Positions 1 to 64,000 of a DNA stretch of 64,000 bases are shown here, piece by piece. Each line of letters opens with the position of its first letter. Positions within the stretch are counted from its first letter, which is position 1. Under the pieces are notes generated by a model that searched no databases, was not told where the DNA came from, and was given only the letters and a program-made list of their open reading frames with translations. This DNA comes from Maribacter luteus (GTDB lineage: Bacteria; Bacteroidota; Bacteroidia; Flavobacteriales; Flavobacteriaceae): NCBI RefSeq assembly GCF_009674825.1, contig NZ_WKJH01000024.1, positions 62,001-126,000 on the forward strand, read 5' to 3'. The position numbers and the translations under genes were made by a program.

Positions 1-1760
1 GCCACGATATTATATCTAAAAACATCTTCACTGTTCTGAAACCAAACATGGGGATGTAAAGAGTTGTTGACCATGATATTATTTTCCGCAACCCTATTGA
101 ACCCTTCTCGCAATTTAAGTCCATTGTTCAACAACAGATTATTGTAGATATAATAGTTGGAAGACCCATCATCCAGGTCAATATCCCACCCATGGTCACA
201 ACGAAAACGATTATTTCGGATAATGGTCGTATGCACAGCATCCCACTGCCACATTTTCGGATTCGCCGTGGTAAGGCTATCCATAATTTTGCGGTTCGGA
301 TGCCAAAAACGATCCCTACCCCATGAATTGAACGATCCATGGTCACTGGTTTCCAATACGGTATTGAATACGTCATTGTATTCAAGAACGTGACCTCCCC
401 AGGTACCGTCCCCGATGTTTATGCCTGCCCTGGGTACATCATAAATACTGTTATGGCGTACCGTAATATCCATGGCCATGGAGATTTGCACTCCGGCCGT
501 TTGTTTTTCCAATCGACCTATTCTGTGGATCAAATTATTTTCGACCAAACATTCCCTGGGGTACAATTCATTTTTGGGTCCGGTTACCGTATCCATTTCC
601 GTCATTGGCACGAACTCCCTATAATTAAAAGAAGGTGACCGTACCGCTGAAGGATCTCCGATAAATGAAATGGCACTGGCCCCACAGTCGTGAATATGGT
701 TTCCCTTGATTTGAAGGCCTTTATTGTATTTACTGACCATAATTACATTACCCCCTAAATTCGTGAATTCACTATCCGATACACTACAGTTTTCGGTACC
801 TTCAAAGAAAAGGGCCCCACCGCGGTAAATGGTCCAGTCACTTCTTAAAAGAGGCTCGTATTTGTCCATAAACGTACGTTTTGAGCTTTCGAACCGTATT
901 CCACTAATGGAAATGTTCTTAACCGGATTTTCCAAAGTACCGACTACCTGCACTAAATTTTTCAGGGCCGCCACCTCAACTTTAGAGGTATTGGGGGTTC
1001 CTTCTTGGGTTGGCCAATAATATAGTTTGTTTCCTTTCTTATCGAGATACCACTCTCCAGGGTTATCGAGCTCTTCAAAGACATTCTCTACCATTCGGAA
1101 TTCATCGTGGGGTTCAGAAGGCCTATTGTTTTGATGCCCTCCTTTTAGAATTGGGGTTCCGTCATCTTCCACACCTGTGACTTCAAAGTGAAAACCTCCC
1201 CATCTACCCTTATGCAAGGCATGAAAATAGGTCCCCTCGGGTTGTTTCCAGGAAGCTATGCGCTCTTTTGACAAAGCATCCGCGGCATATCCCTGCCAAT
1301 AATGGGCATTTTCATCATAGTTTGGATAACGTGCCAAAACTTGGGGTACTCCATCGACCATCAACTGATCGAAATCGGAATTTTCAGGAACGTGTGCTAC
1401 ATAGATATCCTGATTGTATTTTTCCCATTGCAACGATAAGGGTTTCGAACCTTTTATAATGACGTCCGATGCCTTGCTCCCTTTTATTACCAGGCCACTT
1501 AAATGTGGGGAAAGCAGGATCGGTTCCGATAAATAATATTCCCCGGGAAGTAGTTGGATCACCACCTCGGTATTAAAATCCTTTTGTTTTAATCGACTTG
1601 CTTTTTGTATGGCCTCCGATATCGTCGCCAATGGCTCTTCTTTGGTTCCTACCCCCCCTGTCTGCACACTTTGGGAGACAAAAAGTGTTACCCTTTCTTC
1701 TTTTGGGGAACAGGATAACATAAGTACCATACTGAATATTAAAACAACTCTTATCTTCAT
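1..1760 (-). CDS. Right-handed parallel beta-helix lipoprotein, C-terminus outside window (GH141-like?)
   Basis: This frame is open from an ATG at 1760 to the window edge, giving at least 586 codons without the C-terminus. The N-terminus is a lipoprotein signal (VLMLSC) followed by TLFVSQSVQTGG and KEEPLATISEAIQKA, the usual opening of parallel beta-helix carbohydrate-active proteins. Repeated N-rich rungs follow (LVENNLIH, TIIRNNRF, YYIYNNLLLNNG), and a GWDIDLDDGSSNY motif comes late. The block FEELDNPGEWYLD resembles bacterial proteins annotated as beta-helix or GH141-like glycosidases, but I cannot assign the family. It lies 11 nt after the alpha/beta hydrolase and is probably the last visible gene of the left operon. 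The likely role is surface or periplasmic glycan cleavage. The beta-helix fold is fairly sure; the activity is open. Confidence 0.75.
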   Translation of the reverse strand, partial: MKIRVVLIFSMVLMLSCSPKEERVTLFVSQSVQTGGVGTKEEPLATISEAIQKASRLKQKDFNTEVVIQLLPGEYYLSEPILLSPHLSGLVIKGSKASDVIIKGSKPLSLQWEKYNQDIYVAHVPENSDFDQLMVDGVPQVLARYPNYDENAHYWQGYAADALSKERIASWKQPEGTYFHALHKGRWGGFHFEVTGVEDDGTPILKGGHQNNRPSEPHDEFRMVENVFEELDNPGEWYLDKKGNKLYYWPTQEGTPNTSKVEVAALKNLVQVVGTLENPVKNISISGIRFESSKRTFMDKYEPLLRSDWTIYRGGALFFEGTENCSVSDSEFTNLGGNVIMVSKYNKGLQIKGNHIHDCGASAISFIGDPSAVRSPSFNYREFVPMTEMDTVTGPKNELYPRECLVENNLIHRIGRLEKQTAGVQISMAMDITVRHNSIYDVPRAGINIGDGTWGGHVLEYNDVFNTVLETSDHGSFNSWGRDRFWHPNRKIMDSLTTANPKMWQWDAVHTTIIRNNRFRCDHGWDIDLDDGSSNYYIYNNLLLNNGLKLREGFNRVAENNIMVNNSLHPHVWFQNSEDVFRYNIV

Positions 1761-1771
1761 TTTAAATCATA

Positions 1772-2638
1772 TTACAAGGTGGGTTTCCCTTTTAAATAAC
1801 CTATAGACCGTAAAAAGGCGTCAGCTTCCAACGTTGTTTCCACATAATATTTATCACCTTTTTGTTTCCCTCTATTAAAAAATCCGTGTTCCTGGTTTTC
1901 ATAAATAAAAACATCACACCTACTCCCTACGGCTTCCATCTTTGCTTTGTAATCATAAGCCGTTGAAACCGGTATATATTTGTCTTTGTCCCCCAGGAAA
2001 AAAATAGTGGGTGGAGCTCCTTTTTTTATGTTGTGTAAGGGCGAAAACCCTAAATAACGGTCTCCGATCCTTTCGTAACCATAACCTTTTTCACTGTTGT
2101 CTATTACCGGATTATATAACACCAGGGCACTGGCCTTTGGGCTTATCGACAAATCATCGGTTTCTTCATTGATTCCGGGAAGCAAGGATGTTGCGGCAGC
2201 CAAATGCCCCCCTGCCGAACCGCCAGAAGCAACGATTTTATCGGTATCGATACCATATTCATCAGCTTTGGTCTTTAAGAAGCGCATCGCGGATTTGGCA
2301 TCTTTTACAGCTTCAAAAGGGGTAGTGCCATGTTCATTCTTTACCCTATAATCCACCAAAACGGAAATCATGCCCCTTGACGCAAAATATAAGGCTTGGT
2401 CCTTAAATTGGTAAATGGAACCTCCATTCCAACCGCCCCCAAAAAAGAACACTATGGTCGGATATTTTTTGTTGGCCCTAAAATCAGTTGGATTGTAAAT
2501 TTGAAGCTTCAAAGTATCCTCGTTGACTACTTTATAAACAAGTTCATGCGCATATTCATCAATAACCTCCTTTTTCTTTTGGCCATTGACCATACCCACG
2601 ACAAGCAATAAAAGTATTATATGGATTTTCGTTTTCAT
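1772..2638 (-). CDS. Secreted alpha/beta hydrolase, probable carbohydrate esterase
   Basis: The 288-residue protein begins with a signal peptide (MKTKIHIILLLLVVGMVNG). It has an oxyanion-hole stretch (FFFGGGWNGG, about residue 65), the nucleophile elbow SGGSAGG (Ser near residue 139), a late Asp in GDKDKYIPV and a catalytic His in ENQEHGFF. This order is that of the BD-FAE/acetyl-xylan-esterase-like branch of the alpha/beta hydrolases. It sits 4 nt after a heparinase-type lyase and 11 nt before the beta-helix gene, so co-transcription is very likely. In this setting it most likely removes acetyl or other acyl groups from the glycan. The substrate is inferred, and peptidase-like relatives of the same fold are the main alternative. 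Confidence 0.8.
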   Translation of the reverse strand: MKTKIHIILLLLVVGMVNGQKKKEVIDEYAHELVYKVVNEDTLKLQIYNPTDFRANKKYPTIVFFFGGGWNGGSIYQFKDQALYFASRGMISVLVDYRVKNEHGTTPFEAVKDAKSAMRFLKTKADEYGIDTDKIVASGGSAGGHLAAATSLLPGINEETDDLSISPKASALVLYNPVIDNSEKGYGYERIGDRYLGFSPLHNIKKGAPPTIFFLGDKDKYIPVSTAYDYKAKMEAVGSRCDVFIYENQEHGFFNRGKQKGDKYYVETTLEADAFLRSIGYLKGKPTL

Positions 2639-2642
2639 TATA

Positions 2643-5429
2643 CTATTGTGCTATTATTACTTTATCATAGTTTTTTTCCAGCTTAAAATATTGCAGATTC
2701 GAATTGTTCCTATTCAATACCGCATTCTTCGTAGCGACTGTCCTTCCGTCTTCGTATATCGAAATCGTAGCACGCTTATCCCCTTGCTTATAAGGTAAAT
2801 TAATGGTAACGGGTTTATTGTTCTGAACCTCATATCCTTCCCCCACCTTTTCAATGGATAAGGTAAAGGGGTCCCCGGAAGCTATGATGGTCCAGTCTTT
2901 GTAATCCATTTTGCTTACTCCGGACAAAAACATGAATTCCAATGTTCCATCGTTTTTTGATGTCCTAATGATCGATAATAATCCTTTTTGATACATCCCG
3001 TCAGTTTTGGCTATATCTAGTTCCGATGCATTTACAACAATTCTATCTGAAGTTATTTTATCCGATAATGAAACATCTATGATCTGTGTATGTGGATAAT
3101 CCTTTAAAGCCGAAAATGATACGTTTTCAACCGTATTTGCTTCCCCTTCGACATAGGGGTTAAAAACCACGGAAAATGGGTTGGTCCAAGCGGCTTCATC
3201 CCTTTTTACGATTAAGGTTTGCAACGAATCCTGTAAGATGGACTTTGGTGCAGTCCCTTCGCTTAATGCGTTGGAGTTAGGTGATTTTACCTTGTAAATG
3301 GTTTGGTTTTCACTTCCCTTAATCCATAACTTCATCACATTATTCGGTTTATCGTCCTCTTTTAACGTAAATACCGCGTTCACATCTTTTGAAGTACTTG
3401 CTTTCCTTTTATCCGAAAAGAAATCATAACCCTTTAAATCGCCATGTTCTGAGCTTAAGTCATTTGTTTTTTGAAATTCCAAACCATTGGAACCAATATC
3501 TTGAACATCCAATGTTTGCCCTATATTTCGATAAATATATTCATGCTTTTGCTTTCCGCCATTTTGTTTCCGAGACCTGAAAACATCCACCACATAAGCT
3601 TTATCGGCATTCGTTTTTATTATGGCGGAAAAACGCTGCTGATCGGATACCGTTTCGGGTTCCACAAACGATACTTTTGAAAAGGTCACCTTATCAAAAA
3701 CAGTGGACTCACCCGATTTTGGAAAACTATCATCCAACGAAAATGGATGATAGGTACGCATGTTGTTATAATCGGATTTGCCATCCACGATTACCGTATT
3801 ATGGGCCGGCATCCTCGCATAGTAATTTTTGAACGTCGGGTGCCAGTAACTTGGGCCTTTACCTGAATCTGGACCCAACACATAATTGTTGGCGAACAGT
3901 TCTATCGAAATACCATTGGCGTGTGCATGATTCCCATATGAACCTATAGTGGATAGCATGACCGCATTATCGCCTTGGCCCATTCTTTGGTTGAACATAC
4001 TGATGTTCGGTGCATAAAATGTTGGCGTCGTTAGGGCCTCCAAATCGGCCTTACTATCGACGATAGTATCTACATAAAAGAATAAATTGAAAAAATCCTT
4101 AGCTTTTCTTTCATATAATCCAGCAGACATAAACTCGGATAAGAACCCGGAGATCAACGTTTCTTTTTCTTTTTGGTGGTACTTTCTATAATTGGCTATT
4201 AAAAGTTCGAAATTTTCCGGAGGCAAAATCTTATGTCCACCATCACCTGCCCCTATCATATAACCCGAAGGGAACAAGTATTGGAATGATGATAATACCG
4301 CTTTTTCCAAAATAGGGTATTTCGATATTTCATTCCGGTTGGTACCATGATCCAACAAGGTGAATATTTTCAATAGCGTTGTGATAACATGCACAGAATA
4401 CGTGGGGCATTCGGGCCAAATGCCGGTTTCCTGATCGTAGACGTTCAAAGATTCACTTACGGCTATTTGCCTATCGGTTGAAATCGTAAAAGTATAATCT
4501 AAATAATACTCACGTCCTTTTCCGTTTTCGTAAGTCGCATTACTTTCCAAAACCAATGCGATATAAGTTAAAAATCGGGCTTGAAACAAATTCCAGTTAT
4601 TATCGGGAATACCATTTTTAATGATTTGATCGCCCCACTTTTGGAAAACCGCCGCTGCAGTTGATAAGTCCCTGTTTTCAGCTTTAAAATACGCATACAG
4701 AAAATCGTAAGTGGTTACCAGCGGAATAACGACCCCTTCATGGATGACCTCAAAAGTGGCCAACCCTGAAATTTTTTGTTGGGTGGAATTTTCTAAATCG
4801 ATGGGCGCATCCCTGTGATACATACCATCGATGTACTTAAAAAATACGGGGGCCGCGAATTCCGCATATTTACGCTCCCCTGTAAACCAATATAAGAAAG
4901 CAGCATCGGCAACCAAGCCCATAATCTCGTCATTGATTTTTTCAATGGCGAACCCTGCTTTGGATGGATGGATCCACTCCTTTTTCCCCGTATCCTTATG
5001 TTCTAAGTAAAGGCCTCGGGGGTCATCAAAATAAGGTTCAACATCTTCCAGTTTTGGCCTTTTATAATCGGTTGCCCAATCCCTAGTCCCGGAATATCTA
5101 ACGGTAGGCACAGGTGCCGAACCTTCGGAATGTGAAAAATCACCCCCCTTTAAATACACCTTATCATGCTTGGTCTTCCAGTTCATTTGCAGTCTGGATA
5201 CCATCCATTCCGGATCTTTTTCCCAATATTGGACATATTTTTCCAACCGTTTTTTCTTATTATCAATCAGCTCTTTTTTCCATTCAACGGTCTTTACGGC
5301 CTTTACAAAAGCTTCTTTTTCCTCATTGGTAACATAGACCCTAGGATGCCCCAGCTCCTGCCCAAATAATGATTTTGAGCCCATTAAAAGACAAACCGTC
5401 AGTAGTAGTATTTTTGTTATCCCTCTCAT
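2643..5429 (-). CDS. Heparinase II/III-type polysaccharide lyase (paralog 1)
   Basis: The 928-residue exported protein (signal MRGITKILLLTVCLLMG) has an alpha-toroid N-terminal half opening with HPRVYVTNEEKEAF. A heparinase II/III-like beta-sandwich follows, with GNHAHANGISIELF near residue 500 and a PAHNTVIVDG segment. In lyases of this superfamily the His and Tyr residues around such a motif act in beta-elimination on uronate linkages; here the usual HxHxD reads HAHAN. It is a tandem paralog of the gene 5 nt upstream, sharing WMVSRLQMNWK versus WIVSRLAMYWK and APVPTVR. Together with GH88 in the same operon this predicts cleavage of a glucuronate- or iduronate-containing backbone. I cannot give the PL family; PL40-like ulvan lyases and GAG-type lyases are both possible. 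Confidence 0.8.
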   Translation of the reverse strand: MRGITKILLLTVCLLMGSKSLFGQELGHPRVYVTNEEKEAFVKAVKTVEWKKELIDNKKKRLEKYVQYWEKDPEWMVSRLQMNWKTKHDKVYLKGGDFSHSEGSAPVPTVRYSGTRDWATDYKRPKLEDVEPYFDDPRGLYLEHKDTGKKEWIHPSKAGFAIEKINDEIMGLVADAAFLYWFTGERKYAEFAAPVFFKYIDGMYHRDAPIDLENSTQQKISGLATFEVIHEGVVIPLVTTYDFLYAYFKAENRDLSTAAAVFQKWGDQIIKNGIPDNNWNLFQARFLTYIALVLESNATYENGKGREYYLDYTFTISTDRQIAVSESLNVYDQETGIWPECPTYSVHVITTLLKIFTLLDHGTNRNEISKYPILEKAVLSSFQYLFPSGYMIGAGDGGHKILPPENFELLIANYRKYHQKEKETLISGFLSEFMSAGLYERKAKDFFNLFFYVDTIVDSKADLEALTTPTFYAPNISMFNQRMGQGDNAVMLSTIGSYGNHAHANGISIELFANNYVLGPDSGKGPSYWHPTFKNYYARMPAHNTVIVDGKSDYNNMRTYHPFSLDDSFPKSGESTVFDKVTFSKVSFVEPETVSDQQRFSAIIKTNADKAYVVDVFRSRKQNGGKQKHEYIYRNIGQTLDVQDIGSNGLEFQKTNDLSSEHGDLKGYDFFSDKRKASTSKDVNAVFTLKEDDKPNNVMKLWIKGSENQTIYKVKSPNSNALSEGTAPKSILQDSLQTLIVKRDEAAWTNPFSVVFNPYVEGEANTVENVSFSALKDYPHTQIIDVSLSDKITSDRIVVNASELDIAKTDGMYQKGLLSIIRTSKNDGTLEFMFLSGVSKMDYKDWTIIASGDPFTLSIEKVGEGYEVQNNKPVTINLPYKQGDKRATISIYEDGRTVATKNAVLNRNNSNLQYFKLEKNYDKVIIAQ

Positions 5430-5434
5430 TTTGT

Positions 5435-8104
5435 CTATTTGATTTCCAAGTTATATCCTGCCGGATATTCTTTAGCCCCTTTTTTGTTGATTTGAATGAA
5501 AAGCGGCTTGTCCGATGAATAATAGTACTTACCGTCTTCGATTCGCAATGCTGCTGAAACCGCTTCATTGACCGCCTCTATCTTATACTTGCCGTTTTGA
5601 AGCAATTTTCCCTTGCCTAAGTATAAATAGTCAAACTTTCCGTTTTTTTCCGAAGCCACCCCTAAAGTCCCTTTGAACTTTAAATTTTTTGCTGGTTTAT
5701 ATACCGTGTTGCCATCAATCGAATTACAGATGACCTGAGTGCTGTGTGTCGACGTGACCTTTAAACTTACCATATCCCCAAAATCTCCGACTTTCGTAAT
5801 CTTTTCAATTGATTTTTCACCTGTCGCATACGGCTCAAATACCGAAACAAACGGATGTGCTTGTGCATTTAATCCATTCTGACGTACGATTAAGGTTGGC
5901 GTTGTTTCCGGACTTTTATTGATTTGCTTTGGTGTAATATCTTCCCGTAAGGTTGTTGGTGGAGCATCTACCACATACAATTCCCGGTTATCCTGGCCCA
6001 TCATCCACATATTTACGTGTAAGGCTTGAGATACCGAATTGATATCCCAAGTGGCATTGAAATCGCCGTCATACTCCACTTTGCGTTGGTTTTCAAAGAA
6101 GCTGTAATGCTTATTGTGGGCCGTTCCCAAGTCATTTACCGCCATTAAAGACAACACTTGGTCGGAGGCATCTTTAAGGGTAACCGCATTCCCCAGATTA
6201 TGATGTAAATAATCGTTGTCATCTTGATCGGACCTGAAGATATCGACATAATAACCAGAGGTTTCCGAAGTGCGTACCATCGCTACCACGCGACGTTTTT
6301 CTTCAGCGGACACATCGGCAAAAGACACCAGTTCCGAGGTTACTTCGGTATTGTAAAAGCCGTTATCCTCCGTTTTTGGATCCATGGCATTTACCGTGAT
6401 TTCCCCTGATTTATATCCTGGAATTATGGTATTGGACCCCGTAATCCCCCTGTGATATCCAGCATCCGGAGACCAGTACGATTCGTAAGCCGATGCATCC
6501 GGAGCCAAAGCCCACCCTTTACCGTAGAATTGAAACGCCAATCCGTTTTCCGCTAAATGCGACTTTTGGCGTCCGCCATAAAGTGTGAACATCAGGCCGT
6601 TTTCTTCATCGTTTCCATTCCTTAAGATCATATGTCTATGGAATTTTGAATAGGCCGATCTGTGATACGGTAACTCACTGCCCGATTCCGGTAAGGTTTG
6701 ATTCAAGATAATATCCCGCCATTGGGATCCATTCCAATCGTATTGACCGTTCTCTATATTCTTCTTGATGACCGTTGCCATGGTCTTGGCGGTTTTTGTA
6801 TCACCTGTCCATGTCGAATAGGTCAATAGCGCTTCAAAAGCCGACATGTTGAATGCCCCACCGCGCATATCGCCAAAAACGACTAAATTTCCACGGGCAT
6901 CCAACCAACCCAAATTTGCCAAAGCCGCTTTTTCGATAATGGGATTTCCTGCCAGCGTGTTCATGCCGGACTTATATAATAGTATGCCCATGTCCAAAAC
7001 CGTCGGGATCATGCCCGAAGCGTACCCAGGGGATTCTGGCCATAAGCCTGTTTCGGTATTGTAATTGGCCATGATCTCGGGTAAACCAGCATAATGATCT
7101 CCCGATTTTTCTGTATAAAACGGAATGTAGTACTCCCGCCCTTTACCATCTTCATAAAAATCATTGGACTCCAATACCAGCATACTGCCTATGATATTCT
7201 TATACCGGTTTACATTCCAGTTTCCTTTCTTACCCCCGCGGACCAAACCGATTTCTATAAAACGTTTAAATACCTCACTGGCCACATCGACCGTTTTTTT
7301 GTTGATTTCCTTAAGATGTTCGTGCGGATGGGCATTTAAGTAATCATATAGAAAGTCATAGGTGGCCGCCATGGGAATCTGACGATCGTCGTGGATCACT
7401 TCATAATCATAGTAACCCATAATCCCCCCAGGTTCATAGCCTCCCTGTCCGCCAGTTGATTCTTCGGGATCTAAGGGCGGATTCATATAATAGGTTCCCA
7501 ATATCCAAGACCAAAAAATATCGGCCGAAAACTTGGCGTATTCTTCTTTTTGGGTGATAAAATATGCAAATGCGGATTTTTCCGCCAGTTTTAAAATTTC
7601 CATATTGTTCGCCCGAATCATATGACCAGTTTCCTTATACGGGATTTTTACCGGAGTCTTATCGGCACTTGACCGACTGATCCCTAACATGTCGCCAGTT
7701 TCGTTGTACGGGATCCTATCTTCCAAGGGCACATTCACATAATCGTTCCATTTACGCATACCCGGCAGACGCACCGTGGGTACAGGGGCATTACCTTCAC
7801 CATAATTCCAATCCTGGCCTTTGATATAACATTGGGTATAGCGCTCGCCGTCTTTCCAATACATGGCCAATCGTGAGACAATCCATTCCGAGTCGGTAAC
7901 ATGTAGGTCTACATAGGGGTTTATTTCCTCTAAAAGCATGTGCCATGAGGCTTTGGCCCATGGTTCCGTTTCGATTTTGGCCAAAACCTCCTCCCGATCG
8001 CCATCTGCCACCAACAATCGTGGATGGTCTGATGCTTTTTGTGCTTGTATAGCGATGGCGACGATCAAACTAAAGAACAAGGTTATGGGTCTTATGGCTG
8101 TCAT
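5435..8104 (-). CDS. Heparinase II/III-type polysaccharide lyase (paralog 2)
   Basis: The 889-residue protein has a signal peptide (ITLFFSLIVAIAIQAQ) and the HPRLLVADGDREEV opening typical of heparinase II/III-like proteins. It shares blocks with its neighbour: EWIVSRLAMYWKDG, GNAPVPTVRLPG, FYEDGKGREYY, TGLWPESPGYASG and KGWALAPDASAYESYW. At the beta-sandwich motif it reads SHLAENG where paralog 1 reads NHAHANG, so the second His is replaced. That may mean altered chemistry or specificity rather than loss of function, since the rest is intact. It lies 44 nt after the sulfatase at 8149-9828 and 5 nt before paralog 1. Location is presumably periplasmic or surface. The fold call is good; activity on a uronate polymer is inferred. 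Confidence 0.78.
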   Translation of the reverse strand: MTAIRPITLFFSLIVAIAIQAQKASDHPRLLVADGDREEVLAKIETEPWAKASWHMLLEEINPYVDLHVTDSEWIVSRLAMYWKDGERYTQCYIKGQDWNYGEGNAPVPTVRLPGMRKWNDYVNVPLEDRIPYNETGDMLGISRSSADKTPVKIPYKETGHMIRANNMEILKLAEKSAFAYFITQKEEYAKFSADIFWSWILGTYYMNPPLDPEESTGGQGGYEPGGIMGYYDYEVIHDDRQIPMAATYDFLYDYLNAHPHEHLKEINKKTVDVASEVFKRFIEIGLVRGGKKGNWNVNRYKNIIGSMLVLESNDFYEDGKGREYYIPFYTEKSGDHYAGLPEIMANYNTETGLWPESPGYASGMIPTVLDMGILLYKSGMNTLAGNPIIEKAALANLGWLDARGNLVVFGDMRGGAFNMSAFEALLTYSTWTGDTKTAKTMATVIKKNIENGQYDWNGSQWRDIILNQTLPESGSELPYHRSAYSKFHRHMILRNGNDEENGLMFTLYGGRQKSHLAENGLAFQFYGKGWALAPDASAYESYWSPDAGYHRGITGSNTIIPGYKSGEITVNAMDPKTEDNGFYNTEVTSELVSFADVSAEEKRRVVAMVRTSETSGYYVDIFRSDQDDNDYLHHNLGNAVTLKDASDQVLSLMAVNDLGTAHNKHYSFFENQRKVEYDGDFNATWDINSVSQALHVNMWMMGQDNRELYVVDAPPTTLREDITPKQINKSPETTPTLIVRQNGLNAQAHPFVSVFEPYATGEKSIEKITKVGDFGDMVSLKVTSTHSTQVICNSIDGNTVYKPAKNLKFKGTLGVASEKNGKFDYLYLGKGKLLQNGKYKIEAVNEAVSAALRIEDGKYYYSSDKPLFIQINKKGAKEYPAGYNLEIK

Positions 8105-8148
8105 ATTGTTTCTATGGTTAAGGATTATGCGTACTTATAAGGTGTTTT

Positions 8149-9828
8149 TTAATGCAGGGGAACGGTTTCTATATCGGGGTTTTCCATAGCTTCAAGATAT
8201 TTTCGCAATATTTCTTGATCCAACTGCGAACTATCCCCATATTGCTTACGCATTTCAACTAGCTGTTCCTTCAACTGTTTTACCACATCGGCATAAGCAG
8301 GGTCATCGACCACATTCTTCATTTCATTGGGATCCTTTTTACGATCGTAAAGTTCCCACTCATCCACATCGTAATAAAAATGGGCCAATTTGTATTCTTG
8401 GGTAATGATCGCATAATGTCTTTTAACCATATGGATTCCCGGGTATTCATAATAATGGTAATACACGGCATCCCGGGTCCACTCCCCATCATTACCAAGC
8501 AATAAAGGAATCAAGCTTTCGCCTTGCATATCCGAAGGAGCTTCAATATGGGCCGCTTCCAAAATGGTTTGGGCAAAATCAAGATTTTGGACCATTTCGG
8601 TATTGGTCGTACCCGGTGTAATAACGTTCGGCCATTTGATCAACAGCGGTGTTTTGAATGACTCGTCATAAACAAAACGCTTGTCGAACCAACCATGCTC
8701 CCCTAAATAAAAGCCTTGGTCCGAAGTATACACGATGATCGTATTTTCGTCCAAACCGGTTTCCTCCAAATAATCCAATAATCGACCCACATTTTCGTCG
8801 ACGGAGGCAATACAACCTAAATAATCCTGCATATAACGTTGATACCGCCATTTCATTAAAGCCGTGTCATCCATGGTTGGATATTTTGTCTTAAAATCTT
8901 CCATCATGGGTTTATAGACCGAGTCCCAAACGGCGCGTTGCTCGGGGTTCATACGCCCCACTTCACGTTCAAAAGCTTCAAGATCCCAGCCCGATTTATC
9001 CTTTATGCCCAATTCGGCCATCATTTCAGGATACAATTTGGAATCGCCTGCCCAGTTCATGTGCTCCAAAAGGTTCATTTCGGCTGTTTTTGCGGCCGTA
9101 CCACGACCTTCGTAATCATCGAACAATGTTTCTGGTTCCACAAACGTCTTCTTGGTATATTCCTTAAAATGGCGCGGTGCCGGCAACCATTCCCTATGGG
9201 GTGCTTTTTGTAAGGAGAACAACATGAAAGGCTTTTCCGCATCCCTTCTGTTTTCCAACCAATCCAACGTCATATCCATGATGATGTCGGTGACATAACC
9301 TTCCACCGTAATTTGACCTTCATTGGTATTAAATTCGGGATTGTAATACTGCCCTTGTCCCGGCAGGATTTTGAACTCATCGATTCCTTTTGGGTTATTC
9401 CCAAAATGTAATTTTCCGAACATCGCGGTTTGATAACCGGCCTCTTGCATGAGCTGCGGAAAGGTGGTTTGCGATTCATCGAACGGAAAAACATTATCCA
9501 CTTTTCCGTGAATATGACAATGCTTACCGGTTAATATCGTGGCCCTTGAAGGCGCACAGATCGAGTTGGTTACCGTGGCATTGGTAAATAAAATCCCTTC
9601 ATCCGCAATACGATCGATATTAGGCGTTTCGATTAAATGATCGCTATAGGCACTAATGGCCTGATAGGCATGATCATCGGACATCATAAAGATGATATTG
9701 GGCCGTTTGGCAGGCAATTCTTTTTTCTCCGCTTTTTCTGCGGTTTTCTGCTCGCCTTTTGATTTACAAGAAACCATTCCCAGTACAAGGAAAACGGACA
9801 ACATTCTTAATAGATTTGATTTATTCAT
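8149..9828 (-). CDS. S1-family sulfatase, lipoprotein
   Basis: The 559-residue lipoprotein (signal ending VLGMVSC) opens with the metal-binding strand RPNIIFMMSDDHAYQ. The formylglycine motif is CAPSR in NSICAPSRATILTGK, with Cys near residue 91, and GKLHFGNN and YTSDQGFYLGEHGWFDKR follow. These are hallmarks of type I formylglycine sulfatases, which need Cys-to-FGly maturation; no maturase is encoded here. The C-terminal part (YYHYYEYPGIHMVKRHYAI) resembles sulfatases acting on marine polysaccharides. It follows GH97 by 14 nt and precedes lyase paralog 2 by 44 nt. Its substrate is not readable from sequence; a sulfated uronate or fucose residue is likely from context. Confidence 0.92.
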   Translation of the reverse strand: MNKSNLLRMLSVFLVLGMVSCKSKGEQKTAEKAEKKELPAKRPNIIFMMSDDHAYQAISAYSDHLIETPNIDRIADEGILFTNATVTNSICAPSRATILTGKHCHIHGKVDNVFPFDESQTTFPQLMQEAGYQTAMFGKLHFGNNPKGIDEFKILPGQGQYYNPEFNTNEGQITVEGYVTDIIMDMTLDWLENRRDAEKPFMLFSLQKAPHREWLPAPRHFKEYTKKTFVEPETLFDDYEGRGTAAKTAEMNLLEHMNWAGDSKLYPEMMAELGIKDKSGWDLEAFEREVGRMNPEQRAVWDSVYKPMMEDFKTKYPTMDDTALMKWRYQRYMQDYLGCIASVDENVGRLLDYLEETGLDENTIIVYTSDQGFYLGEHGWFDKRFVYDESFKTPLLIKWPNVITPGTTNTEMVQNLDFAQTILEAAHIEAPSDMQGESLIPLLLGNDGEWTRDAVYYHYYEYPGIHMVKRHYAIITQEYKLAHFYYDVDEWELYDRKKDPNEMKNVVDDPAYADVVKQLKEQLVEMRKQYGDSSQLDQEILRKYLEAMENPDIETVPLH

Positions 9829-9842
9829 CTGTTCAATTTGAA

Positions 9843-11843
9843 TTATAGTTTAGTGATCTGCATGGCAAAACCATTATTGCTTTTCACATCGAAATTTAAT
9901 TTTGACTCGTTTGTTACTTCCATCTCCTCGATTCTGACCTGAGTTCTGGTTTTAACAGTCTCATCATCGGTATATACCTTGGCCATATATTTAGCGCCAG
10001 GCTCCAGAAATGAAAAATCAACCAATACTTTACGCTCCATGGGACCGTTGATGCCTCCAATAAACCAATCGTTGCCTTTTCTGCGGGCAATAACCCCCAG
10101 TGCTCCAATTTCTGCTTGCAACACTTTGGTCTCATCCCATGTGGTTGGAACATTATTGAAAAATTCCAACTCAGGCTCATTTCCAATGGTATTGGTGTTG
10201 CCCCAAAGTGCATCGTCTTTTATGGGGGCTGCCGGAGCTTTGTCGTACCAGTATAAAAACTGTAATGGACTGAAAATGCAAACCGTTTTCGCCAATTGAG
10301 AGGCATGGGAACCCATTTTATCCACTCTTTTGTTGTAATAACACACCGTATTATCGGCGGCGCCTGCCAACATCCTCGTGAACATGGTGATCAAAGTATG
10401 TTCGTTCGGCACGGTTTCCTCATCGCCACGAATACCTTCTTGTGTCAATAAATTAGGGTAAGTTCTAGAAAAGCCCGTAGGCCGGTATTCATCGTGCACA
10501 TCTACAACCATTTTGTATTCAGCGGCTTTTTTTATGGCTTCATGCATCCAGGTAGTGGCATCTTGGTCCCCAACCCGTACAAAACCATATTTAATTCCGG
10601 AAACGCCCCATTCTTTAAATAATGGCAATATCTCGTCCAACTGTTTTTCCAAAGCCCTACGGTTAACGTACAGCATGACCTTAATGCCTTTTTCTTTGGC
10701 ATACGCGCAAATGGCCTCAATATCAAAAGGACCTTTAGAGCGTTTGGGATCTAAGGTAACCGTAGTAGCATCGGAGGCATCGTCCATTTCGTTGCCATAC
10801 CAACCGGCATCAAAATGCACATATTGCATATTATGGCTCGCTACAAAATCGATGGCCGCGAATCCACCTTGAGTTGTTAAGGTGCCTTCACGAAGCACCT
10901 TTCCAGGGGTTATCCAAGATTCATCTTCAATTTCCGAAGGAGGATTTAAATTTTGAACAATGTAATTGTTCTCTAGTAATTCGCCATAACTACTTCCCAT
11001 CATGACCACACGCCATGGGGATTGGAAAGGTAGCTTTTTGTGCACCTTGGTCCCTTCAATTTTACTATCGGCTATTACAGCTCCGGTAATGGTGTCTTGT
11101 TTTTGCCGGCTTGTTTTACCATCAAGGGAGGACACTATACTGTATTTCGATGAATTACCTTTGTTGAAACCCAATCGGGCATAATCGACCAATCGTGCTT
11201 CCGCCAAGGCAATTTTAACACTATCACCCATCTCAATCAGCAGTGGACGTTCTGCTCCTTCCTGTAACTCGGTCATAGGGATTTTCCGGTATTCCCCTTG
11301 TGCGGTAAGTACTCCTTTTTCACGTTTCGGGGTAGACCAAACGGGATAATCCTCCGAAAAATTATAATGGATATTTTCACTTATACCTATTTCCTTTATC
11401 GTATTTTGCTCAGGGATTTCATAGGCAAAAGCAACCCCTTCATTATAAGCCCTTGCAATGATATTCAGTTTCGCCTCGCCCTGCTTTAAAAATATTTTTG
11501 TTTGATTGTAATGGTCTGGTATGGTACTCAACTCATTGAACCTGGAATTCCAAGTCGTATTTTCCGAGGTATTTTCCATACCTATGACGGAAATTTTCCC
11601 GGAAAAATCAAGGTCTTCCGAAAGCAATTCCAAAACTGAGGTTTGAATGACCTTCTTATTATCATAATACACCGAAAAAGTAACGCTGTTCGTATTTTCA
11701 TCATCCAAAAACACGATTTTTTTGGATGCGTCCGGTGATTTTATTTCCACTACTTCATGACCAGTGCACCCCAATATTATCGCAAAAAGCGTGCACAGTA
11801 CTATGGTTTTATTAACAACATTTATATTCACCAATGTTTTCAT
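9843..11843 (-). CDS. GH97 glycoside hydrolase, lipoprotein
   Basis: The start chosen at 11843 begins MKTLVNINVVNKT and gives a clean lipoprotein signal (FAIILGC) and 666 residues. An in-frame ATG at 11870 would add nine residues before the signal. The N-terminal beta-supersandwich opens with SPDASKKIVFLDDENT. The TIM barrel shows HNMQYVHFDAGWYG, GIKYGFVRVGDQD, VDVHDEYRPTGFSRTYPN and LTQEGIRGDEE, followed by a C-terminal beta domain, which is GH97 order and length. Retaining GH97 enzymes are reported to have Asp as nucleophile in the block that reads KYGF here, and Gly at that point fits the inverting, SusB-like branch better. The family acts on alpha-glucosides and alpha-galactosides; which one applies here is unknown. 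The gene lies between two sulfatases in the left operon. Confidence 0.9.
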   Translation of the reverse strand: MKTLVNINVVNKTIVLCTLFAIILGCTGHEVVEIKSPDASKKIVFLDDENTNSVTFSVYYDNKKVIQTSVLELLSEDLDFSGKISVIGMENTSENTTWNSRFNELSTIPDHYNQTKIFLKQGEAKLNIIARAYNEGVAFAYEIPEQNTIKEIGISENIHYNFSEDYPVWSTPKREKGVLTAQGEYRKIPMTELQEGAERPLLIEMGDSVKIALAEARLVDYARLGFNKGNSSKYSIVSSLDGKTSRQKQDTITGAVIADSKIEGTKVHKKLPFQSPWRVVMMGSSYGELLENNYIVQNLNPPSEIEDESWITPGKVLREGTLTTQGGFAAIDFVASHNMQYVHFDAGWYGNEMDDASDATTVTLDPKRSKGPFDIEAICAYAKEKGIKVMLYVNRRALEKQLDEILPLFKEWGVSGIKYGFVRVGDQDATTWMHEAIKKAAEYKMVVDVHDEYRPTGFSRTYPNLLTQEGIRGDEETVPNEHTLITMFTRMLAGAADNTVCYYNKRVDKMGSHASQLAKTVCIFSPLQFLYWYDKAPAAPIKDDALWGNTNTIGNEPELEFFNNVPTTWDETKVLQAEIGALGVIARRKGNDWFIGGINGPMERKVLVDFSFLEPGAKYMAKVYTDDETVKTRTQVRIEEMEVTNESKLNFDVKSNNGFAMQITKL

Positions 11844-11889
11844 TTTAATGATTTTTTCAAGTATTTCCATATCCTATCTACTTCAAATC

Positions 11890-13377
11890 TTACTGATTAC
11901 GAACCCAAATATGGCTATCCTCCAATAATTCCTTATATCGTATTTCAAACTCTTTCTTCATACTTTCAAAAACCGTAGCCTCCTTTACCGACAAATTTTC
12001 TGATTCGTTGATATCTTCCTTCAGATTGAATAAGACAAAGTCGGTAAGCTTGGCACTTTTCACAAGGGCCTCATTCCCATCGTATAAATTATGGATATGG
12101 GGTAAGGTGTTATTGTCGACTTCCAAGCGCCCCATGATTTTCCAATCCCCTTTTCGCATGGCTACCCTACGTTCATTGATCGCATCGTAAAAAGCCCAGA
12201 TCAAAGGTGTACTGCGTGCAAACTCCCCGGTATCCAAAAGGGATTTAAAGGATTCGCCATCCAATTCCCTATTGGGCAAATTGGCCCCTGATAATTCTGC
12301 AAATGTTGGTAAAAAATCTAAGGCCGATACTACGGCATCCTTTGTTCCGGAAACCTTGTTTTCCCCTACCCAACTTATAATTCCCGGCACCCTGAATCCG
12401 GCTTCATTCGTCCATAATTTCATTCCCTTCAACTCACCGGGAGATCCGTAAGAATGTTTGGCTTTTTCACCATATCGTAATAGGGTTTCCGGACCATTGT
12501 CCGAACTAAAGACAATCAGCGTATTACCACTATGGTTTTTTTCCAAATAAGCTATCAATCGGCCTACGGCCCTATCTACATTTTCAACGTTCGCAAAATA
12601 TTCCGCCTGTTCCCGGGTTTCGGCATAGGGCATATATTTTTCCACCAATTCCTCGGGTGATGCAATGGGTTCATGGGGCTCATGAAAGGCAACTTCCAGA
12701 AAAAACGGGTTGTCCCCATCTTTCTTATCTAACCATTGAATAGCTTCATTGACCACAATTTGACTACTGAACCCTTCAATCTCACCCACCTCTTGCCCAT
12801 TACGAACAAAATTTTTAGGGTTTTTATGACTGGGAGCTGCATTGTTATGTGTAGCCATCCAATGGTCAAAGCCAAAATCGTTGGGTTGTGGCTGTTGGTC
12901 GGAATTGAACCTAGAAGAACAATGCCATTTACCCACTAAACACGTCGAGTATCCCACAGTTTTCAACATGGCCGGAATCGTTTCCTCATAAGCTTGAAGA
13001 TGTACCAAATCCCTATTATCCTCACTTTTCTTAAGTCCGGGAATAAAATCATAGACTCCAGCTTTATTTGGACTCCTTCCCGTAAGCATTCCGACACGTG
13101 AGGGGGAACAAACCGGTGCGGTGGAATAAAAATTCGTAAGCCTGATCCCCGATGCGGCCAATTTATCCAAATTCTCGGTTTTAATAATTGGGTGGCCAAA
13201 AGACGACAGATCGCCATACCCCAAATCGTCGCATAACAATACTACGATGTTCGGTTGCTTTGCAATCGTTTCCTTTTTGGATTGTTCCTCTTTTTTTGAA
13301 GATGCACCATTTGGTTTACAAGATACACTCGCAATAACCGTCAGTAGTAAAAAAAAACTAATCAATCTGGGTTTCAT
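11890..13377 (-). CDS. S1-family sulfatase, lipoprotein
   Basis: The start at 13377 (MKPRLISFFLLL) begins a lipoprotein signal ending ASVSC and gives 495 residues; the ATG at 13401 adds eight residues without improving the signal. The protein has the metal site PNIVVLLCDDLGYGD, the FGly motif CSPSR (Cys near residue 89) in a PVCSPSRVGMLTGR block, GKWHCSSRF and FSSDNGPETLLRYG. It is therefore a type I sulfatase of normal length. The 5' end overlaps the 3' end of the upstream esterase gene by 20 nt, suggesting translational coupling. The replacement of GKWHLG by GKWHCS may reflect substrate specificity. The target sulfate ester is not determinable. Confidence 0.9.
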   Translation of the reverse strand: MKPRLISFFLLLTVIASVSCKPNGASSKKEEQSKKETIAKQPNIVVLLCDDLGYGDLSSFGHPIIKTENLDKLAASGIRLTNFYSTAPVCSPSRVGMLTGRSPNKAGVYDFIPGLKKSEDNRDLVHLQAYEETIPAMLKTVGYSTCLVGKWHCSSRFNSDQQPQPNDFGFDHWMATHNNAAPSHKNPKNFVRNGQEVGEIEGFSSQIVVNEAIQWLDKKDGDNPFFLEVAFHEPHEPIASPEELVEKYMPYAETREQAEYFANVENVDRAVGRLIAYLEKNHSGNTLIVFSSDNGPETLLRYGEKAKHSYGSPGELKGMKLWTNEAGFRVPGIISWVGENKVSGTKDAVVSALDFLPTFAELSGANLPNRELDGESFKSLLDTGEFARSTPLIWAFYDAINERRVAMRKGDWKIMGRLEVDNNTLPHIHNLYDGNEALVKSAKLTDFVLFNLKEDINESENLSVKEATVFESMKKEFEIRYKELLEDSHIWVRNQ

Positions 13378-14200
13378 ATGTATTCGCTTTAAAAAAATCA
13401 TTGAAAAATAACATTTGATACTTGATGGAATTTCTCCAATATGCCTTGGTATGCCCTCCTGGGCGTTCTATATAATCGTGTGGAATATTCCGTTCCACCA
13501 ATTTTTCATGTAATCCTTTGTTGGCATCGTAGAAAAAATCATCGACACCACAATCGAATAGGAATTTCAAATTTTTACCGTCCAATAAATGCACCAGATT
13601 CATTACGGTATTGCTTTCCCAATTACCAGGGTTTTCGGCATATGTACCCAATCTTTTAGAAATCTCCCATCGTAAGGGAAATGGTCGGATGTCGACCCCT
13701 CCGCTCATACTGCCCGCAACACCCCAAATATCGTGATGTTTAAAAGCTAAATAGAGTGCCCCATGGCCACCCATACTCAATCCTGTTATAGCCCTATTTT
13801 CCTTATTGGACTTGGTATTGTACGAAGTATCCATTGCTGAAATGAGCTCTTTTGAAATATAGGTCTCATATTGCATTGTAGGATCGACCGGACTATCAAA
13901 ATACCAGCTTGTTTTATATCCATCGGGACAAACGATGATCACATCGTAGAAATCAGCATAGGTTTTTATTTCCGGGGCTTTCTTCAGCCAATCCTTATGG
14001 TCCCCACCTGCACCATGTAAGAGGTAGATTACCGAAAAGGCTTTCCCTTTTTCCGAATAGGAATCGGGGGTAATCACCACATTCTTTATGTCCTTGTCCA
14101 TCACCGAACTATGGACCACAAGGGTGTCGATTCGTGAGGCATAAGAAAATGTCGATATACTTAAAAAAAAGATTAAGCCAATTGTTATCCTGATTTTCAT
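13358..14200 (-). CDS. Secreted esterase (esterase D / CE1-like alpha/beta hydrolase)
   Basis: The 280-residue protein has an N-terminal signal (TIGLIFFLSISTFSYA). Esterase-family blocks follow: VIYLLHGAGGDHKDW, VCPDGYKTSWYFDSP, the nucleophile elbow GLSMGG (Ser near residue 142), an Asp in CGVDDFFYD and a His in PGGHTKAYW. This matches the esterase D/putative esterase family, which includes CE1 carbohydrate esterases and S-formylglutathione hydrolases. The signal peptide and the PUL location favour a glycan deacylase over formaldehyde detoxification. It sits between an MFS sugar porter (15 nt upstream) and a sulfatase that its 3' end overlaps by 20 nt. The acyl group removed is unknown. Confidence 0.82.
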   Translation of the reverse strand: MKIRITIGLIFFLSISTFSYASRIDTLVVHSSVMDKDIKNVVITPDSYSEKGKAFSVIYLLHGAGGDHKDWLKKAPEIKTYADFYDVIIVCPDGYKTSWYFDSPVDPTMQYETYISKELISAMDTSYNTKSNKENRAITGLSMGGHGALYLAFKHHDIWGVAGSMSGGVDIRPFPLRWEISKRLGTYAENPGNWESNTVMNLVHLLDGKNLKFLFDCGVDDFFYDANKGLHEKLVERNIPHDYIERPGGHTKAYWRNSIKYQMLFFNDFFKANTYETQID

Positions 14201-14215
14201 TTTAAACCGTTCCGA

Positions 14216-15544
14216 TTATTTTTTCGTTAAGATTATCTTTTCCAATTCCTCTAAGGTCTTCCCTTTGGTTTCCGGCATCATAAAGGCTACAAACAATAAT
14301 TGCAACACCATCATAATGGCAAAACACAGGAATACGACTCCGGCCCCTATCATAGGGTGGTTGAATAAAAATGGAATCAAAGAGGGAATGAGAGCAGCTA
14401 AAATCCAATGGGTAGAACTACCGAAAGACTGTCCTGAAGCCCTTAAATGATTGGGGAATATTTCTGAAATAAATACCCAGATTACCGCACCTTGACCAAC
14501 GGCATGTGCCGCTATGAACAAAAACAAAAAGATGGGAACGGCCATTCCTGACCAACCTAAAAAGAATGCCGCCGATACTAAACTTAGTGATATGATATAA
14601 CCTACCGAACCTATATACATCAAAGTTTTCCTCCCTAGTTTATCAATAAGAAAAACCCCTAACAAGGTAAAAACAAGATTGGTTACCCCAATACCCACAC
14701 TACTTAACAAGGCCGTACTTTCCCCTAGGCCAGCTTCTTCAAAGATTCTTGGGGCGTAATATAAAAATGCATTGATCCCTGAAAATTGATTGAAAAATGC
14801 GATTAAAAAAGCTAATGTTAGGGGGAACCTATACTTTTTCATGAAAATGGTCTCCGTAGTATCCGTTTCATCACTATCACTATGAAAAGCCTTTAATTGC
14901 TCCTCTACAGGAATATCCGGATTGATTACCGCCAATACTTTTTTTGCTTCTTCAATTTTGTGCTTAGCGTACAACCATCGTGGACTTTTAGGTACTCTCA
15001 AAGCAAAAAGAATATAGAGTACTGCTGGTATGGCTTCGACACCTACCATCCAACGCCAGTCATTTTCCCCAATACCACTTAAAAGGTAATTGGACAAAAA
15101 TGCGATCAAAATTCCAAAAACGATATTGAATTGGTACATCGCTACCAATCGGCCCCTATTTTTCGCCGGGGCTATTTCAGAGATATACGCCGGTGCCGCT
15201 ATGGTCGATGCACCTACACCGATACCACCTATAAAACGGAATATTGCAAATACCCAAGGACCACTTGCCAGTCCAGAGCCCAAGGCCGAAATAGCAAATA
15301 AAATACCAATGACGATCAACGTGTTCTTTCGCCCGAACTTATTTGTTGGTATACCACCGAAAATGGCACCTATTACCGTACCCCAAAGTGCCATACCCAT
15401 GACCACCCAACCGTGAAATGCGTCCGATGACTCCCATAAGGCCTGCAATTTTTTATCCGCTCCGGAAATAACAACTACATCAAATCCGAATAAAAATCCT
15501 GCCAGTGCTGCGGTAATGGACCATAAAATTATTTTCTTGTTCAT
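14216..15544 (-). CDS. MFS sugar porter (sugar:H+ symporter type)
   Basis: The 442-residue integral membrane protein has about 12 hydrophobic segments and the sugar-porter signatures in order: FLFGFDVVVISG, NKFGRKNTLIVIG, the segment PAYISEIAPAKNRGRLV, RVPKSPRWL, QFSGINAFLYYAP, DKLGRKTLMYIG and the C-terminal PETKGKTLEELE. These belong to the XylE/GalP/GLUT-like family in the inner membrane. Only a monosaccharide or disaccharide is expected as cargo. It is embedded among glycosidases, between the esterase and the GH43-like protein. The separate FucP encoded at 37813 suggests this porter carries another released sugar such as xylose, galactose or glucose; that is inference. Confidence 0.9.
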   Translation of the reverse strand: MNKKIILWSITAALAGFLFGFDVVVISGADKKLQALWESSDAFHGWVVMGMALWGTVIGAIFGGIPTNKFGRKNTLIVIGILFAISALGSGLASGPWVFAIFRFIGGIGVGASTIAAPAYISEIAPAKNRGRLVAMYQFNIVFGILIAFLSNYLLSGIGENDWRWMVGVEAIPAVLYILFALRVPKSPRWLYAKHKIEEAKKVLAVINPDIPVEEQLKAFHSDSDETDTTETIFMKKYRFPLTLAFLIAFFNQFSGINAFLYYAPRIFEEAGLGESTALLSSVGIGVTNLVFTLLGVFLIDKLGRKTLMYIGSVGYIISLSLVSAAFFLGWSGMAVPIFLFLFIAAHAVGQGAVIWVFISEIFPNHLRASGQSFGSSTHWILAALIPSLIPFLFNHPMIGAGVVFLCFAIMMVLQLLFVAFMMPETKGKTLEELEKIILTKK

Positions 15545-15587
15545 TTTTATTTTGATCTTTATTGGTTTATAAGTGATTAAAGTTATT

Positions 15588-16688
15588 CTATTGTAATGGA
15601 ACTACCATATTCCAAGTTTTTGTACCGTTACCAAAACCTCCAGGGCCATCCATGGTAGCAAAAAATATGTGGGTTGGCTTCCCTTTTTCAACCAAGACAA
15701 ATGGGCGTTCCAATTGTCCTTGACGTATGGTATCACCATTATCCCACTGAATTGTTTTCGTATATGCTTTCGGGTTTTTGTCTATAACCCAATCGATACC
15801 GTTTTTGGAATGTGCCAAAAGTCCATCGCCCTGCCCCCCGGTTATTTTACCCCGTTGGTCTTTTGCGATCATATGATACCCCGAATCATCGCTCCAAAGA
15901 TGTGGATCCTCGATTTCCCCAAAACGTTCCATTGAGAACAAGGGTTCGTTTTTTACAACCGAATACATTCCATCATATCTGGGGGCCGTTGCCACACCAA
16001 TGGCCATATCACTGTGTTTTATACCATCTTCCTGATAGCTTCTTCCCTTAAAGAGTAAAACCACCGAGCCATCTTCCTTGATCAAGGGAGACGGATTTGA
16101 AGTTAAAAAACTATAAAACGTATTCGGACCAACATCCAATATAGGGGCATCCAAACGTTTCCATGGGCCGTACGGGCTATCGGAAGTAGCCATTCCAACA
16201 CGCTTTCCCCATCGGCCTGCAATACACCATTTACTGTTTAAATCGAATTCATCGATATTATCTTTTGTAAGATCTTCAAAAGGATGCGTAGACCCCATAT
16301 AATAAAGAATATAGACCCCTTTATATTTTACGATTTTAGGGTTATGGCAAGACCTGCCGTCCCAATATTGTGCTCCTCTCGCCCCTAGGGCCATATCTTG
16401 GAATTTATAAGGTCCTTCAGGAACATCCGAGGTGGCATGAACAATCTCTGAAGCGACCATCCAACCCGGATGAAAAGGCAACCATTTTGGCCAACGGGAG
16501 GCGTACATATGGTAGATACCGTCGTCCCCTTTAATCACAGAACTCCCCCAAACCCAATAATCTTCCATTTGGAAGCCACCATTTATGGGGGCTTCTTTCA
16601 GATTAGCTTTAATAGGGTTTTGAGCCAAACATGATGATGTAAATGCTATGAGCACGGCAAAAATCATATGTTTAAAATATTCCCCCAT
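15588..16688 (-). CDS. GH43/GH117-like five-bladed beta-propeller glycosidase
   Basis: The 366-residue secreted protein (signal ending SSCLAQ) has recurring propeller blades: WGSSVIKGDDGIYHMYASRW, GRSCHNPKIVKYKGVYILYY, TSNPSPLIKEDGSVVLLFKG and IEDPHLWSDDSGYHMIAKD. A five-bladed propeller with one acidic residue per key blade is the GH43/GH62/GH117 clan plan, but I cannot place it within that clan. An alternative start at 16667 (MIFAVLIAF) also leaves a good signal peptide. In this context it could remove arabinose, xylose, galactose or anhydro-sugar units. It follows GH29 by 75 nt and precedes the porter by 43 nt. The fold is confident and the family moderate. Confidence 0.72.
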   Translation of the reverse strand: MGEYFKHMIFAVLIAFTSSCLAQNPIKANLKEAPINGGFQMEDYWVWGSSVIKGDDGIYHMYASRWPKWLPFHPGWMVASEIVHATSDVPEGPYKFQDMALGARGAQYWDGRSCHNPKIVKYKGVYILYYMGSTHPFEDLTKDNIDEFDLNSKWCIAGRWGKRVGMATSDSPYGPWKRLDAPILDVGPNTFYSFLTSNPSPLIKEDGSVVLLFKGRSYQEDGIKHSDMAIGVATAPRYDGMYSVVKNEPLFSMERFGEIEDPHLWSDDSGYHMIAKDQRGKITGGQGDGLLAHSKNGIDWVIDKNPKAYTKTIQWDNGDTIRQGQLERPFVLVEKGKPTHIFFATMDGPGGFGNGTKTWNMVVPLQ

Positions 16689-16763
16689 TTTTATCTTATT
16701 AACTCTTTTTAAATTCTCTGACCGTTTTTAATATAAAACCACCCTATTCTTTTTTAGAAATAC

Positions 16764-18116
16764 TTATTTCGAGCTTGGATCGTCTATAACCCCTTCTACC
16801 ACTACTTTAACTACAGTTGCTAATTGATCTGGTGCTGAATTGGGTAACTTTATTACCAGTCCGTTATCTAAAGAATGGGTTTTTATTTGTTTTCCAGAAG
16901 CCAACAAGCTGGATTTCATTACTTTATTATGTACCTCGGGAACAATCAACTCACCATTTTCAGGCCAGTTGAATACTGAAAAATACAATATAGTATTTCC
17001 ATTTTCTTTCTTTTGGGTACAACGACCCCAAACGAATTTTTCGAATGGACTAAAGGTCGTTCCGTAAATGGCCTCGCCATTCACTTTGATCCAATCCCCA
17101 ACCACTTTCAATCTCTCTACAGATTCAGTGGGAATAACACCTTCTCCCGTAGGACCTACATTCAGTAAAAAATTACCTCCTTTACTGGCAATGTCGATTA
17201 AATGGTGTACTAACTCTTCCCCTGTCCGCCAATTGTCATCGGCCTTGTTATACCCCCAATGGTTATTCATAGTCATACAACTTTCCCAAGGTTTTATAGA
17301 TATTCCTTCGGGTACTTCCTGCTCATTGACCGTATAATCCCCCAAACAAGGACCGACCCTACTATTGATGATACATTTGGGTTGCAATTCCCTAATTATA
17401 TCCACTATTTTCTGCCCTTGCTGTTTACTTACCAACTCATAGGTATCGAACCACATGACCCCGATATCGCCATAATTGGTCAACAGTTCCTTAATTTGGG
17501 GAATGGCTTTCCTATCTAGGTATCGCTGTAATTTCTTGTCTTTTTCAATCGGATAATCAATAAGGTTGCTTCGCCAGGCAATGTTGCCCGCATACCCCGT
17601 AGGACAATCCGGATCCTCCCAATCCCGACCTAATGAATAGTACACACAAAAACGCAAACCTTGCTTTTTGCACTCCTCCGCCAGTTCTTTAAGTGGATCC
17701 CGATGAAAGGAGGAACCCTTTATGATGTTATGATCGTTTACTTGGGAATTATACATGGCAAAACCATCATGGTGTTTTGAAGTGACCACAATGTATTTCA
17801 TTCCAGCATTTTTTGCGATAGACACCCATTCTTTGGCATCAAATTTTACGGGATCAAAGGTTTTTGCATATTCCTTATACTCTTGAAGGGGGATTTTAGC
17901 CGTAAACTGCAACCACTCCGCATGATTCGTTTCCCCCTTCCACTCACCGCCAGCTTTGGAATACACGCCCCAATGTATGAACATCCCGAAACGCGCATCT
18001 TGCCACCATTCCATTCGCTGTTCTTGAGTAATATCAGTGCTATCGGAAGTGTTTTGTGCTTTTACGGGCCCAAATACTAAAACAAAAAGCAATATAAAGT
18101 TCTTCAATTTCTCCAT
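16764..18116 (-). CDS. GH29 alpha-L-fucosidase (copy 1)
   Basis: The 450-residue exported protein (MEKLKNFILLFVLVFGPVKA) carries the GH29 set RFGMFIHWGVYSKAGGEW, AGMKYIVVTSKHHDGFAMY, FCVYYSLGRDW and GDIGVMWFD, where the nucleophile Asp is near residue 221. GGNFLLNVGPTGEGVI follows, then a C-terminal beta-sandwich. GH29 enzymes retain configuration and release terminal L-fucose. A second GH29 lies at 47380-48681, and a fucose catabolic cluster lies between them, so fucose is a major sugar of the target glycan. The linkage preference and GH29 subgroup are not readable. A 121-nt gap separates it from the preceding gene in the run. Confidence 0.95.
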   Translation of the reverse strand: MEKLKNFILLFVLVFGPVKAQNTSDSTDITQEQRMEWWQDARFGMFIHWGVYSKAGGEWKGETNHAEWLQFTAKIPLQEYKEYAKTFDPVKFDAKEWVSIAKNAGMKYIVVTSKHHDGFAMYNSQVNDHNIIKGSSFHRDPLKELAEECKKQGLRFCVYYSLGRDWEDPDCPTGYAGNIAWRSNLIDYPIEKDKKLQRYLDRKAIPQIKELLTNYGDIGVMWFDTYELVSKQQGQKIVDIIRELQPKCIINSRVGPCLGDYTVNEQEVPEGISIKPWESCMTMNNHWGYNKADDNWRTGEELVHHLIDIASKGGNFLLNVGPTGEGVIPTESVERLKVVGDWIKVNGEAIYGTTFSPFEKFVWGRCTQKKENGNTILYFSVFNWPENGELIVPEVHNKVMKSSLLASGKQIKTHSLDNGLVIKLPNSAPDQLATVVKVVVEGVIDDPSSK

Positions 18117-18237
18117 TTGATTAATTTCAATACTCTAATTAGTAATGGCCCATTCCTTTAAGTATCCATCAAAAAACCTTAAAAGCGATAGATTTAGACG
18201 AACCCATAGAACAAAAAGACATCTGGGCTTCTGTAGG

Positions 18238-19116
18238 TTATCCTCGAACCCGATGCTCAATAATCTCTTTGGCATCATTGGGACTTGTTTTTTGTTTCCC
18301 GGTCAATAAGTAAATCACCATTCCTGCATCCGAAGGATCAAATTCCCCTTTTTTAATACAGGTCAATTGACGTTGGTATAACCAATCCAATTGTTTTTCC
18401 TTTTGGGAGGAATCTTTTCGCACTGGCGATGTCTTGATCCAATCGAACATCTCGCGTGGTGCTTTCATGCCCTCGTAGTCCTTACCACCATTCTGATCCA
18501 CTATACGATCTAAAACCAAACCCATGGGTTCGAATTTGTCTTTGATACCATCCCATGTCCACCCTGTATGTTGCTCCCAATCATAAGGTTTGTTGGCATG
18601 GTCATTATTCCAATTGGAATGTGATATAAGCCGCACAAATTTCAACTTGGAAGGATCTGCCTTTTCAATGGCACTGCCAACCACATGCATTGGTCCGGCC
18701 GCAATAATATATAAAGGGCTATTTTGGTTCGATTTATTGATTTCATCGGTAATCGCGCGAATTGCCTTTTTAGGATGCTCCACTGCTTCGATAAAACTTG
18801 AATTCTCAAAGTTGAATACTTTTTTTCCTTCAAGGGCACTGATCAACATCTCTTCCTTTCCATTTGTCTTTTCATGGTTGCTGCCCCATATATGATCACT
18901 GAAAGTGTAAACGGTAAGACTATCCTGTAGTCCTTTAGCTGCAATGAGTGCCAAGGAGAAAGGTGTTGCTGCCCAATCATCATGATCGTGCTCATTACCG
19001 TCCGAACTGATAACGATCCTACCTTGTGTATACGGTATCGTCTGTGCTTTGCCAATAAAACAGAACATCCCTAGCAGTATAAGAATAAGATTATTATATG
19101 TTAGGTTCATATTCAT
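18238..19116 (-). CDS. Secreted nucleoside-hydrolase-like protein of unknown function
   Basis: The 292-residue protein has a signal peptide (LILILLGMFCFIGKAQ). I do not recognise a characterised family. Visible features are an acidic SSDGNEHDHDDWAATP stretch just after the signal, recalling the DxDxxxDD calcium site of inosine-uridine nucleoside hydrolases and DUF1593-like proteins, then PLYIIAAGPMHVVGSAI and a W-rich HSNWNNDHANK to GWTWDG segment. The strand-loop order fits an N-ribohydrolase-like Rossmann fold. It is 6 nt downstream of GH88 and part of the left operon, so a role in glycan processing is more likely than nucleoside salvage. A start at 19110 is equally possible. Confidence 0.7.
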   Translation of the reverse strand: MNMNLTYNNLILILLGMFCFIGKAQTIPYTQGRIVISSDGNEHDHDDWAATPFSLALIAAKGLQDSLTVYTFSDHIWGSNHEKTNGKEEMLISALEGKKVFNFENSSFIEAVEHPKKAIRAITDEINKSNQNSPLYIIAAGPMHVVGSAIEKADPSKLKFVRLISHSNWNNDHANKPYDWEQHTGWTWDGIKDKFEPMGLVLDRIVDQNGGKDYEGMKAPREMFDWIKTSPVRKDSSQKEKQLDWLYQRQLTCIKKGEFDPSDAGMVIYLLTGKQKTSPNDAKEIIEHRVRG

Positions 19117-19122
19117 ATATAG

Positions 19123-20340
19123 TTATGATTTAGCTACAGCCTTACTTTCTTGAGTTTCGTTCAACTTTTTTAAACGCAATAAGGCTTCCATATAGTAATA
19201 ATCTGCATAAACTATAGGAATGTCAATCTCCGAGTTTTTAGGATAATGCCCAGTGGAATGCAATAAAAGAGCTTGATTGGCATCTCCACTATAATACTTA
19301 TCAGAAGATAATATAGTAACTAATTTCGTCGCTGCATCTATATATTTATTCTTTAACCCTTTATCTTCGACAAGGCCAGATAATTCGAGTAACCCACAAG
19401 CGGCGACTGCAGCGGCAGAAGCATCTTTCGGCGCATTTGGTATTTTTGGATCATCAAAATCCCAATAAGGTATTCCATCTTCGGGTAAACGGTTTAGGAA
19501 ATGGTCGGCGACCTTTATCGAAGTATCGAGAAAATCTTTTCTACCTGTTTCCCTATATGCAACGGCAAAACCATAAATTCCCCACGTTTGCCCCCTAGCC
19601 CACATAGATTCATCTGCATAACCTTGATGTGTTTTACCTTCAATGAATTCACCTGTGACCTCATCAAAAGACCCGACATGGTAAATGGCACTGTCTGGTC
19701 TAACCAAATTTTTCATGGTTACATTGGCATGACTTTCCGCAATATCATATAAATCTTGACTACCACCGTTTTTGGCCGCCCAAAAAAGCAACTCCAAGTT
19801 CATCATATTATCTATAATCGTGTTATGCCTAAATTTCTTTACTTGGGAAGGCCATGAAAGTATACTCCCTACATTAGGATTGTAAAGCGTGGCCAAAGTA
19901 TCGGCGGCTGACAATAGTACCTCTTTATATTCAGGGTTACCGGTTAACCTATAACCATTGCCATAACTAAGATATACCATAAATCCTATATCATGGTTTT
20001 TTGCAGGGCTGTAGGCTATGGTCTTTAACGGGGCCGTAAATTTCTCAGCCTCTTCCTTTACATACTCATCACCGGAAGCTTCGAAGGCATACCACAAAAC
20101 ACCGGGCCAAAACCCACTGCACCAATCCTGTACATCAACAGTTGCCCAAGTCGTTTGTCCGTTCGGGATATTTCTCGGAAATTGATCAACATCCCCAAGG
20201 GCTTTCTCCGTTGTTTTAATCTTTAACACATTTTCCTGTAAAACTTTATTAGGAGAAAAACCTAAGTCCTCCTTTTTTTCAGAGGCACATGAAAAAATCA
20301 ATAACGAAACAAATAAAATTAGTGGTAGCCTTATTCTCAT
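19123..20340 (-). CDS. GH88 unsaturated glucuronyl hydrolase, lipoprotein
   Basis: The 405-residue lipoprotein (FVSLLIFSC) has the alpha/alpha-barrel motifs of GH88: WCSGFWPGVLWYAFEASGDE, KNHDIGFMVYLSYGNGYRL (first catalytic Asp), IIDNMMNLELLFWAA (second catalytic Asp), MWARGQTWGIYGFAVAYRET and a late DASAAAVAACGLLEL. The family hydrates delta-4,5-unsaturated uronates left at the non-reducing end by polysaccharide lyases, which fits the two heparinase II/III-type lyases further down the same strand. It is the promoter-proximal gene of the left operon, facing SusC across a 749-bp divergent region. GH105 is a related alternative, but the spacing of motifs favours GH88. Confidence 0.9.
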   Translation of the reverse strand: MRIRLPLILFVSLLIFSCASEKKEDLGFSPNKVLQENVLKIKTTEKALGDVDQFPRNIPNGQTTWATVDVQDWCSGFWPGVLWYAFEASGDEYVKEEAEKFTAPLKTIAYSPAKNHDIGFMVYLSYGNGYRLTGNPEYKEVLLSAADTLATLYNPNVGSILSWPSQVKKFRHNTIIDNMMNLELLFWAAKNGGSQDLYDIAESHANVTMKNLVRPDSAIYHVGSFDEVTGEFIEGKTHQGYADESMWARGQTWGIYGFAVAYRETGRKDFLDTSIKVADHFLNRLPEDGIPYWDFDDPKIPNAPKDASAAAVAACGLLELSGLVEDKGLKNKYIDAATKLVTILSSDKYYSGDANQALLLHSTGHYPKNSEIDIPIVYADYYYMEALLRLKKLNETQESKAVAKS

Positions 20341-21089
20341 CTGAAATATTTTTCGAACCCTTGTGGATTCATTAAAATCTATTAGTAATTAAAAAAGAAA
20401 ATCATTAAAACCTCGAGAGCAATTTGAAGCACCCTTAACAAAAAAATTTATGCTGAAATTCTTGAATACAAGTTTACCGAGATTAGCCTACAGGTGAGAT
20501 AAAATATCATTCATATCCTATAAAATATCATCCCACTTTATAAGATTTGTGATTTAAAAGAACTTTGGAACAATGCAAAAGAATTATTGATGGATTCTAG
20601 TCAAAAAAATGGAATTGAACCAAAGAACCTTGATAAAATATCATTTTACAACTACATAAACCAGACAAAGGAACAACACCCTTTCAACAAGAAAAAATAC
20701 CGGATGAAATGAATTAAAACAAAGCATAACACGAGAACTAAAAACCATTTAATATACTGTTTATCTGGTTATTAGATTCATTTTTACGTAATAAGCAATA
20801 AGAACTATAGATATATGCCCAGGATGATAAAAAGCCATCGGATTCAATATTGAAAATAAAAAAAGTCGGTGTATTTTAATGTTTTTTGACAAAGTAATCC
20901 CAAAAGTCCCAAAAGTCTCTTTAACTATAATTTATTACCCGTTTTTATAAAAGAGATTATAATTTATACCCATTGAATGATAATTTATAGACCTTTCCCT
21001 TATTTCTAATTAACATTGCCTTAACAATTGTCAAATCAACAGTTCTAGAGCTGTTTTTTTTACAGTAAACTAACTTTATGAACCTTTAA
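20341..21089. promoter_or_regulatory. Divergent control region between the GH88 operon and susC
   Basis: This AT-rich stretch of 749 bp has no convincing gene. It must contain the promoters for both the leftward enzyme operon and the rightward susC/susD. The best visible -7-like element for susC is TAACTTTA at 21071-21078, one mismatch from the Bacteroidota consensus TAnnTTTG, but the spacing to the ATG at 21090 is tight and there is no clear -33 TTG, so the true start point may lie further up. Three copies of ATAAAATATCAT lie within the region and are listed separately. Confidence 0.6.
20499..20644 (+). repeat. Three direct copies of a 12-bp motif, candidate operator
   Basis: The exact 12-mer ATAAAATATCAT occurs at 20499-20510, 20520-20531 and 20633-20644, all in the same orientation. 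The first two copies are 21 bp apart start to start, about two helical turns, which places them on the same face of the DNA. Hybrid two-component regulators of Bacteroidota PULs are known to bind repeats upstream of susC, so these are reasonable candidate sites for the regulator encoded at 26492-30676. AT-richness makes chance partly possible; the exact identity and phased spacing argue against it. Confidence 0.5.
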
Positions 21090-24000
21090 ATGAATAATTC
21101 TATGATTAAACTAATCTATCAAACAAAACTGAAGCTTTTCACAAAGTTATGCTTCATTGTAGGTTTTTTGGTTTTCGGGACGCACCAAATGCAAGCGGAA
21201 ACTTTATTTTCCAATTTGGAGAATTCGGTCTTAACAAATGACGAACTACAAGAAACAAATGTAACAGGTACAATTATAAGTAGTGATGACGGAACGCCCT
21301 TACCAGGTGTCGCCGTAGTTGTAAAAGGTACCACCACGGGTACCGTAACGGATTTTGACGGTAATTATGCCTTAACCGTGCCCTCTTCCAATGCTATTTT
21401 GGTTTTCTCTTATTTGGGATATGTTACCCAAGAAATACAAGTGGGAACAAAAAGCCTGATTAATGTGAACCTAGCCCCTGATACTACTGCTTTGGACGAA
21501 GTTGTCGTTGTAGGTTACGGTACTGCAAAAAAAGAGACCTTAACCGGTTCAGTTGAACAGGTCAAGGCTGAAGCTTTTGAAGATATAGCAACAGGTAGTC
21601 CTGCCCTTGCACTGCAAGGCAGAACACCGGGTTTAGTCGTAACTAGGGGGTCATCTAGACCTGGTAATGAGGATATTAATTTCCTAATCAGGGGAGCTTC
21701 TTCTGTAAATGGTATAGACCCACTAATTGTAATTGATGGAGTACCAACTATAAATTCATCTTCATTCAATGAAATGAATCCGAATGACATAGAAAGTATT
21801 AGTGTACTAAAAGGAGGATCAGCATCTGTATACGGATCCCGTGCAGCAGGAGGTGTTATTTTAGTAACCACAAAAAAAGGTAAAGGAGACGTTAAGGTTG
21901 AATTAAGTACCATTACACGTATGGGTACTATCGGCATTCGCCCACCAACACCAACAATGACAGAATATGGAGATATTTATCTTGCGGCAGTGGATTCTGA
22001 TTTAGCCGCCGGTAAAAGTCCTAACTATTTCTTTTGGAATAACCATGAAACCTTAGAAAGAATTGCTGCTGGAGAAGAAGGATATTATGATTTACCTATT
22101 AATGGAAGGGTTTGGTTGGCTGAAGGAAATAGGTTTGATGACCTTTTCGGTAATTCGTATTCGACCCAACATAATGTCAGTGTTTCTGGAGGTACAGAAA
22201 AAAGTAATTTCCGTATTTCCGCTGGATATGATGAAAACGTAGGTGGACTAAAAGTTGCAGATGATTCTTCGAAAAGGTATAATTTTAGTTTAAACTATAA
22301 TGTTGATATTTCCGACAGATTAAGTTTAAATACGAATGTCTCTTATTTTCATAGACATATTTCAGGACCGACAGGAGGTTTAGAGAGAGATGCTGCCGCA
22401 TATGATGCACCATTATTTCCAGCATATAATGAACAAGGGCAATATTATTCTGTTTTTGGCGGTGTAGATATAGCAGGAGCTAGAAATGCCGTGGCACAAG
22501 TCATAGATGGGGGTCGTCAAAATTATATAGATGAACAAATGAAAATTTTTGCTCAAGCGACTTATAAAATAACAGACGATTTAAATATAACCGGTTCTTA
22601 TTCTATAAGTAGGCAACAGAGTGAAGATCAAGAATACGCATTGTCAGTTCCTCTATATAGTTGGCAAGGAGATTTCGCTACGTATATCAACGCTCCTAGT
22701 AAGACATATATTGAAGAAGAAACTAGTAACATCACCTATAAAAATTATAAATCCACATTAAATTACAGCAAAGGTTTTGGGGATCACAATATAACTGGTT
22801 TACTAGCTATAGAAGCTGAGAGAAATGAAAATAATGGACTTAGAGCTAAAAGATTTGGTTTTGTAGATTATGGAGTATATGATTTAAACCTCGGTGCCAC
22901 AGATCAGAACATAGAAACAGAAGGTGGAGGAAACACCTGGGGTTCTTTTGGTTATATAGCACGTTTTAATTATGATTTTAAACAAAAATATCTATTAGAA
23001 GTTCAAGGTAGACGCGATGGCTCCTCCAGGTTTGCTGAAGGAAAAAAATGGTCTAACTACTTTAGTGCATCTGGTGGTTGGGTGATTAGTGCCGAAGATT
23101 TTCTAAAAGATAGTAATACCATCTCTTTCTTAAAATTACGTGGCGGTTATGGTGAGTTAGGAAGTACATCCGGTTTCGGAAACTTTGGCTACTTATCAAC
23201 TGTTGGCTTTGGAACCACTGTATTTGGACAAACTAATGCCGGGCAACAAGTTACAACAAGAGCCAGCAGTTTGTTTAGTGATACAACAACTTGGGAACGT
23301 ATCGTAACCAAGGAAATTGGTCTGGATTTTAGATTATTCAACAATAAAGTATTCGGTTCAATAGATTTATATCAGAAAGACAATAATGATATGCTAGTAA
23401 GCCTTGTTTATCCAGATGTTCTTGGAACAGGTGCTCCACTTACCAATTCAGGAACTTTGGAGACAAAAGGATGGGAAGTTCAATTAGGATGGAATGGTAA
23501 TATAGGTGATTTGGATATAAGCGTGGGTGCCAATATGAGCGACTCAAGAAATAAAATTACGGAATATGATGGTGCCGAGTCTATCCAAGCTGGTTTAAAT
23601 GATGTGGACGATGATGAAAATATTCTAGGAAAACCCATTAACTCCTTTTATTTGTATGATACTGATGGTTATTTTGCCAATCAGGCAGAAGTTGATGAAT
23701 ACTATGCAAATTACTCTGGAGGTCTTCTTAAGGATCAAGGAACTGCCGCCGGTTTGGTTCCAGGTGACACAAGAATCGTAGATTCCAATGGTGATGGAAC
23801 CATTGACACTGAAGACCTTACCTACCATGGAGATTCTTCTCCACATTATGTATATGGTTTTAATTTGGATTTAAAATATAAAAACTGGGATTTAAGTACA
23901 TTCTTTCAAGGTGCATTGCAACAATATATTGTAAGAACAGGTTATTTTTCGGCACCTTTTCAAGCTGTATGGCAAAACCAGTCCGCAACATGGTTAGGAA

Positions 24001-24329
24001 GAACTTGGACCGAAGAAGACCCTAATTCGGAATTTCCTAGATTATCTACACAAGGTGGTGCAGCAAGTTGGAATTATGTAAATAAAGATTTCATGAGACA
24101 GAACAACCAATATTTAAGGTTAAAATCTTTAATAATAGGATATAATTTTAAAGGATTACAAATTGGCAATACACCAATTGATAACTTGCGCTTATACTTC
24201 TCTGGGAATGATTTATTTGAATTTACGAAAGTAAAAGATGGATATGACCCAGAGTCTATAGCGGGTGCAAATAGCGCTACCTACCCATTTATGCGTACAT
24301 GGGCATTAGGTGTAAAAGTATCTCTATAA
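21090..24329 (+). CDS. SusC-family TonB-dependent outer-membrane transporter
   Basis: The 1079-residue protein has a signal region (KLCFIVGFLVFGTHQMQA). A carboxypeptidase-D-like beta-sandwich follows (TGTIISSDDGTPLPGVAVVV), then the TonB-box-like EVVVVGYGTAKKETLTGSVE, a plug with ALQGRTPGLVVTRGSSRPG and SISVLKGGSASVYGSRAAGG, and a beta-barrel ending LGVKVSL. This is the SusC architecture: import of oligosaccharides driven by TonB through the outer membrane in complex with SusD. The ATG at 21090 is used, and an in-frame ATG at 21102 is nearly as good. It is the only SusC in the window despite some twenty degradative enzymes. Its middle third looks more AT-rich than the enzyme genes. Confidence 0.97.
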   Translation: MNNSMIKLIYQTKLKLFTKLCFIVGFLVFGTHQMQAETLFSNLENSVLTNDELQETNVTGTIISSDDGTPLPGVAVVVKGTTTGTVTDFDGNYALTVPSSNAILVFSYLGYVTQEIQVGTKSLINVNLAPDTTALDEVVVVGYGTAKKETLTGSVEQVKAEAFEDIATGSPALALQGRTPGLVVTRGSSRPGNEDINFLIRGASSVNGIDPLIVIDGVPTINSSSFNEMNPNDIESISVLKGGSASVYGSRAAGGVILVTTKKGKGDVKVELSTITRMGTIGIRPPTPTMTEYGDIYLAAVDSDLAAGKSPNYFFWNNHETLERIAAGEEGYYDLPINGRVWLAEGNRFDDLFGNSYSTQHNVSVSGGTEKSNFRISAGYDENVGGLKVADDSSKRYNFSLNYNVDISDRLSLNTNVSYFHRHISGPTGGLERDAAAYDAPLFPAYNEQGQYYSVFGGVDIAGARNAVAQVIDGGRQNYIDEQMKIFAQATYKITDDLNITGSYSISRQQSEDQEYALSVPLYSWQGDFATYINAPSKTYIEEETSNITYKNYKSTLNYSKGFGDHNITGLLAIEAERNENNGLRAKRFGFVDYGVYDLNLGATDQNIETEGGGNTWGSFGYIARFNYDFKQKYLLEVQGRRDGSSRFAEGKKWSNYFSASGGWVISAEDFLKDSNTISFLKLRGGYGELGSTSGFGNFGYLSTVGFGTTVFGQTNAGQQVTTRASSLFSDTTTWERIVTKEIGLDFRLFNNKVFGSIDLYQKDNNDMLVSLVYPDVLGTGAPLTNSGTLETKGWEVQLGWNGNIGDLDISVGANMSDSRNKITEYDGAESIQAGLNDVDDDENILGKPINSFYLYDTDGYFANQAEVDEYYANYSGGLLKDQGTAAGLVPGDTRIVDSNGDGTIDTEDLTYHGDSSPHYVYGFNLDLKYKNWDLSTFFQGALQQYIVRTGYFSAPFQAVWQNQSATWLGRTWTEEDPNSEFPRLSTQGGAASWNYVNKDFMRQNNQYLRLKSLIIGYNFKGLQIGNTPIDNLRLYFSGNDLFEFTKVKDGYDPESIAGANSATYPFMRTWALGVKVSL

Positions 24330-24367
24330 GTATTAAGATATTTAATATAAAATTTAAAAACATTCAA

Positions 24368-26155
24368 ATGAAAAAAATAATTTATATAATAGTACCATGT
24401 ATCATGGTATTCTTTACCTCATGTGAAGATGAATTTATAGACTTAACACCACCAGCGTCTATCACTGACGATGTGTATTACACAGAAGCCGAACACTTTT
24501 TAACGGGATCTAATAGGTTTTATCCGTACTTGATGGGATGGAAAGATGATCAAGGAATATTTTCCGATCACGGTTCCGATTTAGTTGGTTATTACGAAGG
24601 GGGTGACATGCAAGAATATGGTAGAGGTGAGACCCTAGCTCCCGTAGATGATGATTATTATACCGACACCTATGAATATATCCGGGACATGAACCTTTTA
24701 TTGGAGCGGGCAGAGACTTATGAGGGGGAAGAAAGTATCGCGGAATATATAGCTGCTACAAAAATGCATAGAGCCTGGCAGTATTTCTTTTTAGTACAAC
24801 GTTTTGGAGGTGTGCCATTAATAACTACATCTATAGATGTAGATTCTGAAGAATTATATGCTCCGCGCAATAGTAGATATGAAGTTGTTGCCCAAATTAT
24901 AGCTGATTTGGACGATGCCATTGCAGGGTTGCCCAATGAAGCAAATATAGGTTCTGAGGACAAAGGTAAATTTAGTAAGGAAGCTGCTATGGGCTTTAAG
25001 GCAGACGTTTTATTACATGAAGCTACATGGATGAAGTATGTGGGAACTACCACTGATGGTGACGGTACTAGTACCGGAGCCGGTAGTGCAGGATATGATG
25101 CTTCGAACATAATACCTTATTTACAGGAAGTGGTTTCCCTTACGCAATCTGTGATGAATTCAGGCACCTTTGAATTATGGAATTACAACGATGTTCTTGA
25201 TAATTTGAGCTCCAATTTCTTGTTTAATTTAGAAGATAGTGGATCCAACCCAGCTGGTTTAGACAAGGCCACGAATAAAGAATTCATTCTTTATGGCAAA
25301 TACGATTTCATTTATAGACAAGCTGGTGATTTGGTAAGCCATGTATACGAAGGAAGGTTAAAGCCAAGCAGAAAAATGATGGATCTGTTTTTATGTGACG
25401 ATGGTTTGCCCATAGACCAATCTGAAAAATTCCAAGGCTATGCGAATACACCCGATGAGTACCAAAACAGGGATTATAGAATGAGGGCATATTTTACGTA
25501 TCATAAAAATCTAGGTGAAATTCCACAGAATGAAGATGTAGAATTAGACGGGTCAAATAATAACGGTTATTTCAATTCAAAGTTCATGAGTTGGAAATGG
25601 AATACAGAAGATGCTTATAGAGCAACAAAGACCGAATCTTACGACATTCCTCTATTACGTTTAGCTGAAGTTTATTTAATGTACGCTGAAGCACTATATG
25701 AATTAAATGGTGGTTTAACTGATGCCGAAATGGATGCGTCGATAAACCTGATTAAGGCCAGGGCCGGATTACCTCCTATCTCCAACGCCTTTTTAACCGA
25801 ACATAATATGGACATCAAAACGGAAATCAGAAGGGAACGCGCTATCGAACTTTATGCTGAGAGCGCATCAAGATATTCCGACTTAAGACGTTGGGGAATC
25901 GCCGAGGAAGAATTAGGTGAAGGCGTATATGGAGCCGTTATAGAAGGTACTATATATGAAGATAACAGTGAACTATACACCCCTGAATCCTATAATTACC
26001 TCGCTGAATCGACTACAACAGGAGTAGGTGAAAGGGTTTGTCTTACGATACAACCTGCATCCATACGTAATTTCTCTAGGGATAATTATTTATTCCCATT
26101 ACCTACCTCTCAGCTAGGTTTAAATGATAATCTATTACAAAACCCAGGGTATTAA
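24368..26155 (+). CDS. SusD-family surface glycan-binding lipoprotein
   Basis: The start at 24368 gives MKKIIYIIVPCIMVFFTSC, a clear lipoprotein signal, and 595 residues; a longer frame from 24299 would overlap the susC end and bury the signal. Features are TPPASITDDVYYTEAEHF after the lipobox, helical TPR-like pairs with YIAATKMHRAWQYFFLVQRF and GGVPLITTSIDVDSEE, and the C-terminal RAGLPPIS and RRERAIELYAESASRYSDLR blocks typical of RagB/SusD. It forms the lid of the SusC/D importer and binds glycan at the cell surface. A strong terminator follows 48 nt after the stop. Confidence 0.96.
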   Translation: MKKIIYIIVPCIMVFFTSCEDEFIDLTPPASITDDVYYTEAEHFLTGSNRFYPYLMGWKDDQGIFSDHGSDLVGYYEGGDMQEYGRGETLAPVDDDYYTDTYEYIRDMNLLLERAETYEGEESIAEYIAATKMHRAWQYFFLVQRFGGVPLITTSIDVDSEELYAPRNSRYEVVAQIIADLDDAIAGLPNEANIGSEDKGKFSKEAAMGFKADVLLHEATWMKYVGTTTDGDGTSTGAGSAGYDASNIIPYLQEVVSLTQSVMNSGTFELWNYNDVLDNLSSNFLFNLEDSGSNPAGLDKATNKEFILYGKYDFIYRQAGDLVSHVYEGRLKPSRKMMDLFLCDDGLPIDQSEKFQGYANTPDEYQNRDYRMRAYFTYHKNLGEIPQNEDVELDGSNNNGYFNSKFMSWKWNTEDAYRATKTESYDIPLLRLAEVYLMYAEALYELNGGLTDAEMDASINLIKARAGLPPISNAFLTEHNMDIKTEIRRERAIELYAESASRYSDLRRWGIAEEELGEGVYGAVIEGTIYEDNSELYTPESYNYLAESTTTGVGERVCLTIQPASIRNFSRDNYLFPLPTSQLGLNDNLLQNPGY

Positions 26156-26202
26156 ATATGAAAAAATAATAGTAGTGTTAGTTTGAGTTAGTCTAGTTAA
26201 TG

Positions 26203-26235
26203 AGGTGGCTGTAGTACATACAGCCACCTTTTTTA
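26203..26235 (+). terminator. Rho-independent terminator after susD
   Basis: A perfect 11-bp inverted repeat, AGGTGGCTGTA at 26203-26213 and TACAGCCACCT at 26219-26229, encloses a 5-nt loop and runs straight into a T-tract (TTTTTTATT). It ends the susC/susD transcript before the convergent regulator gene. Confidence 0.92.
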
Positions 26236-26491
26236 TTGGCCATATGTACTCTTTTTACAATTACACCTTAAATTACCTTCATTTTACCTTTATATTTTTT
26301 TCCTATTCATCACTCCTAACTTAGATTAAGAAACAAATAGCTTATTCATGATAAAATATACCCGTGAATCTTACCAAATGAAGCTTCATTGGCCTAGTTA
26401 TACATTACTTTACCAAAGGAATAGGTATTACCTGTAGCTATTTGAATTCCGCATCGGAAAACCCTTCTAAATCAAGGGATTTGTACTTCGC
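26236..26491. other. Intergenic spacer between the convergent susD and regulator genes
   Basis: Together with the terminator this forms a 336-bp gap (26156-26491). I see no gene, RNA or clear second terminator for the leftward regulator gene. A loose match to the upstream repeat (ATAAAATATAC near 26350) is noted but may be chance. Confidence 0.5.
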
Positions 26492-29400
26492 TTAGTCCGC
26501 TTTGATGGTACCTTTCTTTTCCTCGATGAATTCTGTTGGTGTAACCCCGAACAGTTCTCGAAATGTCTTACTGAAATATGCGGTAGAATTAAAACCTGAC
26601 ATATGGGTAACCTCTTTGATTGAATACGAGTTTTTGAGAAGTAATTCGGAAGCATAACGCAAACGTATGGTACGAATAAAATGACTTGGATTTTTACCGG
26701 TCAAGGAGTTTATTTTTCTATAGAACTGTGATCTTCCTACCCCTATTTCCTTGATAATATCTTCTTGCCTAAAATCTGCATTATCGATATTATCCATTAC
26801 GACTTTTGTAGCCTTGTCCAAAAATGCCTCATCTATATTATTCGATGTTACCTCACTTGAAGGGAATATTCCACCGATTTCAGAAAACCTTTTTCTAAGT
26901 CTTTTTTTAGCTTCGATCAAATTTTTAATTCTCGACCTTAAAACCCGTGTTACAAAAGGTTTGGATAAATAACCATCTGCTCCATTGTCGTAACCCTCAA
27001 TACGGTCAACTTCAAGACTTCTTGCGGTCAACATGATTATGGGTATATGGCAGGTTTCAAAATCCGTTTTGATCATTTTGCACATTTCAAATCCATCCAT
27101 AACGGGCATCATGACATCACTTATCACCAAATCGGGAAAATGTTTTTTAACCATTGCCAGGCCTTCTTCCCCATTTTTAGCCTGTAATACCTTGTATTTA
27201 TCCTCCAAATCATTCTTGAGGTGCAATCTAAGCTCCTTGTTATCCTCAACAAGTAAAATTGTTGGTTTATCTACCTCACTAACTTCTTGTTCAACGGACT
27301 GGGCAATAACTTCATCGTCGGCGATATACATATCATATTCAACCGACTTCATTGAATTGATCAAAAATTCATTTTTTATATTCTCCACTTCAACCGGCGC
27401 AGCGTCACTGTTCATCGGTAGCCTTACGATGAATTTACTACCTAGATCGGGCTGGCTCTCAACAAAAATTTCGCCCCCATGCAACTCGACCAAAGCTTTG
27501 GTGAAGTTAAGCCCGATCCCCGTTCCAGATTTTGTAACATCAATATGGTAAAATCTGGAAAAGATATTTTTCAATTGTTCTTTGTTCAAACCTACCCCGG
27601 AATCTTTTACAACGATTTCTACAAAATCACCTAATTTGTTCTTTTTCATTAGACTACGTGGTGAAGTGTCACCACCTTCCATGAGCTTTTCTATTGAGAC
27701 CGAAATCTCCCCTCCGGAGTTGGTAAACTTAAGCGCATTCGATATTAGATTGGTAATTATTTTCTCCACCTTATCAAAATCGAAAAGCATGGGAATTTTA
27801 TCGGATGGTGCTATAAACCTATAATCGATATCCTTTTTTGTGGCCAGACCAACGAACAAGGAATAGATATCCTCACTAAATTGCACTATGTCACCCTTCT
27901 CTAGCTGCAATGGAGCCATACCGACATCCATTTTCCTATAATCCAACAATTGGTTTACCAAGTGCAGTAACCTACGGGCACTTCTTTGAATGGATATCGC
28001 CGATTTTTTAACGATTTCAGGATTAGTATCAAGGTTTGATAATATTTTATCGACCGGGTTCAATATAAGTGTTAAAGGTGTTCGGAATTCATGGGATACG
28101 TTTATGAAAAACTGGAGTTTCATTTGATCCAGTTCGTGTTGTTGTGTTTCTTGTACCTTTAATGCATAATACCTCATAATACCCCAAATGACAAAAAGAC
28201 CAAAAGCCAAATAAAGCGCATAGGCCCACCAAGTTTTCCAAGGTGGTGAAAGAATCCGGAACTGAACACTGGCAACCTCAGCTTGCTCCCAATTACCATC
28301 TACAGAGGCTTTGACCTCAAGGGTATAATCCCCTGGTTGTAAATTTGAATGGTTAACGACCCTGTTATTGCCCATATCCACGAATTCATTATCCAGTCCT
28401 TGCATTTTATAGGCATAATGCACTTGTTCCGGATTATCATAATAAAGGGCCACGAATTCAAAAGAAATATAATTCTCGTTATACTTTAACCTTAGTTTCT
28501 CTCCAGAATCCAACGGCTCTTTTATCAATACCCTGCCATTAACAGAGTCGCCTTGCACCACCCTTTTGTTATTGAGTTTAAAGCTGGTTATCTGCGGATG
28601 TAGCTTTACCTCTGTTGGAAATTTTATATCGTCTGGATCAAAAATATTGAATCCATTGATCCCACCGACTATTATACGGCCATCACTTGTTTTTTCAATA
28701 GATTTACTTTGATATTCAGGACCTTGAAGACCATCATGGATATTAAAATTATTCAATTGCCCGGTTTTGGGGTTCAAAAGAGTAAGTCCACTTTTCGTTG
28801 TTATCCAAAAATTATAATTATCATCTTCTATTAATCCCACGACAAGATTGTTCGGAAGTCCATCCTTGGAAGAATACGATTTTACCAAATTCAATTCAGG
28901 ATCCAATTTATAGACTCCGGTATCGGTACCCAGCCAAATATTTCCCAAATGATCTTCTATGATATCGTTTATCAGGTTGTCCTCAATACCTTTTTCCTTT
29001 ATCTCGGAAAAGACAATGTCTTCAGGTATTTTATCTTCATATAGGTTTAGGTCAATATAATTCAGACCTAATGAAGTACCTACCAATAATCGATTTTTAG
29101 AATCTATAAACAGGAAAAACACGAAATTACTGGCCAGACCATCCGCTTCTCCCGTTATGTTCTTATAATTATGGAATTTCCTACTAACGGGATCATATAG
29201 ACTTAATCCCTCCGTTCGTAATCCCAACCAAAGTCTGTTGTTCTTGTCTTCTACCCCGGACCAAACCGAATTTTGCCCAAGGGAATAGGGATCTGAAGGG
29301 CGATGAAGAAAGCGTTTTACTTGGTGTGTAATGGGATCGAACTTATTTAAACCACCATCCAAGGTACAGACCCAGATGTTCCCATCTTCGGACTCGAAAG

Positions 29401-30676
29401 TATATAAAATCTTATTTGAACTTATGCTGTTCGCTTTAAAAGGATCGTGGCTGAAATGCTCAAACGAATTTTTTTCCTCATCCAAAAGGTTCAACCCTCC
29501 GTTATAGGCACTGATCCATATTTGCCCATGGGAATCTTGCAAAACCGATTGAACCGTCTTCTCATTAAGACCATCCGGAGTATCGGGTTGATAATAATAA
29601 TGTCCGAACGCATTCTGCGATAAGTCTAATTTACTCACCCCTTTATCGTAACTCCCTATCCAAAAAATACCGTCGCTACCTTTATATATTTCAGAAGGTT
29701 TATTGTTGGGTAAAGAAAATGGATCTGAAAAATTATTCACAAAATTCTGTTCCACTTTCACCAAATCCTTATTCAATAAAAATAGCCCATAACCATCGGT
29801 TGATGCCCAAATGACCCCATTCCCATCTAGATAAAAATCCCTCACCGGTACATGGTCCTCAGTAAACGATTTGTGTATGAAACTATTATCCTTTCTGTTC
29901 CAAAGAATCATGTTAGAGAGGTCGTTCCCGATCCAAAAATCATTATCGGCATCTATAAATATGTTTTTGGGAATGTGGTTCAGCTCATAGGTTCCATCAT
30001 TCTTTATAAGAATTCTTTCAAAATTATCATGAATGGGATCGTAGCGGTTTAAATGTGCTCCATTGGTACCTACCCATATCACGTTCCCTTTGTCTTTTAG
30101 GATAACGTTGACCACATTATTATCCAAGGAATTTATGTTGGATGCATCATTGATGTAATAGGAAAATTTAAGGGTATCAACATCACCTTCGAAGTCTTTC
30201 AGCAGGATCTTAATGACCCCGTTGTTCGTGGCTACCCATAAGGCATCACTTTTCGTATCGTACATGAGGCCATTAATGAATTTCCTTGGGTTGTTGGCCA
30301 AAGACAACTGTTTGTAAAGATCTATACGTATAAAACTATTCTTCTCTTTATTAAAAAGATTGAGCCCATTATTGGTTCCCACCCATAAATTGCCCTTGAC
30401 ATCCTCGGCTATGGCATTGATCCTGTTGTTACTTATTGAGGTGGAATCATTAAGAATGGCTTTATATACCTCGAATTCGTACCCATTGTATTTATTAAGT
30501 CCGTCTATGGTCCCAAACCATAGGAAGCCTTCAGAATCCTGGAAAATGGTTAAACAAGTACTGCTCGAAAGACCATCGACCGTATCTAAATTTTCAAATT
30601 TGAAGTTGTTGAATTGCCCATGACATAGAAAGTTCGCCAAAAAAAAGAAGACAACTATATAAAATCTCACGCCCAT
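26492..30676 (-). CDS. Hybrid two-component system sensor/regulator (HTCS)
   Basis: The 1394-residue single-chain regulator starts with a signal peptide (FYIVVFFFLANFLCHG). It has a periplasmic two-component propeller with repeated blades such as DSEGFLWFGTIDGLNKYN and HLGNIWLGTDTGVYKLD up to about residue 730, then a Y_Y_Y domain, a membrane helix near residue 815 (WWAYALYLAFGLFVIWG), and HisKA with the phospho-His in INVSHEFRTPL near 857. An ATPase domain follows (NLISNALKF, DSGVGL, GTGIGLNF), then a receiver with Asp in ISDVMMPVMDG near 1188 and a C-terminal AraC-type HTH (SGFNSTAYFSKTFRELFGVTP). Such proteins sense oligosaccharide in the periplasm and activate the PUL. It is convergent with susD, and the likely targets are the repeats near 20500. 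Confidence 0.97.
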   Translation of the reverse strand: MGVRFYIVVFFFLANFLCHGQFNNFKFENLDTVDGLSSSTCLTIFQDSEGFLWFGTIDGLNKYNGYEFEVYKAILNDSTSISNNRINAIAEDVKGNLWVGTNNGLNLFNKEKNSFIRIDLYKQLSLANNPRKFINGLMYDTKSDALWVATNNGVIKILLKDFEGDVDTLKFSYYINDASNINSLDNNVVNVILKDKGNVIWVGTNGAHLNRYDPIHDNFERILIKNDGTYELNHIPKNIFIDADNDFWIGNDLSNMILWNRKDNSFIHKSFTEDHVPVRDFYLDGNGVIWASTDGYGLFLLNKDLVKVEQNFVNNFSDPFSLPNNKPSEIYKGSDGIFWIGSYDKGVSKLDLSQNAFGHYYYQPDTPDGLNEKTVQSVLQDSHGQIWISAYNGGLNLLDEEKNSFEHFSHDPFKANSISSNKILYTFESEDGNIWVCTLDGGLNKFDPITHQVKRFLHRPSDPYSLGQNSVWSGVEDKNNRLWLGLRTEGLSLYDPVSRKFHNYKNITGEADGLASNFVFFLFIDSKNRLLVGTSLGLNYIDLNLYEDKIPEDIVFSEIKEKGIEDNLINDIIEDHLGNIWLGTDTGVYKLDPELNLVKSYSSKDGLPNNLVVGLIEDDNYNFWITTKSGLTLLNPKTGQLNNFNIHDGLQGPEYQSKSIEKTSDGRIIVGGINGFNIFDPDDIKFPTEVKLHPQITSFKLNNKRVVQGDSVNGRVLIKEPLDSGEKLRLKYNENYISFEFVALYYDNPEQVHYAYKMQGLDNEFVDMGNNRVVNHSNLQPGDYTLEVKASVDGNWEQAEVASVQFRILSPPWKTWWAYALYLAFGLFVIWGIMRYYALKVQETQQHELDQMKLQFFINVSHEFRTPLTLILNPVDKILSNLDTNPEIVKKSAISIQRSARRLLHLVNQLLDYRKMDVGMAPLQLEKGDIVQFSEDIYSLFVGLATKKDIDYRFIAPSDKIPMLFDFDKVEKIITNLISNALKFTNSGGEISVSIEKLMEGGDTSPRSLMKKNKLGDFVEIVVKDSGVGLNKEQLKNIFSRFYHIDVTKSGTGIGLNFTKALVELHGGEIFVESQPDLGSKFIVRLPMNSDAAPVEVENIKNEFLINSMKSVEYDMYIADDEVIAQSVEQEVSEVDKPTILLVEDNKELRLHLKNDLEDKYKVLQAKNGEEGLAMVKKHFPDLVISDVMMPVMDGFEMCKMIKTDFETCHIPIIMLTARSLEVDRIEGYDNGADGYLSKPFVTRVLRSRIKNLIEAKKRLRKRFSEIGGIFPSSEVTSNNIDEAFLDKATKVVMDNIDNADFRQEDIIKEIGVGRSQFYRKINSLTGKNPSHFIRTIRLRYASELLLKNSYSIKEVTHMSGFNSTAYFSKTFRELFGVTPTEFIEEKKGTIKAD

Positions 30677-30869
30677 TTATCGTTTGGTTATTGATTTATC
30701 AGAATAATCAGTTTTATACTATTATGATCAAAACCCTTAAAACCTTAAAATAGCAAAAATTGACTTAAGAAATTGTAGGAAGCATAATAAAATTCAATTC
30801 TCCCCCTTAATTTCGAAATGAAACGACTATTCTTTGGTTTATTGCCATGATATATGTGGTTTCAACTAT

Positions 30870-32180
30870 CTATAAATATTGTTTCATTAATAAGGCGGCA
30901 CCAAGTGCACTGGCATTTCTTACGTTAGGAAATTTAATCTTTTGTTCAGGTAACATTTGGGAAAGACACTCAACGAAAATATCGTTTTTGTTAAAACCAC
31001 CAGTAATATAAATACTTCTAAGATTACTGTCCGAATCCAAAATGAGCTGTATACCTTCAAATACTAAATAGCTTATTTCATAAACCAGTTGATGGTATGC
31101 CTTTTCAAAACTATCATAGCGCTTCAGTTGACCTAAATCGGCCATATAATCTTCTGGGACCTTATTTGGAAAAAATACCTGCCTACCCTCCCTTATGATG
31201 TCTTCACATAGTTTTTTGTTCAACCCGACATTCAGAAAGTAATTTTCAGGAAGATCATAATAATCGCAAAATGCCTTGGTATTTAGTTCATGTACATGTC
31301 CTAAAAATTGCATTGATGATTTTACTTGTTTCTTCAATGGGGTCATAAAACACAAGCAATTGTTCTTTAACTGATGTGCGGTCAAGGTTTCTTTACTGAA
31401 CGGGTTCATCGCAATGATCCACGTTCCTGTCGAAAGTAAAACAAAATCATCATCCCCATTGCTTTCCAATATCGGAATCAAAGACGATGAACTATCATGT
31501 AAACCAGAGCCTATCGCAATAGGTTCTCCATTGACCTCTGCTTTTATGGCCACTTTACCATTACAAGGTTCAGGTAACGAAATACCTTCATCTTTCAACC
31601 ATTTGTGGTATTGCATATGGTCAAAATCCCATATGGCCGTATGGGCCCCTATAGAGGTATAATCCGCTGTAATTTCTTTGGTGAACAGGTAGCTTAAATA
31701 CTGGGGGTAATGCAAAATGTATTTCACATTCTTCCAAACATCGGGCTTTTTATTCTTTAGCCATATCATCTGCATACCAGCGTTCAACATACCATAAGCA
31801 GGTGAGGCCGTTTGTCTGGAAAATTCCCCAACACCTCCATTTGTATCATAAATAAAGGAATAATCGGCCAACTCCAAAGGTTTTAAATAATTATATAAGG
31901 GCGTTAACCTTTCACCCTTTTCATTTAAATAAACCAACGAAGCCCCATGTGTAGAGAAGTTAATGGCCTTGATCTTATAGTTCCCTTCTGATTGAATCCT
32001 TCTTATTTCGCTTAAAATCCATTCTTCAATAGCATCCAGGTCATCGCAAGGAAAACCGTCATCGTCCTTAACCTCATTAAATTGCCTGTAGTTTTGGGAA
32101 ACCACATTAAAGGAATCATCGAATAAAAATATTTTTTTATTCGTTTTACCTATATCTACGACCGCTATTACCTTTTTCAC
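30870..32180 (-). CDS. fucK: L-fuculokinase-type FGGY carbohydrate kinase
   Basis: The 436-residue cytoplasmic kinase opens AVVDIGKTNKKIFLFD, with the first ATP-phosphate loop. It also has NFSTHGASLVYL, an adenine-site block LLSTGTWIIAMNPFS and YITGGFNKNDIF, the FGGY family layout. The start is GTG at 32180, because no in-frame ATG precedes the conserved VDIGKT strand closely. It phosphorylates L-fuculose (or L-rhamnulose) to the 1-phosphate. It lies 150 nt after fucI in the same direction, with an RNA hairpin in the gap, and with the aldolase makes a three-gene fucose set. Rhamnulokinase is the alternative, but the adjacent fucose isomerase and FucP favour fuculose. Confidence 0.85.
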   Translation of the reverse strand: MKKVIAVVDIGKTNKKIFLFDDSFNVVSQNYRQFNEVKDDDGFPCDDLDAIEEWILSEIRRIQSEGNYKIKAINFSTHGASLVYLNEKGERLTPLYNYLKPLELADYSFIYDTNGGVGEFSRQTASPAYGMLNAGMQMIWLKNKKPDVWKNVKYILHYPQYLSYLFTKEITADYTSIGAHTAIWDFDHMQYHKWLKDEGISLPEPCNGKVAIKAEVNGEPIAIGSGLHDSSSSLIPILESNGDDDFVLLSTGTWIIAMNPFSKETLTAHQLKNNCLCFMTPLKKQVKSSMQFLGHVHELNTKAFCDYYDLPENYFLNVGLNKKLCEDIIREGRQVFFPNKVPEDYMADLGQLKRYDSFEKAYHQLVYEISYLVFEGIQLILDSDSNLRSIYITGGFNKNDIFVECLSQMLPEQKIKFPNVRNASALGAALLMKQYL

Positions 32181-32201
32181 GTTTTTAATACTTATTGATG
32201 A

Positions 32202-32245
32202 AAAGCCCCCCTTTAACCACTTTTGTGACCAAAGGGGAAAGCTTT
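32202..32245 (-). other. Stable hairpin in the fucI-fucK gap
   Basis: Read on the minus strand, the transcript can fold a long stem: CCCCTTT (32231-32237) pairs with AAAGGGG (32208-32214), extended by a CAC/GTG pair near an AAAA loop and by AAAGC/GCTTT outside, with a few G-U pairs. Only a short U-run follows. It may be a weak terminator, an attenuator or an RNase barrier that sets kinase expression below isomerase. Confidence 0.5.
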
Positions 32246-32330
32246 GTCATCGCTTATAGAATAATCCCGGTACTTAAAAACTAATTCAAACTAACAACTC
32301 AACAACGTACCTAGATTATCCCAAAACTTT

Positions 32331-34118
32331 TCATTCTTTAAAACCATATAATGGCCCGTAATTCTCGCAAGCCCTATAATCTGCCCCTTCAAGGTTTTCA
32401 CCGAAAGCAGACCATGCACTAGGCCTAAAAACATCATTTTCATCTACATTGTGCATATTTACGGGTATTCTCAACATAGCTGCCAATGAAATTAAATCGG
32501 CCCCTATATGCCCATGGGAAATGGCACCATGGTTTGCACCCCATTTGGCCATTACAGTATATACATCTTTGAAGAAGCCTTTTCCCGTAGTTCTTGGAAC
32601 GAACCAAGTCGTAGGCCATGTAGGGTCAGTTCTTTCATTTAAAACGGTATGGATATCCTCAGGTAATTCCACACTCCATCCTTCAACCAATTGTAAAACC
32701 GGTCCGATTCCTTTTATTAGGTTAACGCGACACATGGTCAACGGCATGGTGCCCTTGGTCAAAAACTGGGATGAAAACCCACCTCCCCTAAAATATTCGG
32801 TAGTAGCGGGTGGCCATTCGGTATTATCCAAACATCTTTGAACATCATCTTCCGTAATATCCCAAAAAGCTTTCATGGTCGGGTTGCCTTCAGCATCCAA
32901 TTGTTGGGCCGTAGCATCCAAGGTTGTGGAGCCAGAGTTAATCAAATGAATAATACCATTTTCAGCAAGACCCGTTAATTTTTTCCCTGTTACACGTTCA
33001 ACAGATTCCGGACTCCAATAAGTACGTACATCGGAGAACAACTGTGCTTTATTCGTCAATAAATGACCGAACAACATGGATATTGCGTTTAGACAATCGT
33101 TTTCCGTTGCGAATACATAGGCCTGACGAATACCGTTCCAGTCAAAAGATGAGTTTAAAATAGACTCGGTAAAATCGGCATTGGGCTGGTAATCCGTCCA
33201 TTGTCGTTGTCCTTGAAAACCGCCCATAATGGCGTTTCGTCCTTTGGATTCTTCACCGAACCCCATCTCTTTCAACTTGGGGTTGCCGTTCATTAAATCT
33301 TTACAGATCAAAGTCATTTTCACGACTTTCTCCCACTCTTCATCTTTTTGTTCACGCGATTTCTGACTTTCAGGACTATTTCTATCTTCGCCTTCTTTAC
33401 AATTTTCTTTGGTCCAAGCAAGTGCTTTTGCATACTCTTCCTGATCGAAAATATTATTTTCCATACGTCGCAAAAGCTCAACAGATTCAACGAACTCTGC
33501 TCGAACCCCGAGGTAATCCTGTAAAAAATTCACATCGACCATAGAACCCGCAATTCCCATAGAACTATAACCAATGGACAAATACGATTTCCCTTTCATT
33601 TGGGCAACCGCTAAAGCTCCCTTCACGAAACGAATGATTTTTTCCGAAACATCTTGGGGAATGGTTTTATCGCCACCGTCTTGAACTTCTTTTCCATATA
33701 TTCCGAAGGCCGGCAAGCCTTTTTGGGAATATCCTGCCAATGCAGCTGCCAAATAAACAGCCCCCGGTCTTTCGGTACCATTGAAGCCCCAAACCGCTTT
33801 CGGTATTAAGGGGTCGGTATCCATAACTTCGGTACCATAGCACCAACATGGTGTTACGGTCAATGATACCTCTACTCCTTCCCTTTTGAATTTGTCCGCA
33901 CAAGCTGCTGCATCTGCAACACCACCGATAGTAGTATCCGCAATAACACATTCTATTTTTTCCCCACTGGGAAAACGCAATGTATCCTGTATTAATTTTG
34001 CGGCCGCTTTGGCCATATCCATACATTGAACCTCTAAAGATTCCCTAACTCCTAATTCACGTCCGTCAATTACAGGACGAATCCCTACTTTTGGCAATCT
34101 GCCTATTAGTCTACTCAT
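32331..34118 (-). CDS. fucI: L-fucose isomerase
   Basis: The start at 34118 ([20 protein letters not shown]) gives 595 residues, the normal family length; an ATG at 34163 would overlap the aldolase stop and add a non-conserved tail. Family blocks include [60 protein letters not shown] and a C-terminal [17 protein letters not shown]. The enzyme is a Mn-dependent cytoplasmic ketol isomerase converting L-fucose to L-fuculose, the first committed step of the pathway. It is followed by fucK and preceded, 22 nt upstream, by the aldolase. This is the strongest evidence that fucose is the sugar consumed. Confidence 0.96.
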
Positions 34119-34140
34119 ATTCGGATAAGTTTTATGTTTT

Positions 34141-34935
34141 TTAGGTGAATTGTTCCAATTCAACCAATTGTTCGTTCGATAGTCCTGCTGGTTTAAAACC
34201 GGCCGCCCAACACATCATCAACAATTTTGCCCCTTTGTTGGCCACATCCAATAAATCCCAAGCTTTCATGACATCGGGAGCAGTAGCCGTAGCGCCATGC
34301 TTTTCCCAAAGTGATATATTCCTTGTTTTAAAAGCTTCTATGGTCACTTTTGCCAATGCCGCTGTGCTAGACAATGCATAAGGGGTACAGTGAATGCCTT
34401 TGGGAACGAATACTTTTACCTCAGGACACATCATCCAGATTTGCCTATTCAACTCTTCCTCATCATTGAACAACTCGTGGTGGCTCATACAAATCAATTC
34501 CAAAGGATGCGTATGCACTACCGCTAAGTTTTCCGGATGGTGCTGTGAATTGAACAGATGAATACTAGCATGTGAAATCAATTCGCAAGTAGGTCCAAAA
34601 TTATCCTGTTTTCCACCCCATATTATCGAATAAGCCGTTGCATCTTCATTGATATAAAGAATACAGGACACTTCATCAAGTTTATCGACCAAATCGCGTA
34701 GATAACATCCGGTACCCGTTATGTAAATAACAAACTCCGCTGCTTCTTTCGGAAAATCGAATGCCACTTCGGTACCGATACCCTGAACTTCTTCTTTCGT
34801 AAAAAAAGAGGTCAGATTCATAGATATATTACCGGCATTACGTTCTGCCCATTCGCGCTGCCATAAATAGCCGGCTACTTCTGACACTTTACTTAATTCT
34901 GCTTTTACCTGTTTTGGGAGATTCAAGGTTTTCAT
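34141..34935 (-). CDS. Class II aldolase, RhaD-type, for L-fuculose/L-rhamnulose 1-phosphate
   Basis: The 264-residue protein has the RhaD-like opening [18 protein letters not shown], then [20 protein letters not shown] and [14 protein letters not shown] with metal-binding His residues, and [13 protein letters not shown] near the C-terminus. It cleaves a 6-deoxyketohexose 1-phosphate to dihydroxyacetone phosphate and L-lactaldehyde. By sequence it looks like rhamnulose-1-phosphate aldolase rather than the shorter FucA, but it sits with fucI, fucK and fucP, so it probably serves fuculose 1-phosphate. It is the first gene of the leftward fucose operon, with a divergent promoter before it. The gene symbol is left blank because of the fuc/rha ambiguity. 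Confidence 0.9.
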
Positions 34936-34960
34936 AATATATATTTAAACTATACACGAA

Positions 34961-34968
34961 CAAAAATA
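34961..34968 (-). promoter_or_regulatory. Candidate -7 element for the leftward fucose operon
   Basis: On the minus strand this reads TATTTTTG, a full match to the Bacteroidota -7 consensus TAnnTTTG, 25 nt before the aldolase ATG at 34935. No good TTG is visible at the -33 distance, so it may depend on an activator. Confidence 0.6.
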
Positions 34969-35004
34969 CCTTGACACTATCCTTCTTGAAATATGTAAAA
35001 CACG

Positions 35005-35012
35005 TATTTTTG
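35005..35012 (+). promoter_or_regulatory. Candidate -7 element for the AraC-type regulator gene
   Basis: This reads TATTTTTG, a full TAnnTTTG match, with a TTG at 34986-34988 sixteen bases upstream as a possible -33 element. It is 23 nt before the ATG at 35036. With the opposite-facing copy at 34961 it forms a 9-bp inverted repeat (CAAAAATAC / GTATTTTTG). Confidence 0.65.
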
Positions 35013-35035
35013 TATCTAATTTAAACATTGGCCAA

Positions 35036-35935
35036 ATGAAACTCGTTAGGGACATTAAATTAGGGGATCCATCGCCCAACAAGCAAAATTTCATCGGTCT
35101 TAAGTTGAATCTGTTATGCTGCAGATATTGGTTGTTGGATTTATGGGACTGCCATGATATGGTGTTTCCTTTTTGGAGACTCTATTGGAACAAAAATGAG
35201 GGTGGTGAATTAATTCACCAAAATAAGGTGTACACCATGACACCCAACTATATCTATATTATTCCCCCATTTACATCATTCTCATCCCGGTTTACCAAAA
35301 ACCATATGTACAATGAAGGAATACATGTTTCCGGAAAACACCTTACGACCAATTACAATGAGAAGGATTATGTGGACAAACATTTGTTTCACTTCTTTGT
35401 CCATTTTAACCTAGGGGTGCCTTTCGACAACGTATACCCAGGTGTTTTTAAGATAGAATTAACCGATTATCTTAGAGATAGACTATTGTATTTGACTGAA
35501 AGGTTGAAAGTTGAAAATTCTGATTTCAAACTGACCTTTAATATGAAATTGCAGGCTTTTATCAAGGAATCCTTAACCAATATCGGGCCTGAATTATGGA
35601 AAGCCATTAACATAGATGAACGGGTTTTAAAGGTTATTCGGTACATCGAAATCAATATTGATAAAAAATTGAGCAACCCCAAAATAGCTGAAATAGCAAA
35701 TATGGCCCCAAACTCCTTCGCCCGATTATTTAAGGAAGAAATGAACATAACCATCCAAAATTTCATCCAGAACAGAAAAATCGCCAAAGCCTGCGATTTA
35801 TTTGAGCAAACAAACGACTCTATCGAAGAAGTTTCTTTTAAACTAGGCTTTTCAGACAGATATCATTTCTCAAGGGTATTCAAGACGGTAATAGGCCTAA
35901 CACCGGCCACTTATAGATCGGGAAGGTATACCTAA
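35036..35935 (+). CDS. AraC-family transcriptional regulator, probable fucose regulator
   Basis: The 299-residue cytoplasmic protein has an N-terminal cupin-like sugar-binding region (MTPNYIYIIPPFTSFSSRF) and a C-terminal pair of helix-turn-helix motifs. The first is in PKIAEIANMAPNSFARLFKE and the second in SIEEVSFKLGFSDRYHFSRV, ending in the AraC-typical GLTPATYR. It is transcribed divergently from the aldolase-fucI-fucK operon across a 100-bp gap and lies ahead of the lactaldehyde/FucP/Lut genes. It is a good candidate for the local regulator of both sets, with L-fucose or a phosphorylated intermediate as inducer. It is separate in type from the HTCS that likely controls the glycan enzymes. 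Confidence 0.93.
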   Translation: MKLVRDIKLGDPSPNKQNFIGLKLNLLCCRYWLLDLWDCHDMVFPFWRLYWNKNEGGELIHQNKVYTMTPNYIYIIPPFTSFSSRFTKNHMYNEGIHVSGKHLTTNYNEKDYVDKHLFHFFVHFNLGVPFDNVYPGVFKIELTDYLRDRLLYLTERLKVENSDFKLTFNMKLQAFIKESLTNIGPELWKAINIDERVLKVIRYIEINIDKKLSNPKIAEIANMAPNSFARLFKEEMNITIQNFIQNRKIAKACDLFEQTNDSIEEVSFKLGFSDRYHFSRVFKTVIGLTPATYRSGRYT

Positions 35936-36252
35936 CCCTGGTCTTTTTTACCTTTTCTTTGATTTTAAATTTGTCCGGAACATCCCATCCTAAAGTCAAA
36001 TAAAAAGATTTTTTGAGACGAAAGACCATGAAATGAAATCGGCTTAAATCAAGCTCTTTTCAATATCAATGTTTAAATTATTCATATTATTGATTAATAT
36101 AGATAAACACTCCCTTTATGTGATAAATTAAATTTGTTAAGACTTTTATTATCAAATATTTCAATATCCTCTATTTTATTGAAAATAACTATATCCAGAG
36201 ATATTTGACAGATCTTTCCTAGAACCTGGTCATTAATTTTAAAACTTAACAA
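35936..36252 (+). promoter_or_regulatory. Intergenic region before the aldehyde dehydrogenase gene
   Basis: This 317-bp AT-rich gap has no gene that I can support. A TAAATTTG at 36129-36136 matches TAnnTTTG and could be the -7 element for the rightward aldehyde dehydrogenase-fucP-lut run, leaving a leader of about 110 nt, but no -33 TTG is correctly spaced. No terminator with a clear T-tract follows the regulator gene. Confidence 0.45.
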
Positions 36253-37692
36253 ATGAAAGAATTCAAACAATTTATAAACGGAAAATTCGTAAAATCAACT
36301 TCAACAGAAACCATAGAGATATTAAATCCGTGTACTGAAGAGGTATTGTCCCTTATGCCCGTGGGTTCGGTAGCAGATGCTAACGAAGCTCTTGATGCAG
36401 CTCAGGGCGCACAACACAATTGGAAGTCCCTTACGGCCGTAGAAAGGGCCGGTTATTTACATAAAATGGCAGATGTCATTAGAGAAAACAGAGTGTCCTT
36501 GGCCAAAACATTGGCGTCGGAGCAAGCCAAGGTAATTGGCTTGGCACAAGTAGAAATTGACGTTACCGCAGATTACTTTGATTATAATGCGGGTTGGGCC
36601 AGAAGAATTGAAGGCGAGATCATTCAAAGCGACCGTAAAAAAGAACACATATTTCTTCATAAAGCACCCATTGGTGTCGCGGTTGGCATATTACCATGGA
36701 ACTTCCCGTTTTTTGTTATGGCCCGTAAAATTGCCCCTTCATTGGTAACGGGCAATACATGTATAATAAACCCTAGCTCGGTAGCACCGAATACGGTTAT
36801 GGAATTTGCCGAATTAATAAAAAATATCGGAGTTCCTGCCGGAGTATTGAACTTTGTCTGCGGTAAAGGCAGTATTGTCGGTAATGCCCTTTCAAAAAGC
36901 CCGATAACGGGTATTATCAGTTTAACCGGTAGTGTTGGTGCAGGTCAAAAGGTTATGGAAGCCGCGTCAGAAAACATTACTAAGGTTTCTTTGGAATTAG
37001 GGGGTAAAGCTCCCGCAATTGTTTGTGCAGATGCTGATTTGGATTTAGCCGTAAACGCTGTTGTTTCCTCCAGGGTCATATTCAGCGGACAAGTATGTAA
37101 CTGTGCCGAACGGGCTTACGTTGAGGATAGTATCTATGATGAATTCATGGAAAAAGTAACTAAAAAAATGGCCGAACTTAAGGTCGAGGACGCTTTTGCC
37201 ACGAATGATCCCGATATGAGCAGTATGGTTTCCAAGGATCAAATTGAAAAGGTCGCAGAAATGGTGGAATTTGCTAAAAAAGAAGGCGCGGAAGTTGTGG
37301 TCGGAGGCACTCGGTCAGATAAATTCGACAAAGGTTATTTCTATCAACCAACGTTACTTGCCAATGTTAAGCAAGACATGCAAATTATTCAAGAAGAAGT
37401 TTTCGGACCGGTATTACCTGTAATGAAATTCACTACCTTAGATGAGGCAATAGCTTTATCAAATGATTGTGAATACGGCCTAACGTCTTCGATATTTTCT
37501 GAGAATTTCAATAAGGTTATGCATGCCTGCGAACAATTGGAATTCGGGGAAACCTACGTAAACCGTGAACATTTTGAAGCAATTCAAGGTTTTCATGCTG
37601 GATGGAAAAAATCGGGTCTAGGCGGTGCTGATGGCAAACATGGAATGGAAGAATACCTACAGACCAAAGTCATATACGCACAATATAGATAA
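36253..37692 (+). CDS. aldA: L-lactaldehyde dehydrogenase (AldA-like aldehyde dehydrogenase)
   Basis: The 479-residue cytoplasmic NAD(P)-dependent enzyme has the family motifs ILPWNFPFFVMARKIAP, GSVGAGQKVMEAAS, VSLELGGKAPAIV (general base Glu near residue 246), SGQVCNCAERAYV (nucleophilic Cys near residue 281) and EEVFGPVLPVMKF. It would oxidise the L-lactaldehyde released by the aldolase to L-lactate, which the downstream LutABC set then oxidises. The length and the context beside FucP and the mutarotase fit AldA. Exact specificity among aldehyde dehydrogenases cannot be proven from sequence. A hairpin lies in the 120-nt gap before fucP. Confidence 0.88.
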   Translation: MKEFKQFINGKFVKSTSTETIEILNPCTEEVLSLMPVGSVADANEALDAAQGAQHNWKSLTAVERAGYLHKMADVIRENRVSLAKTLASEQAKVIGLAQVEIDVTADYFDYNAGWARRIEGEIIQSDRKKEHIFLHKAPIGVAVGILPWNFPFFVMARKIAPSLVTGNTCIINPSSVAPNTVMEFAELIKNIGVPAGVLNFVCGKGSIVGNALSKSPITGIISLTGSVGAGQKVMEAASENITKVSLELGGKAPAIVCADADLDLAVNAVVSSRVIFSGQVCNCAERAYVEDSIYDEFMEKVTKKMAELKVEDAFATNDPDMSSMVSKDQIEKVAEMVEFAKKEGAEVVVGGTRSDKFDKGYFYQPTLLANVKQDMQIIQEEVFGPVLPVMKFTTLDEAIALSNDCEYGLTSSIFSENFNKVMHACEQLEFGETYVNREHFEAIQGFHAGWKKSGLGGADGKHGMEEYLQTKVIYAQYR

Positions 37693-37716
37693 AAAGCATA
37701 CCACCAAGCTAAGAAA

Positions 37717-37774
37717 CAAAAAGCACTTGTTAAATTAGAGACCCCCCAATCTACTTTAAAGACAGTGCTTTTTG
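37717..37774 (+). terminator. Inverted repeat with T-tract between aldA and fucP
   Basis: CAAAAAGCACT at 37717-37727 and AGTGCTTTTTG at 37764-37774 form an 11-bp perfect stem with a 36-nt loop, followed by TCTTTTTG. It resembles a terminator or attenuator and may partly separate aldA expression from the transporter and lactate genes. The large loop lowers confidence. Confidence 0.55.
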
Positions 37775-37812
37775 TCTTTTTGTTTTAGACCTAAATTTAA
37801 ACCAATTTTAGA

Positions 37813-39111
37813 ATGACCGATACCAATAAAATCCCTGTAGTATCCAAAGAGGTACTTTTGCCTTTTATCATCATTACCTCATTATTTGCTTTATGGGGAT
37901 TTGCCAATGATATTACCAACCCTATGGTCGCTGCTTTTGGGACCGTGATGGAAATTTCGACCGCAAAAGCCGCATTGGTGCAGTTCGCCTTCTACGGAGG
38001 TTACGCTACAATGGCAATACCAGCTGCCCTATTTGTTCGGAAATACAGCTATAAAAAAGGAATAATATTGGGACTAATACTCTATGCAACAGGAGCTTTG
38101 TTATTTTATCCTGCCGCCAAATTCGAGGTTTTCGGATACTTTTTGGTTTCCTTATATATCTTAACCTTCGGATTGGCCTTTTTAGAGACTACCGCAAACC
38201 CTTTTATCCTTTCAATGGGAGATGAGCGGACAGCAACAAGAAGATTGAACCTTGCACAGGCCTTTAATCCAATTGGATCTCTTTTCGGCATGTTCGTAGC
38301 TTCGAAATTTATTTTGACCGCATTGGATTCCGACAAAAGAAACGCAGCAGGTGAATTGATTTTCAATACCTTGGATTCTGTTGAAAAAGCTGCCATACGA
38401 ACCCATGATTTGGCGATCATTAGAGACCCATACGTTATCCTAGGTTTTGTGGTTATTGGCATGTTGGTCATTATTTCTATTACCAAAATGCCAAAAAGAG
38501 CCCATAAAGAAAACCAAACAAGTGCCATTTCCTCTTTTAAAAGGTTATTTAAAAACGGTAAATACAAAGAAGGGGTCATAGCCCAATTGTTCTATGTGGC
38601 CGCTCAAATCATGTGTTGGACGTTCATCATCCAATATGCAGGAAATCTGGGTATTCCAAAAGCTGAAGCCCAAAACTACAATATCGTTGCCATGAGTATA
38701 TTTCTAATGAGCCGTTTCATAAGCACGTTTCTTATGAAATATGTGAACTCAAGAAAATTACTCATGATATTTGCCCTATGCGCCATGTGTACCATTACCG
38801 GTGTTATATTGATAGAAGGCATCCTGGGCTTGTATCTTTTAGTCGCCACTTCGGCTTTTATGTCTTTGATGTTCCCTACGATTTATGGTATTGCACTCAA
38901 TGGCCTAAAGGAAGAAGATACGGCCTTAGGTGCCGCAGGGCTGGTAATGGCAATCGTAGGTGGTGCATTAATGCCCATTCTACAGGGAACTCTTATAGAC
39001 ATGGGAACCATAGGACCGTTTTCGGGTGTTAATTTTTCGTTCATACTACCCTTTTTGTGTTTTGCCTTTATTGCAATTTATGGGTATAGAACTTTCAAGG
39101 TGCATGATTAA
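37813..39111 (+). CDS. fucP: L-fucose:H+ symporter
   Basis: The 432-residue inner-membrane MFS protein has about 12 hydrophobic segments. The FucP blocks are FALWGFANDITNPMVAAF (with the conserved Asp), GGYATMAIPAALFVRKY, LTFGLAFLETTANPFILSMG (with the conserved Glu), RRLNLAQAFNPIGSLFGMF and a late MFPTIYGIALNGLKEEDTA. In E. coli FucP these acidic residues couple proton and fucose uptake. It is 16 nt before the mutarotase gene, and both lie with aldA and lutABC. It brings free L-fucose, released by the GH29 enzymes in the periplasm, into the cytoplasm. Confidence 0.94.
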   Translation: MTDTNKIPVVSKEVLLPFIIITSLFALWGFANDITNPMVAAFGTVMEISTAKAALVQFAFYGGYATMAIPAALFVRKYSYKKGIILGLILYATGALLFYPAAKFEVFGYFLVSLYILTFGLAFLETTANPFILSMGDERTATRRLNLAQAFNPIGSLFGMFVASKFILTALDSDKRNAAGELIFNTLDSVEKAAIRTHDLAIIRDPYVILGFVVIGMLVIISITKMPKRAHKENQTSAISSFKRLFKNGKYKEGVIAQLFYVAAQIMCWTFIIQYAGNLGIPKAEAQNYNIVAMSIFLMSRFISTFLMKYVNSRKLLMIFALCAMCTITGVILIEGILGLYLLVATSAFMSLMFPTIYGIALNGLKEEDTALGAAGLVMAIVGGALMPILQGTLIDMGTIGPFSGVNFSFILPFLCFAFIAIYGYRTFKVHD

Positions 39112-39127
39112 TCGCTAATTATCCAAT

Positions 39128-39463
39128 ATGAAAAAATATTGTTTGGCTTTAGATTTAAAAGATGACCCTGTATTGATCGATCAATACAAGGCACATCATA
39201 AAAAAGTTTGGCCAGAGATCACACAGAGTATTATTGATTCAGGAATCGAAAATGCTGAAATCTATTGTGTCGGTAATCGACTGTTCATGATTTTGGAAGT
39301 AAACGATTCATTCTCATTTGAACAAAAGGAACAAATGGACAATGCCAATAGAAAGGTTCAGGAGTGGGAAGAGCTCATGTGGAAATATCAGCAAAAAATG
39401 CCTTGGGCCAAAGAAAATGAAAAATGGGTATTAATGGATAAGATTTACGAATTAAAAGATTGA
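39128..39463 (+). CDS. L-rhamnose/L-fucose mutarotase (RhaM-type)
   Basis: The 111-residue protein matches the L-rhamnose mutarotase family: CLALDLKDDPVLIDQYKAHH at the N-terminus, the WPEI segment, and a central SGIENAEIYCVGNRLFMILEV block with the conserved His and Tyr positions of the ferredoxin-like dimer. Mutarotases interconvert alpha and beta pyranoses so that the isomerase receives the right anomer. By family it is RhaM-like rather than FucU-like, but position between fucP and the lactate genes indicates it serves L-fucose. Start and length fit the family, and it ends 7 nt before lutA. Confidence 0.88.
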   Translation: MKKYCLALDLKDDPVLIDQYKAHHKKVWPEITQSIIDSGIENAEIYCVGNRLFMILEVNDSFSFEQKEQMDNANRKVQEWEELMWKYQQKMPWAKENEKWVLMDKIYELKD

Positions 39464-39470
39464 AAATCAA

Positions 39471-40208
39471 ATGAGAGTAGGCCTGTTCATACCATGTTAT
39501 ATTAACCAATTGTACCCTCAGGTGGGTATAGCCACGCTGGAAGTACTGGAAAAATTAGGAGTGGATGTTTATTATCCTTCCGGTCAAACCTGCTGTGGAC
39601 AACCATTGGGCAATTCGGGTTACGAGGAAGATGCAAAAGGGGCCTGTCAGGTGTTCGTTGAAAATTTCAAGGAATACGATTATATCGTTGGCCCGTCCGG
39701 AAGTTGTATCTATCACGTTAAAAAACATTTCGATATCATAGAACAAACCCCAGATGTCATCAATGTAAGAAATAATGCTTTTGAACTATGTGAGTTTATC
39801 GTTAAGATATTGGGGATAACCGATTTAGGTGCCTCATTCCCATACAAAGTGGGTTTACATAAGAGCTGTCACGGTTTAAGGGGGCTTCACTTGGGATCTT
39901 GTTCCGAAAGAATGGACGCCCATTATTCAACAGAAGAAGATTTATTGGCCCATGTTCAGGGGCTCGAGTTAATGTCACTGACCCGAAAAGATGAATGTTG
40001 TGGTTTCGGAGGAACCTTTGCGGTTTTCGAAGAGGCTATATCAGTAAAAATGGGAAAAGACCGCATTCAAGATCATTTGAACAATGATGTAGAAGTTATC
40101 ACCGGTGCCGATCATTCCTGTTTAATGCATTTAGAAGGATTGATCAATAGAAACAAGCAACCAATAAGGGTAATGCATATTGCTGAAATTTTAAATAGCA
40201 GTATTTAA
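39471..40208 (+). CDS. lutA: Lactate utilization protein A (LutA/YkgE-like, CCG-domain)
   Basis: The 245-residue cytoplasmic protein has two cysteine-rich CCG domains, with TCCGQPLGNSGY near residue 42 and ECCGFGGTFAVF near residue 175, plus PSGSC and HKSCHGLR. It has the length and order of LutA, one subunit of the iron-sulfur L-lactate oxidase complex LutABC. It starts 7 nt after the mutarotase and ends 2 nt before lutB, so it is a tight operon. In this location it finishes fucose catabolism by oxidising L-lactate to pyruvate. The homologous YkgE is the alternative name. Confidence 0.92.
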   Translation: MRVGLFIPCYINQLYPQVGIATLEVLEKLGVDVYYPSGQTCCGQPLGNSGYEEDAKGACQVFVENFKEYDYIVGPSGSCIYHVKKHFDIIEQTPDVINVRNNAFELCEFIVKILGITDLGASFPYKVGLHKSCHGLRGLHLGSCSERMDAHYSTEEDLLAHVQGLELMSLTRKDECCGFGGTFAVFEEAISVKMGKDRIQDHLNNDVEVITGADHSCLMHLEGLINRNKQPIRVMHIAEILNSSI

Positions 40209-40210
40209 TT

Positions 40211-41575
40211 ATGAACCACGCACAAAAGGCCGAAATATTCAATAAGAACGAAGCTAAAGTAAATTGGCACGACAAAGCTTTGTGGTATGTTAGGGAAAAA
40301 AGGGACAATGCCGCACATGGTGTCAAAGGCTGGGAACAGTTAAGGGATTTGGCATCCGGAGTCAAAGCCCATGTCCTATCTAACCTAGACGAACTTTTAA
40401 TTGAATTTGAAACGAACGCACAAAAAAACGGTATTACCGTACATTGGGCGTCAAATGCCGAAGAACATAATAAGATCATCAATAAGATTCTGACCGAAAA
40501 GAATGCAAAAAAGGTGGTTAAGAGCAAGTCAATGCTTACTGAGGAATGCCATTTAAATCCGTATTTGGAATCGAAAGGCTTTGAAGTTGTTGATACTGAT
40601 TTGGGGGAATATATTGTGCAAATAGCAAAAGAAACACCAAGTCACATCGTTCTACCGGCCATTCACAAAACCAAAGAGGAAGTCGACACCTTGTTCCAAG
40701 AACATCTGGGCACAAAACCTAGTGATGGAAATCCGGAATACTTGACCAATGAAGCCCGAAAACACCTACGTACAAAATTCTTAACGGCCGATGTCGCCAT
40801 TACAGGTGTCAATTTTGCCATAGCCGAAACAGGAGGTTTTGTGGTATGTACCAATGAAGGCAATGCTGATATGGGAGCCCATTTGGCAAAAACCCATATA
40901 GCATGTATGGGTATTGAAAAGCTTATACCAAAAGAAGCACATCTAGGTATATTTTTGCGTTTATTGGCCAGAAGTGCCACAGGACAGCCCATTACGACCT
41001 ATTCTTCCCATTTCAACAAACCTACCGAAGGTTCCGAAATGCACATCGTAATTGTGGATAATGGCAGAACGGAACAATTGAGCCGTGAAGATTTCCGATC
41101 TTCATTACATTGTATACGTTGTGGGGCCTGTATGAACACCTGCCCTATTTACAGGCGTAGTGGCGGCCATAGTTATGATGCTACCATCCCCGGTCCCATT
41201 GGGTCTATATTATCCCCAGGGAAAGATTTGACCAAACATAGCTCTTTGCCTTTTGCATCAACTTTATGTGGATCATGTTCCAATGTTTGTCCCGTAAAAA
41301 TCAATATACATGAACAACTGTACAAATGGAGACAGATAATCACTAAAGACGTAGAACAACCTGTTGTCAAGAAAACGATTTTAAAGATGACCGGCAAGGT
41401 TTTTTCAAAACCCAAGTTTTATGGTCTCGCTGGTCGGTCTGTTCGGTTTATGCTCAAATATGCCCCTAGGTTTTTGGTTTATTCCAAATTGAATGCTTGG
41501 GGTAAGGCACGTGAACTCCCCCAAATAAAAAATGGGAATTTTGATCAATGGTATAAAGAAAAAAGAAGTAAATAA
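40211..41575 (+). CDS. lutB: Lactate utilization protein B (LutB/YkgF-like, 4Fe-4S)
   Basis: The 454-residue protein has an N-terminal LUD domain (SMLTEECHLNPYLESKGFEV, TGVNFAIAETGGFVVCTNEG). A 4Fe-4S ferredoxin region follows with IRCGACMNTCPIYRR near residue 300 and LCGSCSNVCPVKINIHEQL near 353, and the C-terminal helix ends NFDQWYKEK. It is the iron-sulfur electron-transfer subunit of the LutABC lactate oxidase. Its stop overlaps the lutC start by one base (TAATG), showing translational coupling. Confidence 0.94.
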   Translation: MNHAQKAEIFNKNEAKVNWHDKALWYVREKRDNAAHGVKGWEQLRDLASGVKAHVLSNLDELLIEFETNAQKNGITVHWASNAEEHNKIINKILTEKNAKKVVKSKSMLTEECHLNPYLESKGFEVVDTDLGEYIVQIAKETPSHIVLPAIHKTKEEVDTLFQEHLGTKPSDGNPEYLTNEARKHLRTKFLTADVAITGVNFAIAETGGFVVCTNEGNADMGAHLAKTHIACMGIEKLIPKEAHLGIFLRLLARSATGQPITTYSSHFNKPTEGSEMHIVIVDNGRTEQLSREDFRSSLHCIRCGACMNTCPIYRRSGGHSYDATIPGPIGSILSPGKDLTKHSSLPFASTLCGSCSNVCPVKINIHEQLYKWRQIITKDVEQPVVKKTILKMTGKVFSKPKFYGLAGRSVRFMLKYAPRFLVYSKLNAWGKARELPQIKNGNFDQWYKEKRSK

Positions 41576-42156
41576 TGGGCAGGGAAGAAATATTAAATTC
41601 GGTACGAAAAAACAAACCGGAATTGTTGCCATTACCAGAGATCAATGCTGATCTCTTTAATGAGGATATAGACCTTCTTAGCGGTTTTAAGGAAAAAGTG
41701 CCCCTTGTAGGGGGCACGATCAAGCAATTGACCTCTCCAAAGGATATTGATAATGAGATAACGATGATGTACCCTAATGCCACGAACATTGTAAATCGTA
41801 CACAAGTGTCGTCTTTAGGAACGGTTTCCATTTCAGATAAAACACAACCCAAGGATTTGGAGGATGTTGATTTGGCAATACTTCGCGGTACGTTCGGTGT
41901 AGCGGAAAACGGAGCCATTTGGATATCGGAAGAACAGTTTTACATTCGGGCCTTACCTTTTATAACCAATGATCTGTTGATTATTTTGGATAAAAAAGAC
42001 ATTTGCCAAAATTTACATGAGGCCTATGAGCTTATTTCCAAAAGAAAACGCACTTTCGGTTTATTCATTTCCGGACCGTCAAAGACAGCCGACATAGAAC
42101 AATGTTTGGTTATTGGTGCCCAAGGAGCGTTAAGTTTAACCGTCTTGTTAATTTAG
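41575..42156 (+). CDS. lutC: Lactate utilization protein C (LutC/YkgG-like, LUD domain)
   Basis: The 193-residue LUD-domain protein has GREEILNSVRKN at the start and ILRGTFGVAENGAIWISEEQ and FGLFISGPSKTADIEQCLV near the end. It completes the LutABC L-lactate oxidase set. The ATG overlaps the lutB stop by one base. It ends the rightward fucose/lactate operon and is convergent with the unassigned gene at 42272 across a 115-bp gap, in which I saw no clear terminator. Confidence 0.92.
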   Translation: MGREEILNSVRKNKPELLPLPEINADLFNEDIDLLSGFKEKVPLVGGTIKQLTSPKDIDNEITMMYPNATNIVNRTQVSSLGTVSISDKTQPKDLEDVDLAILRGTFGVAENGAIWISEEQFYIRALPFITNDLLIILDKKDICQNLHEAYELISKRKRTFGLFISGPSKTADIEQCLVIGAQGALSLTVLLI

Positions 42157-42271
42157 GAGATAAATTATCATTTCACAGAAAGAAACCCCCAACGTTTTAT
42201 TATAAAATTAGAACCCAATTACTTTATGTAGTGTTTAGGAACAAATAGGTTGTTTTTATAATATCGGCACA

Positions 42272-43921
42272 TTAATTTCCTCTTAATTTATCTACTATAG
42301 CGTTCGCGTTTTTGGCAATATGTCTATCATAATCCTGGGTATATAGCGTGGCTATGGTACTATATTCCTCGGCAAGCTTATTATAGTTTTTCCAAGCCTT
42401 ATCATACGCTTTGATCCACTTTTTAACTTCTTTACCATTGGCTTCGGCATGTTGCATATAAACAAGGGTTCTATAAATGGTGTACAATCTTAATCCGTAC
42501 TCAGCCGATCCAATGGCATGGTTTTTCGTAGCCTCATTTTCCCAATCAATCGATTTGGCCAGCTTAACTATTTCTTTCCATTTGGCTACAGATTCGTCTT
42601 TTTGCGCCAAGTTCCTTTTTTGTTGTAATTCCCCTTTTATTACCATTGGCCAGGCAATGCCTTGATCTCTTGTCCACCAAGGGTTCATGTCCCTGAACGT
42701 ACTGTTCCTCCCCCTTACTACTGCTTCGGCAGAAAGCAAGGCCAATTTCCTGAATTTAGAGATATCATCACCCTTAAGGTGTAACCGTTCCGTCGCATAT
42801 CTATTAAAAATAAATTCCTCACTTTTATCGGTATGTAAGGCCCATTGTGCCATTACCCAAGAATTCAAATCGCACCACATTTCATCTTTGATGTAAGGAC
42901 CATTCCATCCGCCACCCCTAGACCATGTCCAGATACCGGCATATAATCCAGGTTTTGTTTCAACAAACTCCTTAATACTATTGATTTGCCCTTCGGGCAT
43001 TCTTGCATGCTCTTCAAAACCTTCAATAACCCCATTGGCGATATAGTTGGGGTAGGCCCCTTTTCCTTCGTATTCGCGAGCGGATTGTACTTCTATGATT
43101 TGGGGATGGCGCCCTTGACCGATTACCTTACTGAACGCATTGGATCTATGAAAATCACCTTCACAGTGCTTAACACTGATAATCAAATTTTTATGGGGGG
43201 CTATGGCATCACTTACTTTTAGGTAATCTTCCAAATTCACATCGAACGCACCCCAAGTCCTAAAGATCAACTGCTTGTTCCTTTTTTCACAAATTTCTTC
43301 CTTAAGGATCTGCATTAAGGGAATGATCGTTTTTTCTGGGCTTTTTTTATTATCTATAGCGCCTAAATGATAGGGGGCATCATGCAAATACGTTTCACCG
43401 ATACGCACTACCAAGCCGTCCAGATCCGGAAATTGATCGAACATTTCATTAATTTGCGCTCGTATCAACTTTTCGGTCAAAGGATCATTCGGGTTCCCAA
43501 AGGTTTCCTCGATACCGTATTTTGCTATTAATCGCTTCGGAAACAAAACCAAATCGGACATTGCAAAAATCTTCATATCCTGCGCTTTACAGGCCTTATG
43601 CATTTGCTTTATCTGTTTCGCCTTTGCATCTACCCATTTCCTATCTTCCGAACCTTTGGGTAAAATATCTAGATCTACCGATTCCCAATCAATGGCCAAG
43701 GCAGGGGATTCGAAAAGGAAATATACTTTCCCATTATAACTCATTTCCTTGATTACTTTTGGGTCGTTATAAATGGACTGATATGGGGCCTCTCCCGGGT
43801 TATGGTGTACCATATCCAAGACTAAAGGGGCTGAAATGGTATTCGTATCCTGACCCATTACTTTAGTACCAAAAACAGCTAAGAACACTAAAACCGATAT
43901 TCCTATTTTTTTAATTTTCAT
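42272..43921 (-). CDS. Secreted TIM-barrel-like protein, putative glycoside hydrolase of unassigned family
   Basis: The start at 43921 (MKIKKIGISVLVFLAVFG) gives a signal peptide and 549 residues; an ATG at 43939 adds six residues. I do not recognise a named family. It looks like an alpha/beta barrel with acidic residues at strand ends: GKVYFLFESPALAIDWE, AQDMKIFAMSDLVLFPKR, DLDGLVVRIGETYLHDAPYH (a candidate catalytic Glu), QLIFRTWGAFDV and LYAGIWTWSRGGGWNGPY. A helical C-terminal half follows. It recalls alpha-glucuronidase-like (GH67/GH115) barrels without their signature motifs. It is the last gene of the right enzyme run. Export and context make a glycan enzyme likely; the reaction is unknown. 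Confidence 0.72.
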   Translation of the reverse strand: MKIKKIGISVLVFLAVFGTKVMGQDTNTISAPLVLDMVHHNPGEAPYQSIYNDPKVIKEMSYNGKVYFLFESPALAIDWESVDLDILPKGSEDRKWVDAKAKQIKQMHKACKAQDMKIFAMSDLVLFPKRLIAKYGIEETFGNPNDPLTEKLIRAQINEMFDQFPDLDGLVVRIGETYLHDAPYHLGAIDNKKSPEKTIIPLMQILKEEICEKRNKQLIFRTWGAFDVNLEDYLKVSDAIAPHKNLIISVKHCEGDFHRSNAFSKVIGQGRHPQIIEVQSAREYEGKGAYPNYIANGVIEGFEEHARMPEGQINSIKEFVETKPGLYAGIWTWSRGGGWNGPYIKDEMWCDLNSWVMAQWALHTDKSEEFIFNRYATERLHLKGDDISKFRKLALLSAEAVVRGRNSTFRDMNPWWTRDQGIAWPMVIKGELQQKRNLAQKDESVAKWKEIVKLAKSIDWENEATKNHAIGSAEYGLRLYTIYRTLVYMQHAEANGKEVKKWIKAYDKAWKNYNKLAEEYSTIATLYTQDYDRHIAKNANAIVDKLRGN

Positions 43922-43994
43922 ATTTAATAATTTTAACAACTTATTTTCATTTCAGGTATAAAAGCATCATATCCCAACTTACGCATTTTCAACA

Positions 43995-44897
43995 TCATTC
44001 TATTTCCAAGGTGTATTCAATTGGGACTATAGTCCCATCTTCTCGAAATGACATTTTTTCAAAACATGCAGATCTACGATGAAATGAACCTTCATTTACA
44101 TCCCCACGATGGTAAAACAAATACCAGTCGCCTTTAAATTCTATCGCTGAAGTATGATTCGGTGCTTTCGGGGCATCTGGAGCTAATTCACCTTTTAATG
44201 TAGCATATTTTGGTAATGGCGTTTCTGCCATCCAATACTTCGTAACAGGGCCAACCCTAGCGCTAAAATAATATATCCCGTTTCTTTTAAAAACATGCAC
44301 TGCTTCACTCACTGTTTCTTCAGAAAGTCGAATCCAATCACCATCTAATTCAATCATATTATCTTTAAGCTTAGCTCCCATTATATGAGCCCCTGGATCT
44401 CCTATATTGACTTTATGATCATTGCCATAAATGTAAGCTTGCCCATCATCATCAACAAAAACGGTAGGGTCAAATATGGTTGTTATTTCCTTTGTAACAG
44501 CTTCTTCCCAAGGGCCAACCGGCGTTCGACTCTTTGCCACACCAATATGTGTTTTATCATATGGAAAGTAAAAATAATACCAACCCTCCCAGTAGGCCAC
44601 ATCCGGTGCATTCATTTGTCCATGAGCCCAGACATATTCCCGTGGTTTTAGTACCACACCGTGATTTTTCCAAGTTTTCATATCAGAAGACTCCAATATC
44701 GCATAATCTTGCATCGTACTAAATGAAACAGCACCCTCTACATCCCTGGAACAATACACATAAACTTTACCATTATAGACTTCGGCGGCTGGATCTGCTG
44801 CATAGATAAACCCAGCATCTTCCTTGTTTAAAATCGGATTTTGGGCGTTTAAAGCACATATTACTACTAAAAACAATGGGAGAATCATCGATTTCAT
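43995..44897 (-). CDS. GH43-family glycosidase
   Basis: The 300-residue secreted protein (MKSMILPLFLVVICALNA) shows the GH43 five-bladed propeller. The base-Asp blade is DAGFIYAADPAAEVYNGKVY, followed by MNAPDVAYWEGWYYFYFPYD, IFDPTVFVDDDGQAYIYG (the pKa-tuning Asp) and VSEAVHVFKRNGIYYFS (the acid Glu in SEA). The length fits a single catalytic domain without an accessory module. GH43 members remove arabinose, xylose or galactose side units. It follows GH20 by 38 nt and precedes the unassigned barrel protein by 73 nt. It is distinct from the GH43/117-like protein in the left operon. Confidence 0.88.
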   Translation of the reverse strand: MKSMILPLFLVVICALNAQNPILNKEDAGFIYAADPAAEVYNGKVYVYCSRDVEGAVSFSTMQDYAILESSDMKTWKNHGVVLKPREYVWAHGQMNAPDVAYWEGWYYFYFPYDKTHIGVAKSRTPVGPWEEAVTKEITTIFDPTVFVDDDGQAYIYGNDHKVNIGDPGAHIMGAKLKDNMIELDGDWIRLSEETVSEAVHVFKRNGIYYFSARVGPVTKYWMAETPLPKYATLKGELAPDAPKAPNHTSAIEFKGDWYLFYHRGDVNEGSFHRRSACFEKMSFREDGTIVPIEYTLEIE

Positions 44898-44935
44898 TGA
44901 CTAACTATTATATATTTTGTTCATTTCGATAATTT

Positions 44936-47266
44936 CTAATGTCCTGTAACTTCTGAATTAATGGACTGTAGTTCTTCCCCCTGTAAACCATACCATGCAT
45001 TTATTACCCTTGGGTTATCACTAGGCCTGTATTTAATAACTATGGGGTACCAACCCGATTTCAAGGCAACCTTTCCATACCGTTTTCTTGGACCGTGCCA
45101 TCCACTATTGTCCACGACCAAAGTATCCCCGATATATAAATGATCACCACCATCCGATCGGGTTTCAAACTCATAAATACCATTCTCCTCGGCATGGAAA
45201 TACCCGGAAAATACCATATTGAACCTTTTCCCTTCCTTATAGTCGGCCAAATCGATACTATCTACCTTTTGCCAAGCCTGACCCTTATTTAATTCTAAAT
45301 CAGCAACTTTCTTGTATTTCCCTTTAAGGATGAATCTTTTCAATCCCTTTTCTGTTGGCGTTACCCCGACAGGATCCAAATACGATTTTTGGATCACTTT
45401 CGTTTTCTTGATGTCGTTATAAATATCCCCTTTATAGGCCCTTGCTTTGATTTCCACGGTATCGGTTACCACGAATGGCCCAGAATATCGCAATGACCCT
45501 TTTGAGGGTACAGACCCGTCAGTGGTATAATAAATCTCTACGCCTTCCAACGGATAGGCAAGATCCAACTTAACCTTTGTACTGTCTACCATGGCCAATT
45601 CCTTATCCAATCCCTTTACGATAGGGATGTAATAATAAACCCCCATTTCTTCCAATCTAGGGTATTGTTTTTCCACTCTAGTGTTAAATGCCATAAAGTC
45701 CTTGCTCTTCTTCGGAGCCCAAGCATTTTCCGCCACTGCGATCATTCTGGGAAAAGCTTGGTATTGCAACCTCTTAAAACTAGGTATCCATTCGGACCAA
45801 AGGTTGGCCTGTATACCTAGGACATTAGCTTCCTCCTTTTCTGTAAAACTTTTTGGGACGGGTTCATAGTTATAGATCTTTTCCAATGGATTCCCTTCGT
45901 TCAAATAATCGAAATAATAGGCATCGGTTGTAGTGATTATAACATCATTACCTTGCTCTGCTGCTTTCTTAGGCGCTTCCGGGCGCCACCCTCTCCACCA
46001 CATCACTGTAGCGTCTTTTGTTAAACCACCTTCCACGATTTCGTCCCAACCCAATAATTTCTTCCCTTTGGAATGCAGAAATCGTTCTATATCCCTATTA
46101 AAAAAAGATTGTAGTTCATGCTCGTCTTTCAATCCATTATCTGCAATAACTTTTTGACAGTGTGGGCATACTTCCCATGATTTGATGTTGACCTCATCCC
46201 CTCCTATATGAATGTATTCCGTAGGAAATAATTCTACAACCTCACTCAAAACGTTCTTCATGAATTCGTAAGTAGTTTCTTTTCCCAAACAAGTTGGATA
46301 AGTAAATACGGTATCCCATCCGGATTCTTCATTACATGATAAAAACGGATAATTATCTATGGCCGATTTAAAGTGTCCAGGCATATCAACCTCTGGAATT
46401 ACGGTAATACACCTATCATCTGCGTAAGAAATAATTTCCTTTATTTGTTCTTGGGTGAAAAATCCGCCATACTTGCGTTCACCATCCACTTCCTTGAATT
46501 TTGCCGGATCAATGGTGTACAGATCGTTTTCCACTGCCCTGGTATTGCAAATCGTATCCTGATTATTGGGAATTCTCCACGCCCCTTTTTCGGTCAATAG
46601 TGGATACTTTTTTATCTCCATACGCCAACCTTGATCATCGGTAAGGTGCATATGGTAGGTGTTCATTTTATAAAGCGCCAAATAATCCAAGAATTGCTTC
46701 ACTTCATCCACATCAAAGAAATGGCGGCTTAAATCGTTATGCATACCGCGCCATTCAAACCTAGGTTCGTCCTGTATGTCGACACTGGGAACATACCAAT
46801 CCGTATCAACTACCCTATTTTGCTCAATTTCCTTTGGCAAGAGTTGCCTTATGGTTTGTACCGCATTGAAAAAACCCGATGCTTCTGTCGCTTCAATGGT
46901 GATTTTGTCCGGATTCACATGTAAACCATATCCGCCTTTTTTAAAACCTTCCTTGGTAAAGAAAACGATTCCTTTTTCCAGGTTTCCCGAACTTTTTTCC
47001 AGTGTAAAACCAGCTGCTTTCCCCAAAAGTCCGTTGAGAAAACCTACGGCCTTATCCGAAATACCGTCCGATTGTGCCAATGGTGTTTTCACACTTATTT
47101 CAAAGGAACCCTCACCTAAGGTAAAATTCAATGGCTTGGGAATAATGGCAATGTCATCTTCCGTATAACCCGGGTTTGGGGTGTTACAGGAAATTATAAG
47201 GATCGTTACCCATAGGGGAAGTAACCTTTGCGCCATTCTTACTGTTGAAGTGATTGATTTTTTCAT
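44936..47266 (-). CDS. GH20 beta-N-acetylhexosaminidase with C-terminal PA14 domain
   Basis: The 776-residue lipoprotein has its lipobox Cys in ILIISCN. A GH20b-like N-terminal domain (AVQTIRQLLPKEIEQ) precedes a barrel with MHLTDDQGWRMEIKKYP, VIPEVDMPGHFKSAI and the catalytic Asp-Glu pair in YIHIGGDEVN near residue 355. A small beta domain follows (LEGVEIYYTTDGSVPS), then a PA14-like module (GYFHAEENGIYEFETRSDGG) that may bind sugar. Substrate-assisted hydrolysis of terminal GlcNAc or GalNAc is the family reaction. A second GH20 lies at 52575. It follows GH29 copy 2 by 113 nt, the largest gap here. Confidence 0.94.
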   Translation of the reverse strand: MKKSITSTVRMAQRLLPLWVTILIISCNTPNPGYTEDDIAIIPKPLNFTLGEGSFEISVKTPLAQSDGISDKAVGFLNGLLGKAAGFTLEKSSGNLEKGIVFFTKEGFKKGGYGLHVNPDKITIEATEASGFFNAVQTIRQLLPKEIEQNRVVDTDWYVPSVDIQDEPRFEWRGMHNDLSRHFFDVDEVKQFLDYLALYKMNTYHMHLTDDQGWRMEIKKYPLLTEKGAWRIPNNQDTICNTRAVENDLYTIDPAKFKEVDGERKYGGFFTQEQIKEIISYADDRCITVIPEVDMPGHFKSAIDNYPFLSCNEESGWDTVFTYPTCLGKETTYEFMKNVLSEVVELFPTEYIHIGGDEVNIKSWEVCPHCQKVIADNGLKDEHELQSFFNRDIERFLHSKGKKLLGWDEIVEGGLTKDATVMWWRGWRPEAPKKAAEQGNDVIITTTDAYYFDYLNEGNPLEKIYNYEPVPKSFTEKEEANVLGIQANLWSEWIPSFKRLQYQAFPRMIAVAENAWAPKKSKDFMAFNTRVEKQYPRLEEMGVYYYIPIVKGLDKELAMVDSTKVKLDLAYPLEGVEIYYTTDGSVPSKGSLRYSGPFVVTDTVEIKARAYKGDIYNDIKKTKVIQKSYLDPVGVTPTEKGLKRFILKGKYKKVADLELNKGQAWQKVDSIDLADYKEGKRFNMVFSGYFHAEENGIYEFETRSDGGDHLYIGDTLVVDNSGWHGPRKRYGKVALKSGWYPIVIKYRPSDNPRVINAWYGLQGEELQSINSEVTGH

Positions 47267-47379
47267 TTGCTCTAGTTATCGCTGTATATTAAGTTTTAAG
47301 TTCTTTTCCACGGAAGCATCAAAAGCCTCCTTTATGGCTTGAGGTATATTTTCCTTGTAAACGCTTGCCTAACAGCTTA

Positions 47380-48681
47380 TTATCTGGTTTCTATTTTATA
47401 AATGGTATCTATACGGTCGGCATCCAATGCACCAGTATATAGAAAAAGTCCTTCTGTTACCTGCTTGAACCTGATTTTGATCCCCCCATCGAAACTGGTC
47501 ACCGATTTAACCTTCTCCTTGAGCTCGGGAATAAAAACATAGGGTTCGGTAGGGGCATCCAGCACGTGTACATACAAGGTCTTGTCCTTTTTGGTAATGG
47601 TACCCCATTCCTGTGAGTTGATGACCCCTCCTCTGGTGCCATAGATACTTTCACCATAAGTACCGGTCCATTCCCCGATTTCACTTAAGGTATCAACAAA
47701 TTCCGGTTGTATTTTACCGTTTGGCATGGGACCTACGTTCAACAGTAAGTTGCCGTTTTTACCCGCCGCATTGACCAGAAAGTGGATCAATTTTTTCGTA
47801 CTCTTGAACTTTTTGTCATAAATGCTATACCCCCATTTCCCGGCCATGGTAGCACAAGATTCCAAGGGCAATCGGCTAACCTGTACCCCATCACTGTAAC
47901 CGCCGTGGTTTTCCCCTGGAAGATCACGTTCAAAGGTCTGTACATCTTCCCCGGCAATGGGTTGTATATGGTGGTTGTTGGCGATAAGGGTATTCGGACT
48001 CAGCTCGTGGATCAAACTATAGATTTCGTTATACTTCCAATCTGCTTGCTTTTGGTCCCAATGTCCATCAAACCAAATCATTCCTATTTCTCCATAATTT
48101 GTAAGTAACTCCGTTAGTTGCTTTTTCATAAAGCTAACATACTTTTCCCAAGCTTCTTTATCTCCTTTTTTACCTACTTTGTAATCTTCCCTTTTCCAAT
48201 CGAGTAGCGAATAATAGAAATTCAGCTTGATACCTTCCTTTTTACAGGCCTCTGCCAATGCTTTTAACGGGTCTTTTCCGTAAGGCGTAGCATCTACAAT
48301 GTTAAAATCGCTCGCATCGGTATCGAACATACTAAAGCTATCATGGTGTCTAGTGGTAATCGTAATATATTTCATCCCGGCGGCCTTGGCCAACTTTACC
48401 CATTCTTCGGGATCATAATCCTGCGGATTGAAAAAATCAGCCAAACGCTCATAGTTATCCGCTTGGATCTTTTTTATGAACATAACCCATTCACCATCTG
48501 CCAAAACGCTGTACACGCCCCAGTGGATGAACATCCCGAACTTCATGTCCTGAAATTCCTTTCGGGCCTGTAAATTACCTTCGGTGGGGGTATATTCCGG
48601 CATTGGGAAATCATAGTGTTTTTGGGCATTACTGGTAAATGTAAGTAAACCTAATAGGCAAATAATGGCTATCTTATTCAT
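47380..48681 (-). CDS. GH29 alpha-L-fucosidase (copy 2)
   Basis: The 433-residue exported protein (MNKIAIICLLGLLTFTSNAQ) has FGMFIHWGVYSVLADGEWVM, AGMKYITITTRHHDSFSMFD, IKLNFYYSLLDW and GEIGMIWFDGHWDQ with the nucleophile Asp near residue 203. The block NGNLLLNVGPMPNGKIQP and a C-terminal sandwich follow. It shares the family core with copy 1, but the loop after HWGVYS differs, which suggests a different fucose linkage or sulfation tolerance. It lies 18 nt after GH92. Fucose released here feeds FucP. Confidence 0.95.
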   Translation of the reverse strand: MNKIAIICLLGLLTFTSNAQKHYDFPMPEYTPTEGNLQARKEFQDMKFGMFIHWGVYSVLADGEWVMFIKKIQADNYERLADFFNPQDYDPEEWVKLAKAAGMKYITITTRHHDSFSMFDTDASDFNIVDATPYGKDPLKALAEACKKEGIKLNFYYSLLDWKREDYKVGKKGDKEAWEKYVSFMKKQLTELLTNYGEIGMIWFDGHWDQKQADWKYNEIYSLIHELSPNTLIANNHHIQPIAGEDVQTFERDLPGENHGGYSDGVQVSRLPLESCATMAGKWGYSIYDKKFKSTKKLIHFLVNAAGKNGNLLLNVGPMPNGKIQPEFVDTLSEIGEWTGTYGESIYGTRGGVINSQEWGTITKKDKTLYVHVLDAPTEPYVFIPELKEKVKSVTSFDGGIKIRFKQVTEGLFLYTGALDADRIDTIYKIETR

Positions 48682-48699
48682 ATTGATTTGTTTTTTTTC

Positions 48700-51051
48700 T
48701 TAATTAATAACTGGGCTTGGACCCATTTCAAATTCCAAAACACCACCTTTGGTGATTTCTTCGTGAGAAATCCAAAAGCGATCCAATGGTTTTCCATTCA
48801 ATTTGATTGTTTGTATATAAATATTTTCCTTTGAATTGTTATGGGCGATAATCCTGAATGTTTTTCCTGAATAATAGTTGCTGTCCAATTTAATTTCGAC
48901 ATCATTGAAAACCGGACTCGTGATTTGGTATTTATTATCCCCCGGATTTATGGGATGAATACCAATGGAAGCCAACACATACCACGCAGACATTTGACCT
49001 ACATCCTCATTACCGCATAATCCGTAAGCATCGATACCGTAAGCCTTATCACAAATTTTACGGGTATATTTTTGGGTCAAGTGCGGTACACCGGCTTCAT
49101 TGAACATAAACGGTACATGATGCACAGGTTCATTGGCATGATTGTAATAATTATTCCAAAGAAAGTCTTCGGGGGTGTTTTCAAAAAAAGTGATCAATTC
49201 ATTTTTAAAAGCTTCTTCACCACCCATCAAGGTCTTTAACCCATCGATATCGTGGGGTACAAACCAACCTTGTTGAAACGGATTGCTTTCAATACACCCT
49301 TGGCCATGAACGGTTTTCCCTTTCCATTCCAACCAAGTTCCGGTGCTATCCTTAGCCCTAAACCAGTTGACTTCATCGTTCCAAATATTCTTATAATTTT
49401 TACTTTTTTCGAAATAAGTTTCGGCAATCCCATTTTTGCCCAACGCTTGTGCAAAGGTTGCCAACGCCCAATCGGAATAGGCATATTCCAAGGTTTTGGA
49501 AATGTGCTTGTGTGAATACCCTAGCTCACCATTTCCTGTGTTGTTAACCGTGTTCAATGAGTACTCAAAGGCTTTTTCCACATCGTAGTTACGAATTCCT
49601 TTTTGGTAAGCATCGTTAATTACCGAAACTGCCGGATTCCCTAACATTACGCCCGAATAGGAATTCAGCATTTCCCAGCGCGGTAAATATTCGCGACCAC
49701 TTAACGCTGCCATTTGTAATAGGGAATTGATTTCATCATCGACCAATGTAGGATTGATAATGGTTTGCAACGGAAATTGTGAACGAAACACGTCCCAACC
49801 ACTGAAAATAGTACGGTAAGTAAAATTATCGGTTTGGTGTACTTGTTTATCGGCCCCTATATAGTTTCCGTTAACGTCTGAAAAAGCCCGAGGATCGATT
49901 AAGGTATGATAAAGTGCGGTGTAAAAAATGGTTTTTTCCCTATCGGATGCACCGGATACCGCTATGTTTGAAATGGCCGTACTCCATAAGTCACGTGCTT
50001 CTTGCCTGGTTTTATCGAAATCCCAATGATCGATATCGTGCTCGAGATTTTCCTTGGCACCTGCGATACTCACGAAAGAAATGCCGCTTTTCACCAACAC
50101 CTGTTCTCCTTCTTTTGTGCTGAAATCGGTATAAAACCCTAAATGCTTGCCTTGCATTTCATTTCTACCTTTAAAAATTTCTGCATTTTTAACTGCATCC
50201 TGATAATTATCCCTTCTAATAAAACGCATCTTTCTAGGCACGTCAGGAATATCGGCACTCCAAATTCCGTAGTCTTTTAACGGCTTGCTAAATTGGCAAT
50301 GGAAATACACCACGTAATCGGCGTTACCGGCCCCAGCGCCCCAGCCACCACCTTCCGGAGGACATTTCATCCAGCCTTCAATCGTGTTTTCATCAACTAC
50401 CCTGATGTATTGTTCCGTTGATGTACCTCCAACGCGACGTGATAAATCGATTTGAATTCGTGAACTGTCATTTTCCGGATAAGTGAATCTGATTATTCCT
50501 GCCCTTGGTGCCGCCGTCAATTCTGCCTTTACTCTATAATCGGTTAAAGTCACTGCGTAATAGCCTGCTTGGGTTACTTCGGTATCATGTGAAAACCGAG
50601 ATCGGTAACCATCTTCCGGGTTTTCAGGAACACCTCTATTCGTATGTAATTTGCCGGTTGTGGGCGTCACTAAAAAGTTGCCCAAATCGCCAAACCAACC
50701 TACACCGCTCATATGTGTAAAACTGAAACCTTCGAGTGTTGGATGCTCGTACGAATAGCCCGAACCATTATCACCACCCGTAAAAGTATCCGGACTTAAT
50801 TGTACCAAGCCAAAAGGGGTTGCGGCACCCGGAAATGTTTTTCCAAAACCATGGGCATCTTTGGATTTTTTCCCATAGGTAATGGCCCCAATAATAGGGT
50901 CTATATAATCTACCGGTTGCTTTTCCCCTTCTACGACTATTGCCGCCACTGTATCATCTTTATCCGTTTTTGAGGATGAGCAGGATACAGCAACTATCAT
51001 ACTTAGTATAAAGCAGAAATAAAGCAGCGATTTTCTTTTTTGGATTCCCAT
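48700..51051 (-). CDS. GH92 alpha-mannosidase, lipoprotein
   Basis: The start at 51051 (MGIQKRKSLLYFCFILSM) gives a lipoprotein signal (VAVSC) and 783 residues; the longer frame from 51177 would overlap the upstream sulfatase gene and lacks a signal at its front. Family blocks are VDYIDPIIGAITYGK, GFSFTHMSGVGWFGD, FYTALYHTLIDPRAFSDVNG, FSGWDVFRSQFPL and the catalytic-centre GNEDVGQMSAWYV near residue 680, preceded by HHVPFMFNEAG. GH92 enzymes are calcium-dependent inverting exo-alpha-mannosidases, so mannose may be part of the glycan. It lies 25 nt after a sulfatase and 18 nt before GH29. Confidence 0.95.
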   Translation of the reverse strand: MGIQKRKSLLYFCFILSMIVAVSCSSSKTDKDDTVAAIVVEGEKQPVDYIDPIIGAITYGKKSKDAHGFGKTFPGAATPFGLVQLSPDTFTGGDNGSGYSYEHPTLEGFSFTHMSGVGWFGDLGNFLVTPTTGKLHTNRGVPENPEDGYRSRFSHDTEVTQAGYYAVTLTDYRVKAELTAAPRAGIIRFTYPENDSSRIQIDLSRRVGGTSTEQYIRVVDENTIEGWMKCPPEGGGWGAGAGNADYVVYFHCQFSKPLKDYGIWSADIPDVPRKMRFIRRDNYQDAVKNAEIFKGRNEMQGKHLGFYTDFSTKEGEQVLVKSGISFVSIAGAKENLEHDIDHWDFDKTRQEARDLWSTAISNIAVSGASDREKTIFYTALYHTLIDPRAFSDVNGNYIGADKQVHQTDNFTYRTIFSGWDVFRSQFPLQTIINPTLVDDEINSLLQMAALSGREYLPRWEMLNSYSGVMLGNPAVSVINDAYQKGIRNYDVEKAFEYSLNTVNNTGNGELGYSHKHISKTLEYAYSDWALATFAQALGKNGIAETYFEKSKNYKNIWNDEVNWFRAKDSTGTWLEWKGKTVHGQGCIESNPFQQGWFVPHDIDGLKTLMGGEEAFKNELITFFENTPEDFLWNNYYNHANEPVHHVPFMFNEAGVPHLTQKYTRKICDKAYGIDAYGLCGNEDVGQMSAWYVLASIGIHPINPGDNKYQITSPVFNDVEIKLDSNYYSGKTFRIIAHNNSKENIYIQTIKLNGKPLDRFWISHEEITKGGVLEFEMGPSPVIN

Positions 51052-51076
51052 ATATGCGTTGTGTTCTTTTAGGAAC

Positions 51077-52564
51077 TTAATGTGCTCCCGATTTTTCGGC
51101 AACTCCCGACTTATAAATATCGACAGGAACGTCATTCTGTTGTAACTCCCCAGAGGTAGTTCTTCCGTTTTCAACAATTCGTTCTAATTCTTCCGTTAGC
51201 CTTTTAACTATTTTAGGATGCTTTTTATATACATTGGTGGTTTCCTCCCAATCCTTTTTCATGTTATACAGCTGTATCTGGGGCAAACCTTCCATTATGG
51301 CTTTTTTATCTGTTGGGGCACTCCATCCTCCGGAACCTGGAGTCAATTCCAATTTCCATTTTTTATTTCTAATGGAGAATTTCCCATTAATGGAATGGTG
51401 CACCACCAATTTATAATCCGTTTTGGCCTTATTGTTTTTCAATAGCGGAAGAATACTATACGAATCTACGCCATCATCGGCATCCAATTCCACACCGGTG
51501 ATCCCTGCACAGGTTGCCATTAAACTCGTCTGACAGATAAGTTGGCTATTGGTTGTATTGGGTTTGATCTTCCCGGGCCATTTGACCATAAACGGGATCC
51601 GATGGGCACCTTCCCAAATATCGGATTTGTATCCCCTAAAATCCGCACTGGGGTAATGACCGAATTCTTTTTCCAATTTCCCTGCTTTGGCAACAGGGGC
51701 CGAACAGCCATTATCACTGGTAAAGAAAACCAGTGTGTTTTTTTCCAACCCGTTTTCTTTTAGTGACTTTAATACTTTGCCTACCACGAAATCTGTTTCC
51801 ATTACAAAATCCGCATAACTTCCCATGCCACTTTTTCCTTGCCATTCCTCTGAAGGTACAACGGGGCTATGAGGGGAATTCAGAGCCAAATACAAGAAAA
51901 ACGGTTCTTTTTTCTTTGTACTTTCCTTGATATAATCTTTGGCATGTTCACCCAAAAACTGGAGCATTTTTATTGGGGCCATATGATCTATAACCTTGTC
52001 ATCTTTTATAACCGTATTCATTGAGGCGGAGTGATGAAAACCTATATAACCATCAAAACCCCTACTCACCGGCCCATTGGGCACATTAGCTCCGATTGGC
52101 GCATTAACCAACTTTTTACCACTATACATGTCATAAGGTTTACCATCATTATCCAAAAAACTAAATCCCAAATGCCATTTACCCATGGCCATGGTAGTAT
52201 AGCCCGCTTTTTTTAATAAACCGGGCACTGTTGTCAATTCTTTGTCTATCAAAGGTTCAAACTCATTACCGCCTCGTAATACGCCATTTTGTAGTTTTGA
52301 TCTCCAAGAATATCTACCCGTTAATAAGGAATATCTAGATGGGGTACAAACCGCAGAAGCAGAATGCGCATCTGTAAAAGTCATACCCTCTTTGGCAAAA
52401 GCATCAATTGCCGGTGTTAGAATTTTTCCCTTTTCAGGGTTTAAGGCCTGTACATCCCCATACCCTAAATCATCACAAATGATATATACGATATTTGGTT
52501 TTTCTTGTGCCTTTAACAGTTGCACGCTTAATAACAACATTAAAATCAACCTACATGTATTCAT
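51077..52564 (-). CDS. S1-family sulfatase, secreted
   Basis: The 495-residue protein has a signal peptide (LILMLLLSVQLLKAQ), metal site NIVYIICDDLGYGDVQAL, FGly motif CTPSR near residue 73 in DAHSASAVCTPSRYSLLTGR, MGKWHLGFSF and FFTSDNGCSAPVAKAG. It is a close internal relative of the sulfatase at 60971-62521: both have TFTDAHS or MFTDAHT, GRY.WR, GGWSxP and VHHS.(N/D)G blocks in the same order. Type I sulfatases of this kind act on 6-sulfated galactose or N-acetylgalactosamine among others, but I do not assign the position. It lies 10 nt after GH20. Confidence 0.93.
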   Translation of the reverse strand: MNTCRLILMLLLSVQLLKAQEKPNIVYIICDDLGYGDVQALNPEKGKILTPAIDAFAKEGMTFTDAHSASAVCTPSRYSLLTGRYSWRSKLQNGVLRGGNEFEPLIDKELTTVPGLLKKAGYTTMAMGKWHLGFSFLDNDGKPYDMYSGKKLVNAPIGANVPNGPVSRGFDGYIGFHHSASMNTVIKDDKVIDHMAPIKMLQFLGEHAKDYIKESTKKKEPFFLYLALNSPHSPVVPSEEWQGKSGMGSYADFVMETDFVVGKVLKSLKENGLEKNTLVFFTSDNGCSAPVAKAGKLEKEFGHYPSADFRGYKSDIWEGAHRIPFMVKWPGKIKPNTTNSQLICQTSLMATCAGITGVELDADDGVDSYSILPLLKNNKAKTDYKLVVHHSINGKFSIRNKKWKLELTPGSGGWSAPTDKKAIMEGLPQIQLYNMKKDWEETTNVYKKHPKIVKRLTEELERIVENGRTTSGELQQNDVPVDIYKSGVAEKSGAH

Positions 52565-52574
52565 AACTACAATT

Positions 52575-54428
52575 TTATTTCAATCTTAATTCTAAAATTT
52601 TTCCTTTTTGTTCCCCTTTGTCATTGAACAAGGCGGCTTTAAGTAGGCTTTTGGGTTCTGCCCTAAACGCCTTGGTATATACCGCACTATTAATATCAGG
52701 TTCCGAGCCATCCAAAGTGTATCTTATCCTATACCCCACGCTCTCCGTTTGCAGGTATACAATTGCTTCTCCATGCAATTGGTCTATAGCATAGGAAGGA
52801 TATACACTGTACAAACTTTTAGAAACGTTAATACCTTTACGCTCCAATTTGTCAAAATGGTAATCTTCCAAAGCGGTTTGAAAACGTTCCCAATTCTTGG
52901 TTTCGGGCAAACTCCATGAAACCTCAGCACTGGCTATTGCCCTAGGGTATAGCATATACTCGCAATGTTCTTGGGTAGGTGTAAACTCCCCCCATAAACT
53001 AGCTTGGTTACCCAGTACCAATTCTTTTTGGGCTTCAGTAAGTTCGGCTGCTACCGGCTCATGACCATAAACCTTTGAAAGCGGTAAAACCACCTTTGGC
53101 CCTTCCGGTTCTGTAATGGTAGGTCCCTGCACCTGACTTATATATGAATATTTATAGGATGTCATTATCGTGGGATAGCCTTCTTGGGGGGCGGTTATTT
53201 GCGGGTTATACTTCCCCCTTCTCCAAGCCATGATCGTAGCTCCCGGGGCTCCATTTCCACTTAAAATCTCATCCCAACCGATCATGGTCTTCTTTTGCTT
53301 TTTTACCAATTTGTGAATACGCTGGATAAAATAACTTTGTAATTCTTCCTCATCCTCCAATCCGTTATCCGATTTTGCTTTTTGGCAATACGGACACTTT
53401 TTCCAGTTCTTTTTATTGCACTCATCACCTCCGATATGCAAATATTCGGAAGGGAACAATGCAGCGACTTCCTTAATGACGTCGTTTAGGAATCCATAGG
53501 AATAATCTTTACCTGGACAAACCGTATTATCAGGGGCTTTACCGCCAACGGCCACTTCAAAATCTACTTCTGGATCATCATAGCAAAACAGTTCAGGATA
53601 CGATGCCACAAGCGCTTTACTATGGCCGGGAACATCTATTTCAGGAATGACTTCCACATTCCTTACCTTGGCATAGGCGATAACTTCCTTGATTTCCTCT
53701 TGGGTATAAAACCCTCCAACGGTTTTGGGCTCTTCCGCTGTGGCTTTTTCCCTTTCCCACCATGCAACGCCACTTCTATCCGCTCTCCAAGCTCCTTTTT
53801 CCGTTAGCTTGGGATACTTTTTGATTTCGAGACGCCACCCTTGGTCATCTGTTAAATGCCAGTGGAATTTGTTCACCTTATACGAAGAAAGAACGTCTAT
53901 TTGTTTTAGGATAAATTCCTTGGGTTGAAAATGTCTGGAAACATCCAACATGATTCCGCGCCATTGAAACCTGGGGTTGTCCTTAACCTCCATAGCGGGT
54001 ATACGGACTTCCCCGGTATTTTCCAATGGGAACGTTTGCCGTAAGGTCTGAAAGCCATTGAATAGTCCGGCATAGTCTTTTGCCATGACCACAATCGATT
54101 CAGGTGTTATTTCAAGTAGATAGCCTTCTTCTTTTAACGAAGCCCTTTTTTCCAGTTTAAATAGAATGTGTTTTTCCCCTTTATCGGGCCCATTATAGGA
54201 ATACACAAGGTTGAGACCTAGATCGGAATGTATCTTTTCAGCGACATAAGGTATGAGTTGTCCCCTGAATTTTTTGGGAACAAATACCTTAGTGGTTTGG
54301 TCGAGAACAAACACACCATCGGAAAACTGAACGGATTCGGGCTGTGGTATGAAATTCGGGGAATTCTTTTGTGCTTCACCGGTTATGGAAATAAGAAATA
54401 ATGATATAATGAGTACTATTCTGTTCAT
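52575..54428 (-). CDS. GH20 beta-N-acetylhexosaminidase (second copy)
   Basis: The 617-residue exported protein (IVLIISLFLISITGEAQ) has the GH20b domain (FNGFQTLRQTFPL) and a barrel with WHLTDDQGWRLEIKKYPKL, NVEVIPEIDVPGHSKALVAS and the Asp-Glu pair in YLHIGGDECNKKNW near residue 335. A C-terminal beta domain (IRYTLDGSEPDIN) follows, without the PA14 module of the other copy. Both copies cut terminal N-acetylhexosamines, and two copies in one locus mean hexosamine is probably a regular part of the substrate. It lies 2 nt after the SGNH hydrolase and 10 nt before a sulfatase. Confidence 0.94.
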   Translation of the reverse strand: MNRIVLIISLFLISITGEAQKNSPNFIPQPESVQFSDGVFVLDQTTKVFVPKKFRGQLIPYVAEKIHSDLGLNLVYSYNGPDKGEKHILFKLEKRASLKEEGYLLEITPESIVVMAKDYAGLFNGFQTLRQTFPLENTGEVRIPAMEVKDNPRFQWRGIMLDVSRHFQPKEFILKQIDVLSSYKVNKFHWHLTDDQGWRLEIKKYPKLTEKGAWRADRSGVAWWEREKATAEEPKTVGGFYTQEEIKEVIAYAKVRNVEVIPEIDVPGHSKALVASYPELFCYDDPEVDFEVAVGGKAPDNTVCPGKDYSYGFLNDVIKEVAALFPSEYLHIGGDECNKKNWKKCPYCQKAKSDNGLEDEEELQSYFIQRIHKLVKKQKKTMIGWDEILSGNGAPGATIMAWRRGKYNPQITAPQEGYPTIMTSYKYSYISQVQGPTITEPEGPKVVLPLSKVYGHEPVAAELTEAQKELVLGNQASLWGEFTPTQEHCEYMLYPRAIASAEVSWSLPETKNWERFQTALEDYHFDKLERKGINVSKSLYSVYPSYAIDQLHGEAIVYLQTESVGYRIRYTLDGSEPDINSAVYTKAFRAEPKSLLKAALFNDKGEQKGKILELRLK

Positions 54429-54430
54429 GA

Positions 54431-55219
54431 TTACAAGTTTTCAGCAATAATTTTCGCAACTTCTTTCCCCTGTTCTTTTTTGCCTAAATCGTTATAATGT
54501 ACGTTACGGGGTTTAATAAACCAGTCCTTGGCATTGGGTTTGGTAAAGCTGTACAAATCGTTGATGGCAATTGATGGATAATCTGCCAAAACCTCCAAAG
54601 CCGCTTTGTTGTACTTTACACTATCGCCTGCAACCCTGCCATTGGCACCTTCATCAGGAACTGCGGTGGTCGTAGCAAAAATCAATTTTGCTTTTGGATA
54701 TTCCTTCATCAGATATTCACAAATCCCATGTAGGTTTTCCTTATACTTTTCAATGGTGTTTACCTGCTTTCCGTTTTCTAAATCGAGCTTACCGTTTTTT
54801 ACATATTTTAAATCGTGCAACCCGACATTAAAATGAATAACATCCCAATCGAAATCCCAACCACCTTTCAAGTAAGGCTGAAACATGGTCGTTTTCATTT
54901 TTTCCATAAAAGGGATGAACTTATTACTTGATTGTCCGTTTTTATGAAACCTAAACACATTGGCTTTTCCTTCCAATTCGGTTCTTACTGTTGGGGTATA
55001 GCCTATTGAAATGGAATCGCCATAAATAAACACATTGGGAAGTTTCTTATCCGGATTTACATATGCAAAGGCTTCACCCTTGTTCGCAAGTTTGCCCCAT
55101 GCTTCCCTACATACCCCTTCATCGTACTTCCTTCTAAAAAAACCTGTCGATGCGCAGGAAGAAACCCCAATATAAATGGAGGTGGCCCCTACATACTTTA
55201 AAAATTTCCTTCTTTCCAA
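54431..55219 (-). CDS. SGNH/GDSL hydrolase, lipoprotein, TTG start
   Basis: The 262-residue protein begins at a TTG (55219), since an in-frame stop lies just upstream and the next Met is far inside. The signal RRKFLKYVGATSIYIGVSSC has both a twin-arginine-like RR and a lipobox. Block I is FIYGDSISIGY (nucleophile Ser near residue 67), with a later NVGLHDLKYV in the oxyanion block and NVHYNDLG carrying the Asp/His pair near residue 241. SGNH hydrolases in PULs often remove acetyl groups from glycans. It is 2 nt before GH20 and 18 nt after a sulfatase. Confidence 0.82.
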   Translation of the reverse strand: MERRKFLKYVGATSIYIGVSSCASTGFFRRKYDEGVCREAWGKLANKGEAFAYVNPDKKLPNVFIYGDSISIGYTPTVRTELEGKANVFRFHKNGQSSNKFIPFMEKMKTTMFQPYLKGGWDFDWDVIHFNVGLHDLKYVKNGKLDLENGKQVNTIEKYKENLHGICEYLMKEYPKAKLIFATTTAVPDEGANGRVAGDSVKYNKAALEVLADYPSIAINDLYSFTKPNAKDWFIKPRNVHYNDLGKKEQGKEVAKIIAENL

Positions 55220-55237
55220 TTTAATTCCGTTATGTGT

Positions 55238-56722
55238 TTATTCCTTACTACTTAATTTTAAAAATGCCTCTTCGGTCGCCAGAGGCAACATATTCGTTTT
55301 TCTAGCTCCTTTCGGCCCACCGCAACAATTCAATTTTTCAATAGGAACATTGTATAGGCTATCCACTGTTTTCGTATAAACAGGCTGTGTATCCCGATCA
55401 GGAAGACCATTCAATATACCTTCGAATTTTTCGAGTACCTGGGCCGATGCCCCTTCTCCAATCAGATTATGGGTTTCATAAGGGTCTGACTGTAAATCGA
55501 ACATCCTTACTATGCGTTTTAAAGTATCGGTATACACCTTATATCGCCTATCGCGAAGCACACGATCCCTAAATCGGAACCAATTTTCCATTCGATCGTC
55601 CTCACCTATTTTTGCCGATAGTCCGCCCATAGCCAATATCCAATCCCGCTTACCGATTACACGCTCCCCTTCCAAGACATCCGCAAATGAGTAGCCACTC
55701 GTTTCGGCCTTATTCCCGACATTCGCCAAATCAAGTAATGTCGGGTATATGTCGGTAAAGTCAATAAGGGCATCGGTCGTGAAATGCATCTTATCTGGGG
55801 TCAAGACCAAAAAGGGCGCATTGATTCCATTTTCGGTTAAAAACGATTTCCCTCCCCTAACATATACCTCATCCCTTTTTCCTATGATGCCATTGGAGGT
55901 ACCATTATCGGTGGTGAATATGAGGTATGTATTATCCAGCATACCATTATCTTCCAATGACTTCACTATTTTCCCGATAATGAAATCGGTATAACGTACC
56001 ATCGCCTGATGCTTTTGGTATTTGGTTTTTGCCTCAGGTTCGTGGGGTGTATGCACAAAAGGGGCATGTGTTAAAACCATTGGATAATAAACACAAAGGG
56101 GCTTATCCTTGTTCTTTGACATAAAGTCGATGATAAAATCCGAAAAAATATCAGGCCCAAATTCACCTTCATAGGTCTTGCTGCCATTTTTCGTGAAGAT
56201 ATAAGGGTCCCAATACCGATTTTCACTGGGTTTATTACCCGACTCGTACCCCGTCCACATACAATATTCCTGAAAACCCGCATTTTCCATGGCTTTGGGT
56301 TCGATCCTAAAATCATTGATCTGCCACTTTCCCGCTATACAGGTGGCATATCCGTCATTTTTCAAGGCTTTGGCAAAACTTGGATTTTTATCGGCATCAA
56401 AATTCACCCCATGCCCCCAACGGGGTACATCATAATGGTTTATCCACCCATTGGCAAACGGATATTGTCCTGTAATCAAGGCCACCCGACTGGGTGTACA
56501 CTGTGGCATGGAGTAGGCATTGTCGAATGTAATTCCCGTTTCTGCCAACTTATTGATGTTAGGGGTTTCGATTTCCGTTGCCCCATACGATTCTATCCAT
56601 TCTTTCCCCAGATCATCGACCATGATAAATACAAAATTGGGCCTTTGAGGTACCTCCATCTGCTTACACCCTATCATTAGGGGAAGGAGCATTACCACCA
56701 ACAACTTATATATCTTATTCAT
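55238..56722 (-). CDS. S1-family sulfatase, lipoprotein
   Basis: The 494-residue lipoprotein (MLLPLMIGC) has RPNFVFIMVDDLGKEWIESY, FGly motif CTPSR (near residue 74) in SMPQCTPSRVALITGQYPF, AGKWQINDF, IFTTDNGTSNGIIGKRDEV and a C-terminal GGPKGARKTNMLP. The GKW(H) block has Gln in place of His, unlike the other five sulfatases, which may mark a separate S1 subfamily with a different sulfate position. It sits 101 nt after GH30 and 18 nt before the SGNH hydrolase gene. Confidence 0.9.
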   Translation of the reverse strand: MNKIYKLLVVMLLPLMIGCKQMEVPQRPNFVFIMVDDLGKEWIESYGATEIETPNINKLAETGITFDNAYSMPQCTPSRVALITGQYPFANGWINHYDVPRWGHGVNFDADKNPSFAKALKNDGYATCIAGKWQINDFRIEPKAMENAGFQEYCMWTGYESGNKPSENRYWDPYIFTKNGSKTYEGEFGPDIFSDFIIDFMSKNKDKPLCVYYPMVLTHAPFVHTPHEPEAKTKYQKHQAMVRYTDFIIGKIVKSLEDNGMLDNTYLIFTTDNGTSNGIIGKRDEVYVRGGKSFLTENGINAPFLVLTPDKMHFTTDALIDFTDIYPTLLDLANVGNKAETSGYSFADVLEGERVIGKRDWILAMGGLSAKIGEDDRMENWFRFRDRVLRDRRYKVYTDTLKRIVRMFDLQSDPYETHNLIGEGASAQVLEKFEGILNGLPDRDTQPVYTKTVDSLYNVPIEKLNCCGGPKGARKTNMLPLATEEAFLKLSSKE

Positions 56723-56823
56723 GATCGAACTATAATCTTTACCCTTTTGATTTACACCCCATAAAATGAGTGCACCCCAAATACATTCATAACCCTTTAA
56801 TTTCCATTTAAAGCTTTAGCGTA

Positions 56824-58257
56824 TTAAATCGAAACCACCAAGGTGTTGAACGATTTACCCTCAATGGCTGCCTTTACGACTTCCTCCCCTATGGTAACAT
56901 TGAGTTCTTGTCTTTCATCCGTATCGTTATACGTCAAAACGACTACGGTTTTATCGGCTTCATTGTAAAAAGCAATGGTATTTGCGACATCCCCGGCAGC
57001 CAATAACTTTACGGAGCCTGGAGCCACATAAGCGCTCAAATGTTTCATTAAGTAGAATTCAGGATTGTACACGATGGCCTTGGTCTTACTGTCGATAGAG
57101 ATCATTGAATTTTGTTTCCAACCCCATTGGCTTTTGCCTGTTTCATCCAATACCATATTCCAATACATGTACGAATTCGCGCCGTTTTCAAAATAATGCT
57201 TCATTAAACCGAAGGTATGTTCAGCCGCCTTCCAATCGTTGGACCCATCACCGCATTCGGTTTCGGTCTGCATCAATCGCATTTCGGGATAAGTGGCATG
57301 AACCGCTTTTATCGCCCCTTTACCGGCCCACTGAAAACCGATTCCATCTACATACTCTTTTGCATTCTTATACTCAATAACATCGGTTACCCTTTCCAAT
57401 TGTGGACGCTCGACGGTACCCAACCAAATCTCCGTATCCAAGTTCTCAGATTTGAATTTAGGCCCTAGATAATCAGCAATGAATATTCCTAAATCTTGAG
57501 GTTTCCAGACACAAGACGGGAAATTTTGAGCTGAATTGGGTTCATTCTGTACGTGTACCGCACTAATATCGATACCTGCTTCTTCGTAAGCTTTTACAAA
57601 TTTTGCAAAGTATAATGCATACGCTTCAAAATATTCCGGTTCTGTAATAAAACGGGACACCAACTCTTCGGTTGAGCTCCATTCTTCCGGTAGATCGTTA
57701 AACTCGGGGTTCGACTTGCAGGCATAATGCTTACTGTGCTTCATCCAAGAAGGTGGACACCATGGGGAGGCCCAAACTTCTACTTCAGGATTTATTTTTT
57801 GCGCTTCCTTGATGTATGGGATCAAACGTTCCTTATCCCTATCGATAGAGAAATTTTCCATGGCGAAATCCCCATCGGTTTCGTTATGGCTATACCAGTT
57901 AACCGCATAGTCATTGGCCCCTATCGGCATTCTACAAATGTTGAATTTGCATCCTGAATCAGTGTCAAAGAAATCATTTAGGATCTGTTGTTTTTCTTCC
58001 GGGGTTACCATATTTAAAGCTTCCCATCCCAATTCATTGAAACAACCTCCGAAACCATCTATAGTCTGTTGCTTTTTACTTAAATCTAAATTGATCGTAA
58101 TTTTAGCCAACTCCCCTTCACTTGTTCCGGTATAGACTTTGGTCTCCCAAAGGTCATCGTTTGTAGAACTTACCCAATCTACCTTTATTTCAGGCTCTTG
58201 TTTACATGAATAACTGGCCAATAGAACAAAAATAACTGCGATTTTAAATACTTTCAT
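56824..58257 (-). CDS. GH30 glycosidase, lipoprotein
   Basis: The 477-residue lipoprotein (VFVLLASYSC) has QQTIDGFGGCFNELGWEAL near the front, WASPWCPPSWMKHSKHYAC, the acid/base Glu in VHVQNEPNSAQNFPSC near residue 239 and the nucleophile Glu in RLMQTETECGDGSND near residue 332. The all-beta domain characteristic of GH30 closes the protein. Members include beta-glucosidases, beta-xylosidases, beta-glucuronidases and beta-fucosidases, so activity here is not fixed. It is 6 nt after GH3 and in the same run as the sulfatases. Confidence 0.93.
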   Translation of the reverse strand: MKVFKIAVIFVLLASYSCKQEPEIKVDWVSSTNDDLWETKVYTGTSEGELAKITINLDLSKKQQTIDGFGGCFNELGWEALNMVTPEEKQQILNDFFDTDSGCKFNICRMPIGANDYAVNWYSHNETDGDFAMENFSIDRDKERLIPYIKEAQKINPEVEVWASPWCPPSWMKHSKHYACKSNPEFNDLPEEWSSTEELVSRFITEPEYFEAYALYFAKFVKAYEEAGIDISAVHVQNEPNSAQNFPSCVWKPQDLGIFIADYLGPKFKSENLDTEIWLGTVERPQLERVTDVIEYKNAKEYVDGIGFQWAGKGAIKAVHATYPEMRLMQTETECGDGSNDWKAAEHTFGLMKHYFENGANSYMYWNMVLDETGKSQWGWKQNSMISIDSKTKAIVYNPEFYLMKHLSAYVAPGSVKLLAAGDVANTIAFYNEADKTVVVLTYNDTDERQELNVTIGEEVVKAAIEGKSFNTLVVSI

Positions 58258-58263
58258 AACTTA

Positions 58264-60942
58264 TTATTTTACGTTTAATATACCTCTTAGGCGAATATCC
58301 TTTGATGATGCCCCGATCATAATCCTAAAGTTCCCGGATTCCACTACCCAGTTCAAATCTTTATCCAGCATGGATAATTTTTCCGAATCCAGCTCAAATG
58401 TGACTTGCTTTTTCTCCCCCGTTTTCAATGAAATACGTTGAAACCCTTTCAATTCCTTTATCGGTCTTGACACTGAAGCCAATTCATCCCTGATATACAG
58501 TTGAACCACTTCATCCCCATCAAATTGACCGGTATTCTCCACTGTACAGGAAACTTGGACGGTATCATTCTTGGCGATATTGTTTTTACTAAACTCAAGG
58601 TCGCTATATTCAAAGGACGAATAGCTCAACCCATAACCGAAAGGAAACAAAGGTTGCCCCGTAAGATTATGGTAGTTATCACCCCTTCCCGTGGGTTTAT
58701 TGTTATAATACAGCGGACATTGGGCCGCATCAACAGGAAAGGTAATGGGTAAACGCCCGGCAGGACTTTCATCCCCGAACAACACATCGGCCAAGCCGTT
58801 ACCCCCATTTTCACCCGGATACCAAGCCATCAGTATTCCATCGACATTGGACTTCCAATCGGCCATGGTAATGGCACTACCCCCAACGAGAACAACTACT
58901 GTAGGTTTACCTGTTTTAGCAACGGCGTTAATTAACTTTTCTTGATTTTCCGGTAAATCCAATAGGGCCCTGTCCCTAAATTCGCCCTCATGTATACCGG
59001 CAACCACTACAGCCACTTCACTTTTTTTTGCTGCTGAAACTGCATCTGAAATTTGTTTGTCCAAATCATCCACTACGCCATGATCCCATATCATCTTGAA
59101 CTTGGCATTCCCTGCGGATTCAAAATACTCCAATTTTATATCATATTCCTTACCTGCTTGGAACCTGAACGGTTTTACCACGGTGTTATAGGATTGTTTC
59201 TGCCAATTGTCAATAATCAATTCCCCGTCCAAGTAAAATCGATACCCGTCATTTCCTTCAATACCGATATGGACCAAACCTGATTTGGGCGCCTTTAATT
59301 TCCCTGTCCATCGTGCAGAAAACCAATCGTAGGGTAAATCCTCATGCGGGGAAAAGAGGGTCCATCCAAATTGGATCTTTTTATCGATTCGCTCCACTTT
59401 TGGCGTACCGCTAAGTTTGATATTATCAAAATACGATGCACTCAGGCCGGTCTTTTCTTCTCCATCCTCAACGGTAGAAAGGAATTCTGAGGCAACCACT
59501 TTATAGGATTCTTCTTTAAAGGTAACTCCTTCTGCACAGGAAACATTGGCCTCCCCAATTTTATTGACAACCCCATCATATATGGATACTTTGTCGTTAC
59601 CGGGACCGCTATACCCCCCTAAACGGGCAGCCTTGGCATCATACCCGATAAGGGCCACTTTGGCCGCCTTTTTCAACGGCAACACTTGATCTTGATTCTT
59701 TAACAATACCATGGATTTTGCCGCTGCTGTCCGAGCCAACTCCCTATGGTCTTTGTGACCGTTCCAAAGTGCAGCTTCCTCAACATCTACATATGGATCC
59801 TCGAACAATCCCAATTCGAATTTTGCTTTTAGGATACGACTTACCGCTTCGTCTATGGCGGCTAAGTCAACCATCCCTTTTTCATAGGCTTCCCAGAAAA
59901 GTGGATAGTGATTGTAATTGGTTTGAAACATGACATCCAATCCCGCTTCAACGGCGTCTTCGGTGGATTCTGCGTAGTTTGCCGCAGTAAAATGCAACAC
60001 ATTGGCCCCTCCCGTTGCTCCCGCATCAGAAATCACAAACCCGTCAAAGCCCCATTCTTCTTTCAACTTTTTTCGAAGCAACCATTCGTTTGAGGTAGAC
60101 GGACTACCATCAACAGAATTATAGGCCGTCATTACAGACCTTGCCCCGGTTTTTTGAAATACGGTTTTAAATGCCGGAAAATAGATTTCCTCCAACAGGC
60201 GTTCGTTAAAACTAATAGGGTAACTGTCCCTACCTCCTGCGCCCACATTGGCCACAAAATGTTTTGGCGTGGTAATGACATCCTCACGTTCAAAGGCCCC
60301 TATAAAAGCAGATGCCATTTGTGTGGTTAAAAAGGGATCCTCCCCATAGGTCTCTTCAACACGTCCCCAACGTACATCCCTGGCGATATTCAGAACAGGT
60401 GAAAGTATTTGTCTAATACCCCTGGTTTTGGTTTCTTTTGTTATCGCTTTGGCCACATTCCCCACTAAAGTGGTATCCCAGGTGGCGGCCAAAGCTATAG
60501 CCTGTGGATAAGCAGTGGCTCCATCCCGGGCCAAACCATGCAAAGCTTCATTAAACGGGATGATAGGAATGCCCAAACGCGACTCCTCTATAAAGTAACG
60601 CTGTATCTCATTGATTTCCTCCGCCATTTGTTTGGCACTTCCCGTTGAACCGTAATCCATAATCTGTTCAGCAGCATTGTCATTCTTTCCTTTGGATGAA
60701 ATCTGAAACCCGAAAATACCATGTTTCAATTTATCTTTTCCAATGCTTAAATCCCCAGGGATCATGAACATTTGCCAGAACTTTTCTTCCAACGTCATTC
60801 GACCCAATAAATCTTCAACACGTTCATCGACTGATAGGTTGGGATTCTTGTAAGCCGGATTTTCATCGTCCCGATTTTGTGAACATGACCAAATACAAAT
60901 TCCAAAAAGGGCAATCAGTGTTATATTAAGTAAGTATTTCAA
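58264..60942 (-). CDS. GH3 glycosidase with inserted PA14 domain, lipoprotein, TTG start
   Basis: The start is a TTG at 60942, with no in-frame ATG between the preceding gene and this codon. The lipoprotein signal (LFGICIWSC) follows at once. The barrel has RLGIPIIPFNEALHG and the nucleophile Asp in GFDGFVISDAGATGG near residue 304. The second domain has VALIGYDAKAARLGGYSG and is interrupted by a PA14 module (GLVHIGIEGNDGYRFYLDGE, about residues 500-640), and a fibronectin-III-like C-terminal domain closes the protein. Family activities include beta-glucosidase, beta-xylosidase and N-acetylglucosaminidase. It lies 28 nt after a sulfatase. Confidence 0.92.
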   Translation of the reverse strand: MKYLLNITLIALFGICIWSCSQNRDDENPAYKNPNLSVDERVEDLLGRMTLEEKFWQMFMIPGDLSIGKDKLKHGIFGFQISSKGKNDNAAEQIMDYGSTGSAKQMAEEINEIQRYFIEESRLGIPIIPFNEALHGLARDGATAYPQAIALAATWDTTLVGNVAKAITKETKTRGIRQILSPVLNIARDVRWGRVEETYGEDPFLTTQMASAFIGAFEREDVITTPKHFVANVGAGGRDSYPISFNERLLEEIYFPAFKTVFQKTGARSVMTAYNSVDGSPSTSNEWLLRKKLKEEWGFDGFVISDAGATGGANVLHFTAANYAESTEDAVEAGLDVMFQTNYNHYPLFWEAYEKGMVDLAAIDEAVSRILKAKFELGLFEDPYVDVEEAALWNGHKDHRELARTAAAKSMVLLKNQDQVLPLKKAAKVALIGYDAKAARLGGYSGPGNDKVSIYDGVVNKIGEANVSCAEGVTFKEESYKVVASEFLSTVEDGEEKTGLSASYFDNIKLSGTPKVERIDKKIQFGWTLFSPHEDLPYDWFSARWTGKLKAPKSGLVHIGIEGNDGYRFYLDGELIIDNWQKQSYNTVVKPFRFQAGKEYDIKLEYFESAGNAKFKMIWDHGVVDDLDKQISDAVSAAKKSEVAVVVAGIHEGEFRDRALLDLPENQEKLINAVAKTGKPTVVVLVGGSAITMADWKSNVDGILMAWYPGENGGNGLADVLFGDESPAGRLPITFPVDAAQCPLYYNNKPTGRGDNYHNLTGQPLFPFGYGLSYSSFEYSDLEFSKNNIAKNDTVQVSCTVENTGQFDGDEVVQLYIRDELASVSRPIKELKGFQRISLKTGEKKQVTFELDSEKLSMLDKDLNWVVESGNFRIMIGASSKDIRLRGILNVK

Positions 60943-60970
60943 CTTGTTCTCTTTTAAATTAATATGGACT

Positions 60971-62521
60971 TTATTTTATGTGCTCCAACTGTGGCCAATC
61001 CTCAACGGTGTCATTCATTTGTTTTTCCCCCTCGGTACTTCTACCGTTATTGATGATTTGCAGTAAATCGGTCCTATATTCGGTGATCACTTCCGGAAAT
61101 TCGGCTTGGAGGTTGTTTTGTTCCGCCATATCCTCTTTTACATTATAGAGCTGCACTTTGGGTAGAGTGTCCAAAACCGCTTTCTTTACATTCTTACTTG
61201 GGTAGCTCCAACCACCGGAACCGAAACAAAAATTGACTTTATAGTCTCCTTTTCTATAGGCGAACTCCCCATCAACGGAATGGTGTACAATACTTTTCCT
61301 TAAAGGTTTTTGTGATTTTATGTTCGTTACCGCAAGGTGACTATAGCTATCAACAGCTACGTCATCAGCATAATCGGCCCCTATTAAATCGGCTACGGTT
61401 GCAAATAAATCCGTAGTACAAACCAACTGATTCGATTTGGTGGGTTCAATGGTTCCTTTCCAACTCATGATATACGGTACGCGATGGCCTCCTTCATAAA
61501 TATCGGATTTAAAACCCCTAAATACATAACTTGGATTATGCCCTTTGGTCTTTAGTTGTTTATAATTGGCAGCAGGGGAACAACCGTTATCACTAGTGAA
61601 AACGATCAATGTGTTTTCGGAAATCCCATTTTGTTCCAATGCCTTTGTGACTTCACCAACCACCCAATCAACCATTAAAACAAAATCCCCATATGGGTTA
61701 TCCAAACCACTTTTCCCTTGAAACTCCTTGGTGGGAAGAATAGGGGTATGCGGTGCCGGTAATGGCATATAAATGAAAAACGGTTTGTCCTTATTTGCAT
61801 TTTCAGCAATAAAATTCACCGTGCGTTCCGTAATCTCCGGCAGGGCCTCTTCATGGGAAAAATCTTTGGATGTCGGTCCTTTTCTCCAGGTTGCCTGACC
61901 TTTTTTGCCCTTGGTGGTATCTGTCGGCACCTTAGTAGGCATGCCATTTTCAACCCATACATAAGGAGGCATATCCAAAGAACCACAAAAGCCATAACTA
62001 TAATCGAATCCGTGGGTATTAGGTCCGTTTTTAACCGGTATGGTATAATCTACCTGGGGACGGGCCTTTAGATGGTCTATACCCAATGAGTCGGTATTTT
62101 CCAAGGTCCAATCCCACCCTAAGTGCCATTTGCCGATATATGCCGTAGCATACCCATTTTCATTCAAAAAATCGGCAACCGTGGTTTCCTCTTGTTGTAT
62201 GAGTGATTTGGAATACCCGCTTAACACCCCTTTTTTAAGGGTGGTACGCCAATTATAACGTCCTGTCAAAACACCATAACGGGTGGGGGTACAAACCGAA
62301 GAACTGGTATGTGCATCGGTGAACATGACGCCTTCTGATGCCAGGTTATCGATGTACTGTGTCTTTATCTTGGAATTCTCATTATACGATGAAACATCGC
62401 CATACCCCAGATCATCGGCCAATATATAAATGATATTGGGTTGTACTGGCTCCTTTTTTGACTTGCACGAACATAGTACAATACTGAGTACCGCTATTTT
62501 CAGGATCGATTGTATTGACAT
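60971..62521 (-). CDS. S1-family sulfatase, lipoprotein
   Basis: The 516-residue lipoprotein (LSIVLCSC) has IIYILADDLGYGDVSSY, FGly motif CTPTR near residue 77 in HTSSSVCTPTRYGVLTGR, IGKWHLGWDW and VFTSDNGCSPAANY. It is the paralog of the sulfatase at 51077-52564 with conserved SGKSGLDNPYGDFV versus KSGMGSYADFV and GGWSYP versus GGWSAP. Thr instead of Ser follows Pro in the FGly motif, which is within family variation. The ATG overlaps the stop of the upstream sulfatase by one base (TAATG), so the two are coupled. Confidence 0.93.
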   Translation of the reverse strand: MSIQSILKIAVLSIVLCSCKSKKEPVQPNIIYILADDLGYGDVSSYNENSKIKTQYIDNLASEGVMFTDAHTSSSVCTPTRYGVLTGRYNWRTTLKKGVLSGYSKSLIQQEETTVADFLNENGYATAYIGKWHLGWDWTLENTDSLGIDHLKARPQVDYTIPVKNGPNTHGFDYSYGFCGSLDMPPYVWVENGMPTKVPTDTTKGKKGQATWRKGPTSKDFSHEEALPEITERTVNFIAENANKDKPFFIYMPLPAPHTPILPTKEFQGKSGLDNPYGDFVLMVDWVVGEVTKALEQNGISENTLIVFTSDNGCSPAANYKQLKTKGHNPSYVFRGFKSDIYEGGHRVPYIMSWKGTIEPTKSNQLVCTTDLFATVADLIGADYADDVAVDSYSHLAVTNIKSQKPLRKSIVHHSVDGEFAYRKGDYKVNFCFGSGGWSYPSKNVKKAVLDTLPKVQLYNVKEDMAEQNNLQAEFPEVITEYRTDLLQIINNGRSTEGEKQMNDTVEDWPQLEHIK

Positions 62522-63903
62522 TATTTCTTTAATAAATGTTCCTTATTCCTTTTGTTCCCTTGTAGCTCCTTATCAAACCCTTCCATCATTTTTTGCAATT
62601 TTTCAACGATTTTAGGATGTTCGGAGGCTATATTCCTACTTTCCGAAATGTCTTCCTTCAGGTTATATAAAGCGACCCCGTCTGTGGTAACCCTTAATTT
62701 CCAATCGCCTTTTCGCACGGCTTCCAAGGTTGATTCCTTATAGTAATAAAACCCTTCCTTGTAATGGGGTGATTTACTTTTCTTACCGGACAACAATTTC
62801 CAGATATTCTTGCCATCGATAGGTTTTTCGGGTAAATCACTATGGGTCAAATAGGCTAATGTAGGTAAGATATCAATCGTTGAAGCAAGCTCGTTGCAAA
62901 CGGTATTCGCAGGTATTTTCCCCTTATATTGTGCGATCATGGGTTCACGCATGCCGCCTTCGTAGGTGTCGAACTTATAACCCCGCAATGGATAGGCGCT
63001 ACCGCCATGTCCGTTCTTTAAATCCCACGGTCCGTTATCCGAAGTAAAGATCACCAAAGTATTGTCGTCCAAGCCTAAAGTGTCCAGAGTTTTTAAAATT
63101 TCACCCACACTCCAATCAATTTCCTCGATTACGTCCCCATACAGACCTCGTTTACTCTTTCCCTTAAATGCTTCTGAGGCATGTAAAGGAATATGGGGCA
63201 TTGAGTGTGCCAGGTATAAAAAGAAAGGGCCTTCTTTATGCTCTTTAATAAACTCCACTGCCTTTTTGGTATAGCGCTGGGTCAATGTGTTTTGATCTAC
63301 GGGATATTCGATGATTTCGTTTTGCTCGGTTAACGGAACTTTACCTTTCCTCCATTTCTTTTGCCTAAGGCTATCCATGGTCATCCCTTCCCTGAATAAA
63401 ATGTGTTTTGAGACCTTTGCTTCTGGATAAACCGACATATCGTTGCTATATGGAATACCATAATACATATCGAACCCTTGAGCGGTCGGCATATATTGAT
63501 CCCTATCCCCTAAATGCCATTTCCCGATACATGCAGTGGCATACTCTTGGGTTTTAAGCATATCGGCTATCGTATACTCCTCATTCGACAATCCCCCGGG
63601 TATGTTGGGCCATAGCACTTCTGGCACTCCGATACGGGGAGGGTATGCCCCTGTTAACAACGCCGCCCTCGAGGGTGAACATACTGAGGATGCAGAATAA
63701 AAATCGGTAAACTTCATCCCGTTTGATGCCATCGTATCCAGGTTTGGCGTACTGATCAAAGGCGACCCAAAAACCCCGACATCCTGATAGCCCTGATCGT
63801 CGGTGAAAATCAGTATCACGTTGGGTTTTTCTGTTTTCTTCTGGGCCAAGACCAAATGGCTCCAACCAAAAACAAGGGTCAAAAGGATTGCTAATTTTTT
63901 CAT
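62521..63903 (-). CDS. S1-family sulfatase, secreted
   Basis: The start at 63903 (MKKLAILLTLVFGWSH) begins a signal peptide ending VLAQ and gives 460 residues. A frame from 63990 would run through the coding end of the preceding gene, so it was rejected. It has VILIFTDDQGYQDVGVFG, FGly motif CSPSR near residue 74 in SASSVCSPSRAALLTGAYPP, IGKWHLGDRDQY and VIFTSDNGPWDLKNGHGG. It lies 10 nt after the edge gene. It looks like an arylsulfatase-A-like enzyme of common length; the substrate is not determinable. Confidence 0.92.
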   Translation of the reverse strand: MKKLAILLTLVFGWSHLVLAQKKTEKPNVILIFTDDQGYQDVGVFGSPLISTPNLDTMASNGMKFTDFYSASSVCSPSRAALLTGAYPPRIGVPEVLWPNIPGGLSNEEYTIADMLKTQEYATACIGKWHLGDRDQYMPTAQGFDMYYGIPYSNDMSVYPEAKVSKHILFREGMTMDSLRQKKWRKGKVPLTEQNEIIEYPVDQNTLTQRYTKKAVEFIKEHKEGPFFLYLAHSMPHIPLHASEAFKGKSKRGLYGDVIEEIDWSVGEILKTLDTLGLDDNTLVIFTSDNGPWDLKNGHGGSAYPLRGYKFDTYEGGMREPMIAQYKGKIPANTVCNELASTIDILPTLAYLTHSDLPEKPIDGKNIWKLLSGKKSKSPHYKEGFYYYKESTLEAVRKGDWKLRVTTDGVALYNLKEDISESRNIASEHPKIVEKLQKMMEGFDKELQGNKRNKEHLLKK

Positions 63904-63913
63904 GTCTGCTTTT

Positions 63914-64000
63914 TTATAATGATTGTAATGTGCCATCAAAAGAATATGTTCCGCCCTTTTCGGTTTCCAATTCCATTTGCTTATCCCCATATACCAAAAT
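63914..64000 (-). CDS. C-terminal 28 codons of a protein running off the right edge
   Basis: On the minus strand an open frame enters at 64000 and ends at TAA (63914-63916), reading ILVYGDKQMELETEKG then GTYSFDGTLQSL. Its phase, ordinary codons and the 10-nt gap to the sulfatase start support a real gene end. The KGGTYSF-type tail resembles the C-terminal beta domain of many exported glycosidases, such as GH95 fucosidases. That is only a guess from 28 residues. Confidence 0.65.
   Translation of the reverse strand: MLVYGDKQMELETEKGGTYSFDGTLQSL

Follow-up and report, generated by a model that had tools for sequence, protein, structure and literature searches.

Two PULs that probably flank one shared fucose operon in a sulfatase-rich region

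The window, by which we mean the whole stretch of 64,000 nucleotides analysed here, comes from a marine, Maribacter-like bacterium and is the middle part of a region of ~150 kb on contig C24. Judged by its genes, the window is three joined units, namely a first PUL (module A), a fucose operon and a second PUL (module B). Its features are listed below in window coordinates.

1-30.7 kb: module A, extending further left
3-1760, minus: GH141-like parallel beta-helix protein (Beta_helix and GH141_M over cut-off)
1772-2638, minus: esterase, BD-FAE type (Pfam BD-FAE)
2643-5429, minus: HEPa, predicted PL40-type uronate lyase (9vtk Uly1040, E 1.2e-59)
5435-8104, minus: HEPb, second PL40-like protein (alignment to HEPa; no Pfam match)
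8149-9828, minus: sulfatase (Pfam Sulfatase and SGSH_C; 5g2v, E 2.4e-157)
9843-11870, minus: GH97 (Pfam, three GH97 domains)
11890-13401, minus: sulfatase (Pfam)
13358-14200, minus: esterase (Pfam Esterase)
14216-15544, minus: sugar porter, MFS (Pfam Sugar_tr; NCBIfam TIGR00879 over cut-off)
15588-16688, minus: GH117-like beta-propeller protein (predicted fold only)
16764-18116, minus: GH29 (Pfam)
18238-19116, minus: 292-aa protein (no Pfam or NCBIfam match)
19123-20340, minus: GH88, unsaturated glucuronyl hydrolase type (Pfam)
21090-26155, plus: SusC1 and SusD1 (Pfam)
26492-30676, minus: HTCS, hybrid two-component regulator (Pfam Reg_prop, HisKA, HATPase_c, Response_reg, HTH_18)
30.9-42.2 kb: fucose cassette, predicted cytosolic route from L-fucose to pyruvate
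30870-34935, minus: FGGY kinase, FucI and class II aldolase (Pfam, NCBIfam)
35036-35935, plus: AraC-type regulator (Pfam)
36253-39463, plus: AldA, FucP and rhamnose-type mutarotase (FucP: TIGR00885 over cut-off)
39471-42156, plus: LutA, LutB and LutC (Pfam CCG, LUD_dom, LutB_C)
42143-42300: junction of two loci (BLASTN blocks end at C24:104143 and restart at C24:104301)
42.3-64 kb: module B, which runs on past the right edge as far as its own SusC/D and sigma/anti-sigma genes
42272-43939, minus: 555-aa protein (faint GH67-like signal, below cut-off)
43995-44897, minus: GH43 (Pfam)
44936-47266, minus: GH20a with PA14 domain (Pfam; 6q63 beta-hexosaminidase, E 3e-106; GGDE motif)
47380-48681, minus: GH29 (Pfam)
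48700-51177, minus: GH92 (Pfam)
51077-52564, minus: sulfatase (nearest solved chains include S1_15 type)
52575-54428, minus: GH20b (Pfam)
54431-55219, minus: SGNH/GDSL-like hydrolase (just under the Pfam GDSL cut-off)
55238-56722, minus: sulfatase (Pfam)
56824-58257, minus: GH30 (Pfam)
58264-60942, minus: GH3 (Pfam)
60971-63990, minus: two sulfatases, 60971-62521 and 62521-63990 (Pfam)

The initial annotation described this stretch as one large PUL. Every gene that it named is present, including six sulfatases, two GH29, two GH20 and three esterase-like genes; both heparinase-like genes are also there, the second recognised by 27% identity to the first over the length of HEPb. Each of the six sulfatases carries the C-x-P-[S/T]-R motif. 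However, the genes fall into two PULs and a fucose operon. The GH141-like gene is cut by the window edge (full gene C24:61391-63760), and 17 sulfatase matches lie between 11.7 and 142.8 kb of the contig. A second SusC/D pair, recognised by homology to the first, lies at C24:143257-148553, where module B ends, followed by FecR and a sigma factor; this sigma/anti-sigma pair reaches C24:150757. Each module has its own SusC/D and its own regulator, HTCS in module A and sigma/anti-sigma in module B.

The central operon holds the whole L-fucose-to-pyruvate route that the initial annotation had recognised (kinase, FucI, aldolase, AldA, FucP, mutarotase and LutABC). Several of its enzymes resemble those of rhamnose metabolism. 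The aldolase passed one NCBIfam rhamnulose-1-phosphate aldolase cut-off (221 vs 170 bits) and missed another (138 vs 401), the sole match of the mutarotase was an L-rhamnose mutarotase model, below its cut-off, and the FGGY kinase stayed under all cut-offs (gluconokinase 67, rhamnulokinase 54, L-fuculokinase 35 bits). However, FucI and FucP are clear, FucI is present in a single copy and a search of the genome for the rhamnose isomerase RhaA (PF06134) gave 0 matches, and fucose is therefore the likely sugar of the operon; a rhamnose operon was rejected on the same grounds. We infer that the operon serves both modules. Fucose released by either would enter by FucP and be converted by FucI, the kinase and the aldolase to DHAP and L-lactaldehyde, which AldA would oxidise to lactate and LutABC to pyruvate.

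What does module B degrade? It combines exo-acting GH92 and GH20 enzymes, fucosidases and SusC/D in one locus and carries as many as nine sulfatases, together with four enzymes of GH29 or GH95 and GH3/GH30 pairs; a further GH3 (C24:132994-135585) has beta-xylosidases as its nearest solved chains. We mapped module B in 14 other loci, chosen for GH20a and fetched at lengths of 40-100 kb, excluding the C18 locus of G000 and G352 (GH20a at 52%, no block). Each of them carries four or more sulfatases as well as GH95, GH92 and GH20; GH92 is present in 14/14, GH20a likewise in 14/14 (by choice) and a second GH20 in 13/14. The 555-aa protein occurs in seven of the 14. It had no match in a PDB sequence search at E 0.01, and its AlphaFold model, folded without an alignment, was poor (pLDDT 43).

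The predicted functions of these enzymes suggest that module B is most likely a PUL for sulfated, fucosylated N-glycans or glycopeptides. The SusC2/D2 module would strip sulfate, fucose, HexNAc, mannose and perhaps xylose from such glycans, and in most relatives PNGase F, GH130, glycosylasparaginase and further GH92 enzymes would free the Man-GlcNAc core and complete its breakdown. Genes of this N-glycan set (PNGase F, GH130, glycosylasparaginase, extra GH92; families by Pfam) lie on the module B stretch in 11 of the 14 genomes, and PNGase F or glycosylasparaginase stands beside the block in 10. Within a set of 39 genomes (from 42 loci, minus two loci and with two sharing one genome, all chosen for module-A-type lyases), seven have both a strong PNGase F match and a GH20a orthologue, 26-41 kb apart. 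The PNGase of G006, the nearest relative of our genome, is closest to 3ks7/4qhb and not to PNGF-II-type chains.

Alternatively, module B could serve a second fucose-containing sulfated polysaccharide, or a protein-linked fucan with mannose and hexosamine, its proximity to PNGase F being an ecological convenience. For an N-glycan the enzyme set looks large, with up to nine sulfatases, four GH29/GH95 enzymes and GH3/GH30 pairs. Moreover, the block stands without N-glycan genes in three of the 14 fetched stretches and in the window's own genome, where the PNGase F locus is on C18, another contig than module B. The close linkage of the block to PNGase F, GH130 and glycosylasparaginase and the constancy of GH92 and the GH20 enzymes across the mapped loci (GH20a by choice) argue against this reading, which we consider unlikely, though it is the most serious of the alternatives.

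The N-glycan reading of module B has partial precedents. Gut Bacteroides degrade plant N-glycans with GH92, GH20, GH29 and GH3, as in module B, and their GH130 and PNGase are matched in the relatives; to judge from the sections of that paper available to us (PMC9522356), module B adds up to nine sulfatases, GH95 and GH30. The GH92/sulfatase-rich PULs of PMC6298971, ascribed in the available text to sulfated alpha-mannan or a glucuronomannan glycoprotein, are alike in that a glycoprotein is suspected, but they carry GH2 and GH88, whereas module B has GH20, GH29, GH95 and GH30, with PNGase F in relatives. Within the full-text literature searched (few subscription papers, no supplements), no sulfatase-rich PNGase F/GH92/GH20 PUL of marine Flavobacteriaceae was described. 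More tentatively, module B may deal with the sulfated antennae within a system, widespread among marine Flavobacteriaceae, that acts on the sulfated, multiply fucosylated N-glycans of algal, probably brown-algal, glycoproteins. Every sampled genome with its close form also had a fucoidan-type module A lyase; therefore, if this proposal is true, these algae would bear a sulfated fucose/HexNAc/mannose glycan on their cell-wall glycoproteins, with a structure readable from the enzymes. A 2023 review states, in the part available (PMC10154615), that CAZymes specific for the N-glycans of algae, molluscs and other organisms are yet undiscovered. Module B, with its 14 mapped relatives, is a concrete and conserved candidate for such enzymes.

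Module A unites a SusC/D pair, GH29/GH95 fucosidase-type genes and sulfatases, and also contains a GH141-like protein, GH28, kduI and the xylosidase-type families GH39, GH43 and a GH120 insertion domain. It is recurrent in Flavobacteriia, in 45 of 71 related loci (drawn from the best 80 of 184 confirmed stretches, with some genomes represented twice, e.g. L034/L096); orthologues of the BD-FAE esterase are found in 19 of the 71. The heparinase-like proteins are much nearer to PL40 ulvan lyase than to GAG lyases (E 1.2e-59 versus 0.19 for heparinase II), which speaks against the fucosylated GAG-like substrate proposed in the initial annotation. HEPa is homologous to the PL40 ulvan lyase Uly1040 (PDB 9vtk) over ~690 residues. 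The six active-site residues reported for Uly1040, with roles as given in the available text of PMC12915356, are kept in HEPa and HEPc; in HEPa this full Asn/Trp/Tyr/Asp/His/His set is N278, W279, Y344, D396, H501 and H503, invariant in 7/7 aligned proteins. HEPb has Ala in place of the second active-site His, a position at which the same source describes rare substitutions as tolerated in PL40. A fourth heparinase-like protein had no PDB sequence match at E 0.01. The GH88 is closest to unsaturated glucuronyl hydrolases (3wiw, E 4.5e-86; 1vd5, E 2.5e-71). The GH117-like protein has no Pfam or NCBIfam match and only weak PDB sequence matches, and its AlphaFold model (pLDDT 74.7) gave GH117-type structures as the best Foldseek hits (E 9.6e-14, TM 0.60, 17% identity). 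Outside the families GH107, GH168, GH174 and GH187, module A yielded no identified endo-fucanase. The two GH141-like proteins are probably not GH141*6 endo-fucanases: the HQxWxxxD part of the signature, as given in the portion available of PMC12786026, is absent from both, and a loose second part occurs in one.

The substrate of module A is most likely a uronate-bearing, fucose-containing sulfated polysaccharide with xylose, of brown-algal type (e.g. glucuronofucan or xylofucoglucuronan), and the sulfated, fucose- and uronate-containing material suggested in the initial annotation is to that extent supported. The polysaccharide would be imported by SusC1/D1 under HTCS control, the PL40-type lyases would cut next to uronate by beta-elimination and GH88 would take off the unsaturated uronyl end. 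The remainder would be trimmed by GH29, GH95, GH141-like, GH117-like, GH39, GH43, GH120 and GH97 enzymes, esterases and sulfatases. The nearest solved chains of the sulfatase at 8149-9828 are a GlcNAc-6-sulfatase and a mucin-desulfating sulfatase, and therefore hexosamine in this substrate is also possible.

Because the closest characterised lyase acts on ulvan, and a rhamnose-type kinase, aldolase and mutarotase adjoin the module, module A could be an ulvan PUL (PL40, GH88, GH39, GH43 and sulfatases) with accessory fucosidase genes. We consider this improbable. GH29, GH95 and GH141-like fucosidase-type families lie inside the module, known fucoidan degraders are among its hosts, FucI and FucP adjoin it both here and in G006, and no rhamnose isomerase match was found in the genome. 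The characterised activity of PL40 is on ulvan; HEPa and HEPc are distant from Uly1040 in sequence, and their genomic context is fucose-rich. If confirmed, PL40-type lyases with intact active sites in fucose-rich loci would extend PL40 beyond ulvan.

The initial annotation had called for comparison with published PULs. Module A resembles the "ulvan/fucoidan" PL33-PL40 PUL of Maribacter dokdonensis 62-1, a species probably of the same genus as our genome, while module B had no described counterpart in the literature searched. As presented in the available text (PMC8072126), the M. dokdonensis PUL shares with module A, in a comparison by gene families, two PL40-type lyases that are ~30% identical to each other, together with several sulfatases, GH29, GH95, GH97, GH117-like, GH141, GH28 and kduI; PL33 was not identified here. 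That paper reports a fuconolactonase and a fuconate dehydratase, whereas our locus has FucI, kinase, aldolase and LutABC. The FCSP PULs of North Sea Flavobacteriia likewise combine GH29, GH95, GH117, xylosidase-type GH43/GH30/GH39/GH120, GH97 and many sulfatases, and compared with their description in the available text (PMC6298971) module A has PL40-type lyases and GH88 in addition.

Are modules A and B parts of one system? Collinearity with G006 is split: C24:6484-104143 aligns by BLASTN to contig C11 and C24:104301-142825 to C14, so that module A and the fucose operon lie on one contig and module B on another. The switch is sharp and intergenic, at the boundary between lutC and the 555-aa gene (~42.14-42.30 kb of the window). 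Orthologues of module B genes occurred in only two of the 71 fetched module A stretches (one GH43 each), and none of 23 tested module A genes was present on the module B stretch of 14 other genomes. When all 52 module A labels were compared with the 14 module B stretches there were two matches, both in G344 (sulfatase 70%, SGNH protein 56%). Neither synteny nor the 71 A and 14 B loci placed a uronate lyase or GH88 with a hexosaminidase in one conserved unit. Some genomes carry two handles, as deduced from identical contig coordinates (G006/G149, G022/G186, G150/G428, G152/G281, G153/G455, G178/G430 and G166/G337).

Two PULs flanking one fucose operon, with the substrates proposed above, are the best explanation of these data and in our judgement probably the right one. 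The initial annotation had assigned the lyases, GH88, hexosaminidases and GH92 to one polymer, but module A accounts for GH88, the lyases, GH97 and GH141, and module B for the window copies of GH20, GH92, GH30 and GH3. The odd enzyme mix need not mean a single new polymer, since two PULs flank one fucose operon that they probably share; a set of genes can point to the wrong substrate if adjacent PULs are taken for a single one. Modules A and B occur together in genomes, <100 kb apart in 4/20, and a common algal source of their substrates is therefore likely.

Synteny ruled out a single fucosylated, GAG-like polymer as the main reading. It survives as a rival, in the form of one system for one undescribed fucosylated, sulfated, uronate/hexosamine polymer whose genes are split in most relatives. 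This would fit the short distance in those four genomes, the GlcNAc-6-sulfatase-like enzyme in module A and the presence of a module-A-type lyase in 11/11 genomes with a close GH20a (397-genome sample), versus 7/149 relatives. We regard it as very unlikely: SusC/D and regulators are separate, the modules are on different contigs in 13/20 genomes, N-glycan genes adjoin module B in most mapped loci and nine of the 39 genomes with module A have no GH20a match at E 1e-60. One odd polymer is thus replaced by two testable substrates.

Finally, the sharp intergenic switch and the separate contigs of G006 could indicate that A and B were joined by misassembly and are truly far apart in this genome too, but that is similarly improbable, as A-B gaps of 68-96 kb occur in three other genomes, and module B and the fucose operon are immediate neighbours in G442, whose genome is a single contig.

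The gene list of the initial annotation stands, since every gene it named was found in the window by Pfam, NCBIfam and PDB sequence matches. However, its interpretation of the window (C24:62001-126000 of G000, a 4.65 Mb genome assembled into 30 contigs) as one PUL for one polymer does not, and we replace it with two PULs, modules A and B, and a shared fucose operon. The substrates of A and B are predicted and unproven. Proteins named by short labels below are as follows, in window coordinates.

2643-5429, PL40-type lyase (HEPa), module A
5435-8104, second PL40-like protein (HEPb), module A
15588-16688, 366-aa protein
18238-19116, 292-aa protein
42272-43939, 555-aa protein
44936-47266, GH20a, module B
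52575-54428, GH20b, module B

The division shows in the nearest relative, G006. When C24:1-184000 was compared by BLASTN with retrieved stretches of that genome, C24:6484-104143 was collinear with its contig C11 (860-994 kb) and C24:104301-142825 with its contig C14 (831-788 kb, inverted), which carries SusC2/D2 at 765-770 kb. The switch occurs in the interval that separates lutC from the gene for the 555-aa protein (window ~42143-42300). G006 has module A and the fucose operon together in one locus and module B in a second. These stretches lie >60 kb from the ends of their contigs (1,414,181 and 900,662 bases), and the G006 lyase (948564-951347 on the 1,414,181-base contig) is 98% identical to the window lyase.

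How tightly are A and B linked elsewhere? Among 20 genomes (G000 included) with HEPa at 59% or more and GH20a at 65% or more, the two genes share a contig in 7 and occupy separate contigs in 13. The gaps are ~40 kb (G000), 68 kb (G344), 95 kb (G164), 96 kb (G181), 212 kb (G166), 771 kb (G229) and, over the origin if circular, ~591 kb (G442). Thus, the genes lie <100 kb apart in 4 of 20 genomes vs ~1 expected by our own rough arithmetic, which ignores phylogeny. In a 397-genome sample, all 11 genomes with a close GH20a encode a module-A-type lyase (E <=1e-150), which is HEPa in nine and only a paralogue at 37-38% identity in two. Such a lyase occurs in none of the six genomes with a 50-54% GH20a and in 7 of 149 relatives. 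Contig separation together with genome co-occurrence indicates that A and B are physically separable yet linked ecologically, the simplest reason being that the same algae supply both substrates.

FucI is single-copy in G000, where the RhaA profile PF06134 had no match genome-wide, and it is present in 12 of 19 genomes. In stretches retrieved around FucI from ten of these 12, a kinase, a FucA-type aldolase and AraC are constant (10/10), followed by AldA (9/10), FucP (7/10), LutA and LutB (4/10 each), LutC (3/10, one stretch stopping short of its position) and the mutarotase (2/10). The cassette adjoins module A in G000 and G006 and module B in the single-contig genome G442, and it therefore has the look of a portable utility operon.

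Module A belongs to a recurrent type. We scanned a lyase alignment against genome contigs and kept 71 loci (stretches of up to ~24 kb), counting orthologues at 55% or more identity over 60% of length. At least four A orthologues occur in 45 of the 71, B orthologues in two (one GH43 in each) and a fucose-operon orthologue, FucP, in one. The recurrent order, incomplete in many loci because members are absent, is GH88, 292-aa, GH29, 366-aa, MFS, esterase, sulfatase, GH97, sulfatase, PL40-like b, PL40-like a, esterase, GH141-like, GH29, GDSL. Hosts include Mariniflexile fucanivorans, Formosa algae, Zobellia, Polaribacter, Algibacter, Tamlana and Flavobacterium algicola. The 292-aa protein, beside GH88 and GH29, looks exported and lacks a Pfam or NCBIfam match.

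Against solved structures, the lyase profile matched 9vtk (Uly1040, PL40) at E 1.2e-59, alginate lyase at 0.028 and heparinase II at 0.19. The key Uly1040 residues reported in PMC12915356 (Asn245, Trp246, Tyr305, Asp358, His485, His487) pair, counted by eye on the profile alignment, with N278, W279, Y344, D396, H501 and H503 of HEPa, which are invariant in all seven aligned proteins. HEPb keeps the Asn, Trp, Tyr, Asp and base His and has Ala for the second His, a metal ligand in Uly1040 according to the same source, so that its activity may be altered. The AlphaFold model of the 366-aa protein (pLDDT 74.7) has GH117-type structures at Foldseek ranks 1-18, some of which we take to be GH117; the best match has E 9.6e-14, TM 0.60 and 17% identity. 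The content of module A fits the fucose PULs of PMC6298971 and, in M. dokdonensis 62-1, the PL33-PL40 'ulvan/fucoidan' PUL (PMC8072126). Given these matches, module A is in essence a kind of PUL that has been described before, as a genomic prediction.

For module B, a GH20a orthologue (identity of 65% or more) is present in 18 of the 39 genomes picked for module-A-type lyases. In the family sample, 11 of the 397 genomes have one, and a further six have a GH20a at 50-54%. We mapped module B in 14 other genomes chosen for GH20a. Four sulfatases, GH95, GH92 and (by selection) GH20a are present in 14/14 loci, and one GH29 and GH20b in 13/14 each. None of 23 tested module A genes occurs in these loci; of all 52 A labels, two are present, both in G344. 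The 555-aa protein ends module B in 7/14 loci; it has a faint GH67 signal under the cut-off, no solved relative at E 0.01 and a single-sequence model of poor quality.

N-glycan genes share the stretch with the B block in 11 of the 14 loci (Pfam: PNGase F, GH130, glycosylasparaginase, additional GH92, a sodium symporter and others) and were not found in the B stretches of G186, G344 and G320. Of 40 genomes, 17 match the PNGase F profile PF09113, 12 of them strongly (E <=5e-45). In the seven genomes with both a strong match and a GH20a orthologue, all from the 39 picked for module-A-type lyases, PNGase F lies 26-41 kb from GH20a. The PNGase of G006 is closer to 3ks7 and 4qhb (~1e-109) than to PNGF-II chains (~1e-63). 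The closest solved relative of GH20a is the beta-hexosaminidase 6q63, presumably an N-glycan enzyme of Bacteroides. From this gene content, it is plausible that module B is a new variant of N-glycan PUL. In G442, one uninterrupted region (C1:4093-4170 kb, L228-L231) holds module B and its N-glycan genes, SusC/D and the fucose operon, with the module-A lyase ~591 kb off. The single PNGase F of G000 lies in a separate N-glycan-type locus (C18:182101-203648; L191, L192), which also contains four GH92-like genes, GH130, a symporter and a SusC-like gene.

Full-text literature searches found no sulfatase-rich PNGase F/GH92/GH20 PUL of marine Flavobacteriaceae. Three sources describe GH92/sulfatase-rich PULs with GH88, interpreted as for sulfated glucuronomannan glycoprotein (PMC6298971, section 15), and GH92/GH20/GH109 host-glycan genes in particle-attached bacteria (PMC10877868), and state that enzymes for the N-glycans of algae and molluscs have still to be found (PMC10154615).

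Both modules extend into the C24 flanks, where families were assigned by Pfam or, for some genes, solely via homology to window proteins. The flanks add GH39 x2, GH120, GH28, GH43 x2, GH95 x2, GH29 x3, GH3 x2, GH30 x2, one further GH141-like protein, two further heparinase-like proteins and KduI; the second SusC/D, with FecR and a sigma factor, is at the right end. KduI sits at the contig end (C24:1-1704, L001), which puts the left border of module A outside the assembled contig. One GH29-family protein (C24:137040-138632) lacks the W-F-D motif present in the region's other four.

Sulfatases are abundant: 17 of the 33 PF00884 matches in the genome lie on C24 within 11.7-142.8 kb, and all 17 proteins carry the C-x-P-[S/T]-R motif. 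Their maturation would proceed via an FGE-type enzyme (PF03781, two matches); the anSME model TIGR03942 had no match. By a crude N-terminus score, a rough guide that flags KduI, AraC and membrane proteins as well, every labelled A or B protein except DUF6250 and GH92 has an export-like signal, and FucK, FucI, the aldolase, AldA, the mutarotase and LutABC have none. A second sulfatase-rich region of G000 (C14:35-95 kb, L008-L011) holds 10 of the 33 PF00884 matches (one protein giving two), together with a separate SusC/D and a pair of distant heparinase-like proteins.
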